A stretch of 64,000 nucleotides of DNA, taken from assembly GCF_035083965.1 (NCBI RefSeq), contig NC_089736.1, positions 11,742,207-11,806,206 of the forward strand, in the 5' to 3' direction. A model generated the notes under the pieces. It was not told the DNA's origin and did not search any database. It was given only the letters and a program-made list of their open reading frames with translations. Source of the DNA: Branchiostoma lanceolatum. Lineage: Eukaryota > Chordata > Leptocardii > Amphioxiformes > Branchiostomatidae. The position numbers and the translations under genes are program-made. The number at the start of each line of letters is the position of its first letter. The stretch's first letter is position 1. Shown one piece after another: positions 1 to 64,000 of this stretch.

Positions 1-170
1 ATGAAATGATGCAATCAAATGGCATTTATATATCATTTAAATGCTGCTTGTTGTTGAAAAATAATGTGGATTTCCTAATATCGTGTCACTTACACTCACA
101 ATTGTGTTATGATATTCTACAAACTCCTATGTCCAAAGCCATGCCAACCAAACCTGTGTATTTTCCACAG

Positions 171-3100
171 CAATGGCTGACAGACGTGGAAATCTTTGCC
201 GTGGTGTTTTCAGCTGCAATTCATGACTTTGAACATACTGGAGAGACCAACAATTTCCACGTCATGTCTAGGTAAGTACACGTCATGGCTAGGTTTCACT
301 GCCATGAAACTTATGGTGTTAAAACAATCATCTTCTGTCTCCATTACCATTACATGAAATTTCATTGACTTAAAATCTGTGTAATTAGGGTGGAATTTTG
401 TATCACACAACAGACCTTGCAAAATAACTGAAAACCAAACCCATGGAGCTTATGGTGTTAAAACAACCAACATTGCATTGTCAATTTCCATTACCATCAC
501 ATGCAAACGCATTTCTTTGACTTTAAGAATATGTGTGAGTACAGTGGAACTTTGTAATACACATCAGACCTTGTAAAACACCTGCAGACCAAACCCATAG
601 TTTTAAGGCAACGTTTTGATTGACAGTTTTGTATAATGTAATGTTTGAAATGCAGGAGGGTGCTGCATTGGGTAGCCAAATGCTATCCAATACCGTTTCA
701 TACCTTTAGCAGTATCTATATATGTTTTATCATTCTTCCCTACCAGGACGGAAACTGCGTTGGTGTACAATGACAGAGCTGTGCAGGAAAATCACCACAT
801 AAGCGCCGCCTTTCGGCTCATGACAGATGACAACCTCAACATTGTGTACAACATGTCCAAGGAGGATTACAAGTAGGGACTGTTGTAGAATTGTGCACTC
901 TTAACCTTTAGCACAATGAAGTAACCATTTTGCACCCAATTCCCTGTTGGCTACAGAGTTAGGTAGCAGGGAGAAGGTTAAGAACGAGTACAAGTAAAGG
1001 ACTGGCATATGTTAACTTGCACACTGTATTTGTAACTTGTGCGAATTAGAAAAATGCAAAAAAAATGCAACTAATGACATAATATATTACAACAGCAAAT
1101 GTGATGACCATATATTGTTGAAAGTTGTTGCTGAAAATGAAGCATTGCAATGGTGCCCACCCTTACCCGTTAAAGTAAACTTAAACACACTATATCATTT
1201 TAATGTGTTTTTTGTTTGTTTGCAGAGATTTCAGAACGCTAGTGATAGACATGGTTCTTGCCACAGACATGTCCTACCATTTTGCACAAGTCAAGCAGAT
1301 GAAGAGCCTTCTATCTTGCCCAGATAAGTATGTGCATAGTAACATTCATTTATTGAATTGTCAGGCAGTTTAGTGACCTCATTCAATTCTGACGAATTGT
1401 TTTTCCGGGGGCCGGGGGGGGGGTGGTCTACAGTTTAATATGTTCAGTATGCACAAGGAAATAAATAACATTTGTAGCGAATTGTAACTCAGTAAAATCG
1501 TTCTTCCAAAATTGCAACACAGGATGTTGTAACACAAGTAACATCGGATGTATGATAAACAATACATGAAACAGTATCAAATAACCGTAGATTTGTTAAC
1601 ACCTTGCATACAGAACCAGTACTTTGGGGCTCAAAATATAGAACAAATATAACAAGAAACTGTTCATACTTACTTGTTACCTTACCCATAGATAGGACCG
1701 CAATATTCATTTTTAGTGACCCCTTCATCAACTGGCTGAAAACTTTCTTGACAACTCAGCCTCGCCTGTAACGTGACAAAACATTACATAACATGATCTC
1801 TAAGTATAATGACAAAGCAAAACGGCATTGGAGGCTTTAGCGTTCCGTTTTCGTTATAAAAAGACATGTAAAAGTTTGACCTACCGTCGAAAACAGACGA
1901 CATTTTGACCATTGTGGAGCGAACGACAAATTACAAAAGACGACCTCCTATTGGCTGCAGAAGGACACATGGGTCCAATCACAGCAGGCGATACGGTGCG
2001 CCGTAATAACCCGGATGTCTTACTATGACCGCGACACAGAGGTCACGTAAACCTGATTACTCTAATAATGCTTGCGCAAGATGTTACGTAGGTCATGTCA
2101 ATCCCGCATAAGAATAGGATTTGACGATAGATCAGGCTCAATCTTGGCAGTTTTGTCAATCTTTTTGACTCTAATACGATTTTCAGACAAAGGAATGACA
2201 AGAATAGCTTTTACAGACGTGCAAATGGTGATTAGATGTGCCATTTTCATGTGCTAGAAAGTGTGAATGCGCCCTGTCGATGTGTGTGACAACTGTAGCT
2301 CTATGAAAAGGGGCAGGCATGACAAACTTGATAACTCCGATAAACGCAACGGTTGTAGGTGAAACGAAGGCCCAAAGCAATTCGTCTTTGTTTGCGAAGA
2401 GCCTTGTTTTCGCAAGTCGTCGCTGTTGTACCATCATAAACGTTTTTTTTTACATCTTCTTACAGCATTGACAAGGCGAAAGCGTTATCACTGGTTTTGC
2501 ACACGGCTGATATAAGTCACCCTGCAAAAGACTGGACCCTCCACGAGCACTGGACAGAACTTCTCATGGAGGAATTCTTCAGACAAGTAAGTTCTTCTTT
2601 CTCTTGCTTCGATTTGGAACAAGATTCCTCGTGATTGCTCCCCTGATGGGTACAACTATTCAAGTCAAAGGTGTCATTACAGGTTTGCGTAGCAAAACTT
2701 TTGTCGGATCCGTTGGCATGTGTGGTGGCCGCCATCTTGATTTTGTGACGTCGCAGGGTAGCCATACCATTTCATTGGGAGGGGTGTTTTGGGGGGGTCG
2801 CTACCGTTCTCTCTATTTTTAACAAATCGGCACACAACTATCACACATTCAACTCAAATAAAAAAAATTTAATACCAATTCATATTCATAAAAAGTCCCC
2901 ATAATCGCTGAACTAACATAGCAAACCTGAAGTATATGTAGTACAAATACTTAACTCTAGTTATCTGTCATTACAATTCCGTTAGTGTAACCCAAATTTG
3001 AGTGGCTCTAATGAGCCTTGTTTTGTTGTGAGCTGAAGTAAATCAAAAAGAAAACAAAAGAGTATCTATTCTTCTCTCAATTTTCTTGCTGGTTTTCTCT

Positions 3101-6100
3101 GTATTCGTTGTCAGTTTCTGTTAGATTTATGTCGTAATGTACTTTTGAATCCAGTTTTCTTTTATTTTCATTTACTGTATTATTTAGATCATGGAATAAG
3201 ACATTTAAGTATACATTTTGTCCGTCCATTATAAGTCGATAGGAACCTTGACAGAGTGTCATACTATATAGAAGTTGCATTGGATGTGGTCGCTATGTTG
3301 CAATTCATGTAGTTGTTTTCTTCTTATGTAGGGCGATAAAGAACAGGAGCTCGGTCTGCCGTTCTCGCCCCTTTGTGACAGAAAGACTACGATGGTGGCT
3401 TCATCACAAATCGGTCAGTATTTCAAACGTCCGTGAATAATCATCAGGTTGGACTTGTTGGAGAATCACTGGAAAACACTGGGTTTTTTAAAATCTACAA
3501 CCAAGACATACAATAACAACCAGTGACCGTCTGTCACCCTCCCCAGGGCAATTCTGACTTGCAGTATTCCACACTGCAGCTTGGTGTCGCTGCTTACAAT
3601 GCGGTCCCAAACGTATAGAATATCGTAATAAATGGGTCCCTAGCCTGAAGTGTGAAATAGTACCAGTTAGAATTGCCATGAGGAAGATGGCAGACAGTCC
3701 CTGAAACGTCGGCTCTGGTTGTATGTATTGTTTGTGAATAAAAAAAAGTATTTCAAACAGATATTGAGCGTCGAGGGTTGAAAGTTTCAACTTTAACCGT
3801 CTCATATTGAGCCGTATGATTTGCTTCTTTTATACAGGTTTCATCGACTTTATCGTCCAGCCTAGCTTTGAGATCATGAGCGACATGTTGGACAAGGTTG
3901 TAGCGCCTATCTCTCCTCGTGGCTCCTTAGCCAATCAGAGTAGCGCTACCATATCGGAGAAAGTAGAGGGGGAGGGGTCGCCACAAAATGGCGACCAGCC
4001 CGAAGAGCCATTCGAGTTCAAAGTTGACCGAGTGTGGGACAGGCACTTGACTGGGAATAAGGTCAAGTGGAAAGAACAGTCAACCAAAGGTGTGTATTCA
4101 AACTTTGACATACATTTCCTTGGACATTCAACAACTTGCCGATTTCCCTTATGTGGTCATGGGGTTATTGAATAACCCAAAGTGTGCCTTGATATAGTTC
4201 TATCTATATATTCATTCCGCTGATACGTAACTCGTTATTATCTCCATGAAAAAAGACTTTTTCATGGGGATATTGTTTTGAATGTGTTTGCGTGTTTGTA
4301 TGTGTGTCACCGGAAGCTTTAAGTCAGCATAACTGAAGAACGTGTCAATGGATTGTATGTAGGTAGGTGTTAGGAGGACAAAGGTCAAGGTCGATTTTGG
4401 CCCCCCTGGTATGTGTCACTGGAAGAGCAATGGTGTAATTGTCAAAATCTTCTAAGGAGAATAACTGAAGAAAGAAGCAACAGATTTTCATGTTATTTTT
4501 ATGTGAAATGAATGAATTTCTCCTCGAGTTTGATTTCAACTCTTTCTCGCCTTGCTATACTTGGAGTTGGTCAGTGTCACTGACGAAAAGTTGTGGATGC
4601 TACTTAAAACTCTTTCCAAAATTATATCCCGTTGCTTGAGTAACTGCTACTTGGCGTATCTTATCGCCTGGATGTCTAACCTTCATCAACTTGGAGTTGC
4701 TGAAAGTGTTTCGGCGTGAAAGGCCGGCAGCGCCTCCCAGTAACGTCTTTCCATCATCGTTATTCACTATCTGTGTGTCTGGTCGTGTGGCGCCATACCC
4801 AATAGTTGAGTGCATGTATATATGGTAGGTCGTAGCACCCTTCTGGGCGGCCTGTCCTTTATTGCTTTGGCGTGCGGCGGTACTTATATCAAGTGTAAAA
4901 TTGGGTACGGTTACTGTGGGTCAGGCTCTTTTCTCGAAGGCGTATCACGACCATCTGCTTCTTTCTTTAAATAGTTGCCAGCAACTTTTTCCCCATTTAG
5001 CAAACCTTTTAAATTTTTGAGTCTTTTATTCTACAGGACATCTTGAGATTTTTTCAATTCTGACTATATCCAAACGAGCAATATCTGGGTATAATGATAC
5101 AATAGGTGAAGTGAACGTACCCAGGTCACAGCTCATATCACAGAACGGAATTTCAAATCTGCTACATGAAACCCTTCTCTCTTCTACAGACCAAGCAGAA
5201 AAGGAAGCCAAGGAGAAAGCCGCTCAGAAGGAAAAAGATGATTCAGAGCAGCAAAAGCAAAGCACGCTGGACGACAAAGCCGAGGAAAAGAAAGGTGACA
5301 ACCTTACCTGTTACTCCAAGAATAGTTATTCACGCAACTGGATAAAATTTTAAAAATTCTATCTAGATGTTTGAGTAACTATTTTTTGCGTATCTTATTA
5401 CCTGGATGTCTAACCTTCATCAACGAACCCTGCCTGTTATATATAAATATAAACCCCTGAAATGAGATGTCTGAATGTAAGAATTGATCACCCACCGTTT
5501 AGAGATGTGATACACATAAAGCTCCATCATTGTACAAATTGGACTAAACGATTACACTTTGCCAAGTCGCTTGGGAGTAGATATTTGTATCTTTAAATGT
5601 TTTTTCATCTTTTATTCTTTTATTGCAACATTTAAATACAGGACATAATGACGACATACTCAATATTACAACTTATAACGTGTCGCCATCAACAGAGTAC
5701 ATTACAAAAGTACAAAATAAATAATACAAATACTTAAAATGAAAAACAAATGCGGACATGCAAAGCACAGGAACAACAAATTATCTAAAATAAACTACAT
5801 GACAGTAATCTTGAAATGTAAGAAAATTGAAATCAATATACAGATAAAAATGTGGGCAGGTACTACAAGGCTGGTAGGATGGGGTTTTGCTACTCAAATC
5901 TTTTGGTTTCTTTTATGAATAGCTGGACGTACTGTAAGCGTTTGCCGTTGTTTGAATTCGCCGGGAATGTATATGTATCTAATAGTATATATAGCCGGTA
6001 TAACCGCCATTCGGCGTAACACACCAGCTTCAGCAACTGGAAGGTGCAGCCTTTGAGCAATAAGTGAATTAAGGCATTATCATAAAGATTATTGAAATTA

Positions 6101-6351
6101 ATGTTTCAGATCCTGAAAATCCACCAAAGATCACAGCTAACGGAACAGTGAGTCCCGGAGACGCTGTCGATCAGAAAGTCAAACCGTCGACCTCTCCGGA
6201 AAACAAGGAGCAAGCGTCGACAACAGAAGAGGCTGCCGGGAAGGCCTCTCCGGAACACGCCGAGAAAACATCGACGGAAGAAGAGAAGACCGGGAACATC
6301 GAGAGTATAACTGTGAAAAGCGTGACCAAACGGAAAGAATCCGGTGTCTGA
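171..6351 (+). CDS. PDE1: PDE1-like calcium/calmodulin-dependent 3',5'-cyclic nucleotide phosphodiesterase, C-terminal half (5' partial)
   Basis: Hydrolyses cAMP/cGMP to 5'-nucleotides; PDE1 enzymes are cytosolic and activated by Ca2+/calmodulin through an N-terminal region that lies off the left edge. Exons by splice sites and phase: 171-271, 747-872, 1226-1327, 2466-2586, 3332-3413, 3838-4089, 5190-5294, 6110-6351 (1131 nt, 376 residues plus TGA). The first exon has the PDE metal motif HDFEHTGETNNFH; the second has YNDRAVQENHH; the fourth has HTADISHPAKDW, whose Asp is a metal ligand; the fifth and sixth join as GDKEQELGLPFSPLCDR and SQIGFIDFIVQP with the nucleotide-selecting Gln. The first metal-binding His motif (HNxxHA) must be upstream. 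The two last exons encode a Lys/Glu/Ala- then Ser/Thr/Pro/Glu-rich tail, probably disordered. All introns are GT-AG. PDE1 subtype assignment is from remembered PDE1A-C sequences; vertebrate paralog A/B/C cannot be chosen. Confidence 0.94.
901..981 (+). mobile_element. 81-bp MITE with TTAACCTT termini, copy 1 (PDE1 intron)
   Basis: Begins TTAACCTTTAGCA and ends GAGAAGGTTAA, so the ends are inverted repeats of about 8 nt. A second copy of the same 81-bp length is at 8431-8511. No coding capacity. Confidence 0.6.
2680..2929 (+). mobile_element. ~250-bp inverted-terminus element (CAGGTTTGC ends), copy 1
   Basis: Starts CAGGTTTGCGTAGC and ends CATAGCAAACCTG. Nearly the whole 250 bp is found reverse-complemented at 38797-39052. 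Lies in a PDE1 intron. A + frame at 2604-2822 is open through it, but shows no known protein. Confidence 0.65.
4575..4690 (+). repeat. Dispersed repeat D (ACTGACGAAA ... CTTCATCAAC), copy 1
   Basis: Shared blocks are GTCACTGACGAAA, GTTGCTTGAGTAACT, GGCGTATCTTA and CTGGATGTCTAACC. Other copies: 5338-5424, 12940-13032, 17076-17197, 55962-56082 (+) and 56705-56775 (-). The wording resembles 3' tails of non-LTR retroelements, but no ORF is attached. Confidence 0.55.
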
Positions 6352-7993
6352 TCATGCCTTAGTATGGTTCGAATAGAATTCTGGTCTTATGGCTAACAGA
6401 AGAAAAACATCATAGGCGATAGAGAAAATAGAAAAATAAAAAGGACTGTTGAATACCGTATGTATGATAAGAGGCTTTGGATAAAGAACAATGTGAAATA
6501 TCAGCATTTTCTAAAAAGGAGATAAAAGTTGTCGTGACATCTGTCGAAGATCCATTACCACCGAACAAAAATATTGCTTTGCGTGTATCAGCAATCAACA
6601 TAAAAACTAGCACTAGAACTTCTTTGGACCATTTTCACAGAGAAACAGACGTAAACATATTAAAAATAAACGTGCTGAAATATTGCAGACAATCAAATCT
6701 GACGAAGGCCTAGTAGTTTATCAATGATAAAAAATGGAATCCGTGTATGTTTCTCAGATAACAAAAGAATCATTTACCTCTTTTATGTTGCAGTTTTCAG
6801 GAGTACTTAAGACAACGGAGATTACTTACATGTTGTGTATGTTCAATGACTGTACACTGCATAAGAATAAGATAGCGCTAGCAGTGACTCAGTACACTTT
6901 ATTCACGTATCAATAATATCAAGAGGAGCGATTTGAATATGTGGTATACTGTACAGCTTTTAAATTGGTTATTTGCGGTATTTCACTTGATGTTATACTG
7001 TATACTTCGTTTGAAGCTATCCACACCAGTGTGAAATTTATGTGTGAACCAAGACAACAGCAAGATATAAGGATATTTTAGCATAGTTCCTGATGTAGTT
7101 GCCCAAGGTATGTTACTGAGCCATGAAAAAGAAAATCCAAAAATACCCTTTCTAAGCCACAGTTTTTATATCAAGCAGGCCCTGGCCATTAAAAGATGAT
7201 AACGGGCTTATATAATGGATCTCATGGGTTAGTCGTCTAGTGCCCATGCATAAATAAATTTGTAAAAGAGGTGATGGTGTCGTGTTTTGTATAGAACTGA
7301 TCCTATCTGAGTCCGCTGCAATACTTCCATGTATGATAGTATATATACATAGAGAAAGATTATGTATAATTGTATGACTGTTATCGTCTTAAAAGTATTT
7401 TGGAAAATGTGAAGAAGAGCTTCGCTGTAATTATGACGTGTATTTATAAGGCTGATATATTTGTTGCAAATATGATGTTGATTCTAAAAAGATAACATCC
7501 ATTCCCCCGAAATGCCTAGCTAGTAACCTAGTCATTTCTCAAACGGATACAGATAGATATATTTCGAAAGCACAGTATGATATCATACATGTATGTATGT
7601 ATGCACATAACTAAAATATGTCACGTAAAGCTACTAGATACATATATATATATATATATATACAAATAACAGAGTTATGGAGAAAGGTCATCTTGCTGTT
7701 GCATAAGCAGCGTTCCGATCAATATTAATATTGATGCTTGAAAACGATGCAGCTTTGCAGGATATGATATTATTCTTCAGACGTTATTTGTTCTTTATAT
7801 TTCTGTCGCAGTCACCAGGCCTACATTGTTGCCTACCATTTATACGTTTATGTTTTAAGTTAATGTAATTAAACAATATGTAGACTAAAGGCGAGTTGTG
7901 TTGATATAGATATCTACCTACATGTTTCCAGTGTCAGGTTTAAAATAAACTTTTAGATACTCACTGTCATAACTGTTGTGGATATTGAATAAA
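6352..7993 (+). other. Probable long 3' UTR of the PDE1 gene with poly(A) signals
   Basis: No coding exon is recognisable after the PDE1 stop. AATAAA hexamers on the + strand occur at 7253-7258, 7944-7949 and 7988-7993; the last pair, 45 bp apart, are the best candidates for the transcript end. The stretch is AT-rich with an (AT)n run at 7641-7661. The UTR extent is inference. Confidence 0.45.
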
Positions 7994-8430
7994 ATAATCA
8001 ATGCGTTTAATCTGCTTCTTGATTTATTAACCAATCCTCTAACCTAGAAAAATGACGAAACTTCCTAGATGCCTAACAAAGGACTATTCAAAAGGACTGA
8101 ACTGTGGATCCAACGCTATAAAGAAATAGAATTGGCTATTTATCCCATTTTTAGTTACAAAATTATTCTATTGCAAAAGTAAAAACTACTCGGATATGGG
8201 AGAACGATAGGCAAAAACTTTGTCACAAATTTCACCAGAATTTAGAAACCTTCTTATGGTGAAGAAAATGGTAATGCTACAATACTTTTTAACACTAAAT
8301 AAATGGAATAAATCAGATTTAATAAAATGGCCAACTCCAGCCTTCGTCGTGGCAGCATGACTTCTATCACGTGACCTGATGGACAATGGATCAAATATGC
8401 CTGACAGCTTGTATCGGAGCTCCATTCTGT

Positions 8431-8511
8431 TTAACCTTTAGCATTCTGAAGTAACCGTTTGGCACCCAATTCCCTATCGGTTACAGAGTTAGGCGGCAGG
8501 AAGAAGGTTAA
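8431..8511 (+). mobile_element. 81-bp MITE with TTAACCTT termini, copy 2
   Basis: Same length and orientation as the element at 901-981, with scattered substitutions (for example CCATTTTGCACC versus CCGTTTGGCACC) and the same inverted ends. Confidence 0.6.
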
Positions 8512-9838
8512 GTACGGCTGATGGACCATGATGTATATCACCTAAGATCTTCATACTTCTGAACAAAGCTAAGATCATGAACTTGGAAACTGATTTCCTT
8601 GCAAGATGCGACGCCAAAATGACAACTTTAAGATAGGAGTGAAATGTAGCTATTCTATCGGTGATAAGAGTTAGGTGACGCTATATAGATATGCATCCCG
8701 TGAGCTCTCTAGAGTTTAACCAGCCAGAAGGGTGTCGAATCAGCCGGATGTAAATATCCATCTGAAATGCATTCTGCATCGTTAACGCTCCCAGCCCGTT
8801 TCTTATCTCACCAAACTTCTGTCGGTAAATGTTATTTAGTATCGCAAGTTGTCCTTTGTCATGTATGAAAGAAATATGAGCATGGCGACTTTGTATGATA
8901 TTGGGAGATATGGACATTTCAATTCCGCAAAGGGCTCTTGAGATACACTGTTTTGATAAACTTATAGCATATTACAATTGATTTTAATGAAGATATTTTT
9001 CATGCACGTGTAACGTTTCTGCTACTTGAAACAAGTAATAGTAGAAAGACGGTAATCACATGAAAAGAAGTATCATGGATAAATTGGGAACTATTTAACG
9101 CTTTCGCGGAAGGATCTTGCTCTTAGACCAGGTGAAGTGACAAAGGCAGTGAGACGTTTCTGCACCTTCCTTCACTACGCGTCTACGATATCAGCAAGGT
9201 AGGAGAGCCTATTTTTTATTCCATGTGGGAAGTAAGTATCACTGTTTTTGTGGTTACTTGCGGAGGAAAATCGTAATGATGCATGTCGATCCATAGTCAC
9301 ATGGTAATGTTTTATACTTTAAAACCCTTTCTTACTCCTTTCTTTATGATGCATTGAGCGCAACTCACTTTCAGTCATAACGGAAATGATCTCAAGCTCT
9401 TGATAACGTTCTATGTCATATATTTACTAGCTTCTTTGTGAGCTCGAAAAATTGTTTTCGGCTTTTTCGACATAACATTTATCATCAAATGCTCATTATC
9501 CAAAGCAACGCACATTTCTATACTTTCCAAATCCTTCTTGAAAATTGATTTAAGCTTGAATATCAAGCATAGCCATTGTGATTGCAAAGATATTATGTTA
9601 TGTAATGCAATGCAATGCAATGCAAAATCAATACATAGATGTGTGTATGCGCATATGCATATTTCGACGCGTGTGTATATACATATTGCAACAGGTCAGC
9701 AATTAGCAATATGAGCATCTTTTTGAATAACATTTCGATTCAAAGCGCGCTAAGGTAGTCTAATTTGACGAGAACGTTATAGGCATGAGGAAAACAGATC
9801 AACGAAATACGTGTGCATTGTCAATCAATCAATCAATT

Positions 9839-9871
<33 letters not shown>

Positions 9872-10032
9872 ATCAATTAATTAATTAATCAATCAACCAC
9901 AAGCATTGTCATCCATGCCAAAATGTAATTGACAATATCCTTGCATTGAGGAGGTCTGCTTTTATTCATGATTCGTGAATTAGTTTCTGACTTGTCAAGT
10001 GTTGCATTGCACGCTAAAAGGTGATTGACACC

Positions 10033-13000
10033 ATGGCGTTGTGGCATGTCAACATCAGCGATCTCAGCACGTTGAACGTGGACCTCGAAGATCTTCTCGC
10101 AATTTCGGATGGACTGGCGTGCCAAGAGAGATTCAAGAACAACTCCGATACAGGTAATCCCATAAAAGCTGTTTTAGCCCAGTGTGTTGTACTTACAACT
10201 CGTCTACGAAATTGCAAGTTGACATTGTAATCTTTTTTTTAAACTACGTTGAACGAGTAGAACGTTGAGAATTTGAAAGTTTTGATTCAACGAGAGAAGA
10301 GATGTCTTTCATTGCTCTGCATTGAAGAATCAGCTCAGTCAGATCAACAACGCTCTTTTGAATAGTAAGAACCAAAAAGGGCAAATAGCGGAACACCATG
10401 GCAGGCTAATCAGGTTCCACCCCGGAGGTGCCGCGACAATGTCAAACCTTGACACCTTGAAGAGCAACGAGATGCGCGACCTATAGCAGACTTCCGGCAA
10501 CAAATTGGCTCCTTTGAACAACAACAAAAGTACGGAATGAAAATGTTGCTAGGAGAAGTCTTTGTGAAGCTACCTTGACTACCTTGGGGTCACATAGGTT
10601 ATCTTTTCCCGGCATCTTGTTTCTTAGAAAATGGCTCTTCGGTGCAAAAATAGCAGCGTTAAGCGGCCATCATATTTAGACGTGCTAAGCGGATATTATA
10701 TTTAGAAGTTCAAGGTAGTGAAAATGCAGAGTTTTGTCAGTTCTAAGGATTATTCAGTCCACTCATGTCCTCTTGTCATATTCTGCATGCAGAAATTGGT
10801 TGGTTCAATGACTAAATAATTGGTCTAAAGCTATATTGGCCCCTTGCCTTATGCACCGTGTAACTGTATGTACTAGCAAAGTTCGTAGTAGAAAAACAAG
10901 ATTCACATTGAGAAAAAAAAAGATTCAAACGAGCTGTGAAACTTGTTTGTGGCCTCAGTGTAGTAAAAAACAAGATTCACGCTGAGAAAAAAATATTCAA
11001 ACGAGCTGTGAAACTTGTTTGTGGCCTCAGTGTGATAAAAAACAAGATTCACGCTGAGAAAAAAATTCAAACGAGCTGTGAAACTTGTTTGTGGCTGTAG
11101 CAGCCCGCTGATTCGGTGTTTTGAAGTGGCATGTGGGAATTATGCATAATTCCAGCCGAACACAAATTGGCCCCCTGGGAATACGAAACAACACACCTCA
11201 TTGCAAACATGTCACAAAATATGAATGGTGGGTGGGAATCATTTGCTGTGCCATTGCCTTCCATACATGTAGATATATTCGTAATACACTGTATTTTCTA
11301 TGATACAGAACGCAGCCCACGTATTACCTGGACTTGACAGGTTAATGGCAGCCTAGTTTTATCAGCACCTACTTGAGCATGTACGAGTAAGTAAGGCGTA
11401 AAAACATCCGTGACTACGTGTATTTCGATTTGACTAAAAGCCGATTTGATTCAAGTCTCATTATGAACATCCCAAAAGGCATGCCAACGAGAGAGTCAGT
11501 CGATTATTTTCGAGTCCGTGTCTAATTTGAATGCAATACTGCAGTCAAGATGGGGAATAGGCTTTTAACTGATCTTGCGTCAGCGTGCATTAGAACTCTT
11601 TAATATGATGAATAAGATGAAAGAAACCCTGCTTCAGAGCTACCAACGTGTGAATGAGATGTCTGACAGCTGATTATTATTAGTCTCTACCAGACTTTAG
11701 GTATAGGTTGCTGGAAATAGTAGAAATTGGCAATTCGACTTAATGATACCCCATGCAGAGGAGTTAGCCAAAGTTACAGGAAACAACTCTGGCTGGCTAA
11801 CTAACTCCTCTAGCGTATCATTCAAAGTACAACGTATTTGCCCACTTTCTGCTATCTTCACTTAGGGAGTCCGAAGTCCAGTAGAGACTATATAGATAAT
11901 TATAAGGCACTATATTTTGTACGTTGCAAAAAAATCCCATGGCAGTAGTCATACGACATTTCGCAGTTTCTAATCAATGATTCCCGGATGAACGCTGCGT
12001 TTATTTATTTTATCCGTATATGTTTACTGAGTATTAGGCAGGAAGCGATTGCTTATTTGAAGCCTTCTACTCAACACATACAACAAAGAGACATAATGAC
12101 ATGCATAAATACAAAATGAATAAAAGGAAAATAACAGTAGACAGTACAAGTTGGTATCCATCATTAAATGAATCTGCCTGTACAATGGATGTAAGCATGA
12201 ACTATATCGAGTATGTTACAGTTTTGTAAGTATGAGAGTGACGTGGAACCTCGTAACAGAAGAGAACATATTGAACTGTCGTTTATGTTTATTTGATGTA
12301 TGGCCAATTTATGTACATGGTCTTTTCAAATCCATTATAAAAATCATCGGTCTGTTAGAAATCTTAGCTCTTTGGCGCTTCACAACGGATGTGAACTATC
12401 TAGAAACATTACGCTAATAACATTGTTGGCAACCCCCTAGTGCTTGAAGGCAATAGCCTCCGTTTTCTCACCGCACTAACGCCTTCAATCAAGTCAACAC
12501 CCACTACTGCTTGACTACAGTGCCAGCACTATCGCGAAGAGCTTGTACTATTATGGGAACATCATACTGTGTCTAAGACTGAACGGCTAAGGTCGAGAAG
12601 CGTGGCTGCCTATCGAAGGAACATTCTGGAAATAAATGCACGTTTCAGGCTTCGTGCATGCAGCATGTGTATCTTAATCCAGCCTTTCCAGGCAAATGTG
12701 GCGAAAAGCTTATATGTCCTGTCATAAATATTCCGTGCAAACTTTCTTTTAGACGCCTTTGCAGAGACTTTGAATAATACAGGGTATCTTTCATGGTCAT
12801 TTGAATAGATGTGAATTTATCATATTATTTGTCTTATAATGGTTCCCAATTGGACTATGTAAAATTTGTCTTCACTTCATTTACTTATCAATCTTTTATA
12901 GTTTTCGTTAAAACGTTGGGAATCGCAGATCTAGTTTCAGTCACTGACGAAATATTGTGGATGCTACCTGAAACGTCTGACCGTTTCTTTAATCTATCCA

Positions 13001-16000
13001 GTTGCTTGAGTAACTGCCACCTTGCGTATTTGTACACACATTATACACTATTACAAATGTGAAATAATTTAGGTCTCGCTCCATTTCTGGTGCTGCTAAA
13101 ACCAAAGCTGCTGTCGCTGCAGAAAAGAAACATCTATTCCGCAAAGTTCAAGCTGCAAGTGCTCCCATTGCCAGGTCTTACCACATACGCTTTATGCATG
13201 CTGGTGTGTTACGCTGAAGGGCGGTTATACCGGCTACATAGATATAGATACAGATACATGATTCGCTATAGATGTTTCTGGTCCAGAGCACCTTCATTAT
13301 CCGCCTCCAGAACAGAGTTTGGCGGGCCATAACAACCCTGAGACTTCTCCATCTTATTAAGAAGATATGGGATTTCACGACTGAATGCGCAAGGCGAGTA
13401 GCGTTGCGTTATAGACTTTTTAGTTGTTTCAATGTTAAAAAATACATGAACGGAGCTTGGTTGCATACATGTATAAAGTTACAGAAGGCAGTTTCATTCA
13501 GATTGCGTTATAAAAAAACTGTCGCAACAAAAGCATTTCTACAAAAACATCACATCTCTATTTCAGGATATGCTTGAAAATGTTTAATTGAATGGTTATG
13601 AACAGGAGTACTTTGTGGAGCTAAAAGTGTACAATTTTACTGTTGAAGAGGCTGCCAGGACACGTGTTACCGCGTGCCACTTCAATTGAAGTGAACTTAA
13701 CCGCACATTGCAAGCTTCAAGTACACACGTGTCCTTAACGAGAACTTTCTTTTTTTTAACGAACTCGCTCAGTGCAAGGCCGTAGGGGGCCACTCATCGA
13801 AGAACTGAACTTAGTCTTACTGAAGCAGCATCTCTTCACCCTAGGCCAGAAACATCAATGCTCAAGACAAGCATGACTTCACTGACTCATTAGGAGAAGC
13901 AGGGGTTACGAAGGAAATTCCCTATCCCATTTAGACCGGAACGTTTTGAGCCACGCACACCGGGGCATGCCCCTACTCTTTTTCGAAAGATGTGGTGGGT
14001 CTTTTTTACGTGCTCAAGGTGTGGCTCTCCTCAAACACGGGGCCTCCATTTAACGTCCTATCCGAGGGACGTCCCGAGACAAAGCTAGGTACTCATTTAC
14101 ACCTGAGTGAAGTGAGGGATTTTGTGTTAAGTGCCTTTCCGAAGGGCACAACGTCGGGTGCATGTCCAGACATGTCTGGGGGCAAGCCGGAATTGAACTC
14201 GGGCCACGCTGTTTGACAGCCCTATGCTCTCACCATTACGCCACACCGACGCCATTCCGCTTTTATGCGGATTATGCTTGTACATGTGAGTATATGCCCA
14301 AAAGTGTACGGTAAATGGTCTTGAAAATGATCCGAGCACCTTACATACATTTAGCTACAACAGTCTTCGAAATGGTCCGGATACCTTATGTAAATTCGCT
14401 ACTACAGTCTTCAGAAATGGTCCGGACACCTTATGTAAATTCGCTACTGCAGTCTTCAGAAATGGTCCGCACACCTTATGTAAATTCGCCACTGCAGTCT
14501 TCAGAAATGGTCCGCACACCTTATGTAAATTCGCTACTGCAGTCTTCAGAAATGGTGCGGACACATTATGTAAATTAACCACGGTAGCGAAACTGGATGA
14601 ATATCTATTTGACCTTTCAAACAGACCAAGAAATTACTAGTGATGGTACATTTTTTCGACATCTGCTAACAGCAAAGTGACACTAGCTACAGTGCTAACA
14701 TGAAAGACACAGATGTAAAGAGATGATTTTGTAATTATTTTTACAGCCCCAAAACGAATACCTTTGTGTAATGGGCAAAATGTCAGTAAACATGCTCACC
14801 TTTAAAGTACCGATCAAGGGAATGTGAACTAGGCTTCAGTGAGAGGCAAGAAATACACGAAGTAACAAGGTGAGAGAATAGCTCCTGCACTAATCACAAA
14901 TTAGCTTCAAAGACCTACGGGATCTGAGCTAATCAAAAGAGTGCCATTTGCCAACAGCGTTGTCTAAGGCATGGCGTCAACTGCGTATCTAATTCTTTCA
15001 TCACAACACACGCTTAAAGACATGGACCGTAAGGCTAGTAAATTCCATTAACCCGATTAGAGCCTACAGGAGTTCGCTACCCCCAGACCCCGGGAAAGAC
15101 CACCCAAGAGATGCATGGAAAGATCAGATCGTGAAGGACACTGGGTTAAACATTCGGGAAGCAGAGGCTAGGGCAAAGGACAGGACTTCTTGGAGGATCC
15201 ACATGGAAAGCAAGGGGCCAGTTTCTGGCCTGTGCACGTGAAGTATTAGAGTACCGATTGTTTTTACACGAACTAAAAGGTTGGCAGGTTGCTGAAATTC
15301 CCAATAGTTTCTCAAGTGATAGTTGAACTTTTAGAAAAAAAGTATGTTGCAACATAAGCAATGTAGTTCTGTTCAAGGTCTTAACTGATAATATTTATAC
15401 TTTAATCACAAAAGTTACTTATTAGGCAAACCGCGGAACATCAACTTTTTCCTGCCTGCAAAGAGCAAGTCAATCAATAATGAATGTAAAACTTGACAGT
15501 AGGTTATACACCATGTTCTGGGTTCACTGTCTCTTAATGTAATAAGCCTTCGGGCATGACTTCACATTAAAGATAATTATTGTTGTGATAAATGAAGACG
15601 TCAACTGCATCTAGGCAGTCCACAGAACAGTGACATCGTTAATGTAGCATGTTCGTGACTGTCATTTAAAATTAAACGCTCTTAAAATGCGTGCAAATTT
15701 ACACACTAGAACTAGAAGCCTCAAACAGAGCTTCCAAAAGCAATAAGTCGACGGATTCCTTAAACTTATGTACGAATGGATGGATGGATAAGTTGGTTGA
15801 TAGATGGATGGATGGACCGATGGATTGATTGATAATGGATGAAAGAAAGCATTTATGCCATGATGATTCGATTAATGCCTATGCACATACATGTAGCTAC
15901 GCATAAAAAATGCAAATATCTTCATCCATTTTGAACATGTATCTCCTCATTTATACTGATTATTCAATCTAGAATAATGTTCTGATGACTTTAAGACGTT

Positions 16001-19000
16001 ATGTGGTGCATACATAATGTTATTATTAAGTGCCTAATTCAATCTAATTTTGCCCGATGGTAATAGTTCATGAAACGGTGCTCATTGTGGCATCCTTCAT
16101 GTCATCTAGATAAGACATTTGGAAGGTCTTCATTAACCCAGGGTCTTTGAATGAAAGCTCATCTGTGTTGGTAGAGTATGTATTGTGAGGTTTTGAGTTT
16201 TGATCCAACACAAAATAAATTCATGGTGAGTTCCCTTCTTTTTGTTGGATCTTAGCTGAAAACTTCCATCCAGGGTCTTCATAATGGCCTCATGTGTCTA
16301 CTTTGTAATGAATTATTCAACCATTATTCTTTATGTTATTCTACGCGCATGTCATGCGTATACATATAAGCATCCATAGGATTTTAAAATGTATACGGAG
16401 ATTTCAGCTTTACATTGCTTGGTTTAATCGGAAATGCTGATCAGAACCCCATGAAATAGTAGGAAATGTCACTACCATAAAGATTTCAGCATTTTTTTTT
16501 CTCCATATTTTGGGCCCTAATATTGCTTTGGCTGCCTTTAAATATACACAATGGTTTAAATCGTTATCATTATGTTCTGTCACATTTTCAAACGTTTTAC
16601 ACATGTCTCAAGTCACGGAAACGCTTTCTAATATACATCCTTTTAATTAACAACGTGCTTTGGGCTGGCAGCATGTCCCTAGATGTTTGCGTCAACTTAA
16701 GTGCACTTAGAATAACATATGTACGTAATTGCAGAAAGAGCGCTAAACGCTACTCCTCTGCCATTTTCACCATCTGCAACACAACCAGGGACACTCATTC
16801 AATCTCGAATCCACGGACATCCTAAATCGTGAATCCCGCTGGTTTCGAACGGGGAGTTAGAGAAGCAACGCTTTAAAATCAGACACTTGGGATAATGCAC
16901 TGCCCAACACCCCCCACCCCCGGACGAACCACATTTAGTTACTATAATAAAACAACAGAAGCTAATTGAACTATTAGCATACAACCTCGCCTTGAATTAA
17001 CTTCCTTTGAAAACTACGTAAAGACATATTTATTCAGAGTTTTGGTATAAATCTTGTTTTCCAGTCCTATCGTTAGTCACTGACGAAAGACAGCGGATGC
17101 TGTCGACGTCAGAAATGTCTGTTTCAAAATTTTATCCAGTTGCTTGAGTAACTATTTTTGGCGTATCTTACTACCTGGATGTCTAACCTTCATCAACGTA
17201 CGTATGGAATGTTTTGGCACGAGAAGCAAGTTGAACTATGGTATGAGTACCCTGAACACAGGGAGATTATTTCAACTAATTTTTTGTTACATAAAAGGTT
17301 AACACCAAGTCAAAAATATACTTCTGAGCTTGCACTTTGGAAGTAGAAATATTCAAAATAAAAATGCATTACATGTAGTGAACTTGAGTGCTAATGGAAA
17401 AACCAATAGCATGTCTCGTCATACTAACAAGTAAGAGTACTGTTACACAAGTTGCAATGCAGACGGGGTCTTAGCATCTCTTGTTGTATTCTTTTCACAA
17501 AAAGTGGTTATAGATGTATTGCTAATGGGAACATCTGTTATAAAGCTCAACAAGAAGGCTCTACTCGGAATGAATTATTTGTCGGTAGATTAACTGTAGT
17601 CTGCTTCCTCTCTTACACATTTGCAACGCAGCCTTCATGCCTTGCTTTCAGCAGAGTGGCTATGCTTCTTTGATGTTGTGTAGTCATTCAGACACATCAA
17701 TGAAATGTGTGCAGTGCTCCCTTTGCCCTTACATACGTCAACGGCACGTCTGCAAATACTTGCAGAGAGTTGAGGGTCTCAAGTGGTTCCCACCACTACA
17801 GTAGAAGCTGTGGCAAAATGTGTTTTGGATGTGTGTCTGCGAATGGAATTAATGGCTTCACATTTTAAGATACAATTACGATACCAAAGAAAACTTTGCA
17901 ATTTGTAGTGGATTGCTACGTAGTAGTAGTTGCTTGATACAATGTGGGTGTTGTAAATGTGTTCAACCTGGCGGTGAAGTGCTTTGAGTCGCACGTGAGT
18001 AGAATGTATGTCCTCAAAAGTACATGTTCAGCTGAACTCCAAATGGGCCAAGCGCAACCAACGCACAGATATCTATAGAACAACCCACAGAGCGAACAAA
18101 CAATCTGCCATATAAAGTTAACTGTTCATAGCTTATCAAAACTACCACACGTCAAGCTTTGCTAAAGCCAAACAGTTGAAATGGATTTTCACAGTAGGCA
18201 TTGTGTGAATGACAGATTACTATTCACAAGCTAGTGCATCGAATCATTTTTAACGACTTTAACTTCTGAAAATCTACGAAGTACAACGACTCTCTCTCTT
18301 GCACCTAAAACAGGAAGTGACTGTATAAGGGAAACAATGAAGTATAGAGAACATACCAACAATCTTTGGATTTATTAGAACTTCAATTATGTATCTTGTA
18401 TCAAGTAAGTCATCTTGATTATACAATATATAGTCAAGTAAGTCATGTTGATTATACATTATATAGTCAAGTAATTCATCTTGATTATACATTATATAGT
18501 CAAGTAAGTCATGTTGATTATACATTATATAGTCAAGTAATTCATCTTGATTATACATTATATAGTCAAGTAAGTCATGTTGATTATACATTATATAGTC
18601 AAGTAATTCATCTTGATTATACATTTTATAGTCAAGTAAGTCATGTTGATTATACATTATATAGTCAAGTAATTCATCTTGATTATACATTATATAGTCA
18701 AGTAAGTCATGTTGATTATACATTATATAGTCAAGTAATTCATCTTGATTATACATTTTATAGTCAAGTAAGTCATGTTGATTATACATTATATAGTCAA
18801 GTAAGTCAACTTGATTATACATTATATAGTCAAGTAAGTCATGTTGATTATACATTATATAGTCAAGTAAGTCATCTTGATTATACATTATAAAGTCAAG
18901 TAAGTCATGTTGATTATACATTATGTAGTCAAGTAAGTCGTCTTGATTATACATTATATAGTCAAGTAAGTCATCTTGATTAAACATTATGTATTTTGTC

Positions 19001-20339
19001 TCAATGAAAAGCAGTCACCAGGTTGAATTGAGTTTTTCATAAACAAACAAACAAACAAACAAACAGGCAGCAAAACTATAAAACACACTTTCATCCTTTT
19101 CCTTGCAAGGCAATTAAGATGTTCTGGGAACTGTGAGTGGCAACATAAAGCAAAGTGAAGCCAGAGGTGAACGCCTAAGTACACGCATCCGTGATTTTAG
19201 AAAGCCGTGAAGGAAAGTGTTGCGGTAATATAGAGTGCTATGTATATTAGAGTGTATATCGTAGATGTTACATAAGGCTCCCATTCCACTAGATGCGTTA
19301 CCCTTGACTTCATAATTGGATGGAGAATCATGCAAATGTGAAAGTATGACTGAAAAAGATAACAAAACATACGAAGCGTTAAAATATGTTTTTCTATCTA
19401 TGAAATTCGTTGAGCGCTCTGTAATAAAGCAGCTATACAAGTAAAAGCATATGTACAACAACTGTCAAAAAGCAGCTATACGAATAAAAGCATATGTTGC
19501 CATATTGTTAATCCCTACATGGCTCCTGTCTTCTGAGTTCTAAGTTGATTTCCTGTTTGTATTTATATCTCCAGAGCTCTGATATAAGAACCATACCTAA
19601 TGCCCAGTAATACGGTCTTTACGTACTATGATGTCCCCCCAGAGCGTGCAGAAATGTGTAGATCTACGGATCTAGAAGACATCATCATTGGTCACGGAAG
19701 GTCTGCGTGTATAGATACCGCCCAGACCTGCTCCCTCAGTATTCTCTCCGCTTCACCACTTTCCAGTCCTTCTCTGCAGAGGTCCTAACTACTACCATGT
19801 CTATTACTGTAAATGGCCGTGGCGGCCTTCAAAAGCAGTCTTTACCGAGGTTTAAAGGCTATTTAGAAGTGAAAGCGAGGAAACTATCGGTTAAAGTATT
19901 ACGAGTGGTGCTGATTATCTGGGCGTCGTGGAGAGAGATGGCAACGCGTAGAGGGGATAACACGAGTACACCACATAGTTACGGTACGATAAACATCAAA
20001 GGCGAGCTAACGTACCCAAGAAAATTATCAACACAGAATATGAATAATCCCCTTTCGCTGTCCCTTCATGCATTCTGTTCATCAATGGATATCAGGTTTT
20101 TAAGTTTTCCAAAGTATTCATCAACCGTCTGTAGATAAAAGCCATAAGAACAGAGAAAAACAAGCGCTAGGTGATTTTCGTTGATAGATATTAGGAAGAA
20201 TAGCTCCTCTAGCATAGCACAAGGGTTTATCACATCAAATCTCAGCTTCTGAACACACCATAGTAACTTTATGATGTTTTCGAGAGAAAAGCTTGTAGTG
20301 CATCAGTAGGTACGAGCAACGATTTACTTCAGTCATCAT

Positions 20340-20372
<33 letters not shown>

Positions 20373-23300
20373 TTCTCTCCCCTTTCTTTCTCTTTCTCTT
20401 TGTATACGCATGAGTGTGTCTATGAATTGTAATAATGGTACATTGAATCTAAAATTTTAAATCATCATATTTTGCATGTTGGCGTGATGTTTTATAACGT
20501 ACATTTATCTAGCTGTCTGAGAGACCGATCATGACTTGTTAGTGTGACCATAGTTCAACTTAGTTTGTATTCTACGTAGCGCCCATAGTCACTATGAAAA
20601 CTCCAGCGAGGAGCACTTACAGACACACATCCAACCTCTCAACCTTACAACAAAGGCAAAAGGATATCCTTAAATGGCACGCATTGCAAATGCAAACTCC
20701 AATACTTATTGCCAATACTCCCCCTACCTTTGGCCTAAGACGACCAATCTCGTATTTGAGCCATTGGATTTTCAGAGTCATAACCCGAAAACATTGCAAA
20801 GGCGTTCTTCGTCAAATGCTTTTAACGTTCTGTTGAAGGAGTCGCATCAACCATGACTGTGGGGCAAACCACGAGATCATCATGTCAACACAGTCCACCG
20901 CTTAAGCCCCACATTACAATGAAAGGAGCTCGAGGAGTAAATTCAATCTGCTAACACACCACTGTTCGTATTCAACGCGACAAGCTGTATCTCTAAGTGA
21001 CTTATGGAGAATCTAAAAGCCAAATCCCTCTTGACCCAACAGTATGTAGTCTCCCTCGCCTTTTTTGCTGAAGGTGAATGGCACTTTGCTTCCGCCGAGT
21101 ACTACATTAGTGTCTACATGCATGTCAACGATGCCGTAGTAATGCCACTTTAGCTAGTGTTGACCTTTGGAGAGGGGTCAATGGACGCTAGCAGCGTGGG
21201 ATAATTGAGTCTAGTGTAGTTGTGCTTGTAATATTAGAAGTATATTTCGATCAATAGGACTGCAAACTTACTTCTTCAAGTTGGTAGTCAATAACATTGT
21301 CCTCAAATACCTTTCACACATGTGCCTATGGCATACCGAGAGGGCATTTCCGGCATTTCGCTTTATCAATGGATGCAATGTAAAGGATATCTGGATGCTT
21401 TTCTGACGATTAAAAATTTCAAAGGTCCAATATGGCTAAGTCAGTAGTACTGTTTTACATTGATTAGATTCTTGCAAATCGCTAACCTGTGACAAGGTAA
21501 TCCAGCATTCTTTCTGCAATTCCTCATGAAACATGTGTGCTACAAACTTCACAAGGAGATCCGAATTTTTTCTACTTCAATATCTTAGTGAGTTTTTGCA
21601 GAATATAAAAGCCATGTCAAGAGAGGGGTGAATGGGCGTCAGTAGTGGGGTGTAATTGATTCTGGTGCTTGTAATACTAGAAGTGGACTTCGAGCAAGAT
21701 GACCGCAATGTTAATTCTCCAAGTTGGTGGTCAATAACCTAATCCTCAAATCCGAGAGGGCATTTCCTGCACTTCGCTTCATCAAAGGATGCAATGTGAG
21801 GATATACGGATGCTTTTCTGGCATCCCAAATTGCAAGGGTTCAAATGGCTACGTCAGCAGTACTGAATTTCACATTGATAAGCTAATACATGTCAACGAT
21901 ACAGTAGTACCGCACGATGAGCTAGTGTTGGCCTACGTGTGGCATAACGGCAAGGTGTCTGGCCAGTGGTCCCCAGTACAAATCCCATGATGCCACTGAT
22001 GTTGAGCCTTTGGAAAAGGCATTTTACTCGACTTTCCTCAATTATAAAAGTTGATTGCAGTGCCACGTAGTCATTGTCTGTCCAAAGGCAAAATTAAAAT
22101 TAAAAAAAAAATTTGTATAACAAACTTCACAAGAAAGATCCGTGTGTTTTTCTACTGCAATACGTGGATGTGCAATATATGTGTACCGGAGATTTCGATA
22201 CATTTTGTACCTTACCATTCTCATATCAGTTGCTGCTACTGTAAGTTCCGGAGAAGAGAGTTCTTATGATTTGATGTGGTTCCGTGTATCATATTTCTAG
22301 CCATAGGAAGGCTTTATTCTACGTGCTCATTAAAAATCGCATGAATATGTTATTGTCGATGGACAGCTGCGCTTGACGCAGTACATCCGCATAGTAACAT
22401 GACATGTATTCTTACAAATTAGCTGTATGTGGATGTGTTGCAATGATTTTTTTCTGATATACTACTATTCCATGGGCTCATTATAAATGATATTGAGATA
22501 CACTATGGACACAGCTGCGCTTGACGTTGTATGCCTGAATACTAGCATAACACATATATATGAAAGAAACACTATAGATATATTCTTATACATCAGCATC
22601 ATTCTTATACACATTATTCTTACTCACATGTGGCTAAGTAACAGCCTATGGGTATTGTGAAGTATTGTAAGTGGCAATTACAATACTTTCCATTCGTAGA
22701 AAGTCTTCCCTAACTGCTGCTAACAATTTACAGCTTACAATATCAAATCCCCGGGACCTTGTTATCTCAGCGAAAGGGAGGTATTTCTGACGCACGAATC
22801 TGTAATGTCACGACGCCGTTTATGCATGCACAGTTTCGTGGAATGGAAAAGAGTTCCTTTCTCGGTATCAGTGGGATGATTTCGTTGAAAGCAGCCGAAA
22901 CTTTGGCTTTTGCTCCTAGTTATCGATGACGCTTATCGACAAGCCTTCGTAACCCCTGCTTCTCCTAAAGGGTTAGTGAAGTCATGCTTGTCTCAAGCAT
23001 TGATATTTCTGACCTAGGGTGAATAGGTGCTGCTACAGCAACAATTAGTTCAGCGTTTAGATGAGTGGCCCCCACCGCCTTGCATTGAGCAAGTTCGTTA
23101 AAAAAAGGCTACGTATTACTTTCCCATCTCTGTGTTACGCAATTTCCCCCGGGCTGTATTTGCGGACTTAGTCAGACATTTCATGGCCAGAATGCAAAAT
23201 GAGTTTTCGAATTAACAACGTTTCTGTTAAACATTCAAGCTATAGTCTTATCTTCGTGGCATATGATGTCATACAAAGGAAGTATGTGGTCAATATATGT

Positions 23301-26300
23301 AATAAAATAGCGTACTCTATGTTGCAATTCATTATGAGTCGACAGATAGAACATTCCTTGTGTGTGTGTGGATAGTGTAATCAGTTATTCTCCTGTTGTT
23401 ATCATCATAATCATTTTCAATGTTGTATGAGTAGCTTTGCTCATAAGATACAGATATTGTAAGACATGCTTTCCTAAATGTACGTTTTTAAAGAGAATAA
23501 CCGAAACACTTTATGTGTTTTTCAGCTGTACACAACCGTCCCGTTTTCTATATATCCAGTGTTAATTTTTTGCATATCTTATTTATTCAAATTTACCACA
23601 TTTGTGGAAGTATTGACATAATCTTTTATGTATTTCTAGGCCTAAGCTGTAACAGTACGTGGGACAGTATTTACTGCTGGCCAAGTATCCCTGCAGGACA
23701 CACCATCTTCTTACCATGTCCACAACACAAGGGGTTCGACAGCTCAAGTAAGTAAGGCCATTTTGATTTCGGAAATCGGATACTAATGTCGTAGAATGCC
23801 AAACTAAATTCCAAAGTCAAAGAAGAAGATATGAAAGAACACAAAAATGAAGAATCTATTATCCGGTATATAATACTCTATGTGTTAAGTTTTGTACATC
23901 CTTGCGGACCACGTAGATTTCATACTTTTTTTGGTCAAACTTTTCTCTTCATTTGCATACTCGCATCAGTTTTGGGGTCCCCAGACGATGTCATCCATAC
24001 ATAATCAAATCAACATGGCCTACGGAATATTTCCTAATGAGAAGTACTATGTGTATATACAATGTGCCAACATACATTACTGTCATATCAGGTTTCCATT
24101 ATTATCAGATTCGCAACTTTCCCATCTTGCATATCTCATTAACGCTGTACATATGATTGAATAGTTTAACTTTATATGAAAAATGTTTTATGTCAACAAG
24201 TTGATCTGATTTAATCTCCAAGCAGATCTACACGGTGCCAAAATCGTGTAAGCTAGCCAGAGAAGCTCCAGTCACGCACCGTAGGTGGGGAGGAGCCTCT
24301 CTGGGTAGCTTATACGATTTTGGCACCGTGTAGATCTGCTTGGAGATTAGATCTAATTGTGTGACAGTAGTTGTGCTTGGGTATAATTTGTGGTCATTTC
24401 TTCAATTCAGGGTTCCCTTGGAAATCAGTTACGTTGTTAACTGAAGGGACAACCCTAAAGATTAATAGATAAATGAAGGGTACTATTAAGCAGACACACA
24501 TGATGTACTATCTCGTTAGAGATTCTAGCGCATCGGACATGCGACGAAGACGGAGAATGGCACATGGGCAACTGGACAAACTACACGGCCTGTCTGCAGT
24601 ACCCGATCAAACCGGTAAGGCAACCTAGTAGTGGGGGGGGGGGTCTTATCCTGGGCAAGGCGGTTTAAAGAAGGCATTCTCCTTAAACCTCCTTGACCTC
24701 CTTGAGTACAGAGCGAAAAATCACATCTCACAAAATGTGAGCCGTACTGTAATCTTTGCATTAACTCTCCAAAGCGTTCACCAAGCTTGCAAGACCTTTA
24801 CAAACTAGGAACCATCCAATGCACCTACGTCAGTCACTCAAACAGTTAGATACAGCCATACTGGATAAACAAGCTCCCACTATCTCTCTTTTATAATTGA
24901 ATGTCAGTTCTGTATACTGTGGCGACGACAGTCTATGCGATAACATGTCTGGCTAGATTTGTTTATGAATCCTGACAGAAAATCGTCATTCATCAAGTGT
25001 GTAGTCTCTAGTATGAAATTGAACATTTATTGAATTATCGTTGTAGCAGAAGCAGTCATAAGCGTTAAATGAACATGCCTATCTTTAGAATGGACCAGGA
25101 AAGTACGTGGCTTGGCTTTCAAAGTTTCATTTTTCATAAACTGGCTTTGCCGCAGGATGCTGCGATTCTGCTGGCCGTGAGAGACATCTACGTCTATGAG
25201 ATAACATATCTGGCTAGATTTGTTTATGAATCCTGACATTAAATCGTCCCCTTCCAAGTGTGTAGTCTCTAGTATGAAATTGAACATTGAATAACCGCTG
25301 TAGCAAAAGTAATCATAAGCGTCAAATGAACATGCCTATCTTTAGAATGGACCAGGCAAGTACGTGGCTTGGCTTTCAAAGTTTCATTTTTCATAAACTG
25401 ACTTTGCTGCAAGATGCTGGTTCTACTGGTTGTGAGAGATATCTACGTCTATGAGATAAGTAGATGTGTTTATGAATCCTGACAAAGAATCGTCCTCGAT
25501 CAAGTGTGTAGTTTCTGGAGTAGACTCCAGTATTAAATTGAACATTAGATAACCGTTGTAGCAATCATAAGCGTTAAATGAACATGTCTATCTTTGGAGT
25601 GGGCCAGACATGTACGTGAGTTATAGTGTAGCCTGAGTGTCATCCTATTTGGTTCCAGGCTCTACCTTCACCTTGCTCAATGACACAGTATACCTAGATA
25701 CTAGCATAACATGTATAAAAGAAACCCTATAAAAGTCAGGCTACGTGACTTGGCTTTCAATATAATTAAAGTTTCATCTTTCGAAACTGACTTTCTCCTG
25801 GCTGTGACAAACTGGATTTCTGGAAATTTGTTTTGGTGAAGGTAGATCCTTGCTTTGTGAAGGTAGAGCCTGGAACTAAACAGGATGACACTAAAGCTAC
25901 GTGACTTGGTTGTCAAAAATAAAGTTTCATCTTTCGAAACTGACATTCTCCTGGCTTTGACAAACTGGATTTCTGGAAATTTGTTTGGTGAATGTAGAGC
26001 CTTGTTTAGTGAAGGTAGAGCCTGGAACTAAACAGGATGACAATCAGGCTACGTGACTTGGCTTTCAAAAATAAAATTTCATCTTTTGAAACTGACTTTC
26101 TCCTGGCTGTGACAAACTGGATTTTTGGAAATTTGTTTGGTGAAGGTAGAGCCTTGTTTAGTGAAGGTAGAGCCTGGAACTAAACAGGATGACAATCAGG
26201 CTACGTGACTTGGCTTTCAAAAATAAAGTTTCATATTTAGAAACTGACTTTCTCCTGGCTGTGACAAACTGGATTTCTGGAAATTTGTTTGGTGAAGGTA

Positions 26301-29300
26301 GAGCCTTGTTTAGTGAAGGTAGAGCCTGGAACTAAACAGGATGACACTCAGGCTACGTGACATGGCTTTCAAAAATAAAATTTCATCTTTCGTAAGCTGA
26401 CTTTGCCGCAGGATGCTGTGATTCTCCTTGCTGTGAGAGATGTCTACGTCTATGAGATAACATTTCTGGAAATTTGTTTGGTGAAAGTAGAGCTTTGCTT
26501 TGTGAAGGTAGAGCCTGGAACTAAACAGGATGACACTAAGGCTACGTGACTTGGCTTTCAAGTTTCATCTTTTGTAAACTGGCTTTGCTGCAGGATGCTG
26601 CGAGTCCACTGACTGTGAGAGACATCCACGTCTATTTCTGGCTAGATTTGTTGATGAATCCTGACATTTAATCCTCCTCCATCAAGTGTGTAGTCTCTAG
26701 TTTTAAACTGAACATTAAATAACCGTTGTAGCAAAAGCAATCATAAGCGTTAAGTGAACATGTCTTTCTTTAGAATTGACCAGGCAAGTACGTGGCTTGG
26801 CTTTCACCTTTCATAAACTGACTTTGCTGCAATATGCTGTGATTCTGCTTGTTGTGAGACATATCTACCTCCATGAGATAACATATCTGGCTAGATTTGA
26901 TTATGAATCCTGACAAAACTTCGTCCTTGATCAAGTGTGTAGTTTCTGGAGTAGATTTTAGTATTAAATTGAACACTAAATAACCGTTGTAACAAAAGCA
27001 ATTAAGCGTTAAATGAACATTGCTATCTTTGGAATGGACCAGGCAAGTACTTGACTTGACTTTGAAAACAAATCAAAGTTTCATCTTTCGTAAACTGACT
27101 TTGCCGCAGGATGCTGCGATTCTGCTGGCGGTGAGAGACATCTACGTGGTAGGGTCCAGTCTCTCTTTGCTGACTCTGTGTGTCACTCTCTTCATCTTCT
27201 GCTATTTTCGGTGAGATGAAGTTTACCTCTTGTGTTCAGCGTTGTGATGGAGACGGTATTTCTTGTCAAATGCGATAAAATTCCCGGCCCTACAGATATC
27301 AATTAAATTCCCATATAATGTCTTCCAAAACATTCCGCCTTGTCATATACTATTTGTCGATTAGTTTTCCGAAATGTTTCAGTTTGATTATATTGCTTTC
27401 CATTAGTGGATGGCACCAACTCTCTAGTGGGGGTTGGAGGATGTTTTTATGTTGTTTTGTTGTAAAACCTCTATAATAGGGACAAAATTTTGTTGTGTTG
27501 CCCGCGAGATCCTTACCGAATAACAAAAAAAGACGTTGTGTTTGGTATTCGCCTATCGTTTCTTGTGATGCATTCGTGTACCGATGACATTTGCGATGCT
27601 TCTGAAAATAGCAACATTTATAAGAACTAAGTAAGATAATCCTCTATGCATTATAGTGGTGTTGACGTTGAGAACATATTTTGCCGATTCAATTAGGTTG
27701 AGAATATCAAAATGTCAGTCTAGGGTTCACTGTGAAATGGAAGTATTTGCTACTAATGAATTATCTTTACAGGAGATTACAGTGTGACCGCATCAGAATA
27801 CACAAGCACTTCGTGTTGTCACTCATCCTGAGAGCCATCATCCTCATCGTTCTGCTGCAACCGTTTCTCGACATATCCGGCAGCTATGAATACATGAATG
27901 AGGTTCCGTATTAACTCCATAACATCTGTTTTCGAGCTGCGCGACGTTTGACATTTTGTCGCGTCTAATTACTTTATCACGCCCACTCTAAGGCGCGGTA
28001 GGGTAGCCACAAGGCTTGCTTTCAAATCTTATCATGTCTTTCAAGTCTAATCCAGCAGCAAAAAGCATATATAGAATGCAATTTACAGAGATCAGAAACG
28101 CACGCATACCCCTGTGGCTGTTTTTAACGTATCTTGTAAACCAAAAGGACTTGCGTTCACACGAAGATGTTTGATAATTATTCCCTAGTACGCAAATATA
28201 ATGGTATTAGAGCGATCGTTCGAGGAAAATTTACATGCATTTTCTACACGGCAATCGCAGACTAGGCCCTTACTAGCGATAAGAAGTATTTTTATAGATG
28301 TATCTAATAAGCATGGTAAAAGTGCTAAATGGCCTAGTTTTATCATAAGATACTTGAAGTTGTCGCTACGTTTTTTGAGGGGTCTTACTTAACACACTAA
28401 GAAACTTTGCCCGCACACAGTTCTAATTTGTTTTTTGTTACTTTTAGTAAGACTTTTCTTGAAAATACTGATGAAATGTAATTCCTGGTCCTCTAGTAGA
28501 CATTGATTGTGACATATCTATTTGTCATTAATTCCGTCATATCTATTTTTTCTAACATTAAGTCCGTCATATCTATTTGTTATTCTTGTATTGTTTCATA
28601 TAATAGATATGACTTATATTTACTTTGTACTTGATTTGTTTTCCAAAATTCTCATTCTCACACACACATTTGGACGGGGTGAGATAACAGGTCCTAGGTA
28701 GTATCGCCTTTTAAGTTGAAGTATATGCTTTCACCTTTTGTATAGTTTCGTACCTTTGTATCCGTAGTACATGTCTCGTATCAGTTCTTGTACTCTGTTT
28801 CTTTTATCTTGCTATTTTTTGGTGAAATGCAATAAAACGTTTTTAGAACACTTTTTTTCTTCTTTTCATGGTTTTGTCCATGTACTTTATTTCAAACTAT
28901 TTACAGAATGTACATTTTGTATATACATACATGCGTAATTAAGTGTATCAAATCTACCCATTTACTTTCTGCTTTTGTGTGCGACAAATTGTGTTCTATG
29001 TTTAGTACGTTTTTAGAACACTTCATAAACTTTGCCCTCCCAGCCGGTGGTATGCCGAGGTCTGGTTGTTCTACTGCAGTACTTTTGTGCGTGACAAAAT
29101 GTGTTCTATGTTAAGTACGTTTTTAGAACACTTTATAAACTTTGCCCTCCCAGCCGGTGGTATGCCGAGGTCTGGTTGTTCTACTGCAGTACTTTTGTGC
29201 GTGACAAAATGTGTTCTATGTTAAGTACGTTTTTAGAACACTTCATAAACTTTGCCCTCCCAGCCGGTGGTATGCCGAGGTCTGGTTGTTCTACTGCAGT

Positions 29301-32300
29301 ACTTTTGTGCGTGACAAAATGTGTTCTATGTTAAGTACGTTTTTAGAACACTTTATAAACTTTGCCCTCCCAGCCGGTGGTATGCCGAGGTCTGGTTGTT
29401 CTACTGCAGTACTTTTGTGCGTGACAAAATGTGTTCTATGTTAAGTACGTTTTTAGAACACTTCATAAACTTTGCCCTCCCATCCGGTGGTATGCCGAGG
29501 TCTGGTTGTTCTACTGCAGTACTTTTGTGCGTGACAAAATGTGTTCTATGTTAAGTACGTTTTTAGAACACTTCATAAACTTTGCCCTCCCAGCCGATGG
29601 TATGCCTAGGTCTGGTTGTTCTACTGCAGTACTTTTGTGCGTGACAAAATGTGTTCTATGTTAAGTACGTTTTTAGAACACTTTATAAACTTTGCCCTCC
29701 CAGCCGGTGGTATGCCGAGGTCTGGTTGTTCTGCTGCAGTACTTCAGCCTGACGAACATCTTCTGGATGCTGATTGAAGGGCTGTTTCTGTACGTCCGCT
29801 GCGTGGTCGCCGTGATGAGACACATCTCCAGCCTCACGGTCTTCTACGTCATCGGATGGGGTGAGGAATACCTAACGTTACCATTCCCTAACTGTTCTTT
29901 ATTGGTCAGATATTACCCGCGCAATGGCAGTCAGTGCTGAATTGCTGCAGGATTTACAATCACATTTGCAGGGTTTACAATCACATAATACACAACAGAT
30001 TCATATTTGCTCCACACTTGCACTTTGTGGAACTGTCGCAAGGGTCTGGGCGGCTGCCATTCGGCGCGAGCGGGTGACCTCAATACGACCTTCCCCAACG
30101 ATAGAGTAGACACAATGATTATAGTTTTTCAGTAGTTAAGAATGATCCTAACAGACCTGTTGTTTCAGGCGCCCCTGTGATGTTTGTTGTGGCCTGGACG
30201 ATTGTTATGACTCTGTACGACACGGAATCCTGCTGGCACCACTATGGCCGCCTGCCGTATGTTTGGATCGTCTCTGGACCAATCGTCGCCGCTCTTCTGG
30301 TAAAACATAATTGATGACGCCATGTTGATAATGAGATGCTCAGTACAACTTGTGCTTCTCTACCCATTTACTTGCTAAAGTAAATACTAAAACGGTTAGA
30401 TAACACGTGCATACCAAAAGATAGACACATATCTAACCAACAGTCCCTTTACTAATATCTTATCATTTGAAATAATGAACATGTGTGTAGTACTTCGGTG
30501 TTTTCCTAGATCCTACCGGCAATATAAATTGCCCATACTATAGTGTATAGACAATTGTTTCATAAATTGAATTCAAGAGAAGTATTATATGCCTGACTCA
30601 AAATCAATCAATGGAAACTATGGGGCCCAAACCTACAAGACTCGCCTTCTCAAGAGCTATGCACCCTCAAAACCATAACCATAGCATGTCAAGAACACGA
30701 GATACCAAACCCGACAGTTCGGATGCAGCACCATAGGAAGCCGCTATGGGGCCCAAAATCTCATTTCGACGTCTCATTAAGACCTACCTACATGTTAAAT
30801 ATCAAGACAATCCATAAAGGCAGTCTAGTGCGGACAGAAATGATCCCCACAAACACATAGCAAGTCATTACAACACGGAAATTAATGTAGTTAAATCAAC
30901 ATTCCACCCTCCCCTCGTAGGTCAACCTCTACTTCCTGTTCCACATCTTGGCTGTTCTTGTGACGAAGATCAAGGACGACCAGAAGACCACCCACGCCAC
31001 CGAGCCGTGGTACGAGCTGACACTGGGCTTCAAACTGGACATGAAGGACGCAGCGTCCAACATGGCAGCTGCTGCCGTCCCCAAGAAACCTGGAGAACTA
31101 GAGAGAATAAGGTCAGTTTTGTCAATCATCACTTATTAATATATGTTTAGGACCGCATCTGTAAGCAGCGACACCTATCGCTACAGTATATTCAGAATTG
31201 CCCTCAACATGGCGGCTGCTGCCGTCCCCAAGAAACCTGGAGAATTAGAGAGAATAAGGTCAGTTTTGGTAATCATCACTTAATGATTTACGCTTGGGAC
31301 CGCATATGCAAGCAGCGACACCTATCGCTGCAGTACAATGTGAACTAGTCAGATCCAACATGGCGGCTGCTACCGTCCTGAAGAAACCGGGAGAGCTAGA
31401 GAGAATAAGGTCAGCTTTGCCAAAATAGTCATAAAACTGGCAAATTTCCAACTCTTCTTGGGCCATACTCTGCAATTTAAATACGTTATATGAAATGTTT
31501 GAAGATATATCTAAACTCCCCATTTCGTGGTTAATGACGATTACAGGAATACTCTGTGGGCCTTGATCATGCATAACACTGGCAGATTTCCAGCTCTTCT
31601 AGAGCCATAGATGCAACACTGTGTCAAAAATTTAACTTGCTACTGAGTCTGTGCAACTTAAATACTTAGTATGTAATGTTTGAAAAGATATCTGAACTGC
31701 CCTTTTCGCGGTTGATGATGATTACAGGAAAGCCCTGCGGGCCCTGTTCGTGCTGCTGCCGCTGCTTGGTCTGACGAACCTGCTGTTCTTCGTCGATCCG
31801 CAAGATGACGGTGTTGGCCAGCACATCTTCCAAATCTTCAACGCACTCTTGCAGTCAACGCAGGTTCATATACTTTACATAAAAGCTTGATTTTGTTCAC
31901 GCGTACAGTGTCATTCGTTTTCCAAAGGTGTTCTATTTGTACTTTTGAATTATACAACAATATCTGATCGAAAATGTATTATATATGAATGTCGTGTATT
32001 TGGTCAAGTGAGGTCATGTAGTGCACTTAGACCTAAGAGTGCAAACTGTACTACCGTGTTATGTGCTGGACTGTGATTGGTTAAGCCACCAGGGCACTTT
32101 GCACCTGGTCTTTATAAGACAGGACACACTGTACTTGGCTCATTCGAGCCTTATACCATCGAGAAAGCCACACCAAGGCGAAACTAGTCTGGATGTGGGC
32201 TTGAATAAAGTTCTAAACTATTCTAGATCTAAGTTATGAGGGACTATGCGGCTATAGCGTCTTTTCTGAAGATACGGCGTGAGTGTGTACGGTTGGCTTA

Positions 32301-32993
32301 GGGTTGCCCACTTCTACTGCATATATGAATGTCGTATATTATGTTTTTATTTCCAGGGTCTGGTCGTATCTATAATCTACTGTTTCACAAACGACGAGGT
32401 AGGCCTACATTTTCATTCTTATTACTGTTGAGTCAAGCAGGAAATAGTTTCGTCCGTCCTCCTATGCTAACAAAGTTACCTAGTGCATTACAGACGTTTG
32501 ACTCTTACTGACGCTTAAGTTAGGGATACTGGAATAGAATTTGAGAACTTAGAAAAAGTAATGCTATGTGTGGAGTGAAAGATGTGCTTAGTCTAGTTTG
32601 CTCGCGGCTAACATAGCTCGATACATAATGATGATAACTACTGGTCCATTTGCAGAAGTTATGATAGTGCCATTCAATATAATTAGACAACGGACTAAAA
32701 TTGAAATTAAGGATGGTATTGTGAAGGGCAGCCTGTCATTGTACTTCAATATAATAAAACGTAGACGGACGAAAATTGAATTTAAGGATACATTATTGCA
32801 TTAAAATGTGCTTTCGTAATATCCCTAGGTGAGATCAGTCATCAGAGATCGGATGAATCGTCAGAAGCCGCCATTGGTCAACAAAACTGTTCTCTCAGCC
32901 AATGGCTACCATCGACGGAGCGCTCCGTCAACCACCTGCACCACCAGCCGGGACCCGGATGTCCGTATACAGCGCAGTGAAAGCGTGGTTTAA
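10033..32993 (+). CDS. Class B1 (secretin-family) GPCR, CRF-receptor-like
   Basis: Peptide-hormone receptor in the plasma membrane, usually Gs/cAMP-coupled. Exons: 10033-10153, 23640-23747, 24520-24614, 27110-27210, 27773-27902, 29704-29860, 30169-30299, 30921-31111, 31728-31863, 32357-32398, 32829-32993 (1377 nt, 458 aa). The extracellular hormone-binding domain has all six cysteines (about C30, C44, C53, C67, C84, C101) with CNSTWDSIYCWP and sequons. Then TM1 (~119-141), TM2, ECL1 Cys189, TM3 FWMLIEGL, ECL2 Cys259, a long ICL3 (~298-345), TM6 LLPLLGLTNLLFFVDP, TM7 QGLVVSIIYCF and a short tail. TM6-TM7 wording and exon borders in the hormone-binding domain resemble CRF receptors; PDF/DH44 receptors are alternatives. 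The start uses the ACCATGG at 10033, 16 nt after an in-frame TAA (10015-10017). No signal peptide is visible, so a signal-peptide exon may lie upstream with AG at 10019-10020 as acceptor. Two donors are weak (GAG|GTTCCG at 27903, CAG|GTTCAT at 31864). Confidence 0.93.
10888..11098 (+). repeat. Short tandem array, ~3 units of ~74 bp
   Basis: Units share AACAAGATTCACGCTGAG, an A-run of variable length, and TTCAAACGAGCTGTGAAACT. They differ mostly in the A-run. Inside GPCR intron 1. Confidence 0.7.
12940..13032 (+). repeat. Dispersed repeat D, copy 3 (GPCR intron 1)
   Basis: Same blocks as the copy at 4575-4690 (TCACTGACGAAA, TCCAGTTGCTTGAGTAACTG), diverged after the GCGTATT block. Confidence 0.5.
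13740..13915 (-). repeat. Dispersed repeat, inverted partner of 22945-23115
   Basis: The segment around CCTAGGCCAGAAACATCAATG and CAAGCATGACTTCACTGACT reappears reverse-complemented at 22945-23115. The two copies, in the same intron 9 kb apart, are clearly diverged. Confidence 0.55.
13920..14255 (-). mobile_element. tRNA-derived SINE-like element, reverse orientation
   Basis: On the minus strand the head reads GTGTGGCGTAATGGTGAGAG then CCCGAGTTCAATTCCGG, matching tRNA A- and B-box patterns. The body contains CCTTTCCGAAGGGCAC and the block GTGTGGCTCTCCTCAAACAC, which recurs at 63710-63735. Not a tRNA gene: no foldable acceptor/anticodon arms. Confidence 0.5.
14329..14578 (+). repeat. 45-bp minisatellite, ~5-6 units
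   Basis: Unit contains GAAATGGTCCGGACACC, TTATGTAAATTCGCTACT and GCAGTCTTCA. Because 45 is a multiple of three, frames stay open on both strands. No splice site or gene context. Confidence 0.85.
17076..17197 (+). repeat. Dispersed repeat D, copy 4 (GPCR intron 1)
   Basis: Full set of blocks from GTCACTGACGAAAGA to CTTCATCAAC. The upstream GTTTTGGTATAAA flank is also shared with the copy at 55962, so the family unit extends ~40 bp further 5'. Confidence 0.5.
18399..18985 (+). repeat. 33-bp minisatellite with 66-bp higher-order unit, ~18 copies
   Basis: Unit AGTAAGTCATGTTGATTATA plus CATTATATAGTCA. Two variants (CATGTTG and CATCTTG, with AAGTC or AATTC) alternate over most of the array, giving a 66-bp dimer period. 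The 11-codon period leaves frames open on both strands (237 aa on -, 175 aa on +), which is a by-product of the repeat. Confidence 0.92.
21938..22040 (+). mobile_element. Degenerate tRNA-derived SINE fragment
   Basis: GTGTGGCATAACGGCAAGGT, then ACAAATCCCATGATGCCACT and CCTTTGGAAAAGGCA, parallel the better-preserved copy at 36868-37005. Confidence 0.4.
24212..24349 (+). mobile_element. Foldback element family B, copy 1 (TAATCTCCAAGCAGAT termini)
   Basis: 138 bp with ~43-nt arms matching at all but one position: left TAATCTCCAAGCAGATCTAC then ACGGTGCCAAAATCG, mirrored at the right end. Lies in the intron between the two cysteine-domain exons of the GPCR. Related copy: 48079-48189. Confidence 0.8.
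25020..27109 (+). repeat. Degenerate tandem array carrying copies of the TM1-exon acceptor and exon start
   Basis: Copies of GACTTTGCCGCAG plus the first ~38 nt of the real TM1 exon (starting 27110) occur at about 25142-25193, 25401-25445, 26391-26450, 26578-26632 and 26820-26870, in varying decay. Intervening units share AGCCTGGAACTAAACAGGAT, GGAAATTTGTTTGGTGAA and CTACGTGACTTGGCTTTC; spacing of the AACTAAACAGGATGAC block is about 150-190 bp. The copy at 25156 is nearly identical to the exon for 38 nt. Confidence 0.85.
29000..29703 (+). repeat. 110-bp tandem array carrying copies of the TM3-exon acceptor and exon start
   Basis: Decoy acceptors CTTTGCCCTCCCAG end at 29043, 29153, 29263, 29373, 29483 and 29593; the real one ends at 29703. 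Each is followed by about 45 nt almost identical to the start of the TM3 exon (CCGGTGGTATGCCGAGGTC ... CAGTACTT), then TTGTGCGTGACAAAATG and intronic filler. Period is exactly 110 bp. In a decoy the reading frame meets TGA after 17 codons. Confidence 0.95.
30028..30105 (+). mobile_element. SINE-like fragment
   Basis: AAGGGTCTGGGCGGCTGCCA and GTGACCTCAATACGAC recur at 63556-63605, where they lie in a longer copy. Intron of the GPCR. Confidence 0.4.
31059..31411 (+). repeat. Tandem duplication of the ICL3-exon 3' end with its splice donor (3 copies)
   Basis: The last 53 nt of the ICL3 exon (AACATGG ... GAGAGAATAAG) plus donor GTCAG and following intron are repeated: real 31059-31111, copies at 31206-31258 and 31357-31409, spaced 147 and 151 bp. 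The intronic filler (GACCGCAT ... AAGCAGCGACACCTATCGCT) is repeated too. Reading past the real donor gives a stop within a few codons. Confidence 0.93.
31420..31763 (+). repeat. Two-copy duplication of the TM6-exon acceptor
   Basis: A decoy GATTACAG|GAATACTCTGTGGGCC ends its acceptor at 31546; the real one GATTACAG|GAAAGCCCTGCGGGCC ends at 31727, 181 bp on. Upstream intron text is duplicated as well (GGCAAATTTCCAACTCTTCT and GGCAGATTTCCAGCTCTTCT). With the donor-side copies, this accounts for nearly the whole intron 31112-31727. Confidence 0.85.
32357..32398 (+). other. 42-nt exon encoding TM7 of the class B1 GPCR
   Basis: The exon is exactly 14 codons (GLVVSIIYCFTNDE), flanked by TTCCAG and GTAGGC, phase 0 on both sides. 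Several vertebrate class B1 receptors have a 42-nt TM7 exon whose skipping removes 14 residues and impairs signalling. Finding the same cassette here supports the gene model and means in-frame skipping is possible. Confidence 0.88.
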
Positions 32994-32999
32994 CTCCTT

Positions 33000-33185
33000 A
33001 TAAGGTAGTCACGGTTGCTACCACGCATGTGCAGTGTCAAAGGTGAAGGCCCCCGAGACGTAAACAAAACCCGGCGGGGCGTTGTTATGCAAATCGAGAC
33101 AATGTCGAGACAAGAACTGTTTACAAGCCGGGGGACTTCACCTTTGACACTGCACATGCGTAGTAGCAACTGTAAACTAGCTTAT
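33000..33185 (+). mobile_element. Foldback element family A, copy 1 (in the GPCR 3' UTR)
   Basis: Arms ACGCATGTGCAGTGTCAAAG at the left and its complement at the right, extended outward by ATAAGGTAG..GTTGCTAC and its partner. The interior shares GTTATGCAAATC and AACTGTTTACAAGCC with three other copies. It starts 7 bp after the GPCR stop codon, so it is probably transcribed. Confidence 0.85.
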
Positions 33186-33204
33186 AGTCAGAAATTGATA
33201 CGAG

Positions 33205-33403
33205 TACTCTCCGAAATGCAAGCAGAGGTTCGGCTCTGGCTGGGTTTTGACATGTTTTCGGGCTTTTTGTCGGGATTTTTATTTTGTCCCATTTTCTTTA
33301 TGTCACCAAGCCAAGCATTGATAAAGAAAACGGTAGAAAGCCCGACAAAAACGCCTTAATCACGTCAAACACCAGTCGGAGTCGAACCTCTGCTTGTAGA
33401 GTA
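33205..33403 (+). mobile_element. Inverted-repeat element of ~200 bp
   Basis: Left arm from TACTCTCCGAAATGCAAGCA faces the right arm ending TCGAACCTCTGCTTG then TAGAGTA. An inner pair CGGGCTTTTTGTCGGG / AGCCCGACAAAAACG makes a second stem. No ORF with meaning. Confidence 0.7.
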
Positions 33404-34019
33404 CGCAATGTAGGTACAAGGGCGAGTCAGAAAGAAGTATGATAGTAGGATCATTTTTTGTATGAAATGAATCAAAATTTCAAATGATATCATTCAAAAC
33501 TGAACATGCTATGATACTACTTTCTTATTTTCTGGGGCGCTAGCGACTCTGCTACCGGTACACCGACTCTGCTTTTGGACAACAATGGCTAGACGATTAC
33601 AATCTGGAGTATATCAGTTCAAAATTTGTGAAAACAGCTCAGCCTTCGATAACGATTGGTGCGATTTGTGCAACTGCTGTTTTAATGAAGAACTGTTTAT
33701 AGCTGGCCAAAATTGACCCCTGAAAGTACACTGTTAAGGATAAAAGGGTCGTCCATTTGAATAGGTCAAATGGTTTGCTAATATTGTACAGGAATGGATC
33801 ATCATTGTACAACAAAAAAAACACATTGTTTGAGTAATATATCATTCGAAGTACTAATAAGTAATGTGTGACTATTTGAATTATGATATAAATGTATTGA
33901 TATTTGTATCTTTCTGATGTACTGTTGTCAATGTTACTCGAGCAACAATTATTTCTACATGTTAACTCGGACTATATACTATAGAGAGACAACGCAATAC
34001 GTTTAGTCATAAACACATA
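33404..34019 (+). other. Gene-free spacer between convergent GPCR and PAQR genes
   Basis: AT-rich, with no recognised exon, repeat family or RNA gene. Confidence 0.4.
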
Positions 34020-34721
34020 TTTATTCTTTTGTCTACTTATTGCACCTTTATTGCTTTTAAGAGACGTACATTTTAACGTTTGTATGAACTGGTGCAATTT
34101 TTGTATCTATTGTTAATATCATGTCGTAATTGCAACTGGATTTCACTCCTACCAAGTCAATGACGTGTATAGTGCAATGCTCTGTGCTATCTAAACTGTT
34201 GTTTGCTTACATGCGTATGAAGGTAATGTTTTTCATATTATCCTGTTTTCTGGACGAGCTTCCATGGGTCTTGTTTTAACTACTCGTTAAACCAGCTTTA
34301 ATGAGGTATGAGTAGCTGTTAGATATGTTAATAGTACTATCATATTACATGTATGTACATGTATGTCATGAGAAGATTTATGTTTAATTGTATCTCAGAT
34401 GATATTTGTCTACTTTGGTATCTGTAGTAGTTTCTGTGAAGTGCATTTCTCTGTGCGACTACGGTTATTTTGTTGGGAAAGGGTCCGTGTACCAAGGTCC
34501 ATTCATGCAAATGGTGCACGTGTGAGTGGGCTGAATATATCATTTGTGTTCGTATATTGCTTCAAAGTATTTTTCCTGTGTAATAGGATAAAGGAACACT
34601 ACGATTCCTGTTAGTATATCTAGCGTATGTTTTTCTAACAATGATGTGCGTGTCATACCTTACACCTAAAGTACTAATCAGTGCTGCAACAGATTGTAAT
34701 ATTGTTTTCGGTTCCCTGAGA
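34020..34721 (-). other. Probable 3' UTR of the PAQR gene
   Basis: Downstream of the PAQR stop on the minus strand there is no further ORF of note. Minus-strand AATAAA hexamers (TTTATT on +) lie at 34047-34052 and 34020-34025. The extent is inferred from these hexamers only. Confidence 0.35.
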
Positions 34722-37700
34722 TCAAGAGTTTAGACATGGCGACGCCCTCTGGATGACGTCATCTAGCTCCCAGCATGCATAGTACCAGCCCAGCTGGTAC
34801 AAGGTGGCCACAAGATGCCACCAATGATGACTGTATCCTGCAAACCACAATTTTCCTGTGATGGAAAGAGCAAAGATGTTAAAAGTTTGATACGTAACCT
34901 TCAAAGCTGTAAACTTTTGCCTACCCCCACTAGGTACCTTACATAGTAGACAGTCTTATACTAGTTATATAATCAATCAATCAATCAACCAATCAATCAA
35001 ATCAATAACTGCACTTGATGCATTCATCACAATATTATATTTACCTTCGCCAAGAAAGTAATGTTTTTGGTAGCGTTTGTGTTTGCATGTGGATGGAGCA
35101 TACGTCGAGAAGGCCTGAATGGATTGTGTGGATATTTAGTATGTGGGTAGGTCTTGATGGGAACTCAAAATGATAGATTTTTGGCCGCCTAGTGACTTCT
35201 TACGGTACTGCAGTAAAACGTCGAGTTTTGATATCTCGTCTTGTAATAGGATATGTCTCAAGATTGTTGTCTTACCTGGGAAGAATCTCTCGGGAATATG
35301 AAGACCATAAAACGCCATGGCGACTACACCGGCGAGATAGGCATTCACCAAAATCCTAAGTAAGGTCTGAAAATAACATCAAAACACACATATGTGAGTT
35401 ACATAGAAAGCTACCAGAATTTTCATTTTGGCACATTAATCATCTTCTATCGAAGTAATATGTATTTTCATGATTCAGACAGTGAGACCTATTTCATAGT
35501 GATATGTTTTGGAGTTATGAATAATTCAAATACTGTTTCCGTACACGTAGTAAATCATTTACCTGCAAGCTTTCAGTCAGTCACATGATCCTTCTCGGGT
35601 GGAAATGACTTCGAACAAAGTCACAGTATTTAAAAAACCAGCAGGATTTCTTTCTATCTTTAAAGAGGAATAAAAGAGGCCATATGCATCAGGGGCTATC
35701 AGCTATCCCTCAACCAATACGGTAAAATATAGACCGGTCCGGAACACCCGTAGCGAACGTTATCCTTGCCCAGGTATGACATAATGAAGGATTAATGACC
35801 CGCCTTGAGGTTTATACAGTGTGATAAGGTCGCGAAGCGGTTTATGAGGTGGTTATAGGAACTACCATGTCTTATCACACCGTATAGAAGAGGGTCATTA
35901 ACGTTATTATCATATAGCCATTGTTCATATAGTGGTTAGTAGTACTGTGTGCAGTATTTGATTTCATGTCATACCTAGACCGCAAAAACGTTCGATACAG
36001 GTGTTCCGCATCACTAGGGCTTCCACATGATGTTTAGACTGTCTTTTGAGTGTTCTGGATGCGCCGCTGTCGAAAATTCGTATACCGGGTTTATATGAAG
36101 ATTGCAGACCCGCAAAAGCGGGTTTATATGGGAAAAGAATGACCCATAAATGGAGCGTTTTGATTGATCGATGACATCTAGCTATATGATAATGCCAATT
36201 ACCGTTACGGATGAACTTTCATACATCATTTTCAAGTTGAATGTTTTACCGTCATGTGGAGTGTGTACCAATCCGGAGACAGAACCAGGAACAGGTGGAA
36301 GATGGAGATGAAGGGAAAGGACCCCACACATGCCGCCTGTGTGAAATTTTGAAAAGAAAACAACATTGTTACCGGCATGTCTGCATGTACACAGGCAATG
36401 CACATATAGGGACTTACTAGCAGGAAAGTTCATCTGAGTTGGTAAAATGCCAGCGAAAGTCGCAATACAAGCTATTCCCCCTACTTTGCCCCTCGCGGGG
36501 TCATTTGGGGACGACAAATATGATGATGATAAAGCTCGCGTGGGTTCAAAGGTCACAGATCCGGGACATTTGCATAAAAGGACGACAGCAACTCAAGTTT
36601 GCCCTAAACAGAAAAGAACGAGCAGAAAAACGGCACTATCGCGCCAGAATGTATGTCAAATTGGGTTAAAACGGAACCAAGACTTTTCCGTGCTAGCGAA
36701 ATGCGTGACTTTCGTCGCTACTGAGTCCTGACCCTGACTGGGGAAACCAGTCGAAGATTTTCGATGATCTTTCAGTTGGAGAACAAATTAATTTGTCAAT
36801 AACAAACGTAAGAATTTGCCTCATAAAGTCACTTTGCAGACATGACCCCCTCAGTAACGTATGTTTGTGGAGGCGTAACGGCAGGGTGTTCGGCCCGTGA
36901 CCAAGCGGTCCCGGGTTCGAATACCCCTGACACCACCGATGCTGTGCCCTTGGGAAAGGCACTTGACACGACTTTCCTCACTCCACCCAGATGCAAAAAT
37001 GGGTATATTGTTCTATGTACGTGGCACTGTGAAAAAAAATTCTGAAAAAAATAATAATAACGTAACTATTACCTGTACAAGCCGTTCCTCTCTCTTCTTG
37101 TCACTTTCTGGTTCAAACGCATATCGGTAGATAGAAAAGATGTTTGCCAACAGAAAGACTGCAAATAAGACTGCAACCCTGCAATTGTCATGGGAAATAT
37201 TTGTAAATCACACCTGTTTACAAAATGGCGACGACCATTCCCATCATACACCACCTTAGCCTGATGATGAGAACAAAATGGCGGCGCCCGTGGGCGGACC
37301 TTAATCAATAGGTTTTGCTTTCGCCTACCTGTAAAAACATATATTTGGTATGTATTGTTTTATGATACTGAAACTACAGTCATACCGACCGGATATTACA
37401 TCATACGAACCGGAAATGACGTAACACTCACCGGAAAACAATAGAAGCCATAGTGGAGGAAAACAATGTATGAACCCATCACGGCAATACAGAATGTGGC
37501 GACATCAGTTGCAAGGAAAGCACGACGAACTTTGTCGCATTTGTGCCCCCACATCAGATGGCACAACGTCGATCCAAACAAGCCAATCTAGAATGAAAGA
37601 CAGAAAGAGGAAATCTCGATATGCTGCAATAAAAGTATTGAGAAAATCCTATCATCATCCGCAACTCGTTCACTTCTGTTGTTGTGTGACATTTTGTGTT

Positions 37701-40700
37701 CAAAGATGTATTTTTCCTACCGGGATTCAATATCTATAACAGGTTTAATAGTAGCCTGTGTTTTGAGGTGGAACTAAACTGGTGCATGGTGTTTGCTGGT
37801 GCTTCACTGGCATCCATGCAAGAGCGCCTCCTAGTGGTCCTACTTACTATTGCACATATCTCCTGTGCTAGTCGGACGTTGCGAGCGTATCCTTCCTCTT
37901 GGCTTCCTTCGTTTGCCAAGAGAACGACGAAGTAGACCGTTGGAAGGAGGTGGCTCCATATGTTTACAGTTTCGTTGGACAGGACAAACAGGCTGAGGAG
38001 TAGAATTTTGGCTTTATTATCACACACTTGAAGTTGATGGGGGAGGGGGGCATTATGAGAAGGTGACTATACACTTGTGTTGTTTTAAAGAGTTATATAT
38101 CCCATAATCACAGGCATTGTATTTTTAATATGTTTATCCACGTAAACCCCAGGGTGGGGGAAGTGTGTGTAGGCTCGGTTGTTTATCAACAAAAGAGGGC
38201 TCAGCCTCTCTTGATTGATCGATTAAGTTCTATCTATCTATAAGCCCATTCGTAATTCCGACTACGCATGTGCAGTGTCAAAGGTAAAGGCCCATGAGAC
38301 GTAAACAAAACCCGTCTGGGTGTTGTTATGCAAATCTAGACAATGTCCAGACGAGAACTGTTTACAAGCCAGGGGCCTTCACCTTTGACACTGCACATGC
38401 GTAGTCGGAATTACGAATGGGCTTATTCCATCCATCCATCTATCTATTCATTTGTCTATTTATCTATCTGTTGTCGATATCTGTCAATATTCATAACTGA
38501 TGATCTATCCAAATGTACAAAAAATGTACAAAATATTGGATAGACATGGACTACATCAATGTTAAGTCTACTGTTACTGTTGTACATAATACATGTAATT
38601 AAGAGTGTAATAGCAATGTTGACGTGCACGTGTGTGTTTCAAATGTGTGTTTTTTTTCGTAGCACATAGTATTATTTGTTACGTCTTAAACCTCCTTGCT
38701 CAATCTGAGCGGAACTGCGACGTCAGCAGAGGGTCAAAGGTCAGACAGATGAACTTTCATACGAACTAGAGTTAAGTTTTTGTGCTACATATATTTCAGG
38801 TTTGCTATGTTAGTTTTTAGCGATTACGGGGCCTTTTCATAAGAATGAATTGGTAATGAATTTTTCTTTTTATTTGAGTTGAATGTGTGACAGTTGTGTG
38901 CCGATTTATCAAAGATAGAGAGAACGCTTCAGCGACCCCAAAAAACACCCCTCCCAATGAAATGGTATAGCTACCCTGCGACGTCACAAAATCAAGATGG
39001 CGGCCACCACACATGCCAACGAATCCAACAAAGGTTTTGCTGCGCAAACCTGTAATAAAAGACACAAACCCTTTGATGCACTCCCACGTGGTGAGGTTGA
39101 CCCTGTACCCGTGATAGATGTAGGCCCGCTGGACCTCCTCCCGTAAGGTCGGGCTCAGGTCATCGGCAGTCAGCAGGCCGCTTCGCACTGGGAGGAGAAA
39201 GAAGTCAACCAGTTAGATATGTGATCCCACCCGCGGTCGGGCTGGTACCTCGGATGATACGGAATACCCCGTGTTGTATTCTATTTATGTCATACCCACC
39301 CGAGAAAGCACACATTTCAATGCGGAATTCGCCAGAAGTTGAGCGAGTTTTGTGTCCTCGAACAAAACACTGTAACAACAAAAACCTGTAACAACATTGA
39401 TTCCAACCTCCGAATCCGGTATTCGAATTTTCGACGGCGGCGCAACCGGCGCACTCGAAATGCATTCGAAATATTCTATGGAAGCCCGTGTGATACAACT
39501 CTAGAACCTCATGTGATACGGATAGTTATCAGACGGTCCAGAACACCCGTATCAGGCCCAGGGATGACATAAGCGAAGGTTAGATGTGACAGGTCATTCA
39601 GTGTAAAAAAAAAGGAATACAACCAGCTGCTGTCGCCACGCGTGCACGCAAAACTGGTGTACTGTTATGCCAAAGGGCGACCACATCGGCTATACAGATA
39701 CCGTGAGAAAACACATGTAGTTTTTACCCTTTTATTACCTCAAGGAAAAATGGATCCGAGGCATTTTTTGGTGTGTCTGTCTATCTGTCTGTGTTTCCGG
39801 ATATTTGTGATCGAATGATAGGAATTTCATACTTGTGACATGTGTAAGTTAGGTGTACATATGCAGGCAAATATCATATAAATGTGTGAGCCATGTGCAT
39901 AATTCAACCATTTCGTGGAGGTATGAGTTTTCCGAACTCTTCTTGTTGAAACAGCGTTTGCAATTGGTATTAACATTAATACAACCAATACAGCTTTAGA
40001 GTTAAATGATAAATAATTGTCTTAATCTTCCTTAAGATAATAACATTGAGAAATCGGATATACTAAAATGTATTTTAAATCTACCAATGCGTTAAAAATA
40101 CTAGTATTCGAAAGCTAAACGATGTGAACATTATATTTGAAAAACTGGATTGGATCATGTTTCAAATACATTAATCCTAGCAATATCAATATCCGATATT
40201 TCTATTTATAGGACTCCAGTGTGGTCATGAATTCCTCGGAAGCCAATATGGTTGGTGAGTCGCTGTACATCCGGGTTCTCAGACGCTCGATATAGTGCAA
40301 TATGGCAATCCACAAACCGACAGACCGTAGAGCAGGGGGCTTTCAGGGACCGTTCGTTTCAGGTACGATATGGACAGCAGTGTTTATTCGTTTGTTTTAT
40401 AAATCGTAATCCCTATTGAAGAAGGATAGCCTCGTACCCACACGATCGGGAGCTCCAGGGTATCTCTACGGTGCTGTGATTGATGCCCGCCCGCCTAGGT
40501 ATATTAGCGTACACGAGGGTTGTTTACGGGGTTGATCTCAGTAACTATAAGCTCGCTCCCGAAGCGACGATAGCTTCAGCTAAAAGACAGGTTGCCAGAA
40601 ACAGGACAATGCTTAGCAGCCGGGCCCGGTAAAACACACCCTAGCCGACATGTCGAAAATGGTGACCAGGCTAGAAGAAGAAATGATAAAATGATTTTCC

Positions 40701-43262
40701 GGTCGTGTGGCAGGGTTTGCGGATTCGATGGGGTGGTCTACTAGGTGGGCTAGTGGGGTGGGCTACCTCAGCATTGTACCCTTTCTGGGCCTCAAGGCTA
40801 TGCATGGGGGTTTGGCCTCTTATGGGATTGCCTTGAGGAAAAGATGGGTCACTCTGTGGGTGGGCCGGAAGGAATGCAACTGATCATATTGCTTTGGGGA
40901 TGCTACAGTGGGGGGTGGAGGTGAGCAATGAGCGTACATTTACATCGTGCAGGAGTTTGTTATCCCCAGCTTTAGATTTTTAAACATGGAGGACCATGTT
41001 CCCTGTTCCTTAACTGCTCAGCCAAGCCAACAGGACAGTAGCATTGTGAAAGAAATGAGCAACAAAAGCAACACTAAACATTGTACAAACACACACACAA
41101 CATTCCGACCCACGCTCATGTACTGACACACATAATCACAAATACATTTTACATTTGTATACAAGCACATGCATTTAGGTACATTCTAGTCTAAATGTGA
41201 GACATATGTTTTGAATTTTGTCAAACAAAGGCTCTCTCATTCCCTAGCTGCCCTATCCAACTTCCAGCTTATTTCCCCTTGTACCTCTTCCCTTACATCC
41301 TATTGTATACTGAGTACTTAGAAGTTTGTTTATGATAAATGGCTTTTCTACCAGTCTTGGTGGAGTTCATTGCTGACATCTACCCCCCCCCCACCTGCCA
41401 TATGATCAGCTGTTGCCTTCCCTCTAGCCCACCCACAGCTTGACCCAGTTTCTCTTCAAGGAAATTCCATAAGAGGCCAAACCCCCATGCATAGCCTTGA
41501 GGCCCAGAAAGGGTACAATGCTGAGGTAGCCCACCCCACTAGCCCACCTAGTAGACCACCCCATCGAATCCGCAAACCCTCGTGTGGCAAGCATCAATGG
41601 ATCCAAATCATTGCTGAGCAGTAAAAAGACACGTTTGTCTCACACTCTAACTGATGCATCTATTATGAATGTCGTCCCCCCTCCCACATTGTCTGTGTTC
41701 AAATCAATATTGAACATTACGTGTGAACCTGGCAAAGGGTCAGGGACCTGAAGGATTGTTCGGATTGATCATTTTTATCATTTTGAGCATACAGGCTCTT
41801 ATAATATAGCCATGTGAGCTGGATTGGAGGGTAGAATAATTTATTGTCCGTCCTTATCCCCTGGCTCATTGTTGTCACTACCTCCCCCCCATACACACAC
41901 ATCTCTCATCCTACCCCACCTCCCACCCCACCTCTCACTCATCCCTCTCACTCATCCCTCTCACCCATCCCTCTCACCCATCCCTCTCACCCATCCCTCT
42001 CACCCCACCCTCCCCCTCTCACCCCACATCTCACCTCTCCTACCTCTCACCTCCACCCCCTCTCACCCCACCCCACCCCTCATCCACCTCTTTCACCTCA
42101 CCTACCTCTCACCCCACCCCCTCTCACACTACCCCATCTACCCCATCCCTCACCCTTCACAACTAGGCACATCTCAACCAACCCAAGACCAATAACGGTC
42201 CATCCCTTGTCACATTCGACTCACTTAACCCCCGGCGTCACACACGAACAGTCCCTATCGACGGCATTACTGACACCCCCATCACTCACAACCTGCCCAA
42301 CATGGCGCCTCTTTAATATCCACAGAACATTTCAATTTTCCCTCCACTCAGTTTGAGTTTAGAACGCAAGTCAATTACATCCAAAACATGCAAATGCCAT
42401 ATATACATTCTAACGTTTATTAGTGTGTCGTGTTTGCAACAAATAATGGCATTCATGAAACAATTTGACTATGAGCTAATCTACGCTCTAAATTATTCAT
42501 TTCTGGCATATCTAACAGGCACGCTATCTTTGGGCCTCATTCAGTTATTTGCTTCGCAGTAAGCATTGGTAGATATATACCATCGCAATGATACATAATT
42601 CTGTTACAGCGCTATATTCTAGTGTCCAGATATATATTGATACAGAAATATTACATAAGTGCAAGAAGATGACGCAATAGATATGCTTAAAATAGACATC
42701 AGTGGTTCACATGAGGCCATAGCATCTATTTTCCAATGGCATATTTTCTTATCATTGTCAGAGTCTACCCTCTTGGACTGAAGCTTAATGGAGAAATATG
42801 TAGTAATCTATGATTCTTTCGTTACAAAGATAGCAACATGCTGTACGTATACTATATCATTTTTCAACCTTAATTTGACCTTGCAAGAAGATAGGCACTG
42901 ATGTTTCTGTTTATTCCTCTGCAGTAAACGCATCATCAAAAGATATATTTCAAATTTATCTTCGTTTTTGAAGCTACTAAAGGAAATAGGCTAGTATGTC
43001 TAATATTGAATATTAAGCTTTGTGCTTAATGTCTGTCTTACCTTAACGACCCCACCGTATCTAAGCACGCTAGCTCACCTGGTACAGCAGATACACGTCC
43101 CCTGACACTACCAAGGTCGTCACCACCGTCACAACTTCCCCGTCTACCACCGTAGCGAGGTCCGTTACTCAGCGGCAGGGGTTGAACATTGTCCCGCCCA
43201 GCTTCCCTCTTCCGTGCGGTGGTGGCCCCATCGGCGAGCCCGTCGTGCGCCCACCCGTCCAT
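34722..43262 (-). CDS. PAQR-family (progestin and adipoQ receptor) seven-TM protein, PAQR3-like
   Basis: PAQR proteins are seven-TM metal-site proteins; vertebrate PAQR3 (RKTG) is a Golgi protein that tethers Raf. Exons in gene order (minus strand): 43262-43079, 39187-39070, 37992-37848, 37587-37400, 37178-37073, 36336-36250, 35366-35276, 34855-34722 (1053 nt, 350 aa plus TGA). Family signatures: YHGYRVNL, LSNETVNIWSHLLP, HYGFYC, IPERFFPG and SHHWWHL. The putative zinc site is complete: S155-x3-H159, D177, H316-x3-H320. PAQR3 is the best remembered match (NETVNIWSHLL plus VPERYFPG), but orthology is not proven. The ~60-residue N terminus is Gly/Arg/Asp-rich, unlike the family. The fourth exon needs the donor GAT|GTAATA at 37399 rather than the stronger CCG|GTGAGT at 37431 to keep frame. 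Tail to tail with the GPCR gene. Confidence 0.91.
35725..36095 (+). mobile_element. Nested inverted-repeat element (GGTCCGGAACACCCGTA end)
   Basis: Outer pair CCGGAACACC / GGTGTTCCG, then CCCAGGTATGACAT / ATGTCATACCTAG, TTAATGACCC / GGGTCATTAA and TGTGATAAG / CTTATCACA form nested stems. The right end shares TCGAAAATTCG-type text with 39405-39572 and 62166-62334. In a PAQR intron. Confidence 0.6.
36868..37005 (+). mobile_element. tRNA-derived SINE
   Basis: GGAGGCGTAACGGCAGGGTG resembles an A box and GGTCCCGGGTTCGAATACCC a B box with tRNA-like spacing, followed by CCCTTGGGAAAGGCACTTGA. Relatives at 48560-48780, 13920-14255 and 21938-22040 make it a SINE rather than a tRNA gene. In a PAQR intron. 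Confidence 0.6.
38240..38427 (+). mobile_element. Foldback element family A, copy 2
   Basis: Arms are near-perfect over ~45 nt: ATAAGCCCATTCGTAATTCC then GACTACGCATGTGCAG, mirrored at the right end. The outer segment is unlike that of the other copies. Confidence 0.88.
38797..39052 (-). mobile_element. ~256-bp inverted-terminus element (CAGGTTTGC ends), copy 2
   Basis: Reverse complement of the element at 2680-2929 with the same termini. It sits 17 bp beyond the donor of the second PAQR coding exon (donor GT at 39069-39068), inside that intron. Confidence 0.65.
39405..39572 (+). repeat. Dispersed repeat E, copy 1
   Basis: AACCTCCGAATCCGGTATTC through GTGATACGGATAGTTATC and CACCCGTATCAGGCCCAGG. 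The same ~168-bp block is at 62166-62334. Just 5' of the second PAQR coding exon. Confidence 0.65.
40712..41580 (+). repeat. Large inverted repeat, ~190-bp arms, ~490-bp spacer (PAQR intron 1)
   Basis: Left arm begins AGGGTTTGCGGATTCGATGG; the right arm ends with its complement at 41580. The first ~120 nt of the arms are essentially identical, then identity falls towards the spacer (GATCATATTG versus the ATATGATCAG side). The spacer shows nothing recognisable. Either a recent inverted duplication or a long-armed non-autonomous transposon. Confidence 0.8.
41878..42160 (+). repeat. Pyrimidine-rich low-complexity tract
   Basis: About 280 bp almost entirely C, T and A, built on CTCTCACCCATCC-like words with few guanines on this strand. 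It makes long frames open on + (123 and 170 aa) that are compositional artefacts. In PAQR intron 1. Confidence 0.9.
43079..43262 (-). other. First coding exon of the PAQR gene (unusual N terminus)
   Basis: Encodes 61 residues from ATG at 43262 to the donor CCAG|GTGAGC (GT at 43078-43077), phase 1, which joins in frame to the next exon as a Val codon. Composition is GC-rich compared with the surroundings. The peptide is rich in Gly, Arg and Asp with no membrane segment. The frame stays open some way upstream, so an earlier start or acceptor is possible. Confidence 0.65.
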
Positions 43263-43699
43263 GGGTGTGCCGGTATCTACAATGGGAGTATTGAACCACG
43301 CTGATCTAGCTTGACACGTCCCTTGTAAAATACAAAGGAAAATGGGAAAATCGATAAAGCAATATGTTGGACCCTAACGTCGGAAAACTAGTTTAACACA
43401 ACAAATGCACAGCGTGTAATTGATAATCTGGTCACGTATATCACAGTAACTACCCCACCTGCCCACGTACATGGATTCTGCCTGAATAAACTACATACAC
43501 ATCGGGAACAGGATTTTAGTAACTTCCGGGCGTTTCGCGATGTATTTGAAAACCAAAAGAATGAAGGCCTCTGTCACTAACGGTAGAAAACTGTTCTAGT
43601 CACTTTAGATAGTCTATACCCACTATAATAAGAAACACTTCACCCTATCTGGTACACAGACTGATATTTTACATGTATATATATTCATTTATACATATA

Positions 43700-43700
43700 T

Positions 43701-43749
<49 letters not shown>

Positions 43750-43750
43750 C
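43700..43750 (+). repeat. (AG)n microsatellite
   Basis: About 22 AG units with one GG interruption, preceded by an AT-rich ATATAT segment. Confidence 0.9.
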
Positions 43751-43879
43751 TAATAATTCATTGGTACTTCATTCAACGCTAGACAAAAGAAGGTTACACA
43801 TATACTGCAATCTATGATATTTTGTAGTTCCAAATATAGAATGCACTAGCCTACTAATATTGCTGTTTAATCGCTGTTG

Positions 43880-43965
43880 TCATACGTGTTGTTGTTTGAT
43901 AGCTTTTGCCATACATTGTAGCATGTACGATTGTAGCATGTACGATTGCCAATAAAGTTCATTCA
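43880..43965 (+). repeat. Retroelement 3'-tail-like fragment
   Basis: CTTTTGCCATACATTGTAGC ... GATTGCCAATAAAGTTC parallels the tail of the LINE fragment at 50830-51262 (TTGCCATACCTTGTACCATG ... CAATAAAGTTC). Followed by ATTC-type repeats. Confidence 0.45.
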
Positions 43966-44139
43966 TTCATTTTAAACAGAATTAACCACGATATCCACAT
44001 TCTGGCTAAAATGAACAAGTACCTGTGTTTGATAACATTCTATGATACGAAGTTTTTCAAACACTTTACATGCGGTGACAGAAGTAAAATACATTCCTTC
44101 ATTCATTCCTCAAAGATATAGAAATAATATACTACTATT

Positions 44140-44346
44140 ATAAGCTAGTTCGGAGCTGTTACTACGCATGTGCAGTGTCAAAGGTGAAGGCCCCCGAGAC
44201 GTGAACAAAGCCAGTCGGGGCGTTGTTATGCAAATCTAGACAGGTGTTATGCAAATTTAGACAATGTCCAGGCAAGCACTGTTTACAAGCCGGGGCCTTC
44301 ACCTTTGACACTGCACATGCGTAGTAGCAACTCCGAACTAGCTTAT
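44140..44346 (+). mobile_element. Foldback element family A, copy 3
   Basis: 207 bp. Outer arm ATAAGCTAGTTCGGAGCTGT then TACTACGCATGTGCAG, mirrored on the right with minor changes. The interior holds a partial duplication (GTTATGCAAATCTAGACA and GTTATGCAAATTTAGACA). Confidence 0.87.
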
Positions 44347-45643
44347 TCCCGCCTGTGAGACGAAAATGGACGTCGACAACTTAAGCGATCTTACATGTAG
44401 CTTGCAGTGTTGTTTCGTCACATGTGGCCTTATGCCCGAGAAGTGGTCTAACCTGTTTGTCCATTCCTTCTGCTTCAGTAAACCTGGGTGGTGACCTAGC
44501 TGTAACCGAGCGATTTAACAGAGTGCTCAACACATTGTTCTGTCCAGACAAGGCTTGCCCTCTAACACTTTCTTCATTTATGTTATTAAATTGGAGACCA
44601 AATTTCCGTGGGAACTTTGATAAACAAGAATTATAATTAGGTTTAAAATTTAGAATTCGATTAGAGCATAGCAATCTGTCTTAGCCAATCAGGAGCGAGG
44701 ATTACTACATGTGATATAACATATACTGATATTATTCCACCAGGGTACATAATTCCGCCACCCTGAAAAGATACGTACCAACACTCTCCAACCAAACGTC
44801 CCCACTTCGAGCCTGTATATTTAAACTGTGCATACGTGGGAGGTGCTGCACTAGAGATATCTCAAACCCACTGTTTTTAGGCTTATTTATGTAACCCGGT
44901 GAATTAATTTTGATGTAGGTTTATAGGAGCTAGTTTATAGAAATATGAATGCAACAACAATTCAATCCAGAATGGTTTGAATGTTTCTCAGAGTTCAGCG
45001 GTCCAGTCCCAAGGACGTACGCACACATTATGGCACATACATGTACCTACAGCAGTACACCAGCGACACCTGGCGACAGCATCGCAAACTCCACCTCGAT
45101 CATGAATTGTGACACTCATCTCCTTGGAAACAAAAAAAACACATTAATGACCTTCAATATAACAGTGTGATTATCACCACTAGGAACCAATCTGGTTTGA
45201 AGTTTGAACTTACAAGCAAACAACGAGTCAATTAAAGTATTCATACGTTTGAGAATATTCTCTAAATGTTAAAGTTAGAAATACAATGCCGAACTTGATT
45301 TCCAAAATAATATACATGGAGAGGGGGATGTATATAGTTACCCTTTGCTTTGAGTTAAAATTGGGAGTTTACGGACAACCGAGGGATAAAAATCGGTCTC
45401 AGATGTGCGCTTCAATCTGAAAGAAACTATCTTCCAAACTAGAGTTACCAATAACTAACCATTAATTTTCCCTTGTGTGGTCAAGATGTAGTTAATAATT
45501 CAAAGTCCTCAAGGGTTTGGCCAGTAAACCTGGAACCACATTCGGCCTTGAGGACCATTATATGCATAATTGATGAAAGACCAGCCTGGCGAGCCCTATG
45601 CATGACTGCAGCCGCCATGCATTATACACTGATGCCCGCGAAC

Positions 45644-45674
<31 letters not shown>

Positions 45675-46213
45675 GAATGCGTCCCGTACCTTGCCATAGT
45701 GCAAACCGTTTTCCAGAGGGTAATTGTGCTTCTCTCCGGTACTTACATCTGATTCAGCATCACTACACGGTAAGCCATGTGAGTCACAATCTAATGTTAC
45801 GGCATATCCGTGCTATATTCCTTGACCATGACTATAAGGTACATACTGTTTTGGTAATTATTTGCGGCAGAAATGTACTTTCTTGTTCAAATTGTTAAAG
45901 CTACTACTGCTTTTCATAACAAGAAGAAAGTCCAGTGTTTTTCGATTTTGAAATACACAACCACAACACAGTTCATGGGGAAATGAGATTGATTATGTAA
46001 CTTTTTTTAAGGTTTGCTTATTCAACGTACATGTAGTCTTAAGACTTGCACATTTTTGGATATGTAACTGTTTGTGATATCACATTGGAGGAATTGCCAT
46101 CAACAATTCAACCTCTTTAGACCTACTAGTGCAAAATTCCATTCACGAAAGGGGCTAGCCACATGGATTACGTCTCTAACCGCGCTGAGTGGTAGTATTA
46201 TAATGTAGTAGTA
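44347..46213 (+). other. Intergenic, no gene recognised
   Basis: Frames up to ~97 aa on both strands are unlike anything I know. A short (ATTG)n run lies at 45645-45672. Confidence 0.5.
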
Positions 46214-46660
46214 TAATCGAATCGAATCGAATGAAGACCTTTATTGTACATTCGTGCTCCGAGGGGCTAGATACAGGTCGTTTAACATAATCCTAACTAA
46301 CATGTAAGTGACATATACAGTGAAATATATACAGTACATGGTTTAAACATACATGGTAGACGAAAGTGATAAGCTAAGCTAATCCAGTAGAGTCTTTGTA
46401 CATATGTAGATGTATGAACAGATCATGTTTCTTATACAAGGGTTGCCTAGACGCAACAAAAATATGAATTTATCCGTTGCGTTTAAATATTCAAAGTATG
46501 GGAATTTTTCATTATTACATTTGAAAAGAACATTTCTTTCTTTATCGTAAAGTCTACAATCAAAAATAGAAACTGAATTAGGTCGCGTCCCCTGTGAATA
46601 CGTTTTAAAAGGACTCCTGGGGATGGACATTTTGAATGACAGAATTTATAGGCAACAGTT
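46214..46660 (-). mobile_element. LINE (non-LTR retrotransposon) 3' end, minus orientation
   Basis: The minus-strand frame 46630-46379 ends like many LINE ORF2 C termini: CRLYDKERN, then ATDKFIFLLRLGNP and MICSYIYICTK before the stop. Downstream on the minus strand is a tail ending GTACAATAAAGGTCTTCATT and an (ATTCG)n run at 46216-46232, as expected of a 3' end. It is 5'-truncated; no reverse transcriptase core is present. Confidence 0.65.
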
Positions 46661-46871
46661 GGAGATATGAACAAGACAATGTGAACGGTGTAGAAATGAC
46701 AGAATTGGGTTAAAAAAACTATGCATTATTCATTCGTAACAATTTATCCACCAGGGTATCAACCAAATATTTCAAGCCAAACAAGGACCAATCCTAGCTT
46801 ACATGTTCATTTGTGTAGGAGATACCTGACTGACTTACACAAAGGTTTCGACTGCACAACATATTTTTTCG

Positions 46872-47243
46872 TTAAAGGCAACCAAAGCGATATTAGGGAC
46901 TAAAAAATGGAAATGAAAAAAGTGCATGAAATCTTTATTGGAGTGACATTTACTAACACTGTCTAGCACATTTGTGTAATAACTTGAAGTTCATACTTTG
47001 AGCATCTTAAAACCGTGCAAAAACATGCCATACGATGATCCCCTTAGTTTCGCGAGCCTACAAAAACCCCGGCGACGATGTTCAGTAAGTTCTCACATTA
47101 AAACGAAGTCATATTTTTGCATCATGGATGTCGCTATACATTATGATAGTGTTGTTTGAACTTATCATGTAGACAAAAAGACAAGATAAATTGACTTTTA
47201 AAATCCGATTTTCAGGTCCTAATATTGCTTGGGTCGCCTTTAA
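46872..47243 (+). mobile_element. piggyBac-like MITE with TTAA target duplication, copy 1
   Basis: Left end TTAAAGGCAACCAAAGCGAT, right end ATTGCTTGGGTCGCCTTTAA: inverted termini (AAGGC.ACC.AAGC) inside flanking TTAA (46872-46875 and 47240-47243). 372 bp, no ORF. Confidence 0.75.
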
Positions 47244-47454
47244 TGAATGCATCCACCACTTTTATGGTGCTTTATCTAATTTGTGCAACTTATCTGAAAT
47301 TCTCAACGTACAAAGATGTACATTCTGAAGTACACTTAATATATCGATCTACCTGTGTTACCGTTAAGACCTACAATAACTCTTAACACACCCGGGCGTA
47401 ACCCATACCACACGCCACCGGTGTTAACCGGTTTTGCAGGTTTTCTACTATCAT

Positions 47455-47740
47455 CGTACACAAAGATGGCGCCTTTAAACAGAGCCGAGGACGGTTGTTT
47501 ACACCAACATATCTCTGCGTCAGACGTGTAAAGGTAGGTTTAGATTTTGTAAGATTAAAAGGCTTTATTTATCCGATCTCCAAGTTTGACCCTTTGACCG
47601 CATGACTCAGTGTAAATCGTCACGTTGTCGCCAGGAGTCGTGGTGACCTTTGCCGGGATACGTACTCAACTTCTCAGTCTTACGTGTCAGGTCATTAACA
47701 TTGCCGACAGTCTCTAGTGTCCTGGGGGGAGAACACAGGT
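47455..47740 (+). promoter_or_regulatory. Candidate promoter / non-coding first exon region of the sialyltransferase gene
   Basis: A relatively GC-rich stretch in an AT-rich surround, containing two donor-like sites: GTGTAAAG|GTAGGT near 47534 and GAACACAG|GTAGGT near 47739. It lies 0.5-0.8 kb upstream of the spliced start exon. No TATA box is evident. This is a weak inference from position, composition and donor motifs. Confidence 0.25.
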
Positions 47741-48078
47741 AGGTTCTACACTGCAGTCCCAATGTATCTCACTCCAAGCATATCTTTCATTCATAGCTTC
47801 CTTCTTATCTTCAAATGTTTGTGAAAGAAAGAGTGTAGACACGTTGATAAAGGGCGTAACCTTAGCGAAGGTGCGGCGGCCATGTCACGTGTAATCTCTA
47901 CTCTCTACCAGACTAACTACGCCGGCTATAGGGAGAATATTTGCCAGGGTTTCACTTGCAGGCTAGGATGGCATATTGTACCCTCTCGTCATTGCCGACT
48001 CCCTTAGCATGCTATTCACTCTATTTGGCCACTTTCTACTATTTTCCCAGCGATCCGCGGGGCCTGGTAGAGGCTAGG

Positions 48079-48189
48079 TAATCTCCAAGCAGATTTATCG
48101 GTGACCCTGAGGCAGAATCAAAAGGGCCAACGAGTTTGGTCGGCCCTTTTGATACCCTGCTTGTCACCCATACATCTGCTTGGAGATTA
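48079..48189 (+). mobile_element. Foldback element family B, copy 2
   Basis: 111 bp; termini TAATCTCCAAGCAGAT as in 24212-24349, but different inner arms (ATCAAAAGGGCC facing GGCCCTTTTGAT). Lies 40 bp upstream of the acceptor of the sialyltransferase start exon. Confidence 0.78.
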
Positions 48190-48231
48190 TGTGACGTGTA
48201 GCTTCTGACACTGTTTCATATATACCTACAG

Positions 48232-48258
48232 GGCGAACACAACACACAGCCTTTGAGA
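48232..48258 (+). other. 5' UTR part of the first coding exon of the sialyltransferase
   Basis: A good acceptor (ATACCTACAG at 48222-48231) precedes the start codon by 27 nt, so the transcript probably begins in a separate non-coding exon upstream. Candidate donors followed by GTAGGT are near 47534 and 47739; neither is proven. Confidence 0.5.
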
Positions 48259-51200
48259 ATGAGACCCATCCTCAAGATGTACCTCGTCCTATCATGCTTC
48301 GTGGGACTCACCACTGTCCTGATGTTATTCAAATTAAGGTAAGGTCACAGATTCTCAAGATACTGATCAAAAATACGAAGATATAGTTGTAGATTGAGTA
48401 AGCGCCTGCGAAACAGGCATGTATTGTGTTGTCGTCCTGTCAAGGCCATTTGCCCCCCTGGTATTTGAAAATGGCTTCAATTCAGTTCTTGTGACTAGCA
48501 AAGGACAAAGAAGGGTGAGGCACAAACCTTAAGGTAGTCCTATGGTCTTTTTTTAAGGCCTTAGGGGCGGTGGGTTGTAATCCAACGTGTCTAGGGCACG
48601 GTATTCGAAGGTGGAGCCCAACCCTCTCCTTCCACCGCCTTTTGCCTCCCAACCGAAATCAGGTCGCAATTTTTACACCTAGGTGAAGTGAGGAAAGTCG
48701 TGTTTAGTGCTTTTCCCAAGGGAACAGCATCGGTAGCATGTCAGGGGATTCGAACCCGGGACCAATACTGACGTGGCTATGTGGCGGTACAACTGGCCAT
48801 AAGAATTTCCTCAAAGAACGCTAAGGTCTAAGAATAATCGAAAGTAGGTCGTTACAAGAAGGACAATACATATAGAAACTCATTCAAATATACGTCTAAT
48901 GCTATTATATATATATATATATATAGTTGGCCTACTTCAAAAGAAGGTTGACATTTATCTGTATTGTTCGCATCCACAATTTTTCATTTTTTTGATAAGC
49001 TTTATTCATAAAGCAAAAGAAAATAAATACGGTTTTATAAAATACCAACATGCAGAAAATTGCATTAAACGGTTACGTTAAGCTTTTTCTTGTTACGAGC
49101 ATATATATGAGTCTTGAAATTTGTTAATATTTGAAAGCATTTGCTTGATACTTCAGAAATACCCTGAGGCAAAATATGCTGGACAGAATGAGCCGGCCGC
49201 GGGTGCAGTCAGTCCCACAATTTGAAGAAGCGCCACACGCCCATGGGGACAGGAATTACAGCACGAATGCAACGGAAACGGAAATGGGAAAAATTGTTTC
49301 CTCAATCGAACGTGGGTGGACCTTCAACCATGAAGAACTAATGAAGTTGAGGTGAGATGTAGAATCTGTATTATAGTATAAGCATTATTGACTTTGTCTA
49401 ATTTTTTTTCCTATTGGCCTATCTAAAATTGTCGTCACTTTATTTGCGTATCGATTCATAGTTCATGGTTGATCGACAAATTTTGCTCAGAGTCACTGAC
49501 GAAAAGTAATGGATCCTACTTGAAATCCGCTAGGTGTCACTGCTAACAATGCGGTCCCAAACGTAAAGTATTGTCACATACATAGATATTGTTAAGCAAC
49601 AATGCTGAGTTAGGGCGGTCCCAAATGTGAATAAAAAACGGAGCTCTTGTTAAATATTCGGTTGTGAATAAAGAACGTTATTAGTCAGTCATCCACCAAC
49701 CTTATGAAATTACATGTATATGAATAGTCCTTATTGGTGTTTTTAACAGGACAAAGTTAGCTGTCATACATACAAGGGACGACTTCACACTGACTCGCAA
49801 AAACACGCCCCTGCACTCAGTGGTTCCATTCACGTCAGACAAGTACAAGCGGAAGCGCAACGTCACAGAAGACTTGTACAACACGCTACCCCAGGTAAAT
49901 AAAACAATTTTACACATTTAACAAGTGTAAATTTTACAAGTGCAAGCGTGGAGCAAATATGTATCTTGTGTATGATTGTGTATTATGTGATTGTGAACCC
50001 TGCAGTAAGTCAGCACTGGCTGCCATTGCACGGGTAATTTCTTACCAATAAACCATTTTTACATTTAGGGACAATCCATAAGAACTGTATGGCATGTCAG
50101 CAGATAGCAGGAAATATCTTCCCCATCGTTAAAATATGTTAGATATTATATAACGTTTATTTGGTCTTCCAAAAAATAAAAAATACGTCTTGAATATAGA
50201 ATAGTTACATTATGATTCCTGGCCCATGCCCGTAGCCAGGGGGGGTTCGGGGGGTTCGGACGAACCCCCCCACAGGCTTGAAGGTCCACTTTCACAGGCT
50301 TGAAGGTCCACTTTTCAATGTTCAAGATTTTTTTTCAAGGCAGACTTATTTGTATTTGCATCAACAGCAAGGCCACACAGGTTAGAATCCTAGAAAAAAC
50401 TGCTCACTTTGACTTTGTCTCTGATTTTTCCTCTCAAATTCTCTCAAAAACACAGGAAATGCCGTTTCAGAAGGTTCAATTCTTAGAATTTGAAACGCTC
50501 CAGGGTCCACTTTTTAACGCCCAATGTTGTTTATTTCAAGGCGGACTTATTTGTATCACCAGCGGGGCAGGAATCCTAGAAAAACTGCTAACTTTGTCTC
50601 TGATTTTTTTCTTTGAAATCCTCTCAAAAACATGGGAAATGCCATATCAGAAGGTTCAATTTTTAAAATTTTCCGGGGGGGGATACCCCCAGACCCCCCT
50701 AGAAAGCTCGCGCCTACGGCGCTCGATGGTCCCTCAAAGATTAAAAAGAACCCCCCCATTCAAAATCCTGGCTACGGGCATGTGGCCAATGTCAAATGAA
50801 TGAAAATATCATCATTGCTTCTTTTTTTTCCAGATATTACAATGTAGCCCCTGACCAAGGGTTTTGCCCATCTTGTCCAATGAAAATTGAAGATGAATTT
50901 CACTTTGTCTTTGAATGCTCTAGATATGATGTTTTACGTCATATGCTATTCACACTTCTCAAAACAAGTACAAGTTTTAAGAGTCTCGATGCTACACACC
51001 CTTTTGAGTACATATTTAAATGCAACAATCCCCACAATGCGAACATAGGTAAATATCTAAACGACTGCTTTCACATTAGAAAAAATCCTGAAGCTAATGA
51101 TTAAATCAATGATTATTACACAATATCGAAAACGTATGCTAGCCCTTATTGTATTGTATTAGTAATTATGATGTTCAGTCTTATTCTATACTTATACGTT

Positions 51201-54193
51201 TATGTTAACGAATTCTTGCCATACCTTGTACCATGTACAATTGCCGTGCAATAAAGTTCTTCTCATGTAATTGAATTACAGGAACCCCCAGATTTTCAGA
51301 CAAAACGCTTCAAGAACTGCAGTGTAGTCGGAAGCAGTGGGATCTTATCGAGAAGTGGATGTGGTCCTCAAATTGACTCCTCTGAGTTCATATTCCGGTA
51401 GGTGGACGCATTTGTTCGTACAATAAAAATAAGATTTTGTATAGTCAATAGTCTAATGGTCCAAAAATGACGAGATCGCACTTCTGTAGAAATCCACCCT
51501 CATTAAATTAGGACCCCTATCGCTCCACGTTAGCTCACTCGCGTAGGGGCCCTGATCTTCAGCGCCGGCCGGTAGACACGATTCTGGCGACGTCACCACC
51601 AAAACAGCTTCAGCCAGTCAGAGGGTTTGCTAAACCTCATCTGAGGCAAACGCGCAAAGGACGCTGGGAAGCTATCAATCAATCAAGCAGGTTACGTCTC
51701 ATATCGTTATTTTAGGTTCAGAACAAATTAACCGCCAAATAAGAATAGCTCATTGATTATTCATGAGCAACTGTCAGTAACGGTGCCAGAACCATGTCTA
51801 TCGGCGCTGAAATTCAGGGCCCCTACGCGAGCGAGCTAACGTAGAGCGATAAGGGTCCTAATTTAATGAGGGTGTACAAATCGAGAAACGTTTCCTGAAG
51901 TATCGAAATGAGGATGACAGAGATAGGTGTTTATCGTTGCCCTTGACTCGTAGAAAGCTTCCTGCGAAGGGGAAGGGGGACCTCGTGAGCTCAAATTTGA
52001 CCTCCACTTCCTGTCAGTCTGTGCCTTCACTTCCTGCTAATCTACTGTATTCAAACTACTACAGGCACGCAAGCAAACACACAAACAGACACACCGGACC
52101 AAAAAAAAACTTACACGGGGGTAATAAGGTCGTTCACGATTCAGAATACGCATGCGCAGCGACGTGTATTGTGGGTAATATGTCAAGGGTGAAGCCCCCT
52201 GAGACATAAACAAAACACGTCTGGACATTGTTATGCAAATCGAGACAATGGTCGAGGAAGAAAACGGTTTACAAGTCAGGGGCATTAACCTTTGACCTTG
52301 CGCATGCGTACTCGGAATTGATAAGGACCTTATTATTCTTCTCATTCCAGGTTCAACCTTCCTCCTCTCGTGAAACAGTACACCGGTGACGTAGGAAAAA
52401 GGACGGATCTTGTAACATGTAACCGTCATAGGTTGAGCAAAAGGTCAGTAACATGTTGTATCTAAGACTAGACACATCAGTTTCAGTTTATTCATTTCGC
52501 CAGGGTACCAGTGATCTGTTTAAATAATGTAAGTGTCAATTAACTGTCTTCCTTCTTGTTTTGCTTCCAGGCTATCTAAGTTGGACTCATCTAAGGACAG
52601 AAAACTTTTCAAAGGGATCTTGAACGGACAGTTTCCGACTTTGTCATATATCTGGCTTTTCCCCTTTTCTGTACTTAGCGACGTGAAGAATATACTATCA
52701 TTTCCCGACATATTGGAGAAAATAGGGTCTCCCGTAAAGGCCGTCTTTAGCAATCCAAGGTACAGCATTCGTAGCAAAAGATTCTGGCAGAAAAATGGCG
52801 TGAAAGAAACGTTAATGACATCTGGTAAGTAAGCAATATTTTGTATAACTTTCTTACAGTATGGCAAAGGGCTGACTAGATATTATTTACAAATATGATA
52901 TTCAAGTACGAGATCAAAAGGTACAAGTAATCGAAGCGTTGTGTAATATTTAAGGAGAAAGACCTGATTTGTTCTTGCAATGTTCCTTACAGACACAAAT
53001 CCTGCACGCGATTATAATTGCTTGCTTTTAGTCATTCTGGATGATGAATTGAACAAGATTGTGACAATTTGAGAATTTCCGAAAAATCATGGGATATCTA
53101 TTGTTCTCCTCCCGTACGTTTCAACTTCGTCAGCTTTGCTTTTCATGTGACATATATTGTTATCCTCCCATAGGTTTGACCTTCGTCAGCTTTGCTTATC
53201 GTGTGATATCTATTGTTATCCTCCCGTAGGTTTCACCTTCGTCAGCTCTGCTTATCAAATGATATCTATTGTTATCCTCCCGTAGGTTTCACCTTCGTCA
53301 GCTTTGCTTATCATGTGATATCTATTGTTATCTTCCCGTAGGTTTCACCTTCGTCAGCTTTGCTTATCATGTGATATCTATTGTTATCCTCCCGTAGGTT
53401 TCACCTTCGTCAGCTTTGCTTATCATGTGATATCTATTGTTATCTTCCCGTTGGATTCAACTTCGTCAGCTTTGCTTATCATGTGATATCTATTGTTATC
53501 CTCCCGTAGGTTTCACCTTCGTCAGCTTTGCTTATCATGTGATATCTATTGTTATCCTCCCGTAGGTTTCACCTTCGTCAGCTTTGCTTATCATGTGATA
53601 TCTATTGTTATCCTCCCGTAGGTTTCACCTTCGTCAGCTTTGCTTATCATGTGATATCTATTGTTATCCTCCCGTAGGTTTCAACTTCGTCAGCTTTGCT
53701 TATCATGTGACATCTATTGTTATCCTCCCATAGGTTTGACCTTCGTCAGCTTTGCTTATCGTGTGATATCTATTGTTATCTTCCCGTTGGATTCACCTTC
53801 GTCAGCTTTGCTTATCATGTGATATCTATTGTTATCCTCCCGTAGGTTTCACCTTCGTCAGCTCTGCTTATCATGTGATATCTATTGTTATCCTCCCGTA
53901 GGTTTCACCTTCGTCAGCTTTGCTTATCATATGATATCTATTGTTATCCTCCCGTAGGCTTCACCTTCGTCAGCTTCGCTTTAGAAGTGTGCGATGAAGT
54001 TCACGTGTACGGCTTCTGGCCGTATTTGGTGGACCGGCGCGGCAACGAGATAGGCTACCACTACACTGACGATAATCATTATGGGAGGGGACTGACCACG
54101 CGTGGACACAAGATGCCGCGAGAGTTTGCCAAACTACTGGACATGTACAAGAAAGGAGTTTTGAGACTCGTGACAGATAAATGCCTTGCATAA
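48259..54193 (+). CDS. ST8Sia-type alpha-2,8-sialyltransferase (GT29), ST8Sia1/5/6-like
   Basis: Golgi type II membrane enzyme that transfers Neu5Ac from CMP-Neu5Ac to a terminal sialic acid. Exons: 48259-48338, 49157-49351, 49750-49894, 51282-51397, 52351-52443, 52571-52824, 53958-54193 (1119 nt, 372 aa plus TAA). Residues ~7-25 form the signal anchor after MRPILK. Sialylmotif L spans ~152-190 (VVGSSGILSRSGCG, then FRFNLPP and DVGKRTDLVT); motif S is ~295-317 (FALEVCDEVHVYGFWP); motif III is YHYTD (~328-332); motif VS is H345-x4-E350. Cys153, Cys167, Cys306 and the C-terminal Cys370 fit the ST8 disulphide pattern. The C terminus (YKKGVLRL...C) resembles ST8Sia1 more than ST8Sia2/3/4. Oddity: the normally near-invariant Asn of VGN[GS]G is Ser158. 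The start ATG is the first in its exon, which begins at the acceptor 48231/48232. Confidence 0.94.
48560..48780 (-). mobile_element. tRNA-derived SINE-like element, reverse orientation
   Basis: Contains GGTGAAGTGAGGAAAGTCGT, TTTTCCCAAGGGAACAGCAT and GGGATTCGAACCCGGGAC, the reverse of the B-box text at 36868-37005. Sialyltransferase intron 1. Confidence 0.55.
50221..50787 (+). mobile_element. Non-autonomous element with GCCCGTAGCCAGG termini
   Basis: Left end ATGCCCGTAGCCAGGGGGGG; right end CCTGGCTACGGGCATG. Subterminal G-runs on the left and C-runs on the right pair with each other. The interior is two diverged copies of a ~250-bp unit (AAGGTCCACTTTTCAATG, CAAGGCAGACTTATTTGTAT and counterparts). 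It keeps a 167-aa frame open by chance. In sialyltransferase intron 3. Confidence 0.7.
50830..51262 (+). mobile_element. LINE (non-LTR retrotransposon) 3' fragment
   Basis: The + frame ending at 51104 carries the C-terminal Cys/His knuckle of LINE ORF2 proteins: CPSCPMKIEDEFHFVFECSR, then Y-x-x-LR. After the stop comes a tail with TTGCCATACCTTGTACCATG and a final CAATAAAGTTC. 5'-truncated, directly after the element at 50221-50787, in the same intron. Confidence 0.8.
51496..51873 (+). mobile_element. MITE with ~90-bp inverted arms (sialyltransferase intron 4)
   Basis: Left arm from ACCCTCATTAAATTAGGACC through CGCGTAGGGGCCCTGA to TTCAGCGCCG; the right arm is its complement with a few differences. 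378 bp total, with no coding capacity. Confidence 0.82.
52123..52334 (+). mobile_element. Foldback element family A, copy 4, abutting a splice acceptor
   Basis: Arms AATAAGG ... TACGCATGCGCA and the counterpart TGCGCATGCGTA ... CCTTATT, more diverged than other copies. The right end is 16 bp from the acceptor of the exon at 52351, so the polypyrimidine tract starts directly after the element. Confidence 0.75.
53101..53957 (+). repeat. 56-bp tandem array carrying copies of the last-exon acceptor of the sialyltransferase
   Basis: About 15 units of 56 bp. Each reads like TCCTCCCGTAG|GTTTCACC then TTCGTCAGCTTTGCTT, matching the real junction CTCCCGTAG|GCTTCACC at 53957/53958 and 24 nt of exon. 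The remainder (ATCATGTGATATCTATTGTT) is filler. Variants include CCATAG, CCGTTG and TTCCCG. Every decoy acceptor is in the same phase as the real one but hits a stop (the TAG of the next acceptor) at the end of the unit. Confidence 0.96.
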
Positions 54194-54770
54194 CCAGTGA
54201 ACCACCTCAACTGACGATTTCGCAATATAAGACGTGAAATCAAGCGCCTTTGCAAGAAATAACATGGCGGATAAGCAAAAAGTAATTAGAACGGACCATA
54301 CTAAGTTAAATATGGGAGTCATTGGATGACATATGACCACAAGATGTAATGCTTGAGAAAATCGATAGATGGCGCTCAACACCTGAAGGTTGCATCTCGG
54401 GTTCCATTTGGTGATTGTATGTAGTCGACCACGTATTATGTACTGCATTTAGTTCATTCGAAAAACGTGTGAATATAGTATTTTCACGGTTTTACCTTTG
54501 TAAAATCCGTGACAACCTTCACAGCTGACTCGGTCTGTGAGAGCATAGAAATTGCTTTTAAGAATTAAAATAGCTTCATAGAAATTGCTTTTTTTTAATT
54601 AGAATTCAGGAAACACATCAGCAAAGCATCAATTGTGTATTAGAATTAATAATCCTGACTATATGTGTTGTTTATTAGGTTAACGCAAACGAAAGCGTTT
54701 CACTGTTTATTATAGGGGACAATCAGAAGGTTTCGATGATGTACCAACGTATCCTTGAGTGCACGGTACA

Positions 54771-55314
54771 TTAAAGGCAACCTAAGCAGTATTAGGGCGC
54801 TGAAAGTCGTATTTTCAAAATCAATTTTTAAGTGATTTCTATCCATAGTAAGTTTGAATAACACTATGCCATTGTACATCGACCATCATGAACCAAATAT
54901 ACGATGTCGTTGTGTGGTGGGAACTCATTGAAAATCTGAGCACTTGGAGGCCAGCCATTATTTCAAATCTTCCAAACATGCACGATTCTGACCAATTAGT
55001 CCCGAACGCTTCCAGACAATTAATCACGTGGTCATGTCTCAATTTACTCTGACATTGTGACGTCATGCGACCGGAAGTTACCGAACATTGTCGACAGAAA
55101 ACGGTAACGGCTGGATTCTGGGCTGATTTTTGGGTGGTACCAATAAATGAAATGCACCTTCTGCGACTTGTTGCTGCACAATGTTTTAACGCCCAAAGTA
55201 TGAAATAATGATGTAAATGTGCTAATATGGGGCAGTAAATGTCAATTTCATATAGATTTCCCTATCCAGAATATTTCCACTTTTACCCACTGAATTCGCT
55301 TAGGGTACCTTTAA
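54771..55314 (+). mobile_element. piggyBac-like MITE with TTAA target duplication, copy 2
   Basis: Left end TTAAAGGCAACCTAAGC, right end GCTTAGGGTACCTTTAA, both inside TTAA (54771-54774, 55311-55314). 544 bp, non-coding. Same family as 46872-47243. Lies 0.6 kb after the sialyltransferase stop. Confidence 0.77.
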
Positions 55315-55961
55315 GGGAGGGGTTGCTTTGAATAATTGTCTTTCAATCTGTGCGTTTATCTATCATTTTGGCTCATATATCGAATTCCATACAAAAAGGG
55401 GCTAGAACAAAAGAAATAATAGAATTTTTGGTAGATTAAGCGGAAATATAAAACACATACAACTAAGATTAGCAAAGGCTCTAGTCATGGCCCTTATGTA
55501 TTCACCGGAAACTATGTTGTCCTAAAATTATTACAAACATACATGGCACTGGCTGGTGATTAATATGTAGCTGCAATTTACTCAAAATATGCCCACAGTA
55601 GAACGAATCATCCATAAAAAAAATCTGAGCATATTTTTCTATCAATCAAATCGTTAACATGCATATGAAACATTTGTTTCTGGTATATACCATCCACAAC
55701 CAATGCTTGTCGGCCATGCATCTTAGCTTCGATATACCTCATGAGGTTTACGGCTCTAGTGTTATGGATTCAAATAAGACAAATATTGTATATTGAAAGT
55801 AAAAATTAACGAACGTGTATAAACCCAACTCGTAGTTGAACCCTGAAAATATATATACGGTACGTTATTCTATTGAACCATCTGAAATTGTCTTTACTTC
55901 TTTAACATATCTATTCAGAGGTTTGGTATAAAAACCTAGTTCTACCAGATATGTCCTTATA

Positions 55962-56775
55962 GTCACTAACGAAAGATAGCGGATGCTATCTGAAACGTCT
56001 GAGTGTTTCAAAATTTTATCCAGTTGCTTGAGTAATTATTTTTGGCGTATCTTATTACCTGGATGTCTAACCTTCACCAGCGTGTACGGTACGTTAGTAC
56101 ACCGGAACTCCACAGTTTCGTACACATATATGTCTGAATCTTTGTATGACAGTTTCACGAAATGAATACTCGGCCTTTTATAGCAAAAATATCTAATGAA
56201 AATAATATGAATGTAAAGTAATAATAAAAATAATAAAAAATAGAATAGATAAAAAATAAAATGAAAATAATATAAAAACAATATAGATAATATGATATAA
56301 ATATTTGATATAAATGTGCTATTCTTTCATATAACGTGAATACGACACCTATCTCATTGAACTGTTTTTTTCAGCAAATAGCTAAAGATGCACGTTTTGC
56401 CCAATAGGGGTTTAAACGGCGTTCATTATCTCTGTAGTACAGCAGTCCATAAAAATGTACGTTTTTGTTTGTTGTATTGTGCGCGTACTAAATTACGGGG
56501 TGCCGCTCTATTCATTAAGGTATGATTCAATTAGCGAGCAGTTTTTGATCTATGGAGTCCCATGTGTGCATTATAAACATCTAATAGAGCCTGCAAAATG
56601 GGCTAACCACATTTACGAGATTAGCCCCTTTGATGTGTAAACATCACTGCGCTTTTGAATTCTTCAAAACCTAATGATGTTATACCCCAATGATATATAC
56701 ATATGTTGATGAAGGTTAGACATCCAGGTAATAAAATACGCCAAAAATAGCAACTGGATAAGATTTTCAAAATTA
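55962..56775 (+). repeat. Pair of dispersed repeat D copies in inverted orientation
   Basis: One copy reads + at 55962-56082, and the 3' part of another reads - at 56705-56775 (GTTGATGAAGGTTAGACATC). The ~620 bp between them is AT-rich and shows no gene. Confidence 0.5.
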
Positions 56776-57032
56776 GCGTATATATACATGTGTATTATCT
56801 TCTTTCTACTTTTGAGGGTTAGCGGATCTAAATCATTTCCATATATTCTATTAACGAAGCTGAAAAAGTTGACATCCTCAAGCTCGTACTTGTGGGCGCC
56901 TTCTGGATAGTTAAAAAAACTGCTCTTACTTTACTCTTGATATTGATAGGTAAATTCTTCACCAAAGACAAGATACCTGTTTCTAATCTTGTATATCTTA
57001 ACCGAATTCTGAAGAAGCCGTATCATAACATT

Positions 57033-57250
57033 TCAAAGTCGTAAAAAATGATACAACTTTGAACAGAGACGGGGGGTGACACAGGTTATCTGGCACTTAC
57101 GACCCGTTGCTGCAGTCACGTGGCTCTATCGTCACCTTTCAAAGTCGTAAAAAAATGATAAAACTTTTAACAGAGACGGGGGGCGACACAGGTTATCTGG
57201 CACCTACGACCCGTTGCTGCTGTCACGTGGCTCTATCGTTACGTCCCGGA
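57033..57250 (+). repeat. Two-copy tandem duplication, ~107 bp
   Basis: TTTCAAAGTCGTAAAAAATG, AACAGAGACGGGGGG.GACAC and GACCCGTTGCTGC.GTCACG occur twice in succession with few differences. Confidence 0.85.
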
Positions 57251-58559
57251 TGTAGCAGTAGACGGGTCCATGTATATATCCCAATTTCTCCTAGTGTTGG
57301 TCACGTAAAGTTTCTAAAGTCTTCTTTCATATTGATGAATACGTTACAGCGTCAGGTGGATAATGTATTCTCCCTGCATTGCGCCGTACGATGACGGATG
57401 AGTTGTCAGAACGCTGAGAGTTCCCTCTTCACGAAGTAATCATTGCGTCTCGGCGCTCCCTTTACACTTCCCCAACCTGCCGCCAGGAACTAAGATAGGA
57501 ATTTTAAGCACTTCATGATATTTCACTGATATGTTTTACAATGTTTATTAATTTATTTAGATCTTCAAAACATCTTGGTAGCCCTTTCAACAATAGACCT
57601 TCTTGATTTCCAAGGGGGCTCGGAATTGTTAACTTGAACCATCTGTCATGAAACTTTTTTTTGTATTGTTTCGTGTTGCAAATAGCCTTCGGCAAGAACT
57701 TGCAAATAAAACTCGTTAAAGTGTCACATTCATTTCGTTATGTTTATTTTGACAGGTGGCAGCTATGATGTATATGCGCTTTGATTACGTTGATGTTGTC
57801 TAAGGATTAAGGGCATTAAATTGTTTTACGTAGACTACTCCTAACATTGATATATTCATCAATATCTAGCTGAAATAGACATTAGTAGCTATATACGTTC
57901 TTTTTTGGCGTTCAGGTCGACGTTGCTCAAAATGGGGCTTTCTGTAAGCTTTGATAATCTTTTGTATGGTTGGGACTTGCATCATATCTATCTTTCTTTC
58001 AATACGCATCTCAATCGATGCACAACGTTGTGCCAAAAATATGTTGCTGTATTTATCTCAAATGAAAAAAAGAGACTTTTTGAAGTTTAGCGCAGTATGT
58101 TGCCTGTTATAATACATGTTCTCTTGAAAGATGTGAGGAATACGTTAGTGTAACTGCAATTGAAAATGAATAATTCTATCCCGGTAGTCTACGGAATCAG
58201 TGGTCCATTTAATGGATTACCATAATGAGAGGCTTCCAAGAGGCAGCGGTGGAGGTACAGGTGAGGCTGACACGGAAGATAGCTGCACGGATTCATCTGC
58301 CTCATTCGTTCAAACCGCCCGTCACTTTCATCTTCATCCCTACTCCATTCTTCGATTCGTAGCACGTTTATGAAATGTACGGCTTAACTGCACGTTTGGG
58401 AGGATTTGGGACGTATGTTTGTGACGTTTTCTCGGGTTGAGAACGCACGGGACGTGGGCGTCGTGCACCTTTCCATACCGCCAGGGTTACAACCAATCAG
58501 ACTCGGCCACGGGATGTGATGGAATCCCACTCCTCCGCGTGTTGAACGTTTGACTTCCT

Positions 58560-59340
58560 CACTCTCTTCTAGCGTAAATCTCCCGCCGCTGAGGCATCTC
58601 CTGGTGGTTACAATTCACCTCAAGCCTCTCTCAGATCTCCGAGATTTGGTCTCGCATCACAAGACGGTAGGCTGAAGAAGACTGACGACCTGGATATCGG
58701 TTAGCGTCATCTTTGTGGCGAGCTAACCCCTGCGATTGCTCCCGGCAAGGGCTTATTTCATTCTCAGCCACGGTCAGCGGGAGGGAGAGACGGAGAGATA
58801 CATTCACCGGCACACACGGGGAACATTGCCGGCGTTATCATCACTCTCTCCGCGTCAAGAGGCGCCGCGGCGCGCGGAACTGCCGAATCGGCGCCTCCAG
58901 GCAGGTGGGTCTATCAACCATTTGATCACTTGCCCCACATTTTTGGGCATGATCAGGATATTCATTATTTACGTTAACCGGTGATATCCACAGGCTACGA
59001 GGCCACAGATGGTGGCGAGATTTTGTGTTAAACCGTTTAGTTTGAGGGGAGGGGGCGTTGCCGTGATACCGTTCATGCATGCGGACGGGAGACATCGCTG
59101 CGGCAAATCGGTCCGTTCCGTTGGCAGGTGTCACCAACATGGCCGTGGTTTATCGAACAGCCGCTGATAATTGACACGAGTCATTTCCGGTCTTGCGCAG
59201 TCCACTGTCTTTTACGGCGCTTTCACAGCTGGCGTGAAATAAAAATTCATTAGGCAAGACGGATTGGAATTTCTACCAAGGAGGCCCCCGCCGGGACTCA
59301 ACGTCGCTACCGTCTAAGGAAAACACTTCGATAACATGCG
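58560..59340 (+). promoter_or_regulatory. GC/CpG-rich stretch, possible promoter or untranslated exon
   Basis: Clearly more CpG-rich than its surroundings, for example GGCGCCGCGGCGCGCGGAAC near 58861. A donor-like CAG|GTGGGT follows near 58905. No recognisable protein in any frame. Could be the 5' end of a gene lying beyond the right edge. Confidence 0.25.
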
Positions 59341-61267
59341 AGGGCCTCAGGCTTCAAACTTTAACGTACTCCGTTTGATTTTTCTTTTTACTCAAGTGGT
59401 GTTTTGCACGCTTTCTTCTAGGTGATCGCCGTTAAAGGCCGGGTATTGTGTACAACAAACATTTGTCATTAAAGCATTTAGAGCGTAATTTGCGTACGTT
59501 ATGCTACCAATGAAAAAAACAACAACACATGTCTTATCTATCCTGCCGTACAAAATACACAAAAACATTTTAAAGTTCTATAAGATAAGTTCTTTTTTCT
59601 TCTGAAACACATTTTCCCCCGTCCAACTTTCTTAACTGTATGGACCAATGACTTCCTATAAATCATAAATCCTCACATTATTATGTTGAAGTTTTACTAC
59701 AAATGACATATCGAAACTGTCATAAAGAAATAAAGGAACCTTTACATAATTCACGCCTGTACTATAAAATGGGCCCTCAGTAAAAAAATAAATAAAAAAT
59801 CAAATACAAAAGTTTGTCGGCTCTCTGGAACTGCATTAAATAATTCATAACCCAAATTAACCGCAAGTGCGACCTTTGCGGTCCAATCTCCACGCTCATT
59901 GCCCATAATGTATTACACTTACAACCAAACGACGTGTGTTATCCAAGGTGGATTTCAGCGGTGTGGGAAATATGTGTAACGTTTATCTATGCCGCGCACA
60001 TTTCCAGATGTTTTCGCCGATAAAAACGTCGGGTATATTACGTCGCATGACGTCAGCGGTGGCGCAGATAGCGAGATAAGAATAAGGTGCGGGTAAAAGG
60101 TCTTCTTCGATGACGTATCATTACCACACTCAAAGGTGCAGTGTTGCAGCTCATATCCGGTTTGGGCTGGGTTATGGTTAAATTGAATATCATGGCACAT
60201 TAAAAAAAGACTGGGTTATGACTTATAAGTCCCCTGTATGGAATATTAGGGATTATTTTTTACACAACCGGTAATTCTCACCTGCTAACGTTTTGGTGTC
60301 TCTCAGACGCCTTCTTCAGAGCTTCTGACTTGAGTACTGCTTCTCACCGCTACACGAAAGTAGAATCTCTAATATCCTATGTTCTACCTACCTGATGAAA
60401 TTATTTTCGGAAGTCTCCTACATATTTTTTCATTTATCGAATAGTAGTCTTGAATTGAAATTGAATATCATAGCATAATAACACAAGGCATTACACAACA
60501 AGTCTGCTATATCATTACATTATAGACATAAACACAGTAGTTGCGCCTGTATTACCGGTGGAGTACATATACAGTTGGGATGGGCTATTGACGGAAAGGG
60601 TAGGGGGGAGATATAGAGTTAGAGATCACTATGACTCTATGTAGCATTCTTTCTAGACGATGTTTAGTTTGTGACGACTTAACAATGGAATGTATGTTCT
60701 GTATTTGTTATACAAATAGCCGTCCCGGGAATAACATTTTGTGTTTTGAAGAATATACTTTACCCTGATAAATTAAATATGGTAAAGAATAACCGATGTT
60801 AACTAATTGACACCCTTTTGAAAGACAATGGTATAGGTAGAACATTTCCGAACGTGGCTGTATTTCGACTATTGCTGTATTTGTGGATAGATGTTTTATG
60901 ACAGCACTACGTGACTCTGCCATGTTGTAGTAGGTACAAAACGTCCATTGCACAAGCTCATGTCAGCTATCTATTGAAACGTCTATTCACGTCCCAGACT
61001 GGAAATTATTATTGACTTGAATCATGACCTTTGTAATATACGTTTCACTGCTTGTTATGGCTTAATAACCAGAAATACGACGCCAGTTGTCGAGTCTCAT
61101 GTGCAGGAGTGTACATCACGCTCTACAACCACTCTCATTACCGCGGGATTGCGTCTGTTACAGTTACTGTCACATCTGACCGTTTGAAAATTTAAACAGT
61201 GTACCAGTAATAACGGCGCCACTATTACGTCTATGTTTATGACGTAATGGCTGCCCCTTCTTGCCCT

Positions 61268-61458
61268 GCCAAAAACTAGATAGGAGACTTGTAGTGTAAT
61301 GCCTTGTATTATTACGCCATGATATTCAATTTCAACTGAAGAATAGTATTCAATAAATGAAAAATATATAGGAGACTTATAAGGCATTATGTAACCCTGC
61401 CATGTTTTATTATACCATGATATCCAATTTCAATTGAAGAATGATATTCAATAAATGG
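61268..61458 (+). repeat. Two-copy tandem duplication, ~95 bp
   Basis: TAGGAGACTT, GCCATGATATTCAATTTCAA and CTGAAGAATAGTATTCAATA recur once in succession. Related wording is seen near 60440-60500. Confidence 0.7.
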
Positions 61459-62165
61459 ACGTACGAATGGAATGATAATGACGTAATTTTGTCCGTTTTA
61501 CTCTAATTTGAATGCTCGTATTGGTGCGCCATTGGCCAGTAACGTTAACGGCCTATGACGGATGAATGGGCGCCTTGTAACGTTTTCATTCACGCCCGGT
61601 TTGGCTCATTAAAGGAGAGCTGTGACAGGATCATCTATCACCGGATTGGTTCAGAACGTAAATGGAGATTGTATGTAGCCAACCGTTTGACCGGCTAACG
61701 GGCTTTCATCCCATGGATTCTGTGAGGACGGGTAAGGTTTACGCGTAGACTTGATCAAACATGCCGTACCAAAGATCATTACCTTTGTAATTTAGAAAGA
61801 GAAAACATGGATTGATATAGATTATGTAAATTTTCATGATTTATGAGGAATTTCAATAATTCCAGTGTTTTCTATAAAAAGACTTCAATACACGAAACGT
61901 ACGTAGTTAAGGGCGGGTGCAATATTAACAGATGCAAATTATGCAAATAAGACCCTCATTTGCATAATTGGTGCAACAATTGTGGCAAATAATGGAAATT
62001 TCATACTCGTAACATGTGTAATTTAGTTAAACGTGAGCGTCACCATGGATATATTATGTAAATGTGAATTTGACATTTGCATGAAATCTTAAAAAGCTAC
62101 AAATAATAAAGGTATGAGGTCTCCGAACTCTTGTTGTTATTGAGAAGAACATACACATAAACAGA

Positions 62166-62334
62166 CAACCTCCGAATCCGGTATTTGAATTTTCGACGGC
62201 GGCGCAACCGGCGCGCTCTAAATGCATTCGAATCATTCTATGAAAGCCCGTGTGATACAAGTCTAGAACCTCATGTGATACGGATAGTTATCACACGGTC
62301 CTGAACACCCGTATCAGGCCCAGGTATGACATAA
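62166..62334 (+). repeat. Dispersed repeat E, copy 2
   Basis: Same block and orientation as 39405-39572, with few substitutions. The minus-strand frame shared by both copies (starting MYHTGFHR) is repeat-encoded, with no evidence of a gene. Confidence 0.65.
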
Positions 62335-63433
62335 AGACACGTACATAACGTTGTATTCACGATGGTTAAGACCACATACATTTTTCACACGAGTAAAATG
62401 TAACATATACGTGCACATATTCATATGCATTAAGTTATGCGTAGGCTAGTGCATGATTGTCATCACATCATGGTGATCAAATACATATTGTCGTTTTGCA
62501 AGCAGCCATTGCAGGACCATCGTTTAAAATGCTGAAGCTCCTAACTGACATGATAAGTGTGTCAGTAAGTGTATCAGTTTTAGAGGGATTCCATATTGAT
62601 GCACTGTATATGTATTAGATGTTGGCTGTCATTACTTATGATGTAGTATAAAGATACGCTCGTGTACAAATTGGTAAAAATTCATGTACGTGTAAGTATT
62701 GCTTCATGTCATATCAGCGTTAATAGTCCAGGAGGAGATTCTCAGAAGAGGCCTAGAAATTGACAAACGTAGCCCACCCTTCATATATTTCGTCCACTAT
62801 CATAGAATGATATCTTGCAAATTGATGTCCCTTGATCATTTTTAGGTATGTTGTTCTATGGTCCATCGTGGTACTAGAGCTCTTTATGCAAATTTAAGCA
62901 AATGAGGTAGTTAGGCCATGAATTGAGTAGAAAACAGCGTAACTTCTGTGATACCTGCCCAAATGACATTCCAATTCACAATTGCCCCGAGTGGGCTCGA
63001 CTATCACCAATAATGGGGGGGGGGGCGAGTTTAATTTATATATTCATAGATATGTTGAATGATAGGCAATAGGAATGTTTCTGTTCAAGTCAGAAAATCT
63101 ACTTAAACTATTTGGAGCACACCATGTTATTTGCCATTGACCAAATACAACGTTCACGGTATGATTATTCCATACGTTTTCAGCCAAATGAAGGTCAATA
63201 AACAAAAAGAGAATGAAGTAATATCAGCACTATGCTTTTATAAAGCCGATATAACCGCCCTTCCGCGTAACACACCAGCTTCCCATGCACGCGGCGTGAC
63301 AGCAGCTGGTTATATTACATTAAGCGGCCTGTCACACCTACCCTTTGATCATCTAACTGTAGACGCTGCTTAAAGCTACATGTATCCATTGAGGATGCTC
63401 CTACGATGTCTACTTTATTCACTTTCGGGAATC

Positions 63434-63482
63434 TATATTATTATTATCATTATTATTATTATCATTATTATTATTACTATTG
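63434..63482 (+). repeat. (ATT)n-type microsatellite
   Basis: Interrupted ATTATT/ATC run of about 48 bp, directly before the SINE-like copy at 63530-63770. Confidence 0.9.
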
Positions 63483-63529
63483 GGTAGGCCGAATACTCTC
63501 TCTTCGCAGCCAGGGGCTGAATTGCGAGG

Positions 63530-63770
63530 AGCGCACATTTGGCTGGGCTAGATCGCAAGGGTCTGGAGCGGCTGCCATTCGGCGCGCAGGTGACCTCAAT
63601 ACGACAATTGCCCCATGTGTGGCCATAGGACTGTCGGTTTTGAACCACGCACACCGGGAAGGACCCCTACTCTTTTCAATAAGTGCGGTGGGTTCTTTAA
63701 CGTGCTCGGGGTGTGGCTCTCCTCAAACACGGGACCTCCATTTGACGTCCTATCCGAGGGACGACCCTAA
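63530..63770 (+). mobile_element. SINE-like element
   Basis: AAGGGTCTGGAGCGGCTGCC, ACCTCAATACGAC, CGTGCTCGGGGTGTGGCTCT and TTTGACGTCCTATCCGAGGG. The same blocks occur at 13985-14075 and 30028-30105, so this is a dispersed family. The 125-aa frame across it is repeat-derived. Confidence 0.55.
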
Positions 63771-64000
63771 CCGAAGTCTATGATAGACTGATTTCATTAC
63801 AATATGGCATATGAGATTCCTTTTGGTAGCTTGGTACAACATAGTACATTGGAGAATTCTTTATCAACAACCAGTAATATCTCACCTGCTTACGTTTGAT
63901 ATCTGAAGAAGGTATTTGACAGACATCAAACGTAAACAGGTGAGATTATATATATATAAATGGTTTATTCAGGAATTGACACAAACAGAAATTAAAACAG

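Follow-up and report, generated by a model that had tools for sequence, protein, structure and literature searches.

The DNA analysed here, which we call the window, is a stretch of 64,000 nucleotides of Branchiostoma lanceolatum (NC_089736.1, positions 11,742,207 to 11,806,206). Four genes were modelled in the window, namely PDE1, a class B GPCR, an ST8Sia-like sialyltransferase and a PAQR-like gene, and together they contain 57 modelled splice junctions (28 donors and 29 acceptors). The PDE1-like gene is represented by its 3' part, 8 exons at 171..6351 on the + strand (Pfam PDEase_I, 9.3e-73). The class B (secretin-family) GPCR gene at 10033..32993 (+) has 11 exons and encodes 446 amino acids as modelled, from a putative start; it matches 7tm_2 (8.9e-53) and HRM (1.2e-16) in Pfam, and its best PDB relative is CRF1R (6.6e-52), to which residues 30-289 and 328-404 of 446 were aligned. 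The sialyltransferase gene at 48259..54193 (+) has 7 exons and encodes 368 amino acids as modelled (Pfam Glyco_transf_29, 1.6e-48). Its best PDB relative is ST8SIA3 (3e-34), and the alignment covers residues 49-366 of 368, including those across the array junction described below. The PAQR-like gene lies on the - strand at 36250..39187 (Pfam HlyIII, 2e-14); 5 exons were found, and the edges of exons 3 and 4 are provisional. The number of stop-free GT-AG chains within a few nucleotides of the chosen edges was 1 for PDE1, 2 for the GPCR and 1 for the sialyltransferase. The predicted exon models are thus supported independently of the arrays by GT-AG chains, Pfam matches and PDB alignments. No Rfam match at the gathering cut-off was found in the window. 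A scan for promoter-like sites gave 2 against 1.3 in shuffled sequence, and one for terminators gave 0; both scans are bacterial and of no use here.

When a gapped local search was made around each junction, a junction-crossing copy within 3 kb was found at 5 of the 57 junctions. The scores of these five loci are 40-67 and that of the next-best junction is 18. Four of the loci are in the GPCR gene (acceptors 27110, 29740 and 31728, and donor 31111) and one is in the sialyltransferase gene (acceptor 53958), so that one clear donor and four acceptors are present and both 5' and 3' boundaries are represented, as the first-pass annotation of this DNA had noticed. In the PAQR-like gene, mirage-grade copies were found at none of 10 junctions (best score 16.5). 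The repeated units are 56, 110, about 147, 181 and about 240-280 bp long and include 5-56 nt of exon, both ranges reaching beyond those first proposed (units of 21-181 bp with 24-53 nt of exon). At all five loci the working copy is the one continuous with the full exon, and the surplus copies lie on the intron side, just as had been claimed. In four introns, 36-79% of the length is accounted for by surplus copies, a range that rests on hand-entered lengths and, for intron 24615-27109, depends on the unit chosen. The claim that tandem arrays straddle splice junctions therefore holds for five loci in the GPCR and sialyltransferase genes, and the observation of exon-edge tandem copies is largely real; the small PDE1 case that had been added to it is near background, as described below.

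The most regular array is found at the acceptor of the last sialyltransferase exon, where tandem-repeat finding (TRF), copy alignment and the gene model give exactly 16 units of 56 bp at 53086..53981 (+). The junction is 53957|53958, each unit carries 24 nt of exon, and the working copy is the last one (53926-53981). Two exonic bases of the working copy, both synonymous, are absent from all 15 surplus copies. By these two private bases the working copy at the array end is excluded from homogenisation, a point tested in this array only. Among the surplus copies, 3 of 4 exonic changes alter the amino acid. Variants recur in distant copies (2 and 12, 7 and 13, 3 and 14), which fits block-wise unequal exchange. 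The acceptor AG is not protected in the surplus copies, being intact in 12 of 15 and ranking among the 6 lowest of 55 dinucleotides for conservation. Over the final 20 bases of the intron, 9 of the 15 are identical to the working acceptor. A premature stop results in all 15 copies if they are used directly as acceptors, including the 12 with intact AG.

Two acceptor arrays precede GPCR exons. At the TM1-exon acceptor 27109|27110, TRF and junction-crossing alignment reveal a compound array at 24931..27147 (+) with units of about 240-280 bp (~257), 38 nt of exon and five surplus junction copies (25156, 25413, 26412, 26594 and 26833). By eye, an inner array of 4.4 units of 152 bp (25736-26404), which has no acceptor, lies within it. 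AG is intact in 3 of the 5 surplus copies. A premature stop follows from each of the four surplus acceptors tested, and the fifth copy has lost its AG. At the TM3-exon acceptor 29739|29740, an array of 7 units of 110 bp occupies 28972..29744 (+; TRF and copy alignment) and includes only 5 nt of exon (TACTT). Its six surplus acceptors all retain AG, differ from the working one by 1-3 bases in the last 50, and all lead to a stop when used directly.

The 616-nt GPCR intron 31112-31727 has a mirage at each end. At the donor of the TM5/ICL3 exon (31111|31112), TRF and alignment show a unit of ~147 bp in 2.5 copies at 31056..31421 (+), in which the last 53-56 exon nucleotides and the donor are repeated twice more, the copies ending at 31258 and 31409. 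At the TM6-exon acceptor 31727|31728, two copies of a 181-bp unit with 26 exon nucleotides were aligned at 31411..31753 (+), giving one surplus acceptor at 31546|31547. Counting the working copies, about three quarters of this intron belongs to a copy of one or other of its edges. Direct use of the surplus acceptor 31547 and of both surplus donors leads to a stop (1/1 and 2/2). In the donor set, the working copy has one change of its own, a synonymous one, and of the surplus changes that were counted 3 are synonymous and 2 are not; owing to a tie, a further synonymous change (CTA to TTA) in the first surplus copy was left out of the count, and two altered bases in one codon entered it as two changes. 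Exon 30921-31111 also encodes residues 290-327, ~38 positions of intracellular loop 3 that are left out of the CRF1R alignment, and the stretch duplicated at donor 31111 falls mostly within them.

Across the five loci, all 24 surplus splice sites with intact AG or GT lead to a premature stop when used directly, and the surplus sites are probably not used productively. Since many of them match the working site locally and their direct use truncates the protein, the choice of site, if splicing is normal, must depend on something besides the immediate sequence of the site, for example on the following exon. The usual proposals would be exon definition or the degradation of mis-spliced transcripts. 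It is conceivable that the surplus copies have instead been kept for splicing, as alternative acceptors or donors or as cassette mini-exons. The two surplus donor copies are readable as in-frame mini-exons, 31196-31258 (63 nt) and 31353-31409 (57 nt), which repeat a stretch of intracellular loop 3. Each is preceded by an AG in matching phase and leaves the reading frame open, and the predicted protein would have 467 or 465 amino acids with one mini-exon and 486 with both. The exonic part of the first donor copy has also diverged less (2/53) than the adjoining intron (11/77). However, an AG in phase is often expected close to a copy by chance alone (about 0.4 per copy by our own estimate), and three AGs have been lost in the sialyltransferase array. 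The 181-bp acceptor copy has the opposite pattern, with more divergence in the exonic part (7/26) than in the intronic part (11/60), and the donor pattern thus carries little weight. Together with the 24 stops, these points make retention for splicing quite unlikely. The synonymous and nonsynonymous contrasts between working and surplus copies, drawn from the sialyltransferase and donor sets only, prove little because the numbers are small.

Tandem repeats also occur away from exon edges. Three arrays found by TRF lie deep in GPCR intron 1 at 10885..18990 (+), with 2.9 units of 72 bp, 5.8 of 45 bp and 17.9 of 33 bp. They touch no known exon and are therefore counter-examples to an exon-edge rule. 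Among 17 genic tandem loci, 11 have no contact with a known exon, and the proposal that minisatellites seed on exon edges as a general rule is not supported by this count. The 33-bp array (18401-18990) contains 13 AAGTAAGT motifs, which are 5' splice-site-like cores; in the whole window, on both strands, there are 18 against 3.2 expected. It is a putative natural decoy or U1-binding array. Derivation of this array from the exon-2 donor, suggested by TCAAGTAAGT shared by eye, was considered and rejected, as a 10-base match to the donor consensus is no evidence.

The small repeat at the PDE1 donor 271|272, two copies at an offset of 21 (258..294, +), is present in the sequence. It is one of 7 short pairs, at 6 places, outside the arrays in the window, and by our arithmetic the chance that one such pair touches one of 57 junctions is about 0.08. 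The case is thus near background and unremarkable. In the same PDE1 intron, a degenerate tandem duplication (300-600, offset 139-154) follows the small repeat and stops short of the junction.

Several other repeats were noticed in the window. A dispersed repeat, ACCTGGATGTCTAACCTTCATCAAC, is found at 4666, 5400, 17173 and 56057 (+) and at 56705 (-), five copies with up to 2 mismatches in a search that tolerated 3. Prokaryotic and viral contigs searched with a dispersed repeat of the window gave no exact match. Palindromic MITE-like elements were seen by eye at 38240-38405, 44160-44325 and 52140-52320; the first two have ends like ACTACGCATGTGCAGTGTCAAAGGTGAAGG, and the third is seemingly related. 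An element of ~250 bp is seemingly common to a PDE1 intron (2650-2900, +) and a PAQR intron (38790-39060, -), and by eye both copies begin directly after ATTACAG. An open reading frame in a sialyltransferase intron (50745-51104) resembles by eye the C-terminal tail of a non-LTR retroelement, a family to which we presume it belongs.

Raw overlap of arrays with junctions was discarded as evidence for preferential placement, because 9% of all window positions have a local copy and because long arrays near exons reach junctions by length alone. In an ungapped 30-bp test, local copies were present at 4 of 57 junctions, compared with 9.1% of all positions. When gaps were allowed, 5 of 57 junctions against 119 of 600 random intronic positions reached a score of 25, and 6 of 57 against 159 of 600 reached a score of 16; Fisher's p for the comparison is 0.05, towards depletion. 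Comparison of junctions with random intronic positions was the one by which the first-pass annotation had proposed to judge its rule, and within this window it gives no enrichment.

The per-base test counts array length and is thus hard on the rule, and therefore events were counted too. Each array was reduced to one unit, and the compound array was taken as one event. The 17 genic loci were listed by hand as tandem repeats with a unit of ~20 bp or more inside gene spans; microsatellites and the dispersed pair of 734 bp at 4662/5396 were left out. The lengths of units and of collapsed introns were also entered by hand, and the PAQR exon 3/4 edges in these tests are provisional. Six of the 17 loci straddle a junction against 2.3 expected (p 0.014), or against 1.3 (p 0.001) when placements that are wholly exonic, span two junctions or contain >60 exonic nt are excluded. 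Without the small PDE1 case, p becomes 0.059 for unrestricted and 0.007 for restricted placements. When 20 nt on each side is required, 4 loci are observed (p 0.068 and 0.004, gene spans), and with all 23 loci of the whole window the two p values are 0.003 and 0.0002. Conditional on the intron of each event, 3.0-4.2 of the 17 loci are expected to straddle (p 0.03-0.16), and p is 0.11-0.38 without the small case. Among genic arrays with at least 2.5 copies, 4 of 7 straddle a junction (p 0.0016-0.027; intron-conditional, 0.006-0.027).

The earlier judgement that chance placement is implausible is therefore not confirmed, as there is no enrichment per base and p per event extends from 0.0002 to 0.16, or up to 0.38 without the small case. 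Because the junction hypothesis was formed on the same window, the excess of tandem events at junctions is a suggestion and no demonstration. Any such excess is probably modest and may stem from short introns and long units. If exon edges were mutational hotspots in this lineage, with breaks, stalling or recombination seeding duplications there, this would account for the 6 of 17 straddling loci and for the 4 of 7 multi-copy arrays, and would be in line with independent gene-level reports from lancelets, as far as their accessible text goes (PMC3087553, PMC3902484). However, conditioning on intron length and the 20-nt requirement both raise p, the per-base comparison shows nothing of the kind, and the published cases are open to noticing bias. 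We regard such a hotspot as fairly unlikely.

A mechanism tied to splicing, in which duplication would be templated by RNA or R-loops, had also been put forward, and the sole point for it is that donor and acceptor versions both occur. The sequence of the units argues against it: a G-quadruplex motif was found in none of 10 units tested, GC skew of the six junction units ranges from -0.33 to +0.11 with no consistent G-skew, and the edges of the units are found at variable distances from the junction, between 5 and 56 nt inside the exon. Moreover, the copies contain contiguous unspliced exon and intron DNA, and arrays of comparable size also occur well away from all known exons. This mechanism is extremely improbable.

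We consider it probable that these mirage minisatellites arose by undirected tandem duplication and unequal exchange, with one copy held in place by coding selection. Segments between some tens and a few hundred bp long would be duplicated in tandem by ordinary errors of replication or repair, and later expanded and shuffled through unequal exchange. When a segment happened to cover a junction, coding selection would preserve as working junction the copy that continues into the full exon, and the remaining copies would end up in the intron, making it longer. The anatomy of the arrays, the position of the working copy, the stops after direct use of surplus sites and the block-wise sharing of variants are observed; the mutational process and normal splicing are what we infer from them. 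Unit edges have no fixed offset from the junction (KS test for departure from uniformity at six loci, p 0.21, with low power), and 11 of 17 genic loci lie wholly within introns, as would be expected if duplication were not directed. Two findings go against undirected duplication: the per-event excess is significant under several nulls (p 0.0002-0.03), and all 6 surplus AGs of the 110-bp array are intact. Since duplications that straddle a junction should be tolerated less than those deep in an intron, the excess may reflect a mutational or retention bias.

Arrays of this kind are known in amphioxus. The first-pass annotation had named 'mirage minisatellites', correctly, and the present arrays match the kind described in the accessible parts of PMC3087553 and PMC3902484. 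According to the former, mirages occur at both 5' and 3' boundaries in the globin genes BflGb6 and BflGb9, where intron gain was proposed; Gb6 has 6 and 3 units, unit lengths are 150-160 and 157 bp in the globins and 10-72 bp in Adh3, and splicing of Adh3 and the globins is regular despite the mirages (PMC3087553). In lancelet PGBD5, tandem repeats of 60 and 108 bp, including a triplication of 3 x 108 bp, lie over 5' and 3' splice sites and reportedly leave splicing undisturbed, and Adh and TnC are also cited (PMC3902484, accessible text). Our arrays resemble the globin and Adh3 mirages, as far as these are described there, in that the unit spans the intron-exon boundary, both kinds of boundary are involved and surplus copies are intronic, and resemble the globin mirages in that the copy at the array end is outside homogenisation (here in the sialyltransferase array). 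They resemble the PGBD5 repeats in lying over splice sites of both kinds. That donor and acceptor mirages can coexist is thus already in print.

The present arrays also differ from those described in these accounts. There are up to 16 copies here, in genes other than PGBD5 and against 6 and 3 units in Gb6. Units of 56, 110 and 147 bp are within the 10-160 bp of the globin and Adh3 mirages, whereas 181 and ~257 bp are above it, this being a range and no definition. Unlike the globin mirages, four junctions in one gene are affected and one intron has both a donor and an acceptor array, all known from the DNA of one haplotype. Intron gain by tandem genomic duplication, in the text available (PMC4974935, PMC3443670), likewise involves duplicated segments with splice signals, but a new intron arises there whereas existing introns grow here. 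In C. elegans, minisatellites near alternative exons have been described (PMC4039745, accessible text). Our literature search, in which subscription papers were thinly covered, found no genome-wide test of arrays at amphioxus splice junctions. New here are the stops from 24 of 24 intact surplus sites, many of which match the working site, and a 616-nt intron made mostly of copies of its own edges.

Mirages are natural tests of how the cell chooses a splice site, and they show introns growing from copies of their own edges. It is unlikely, in our judgement, that exon edges are true duplication hotspots and that surplus boundary copies form a lasting reservoir for new exons and for intron lengthening. 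If this were true, the two donor mini-exons could vary intracellular loop 3 of the receptor, and hotspots at junctions would bear on the origin of new introns and exons.
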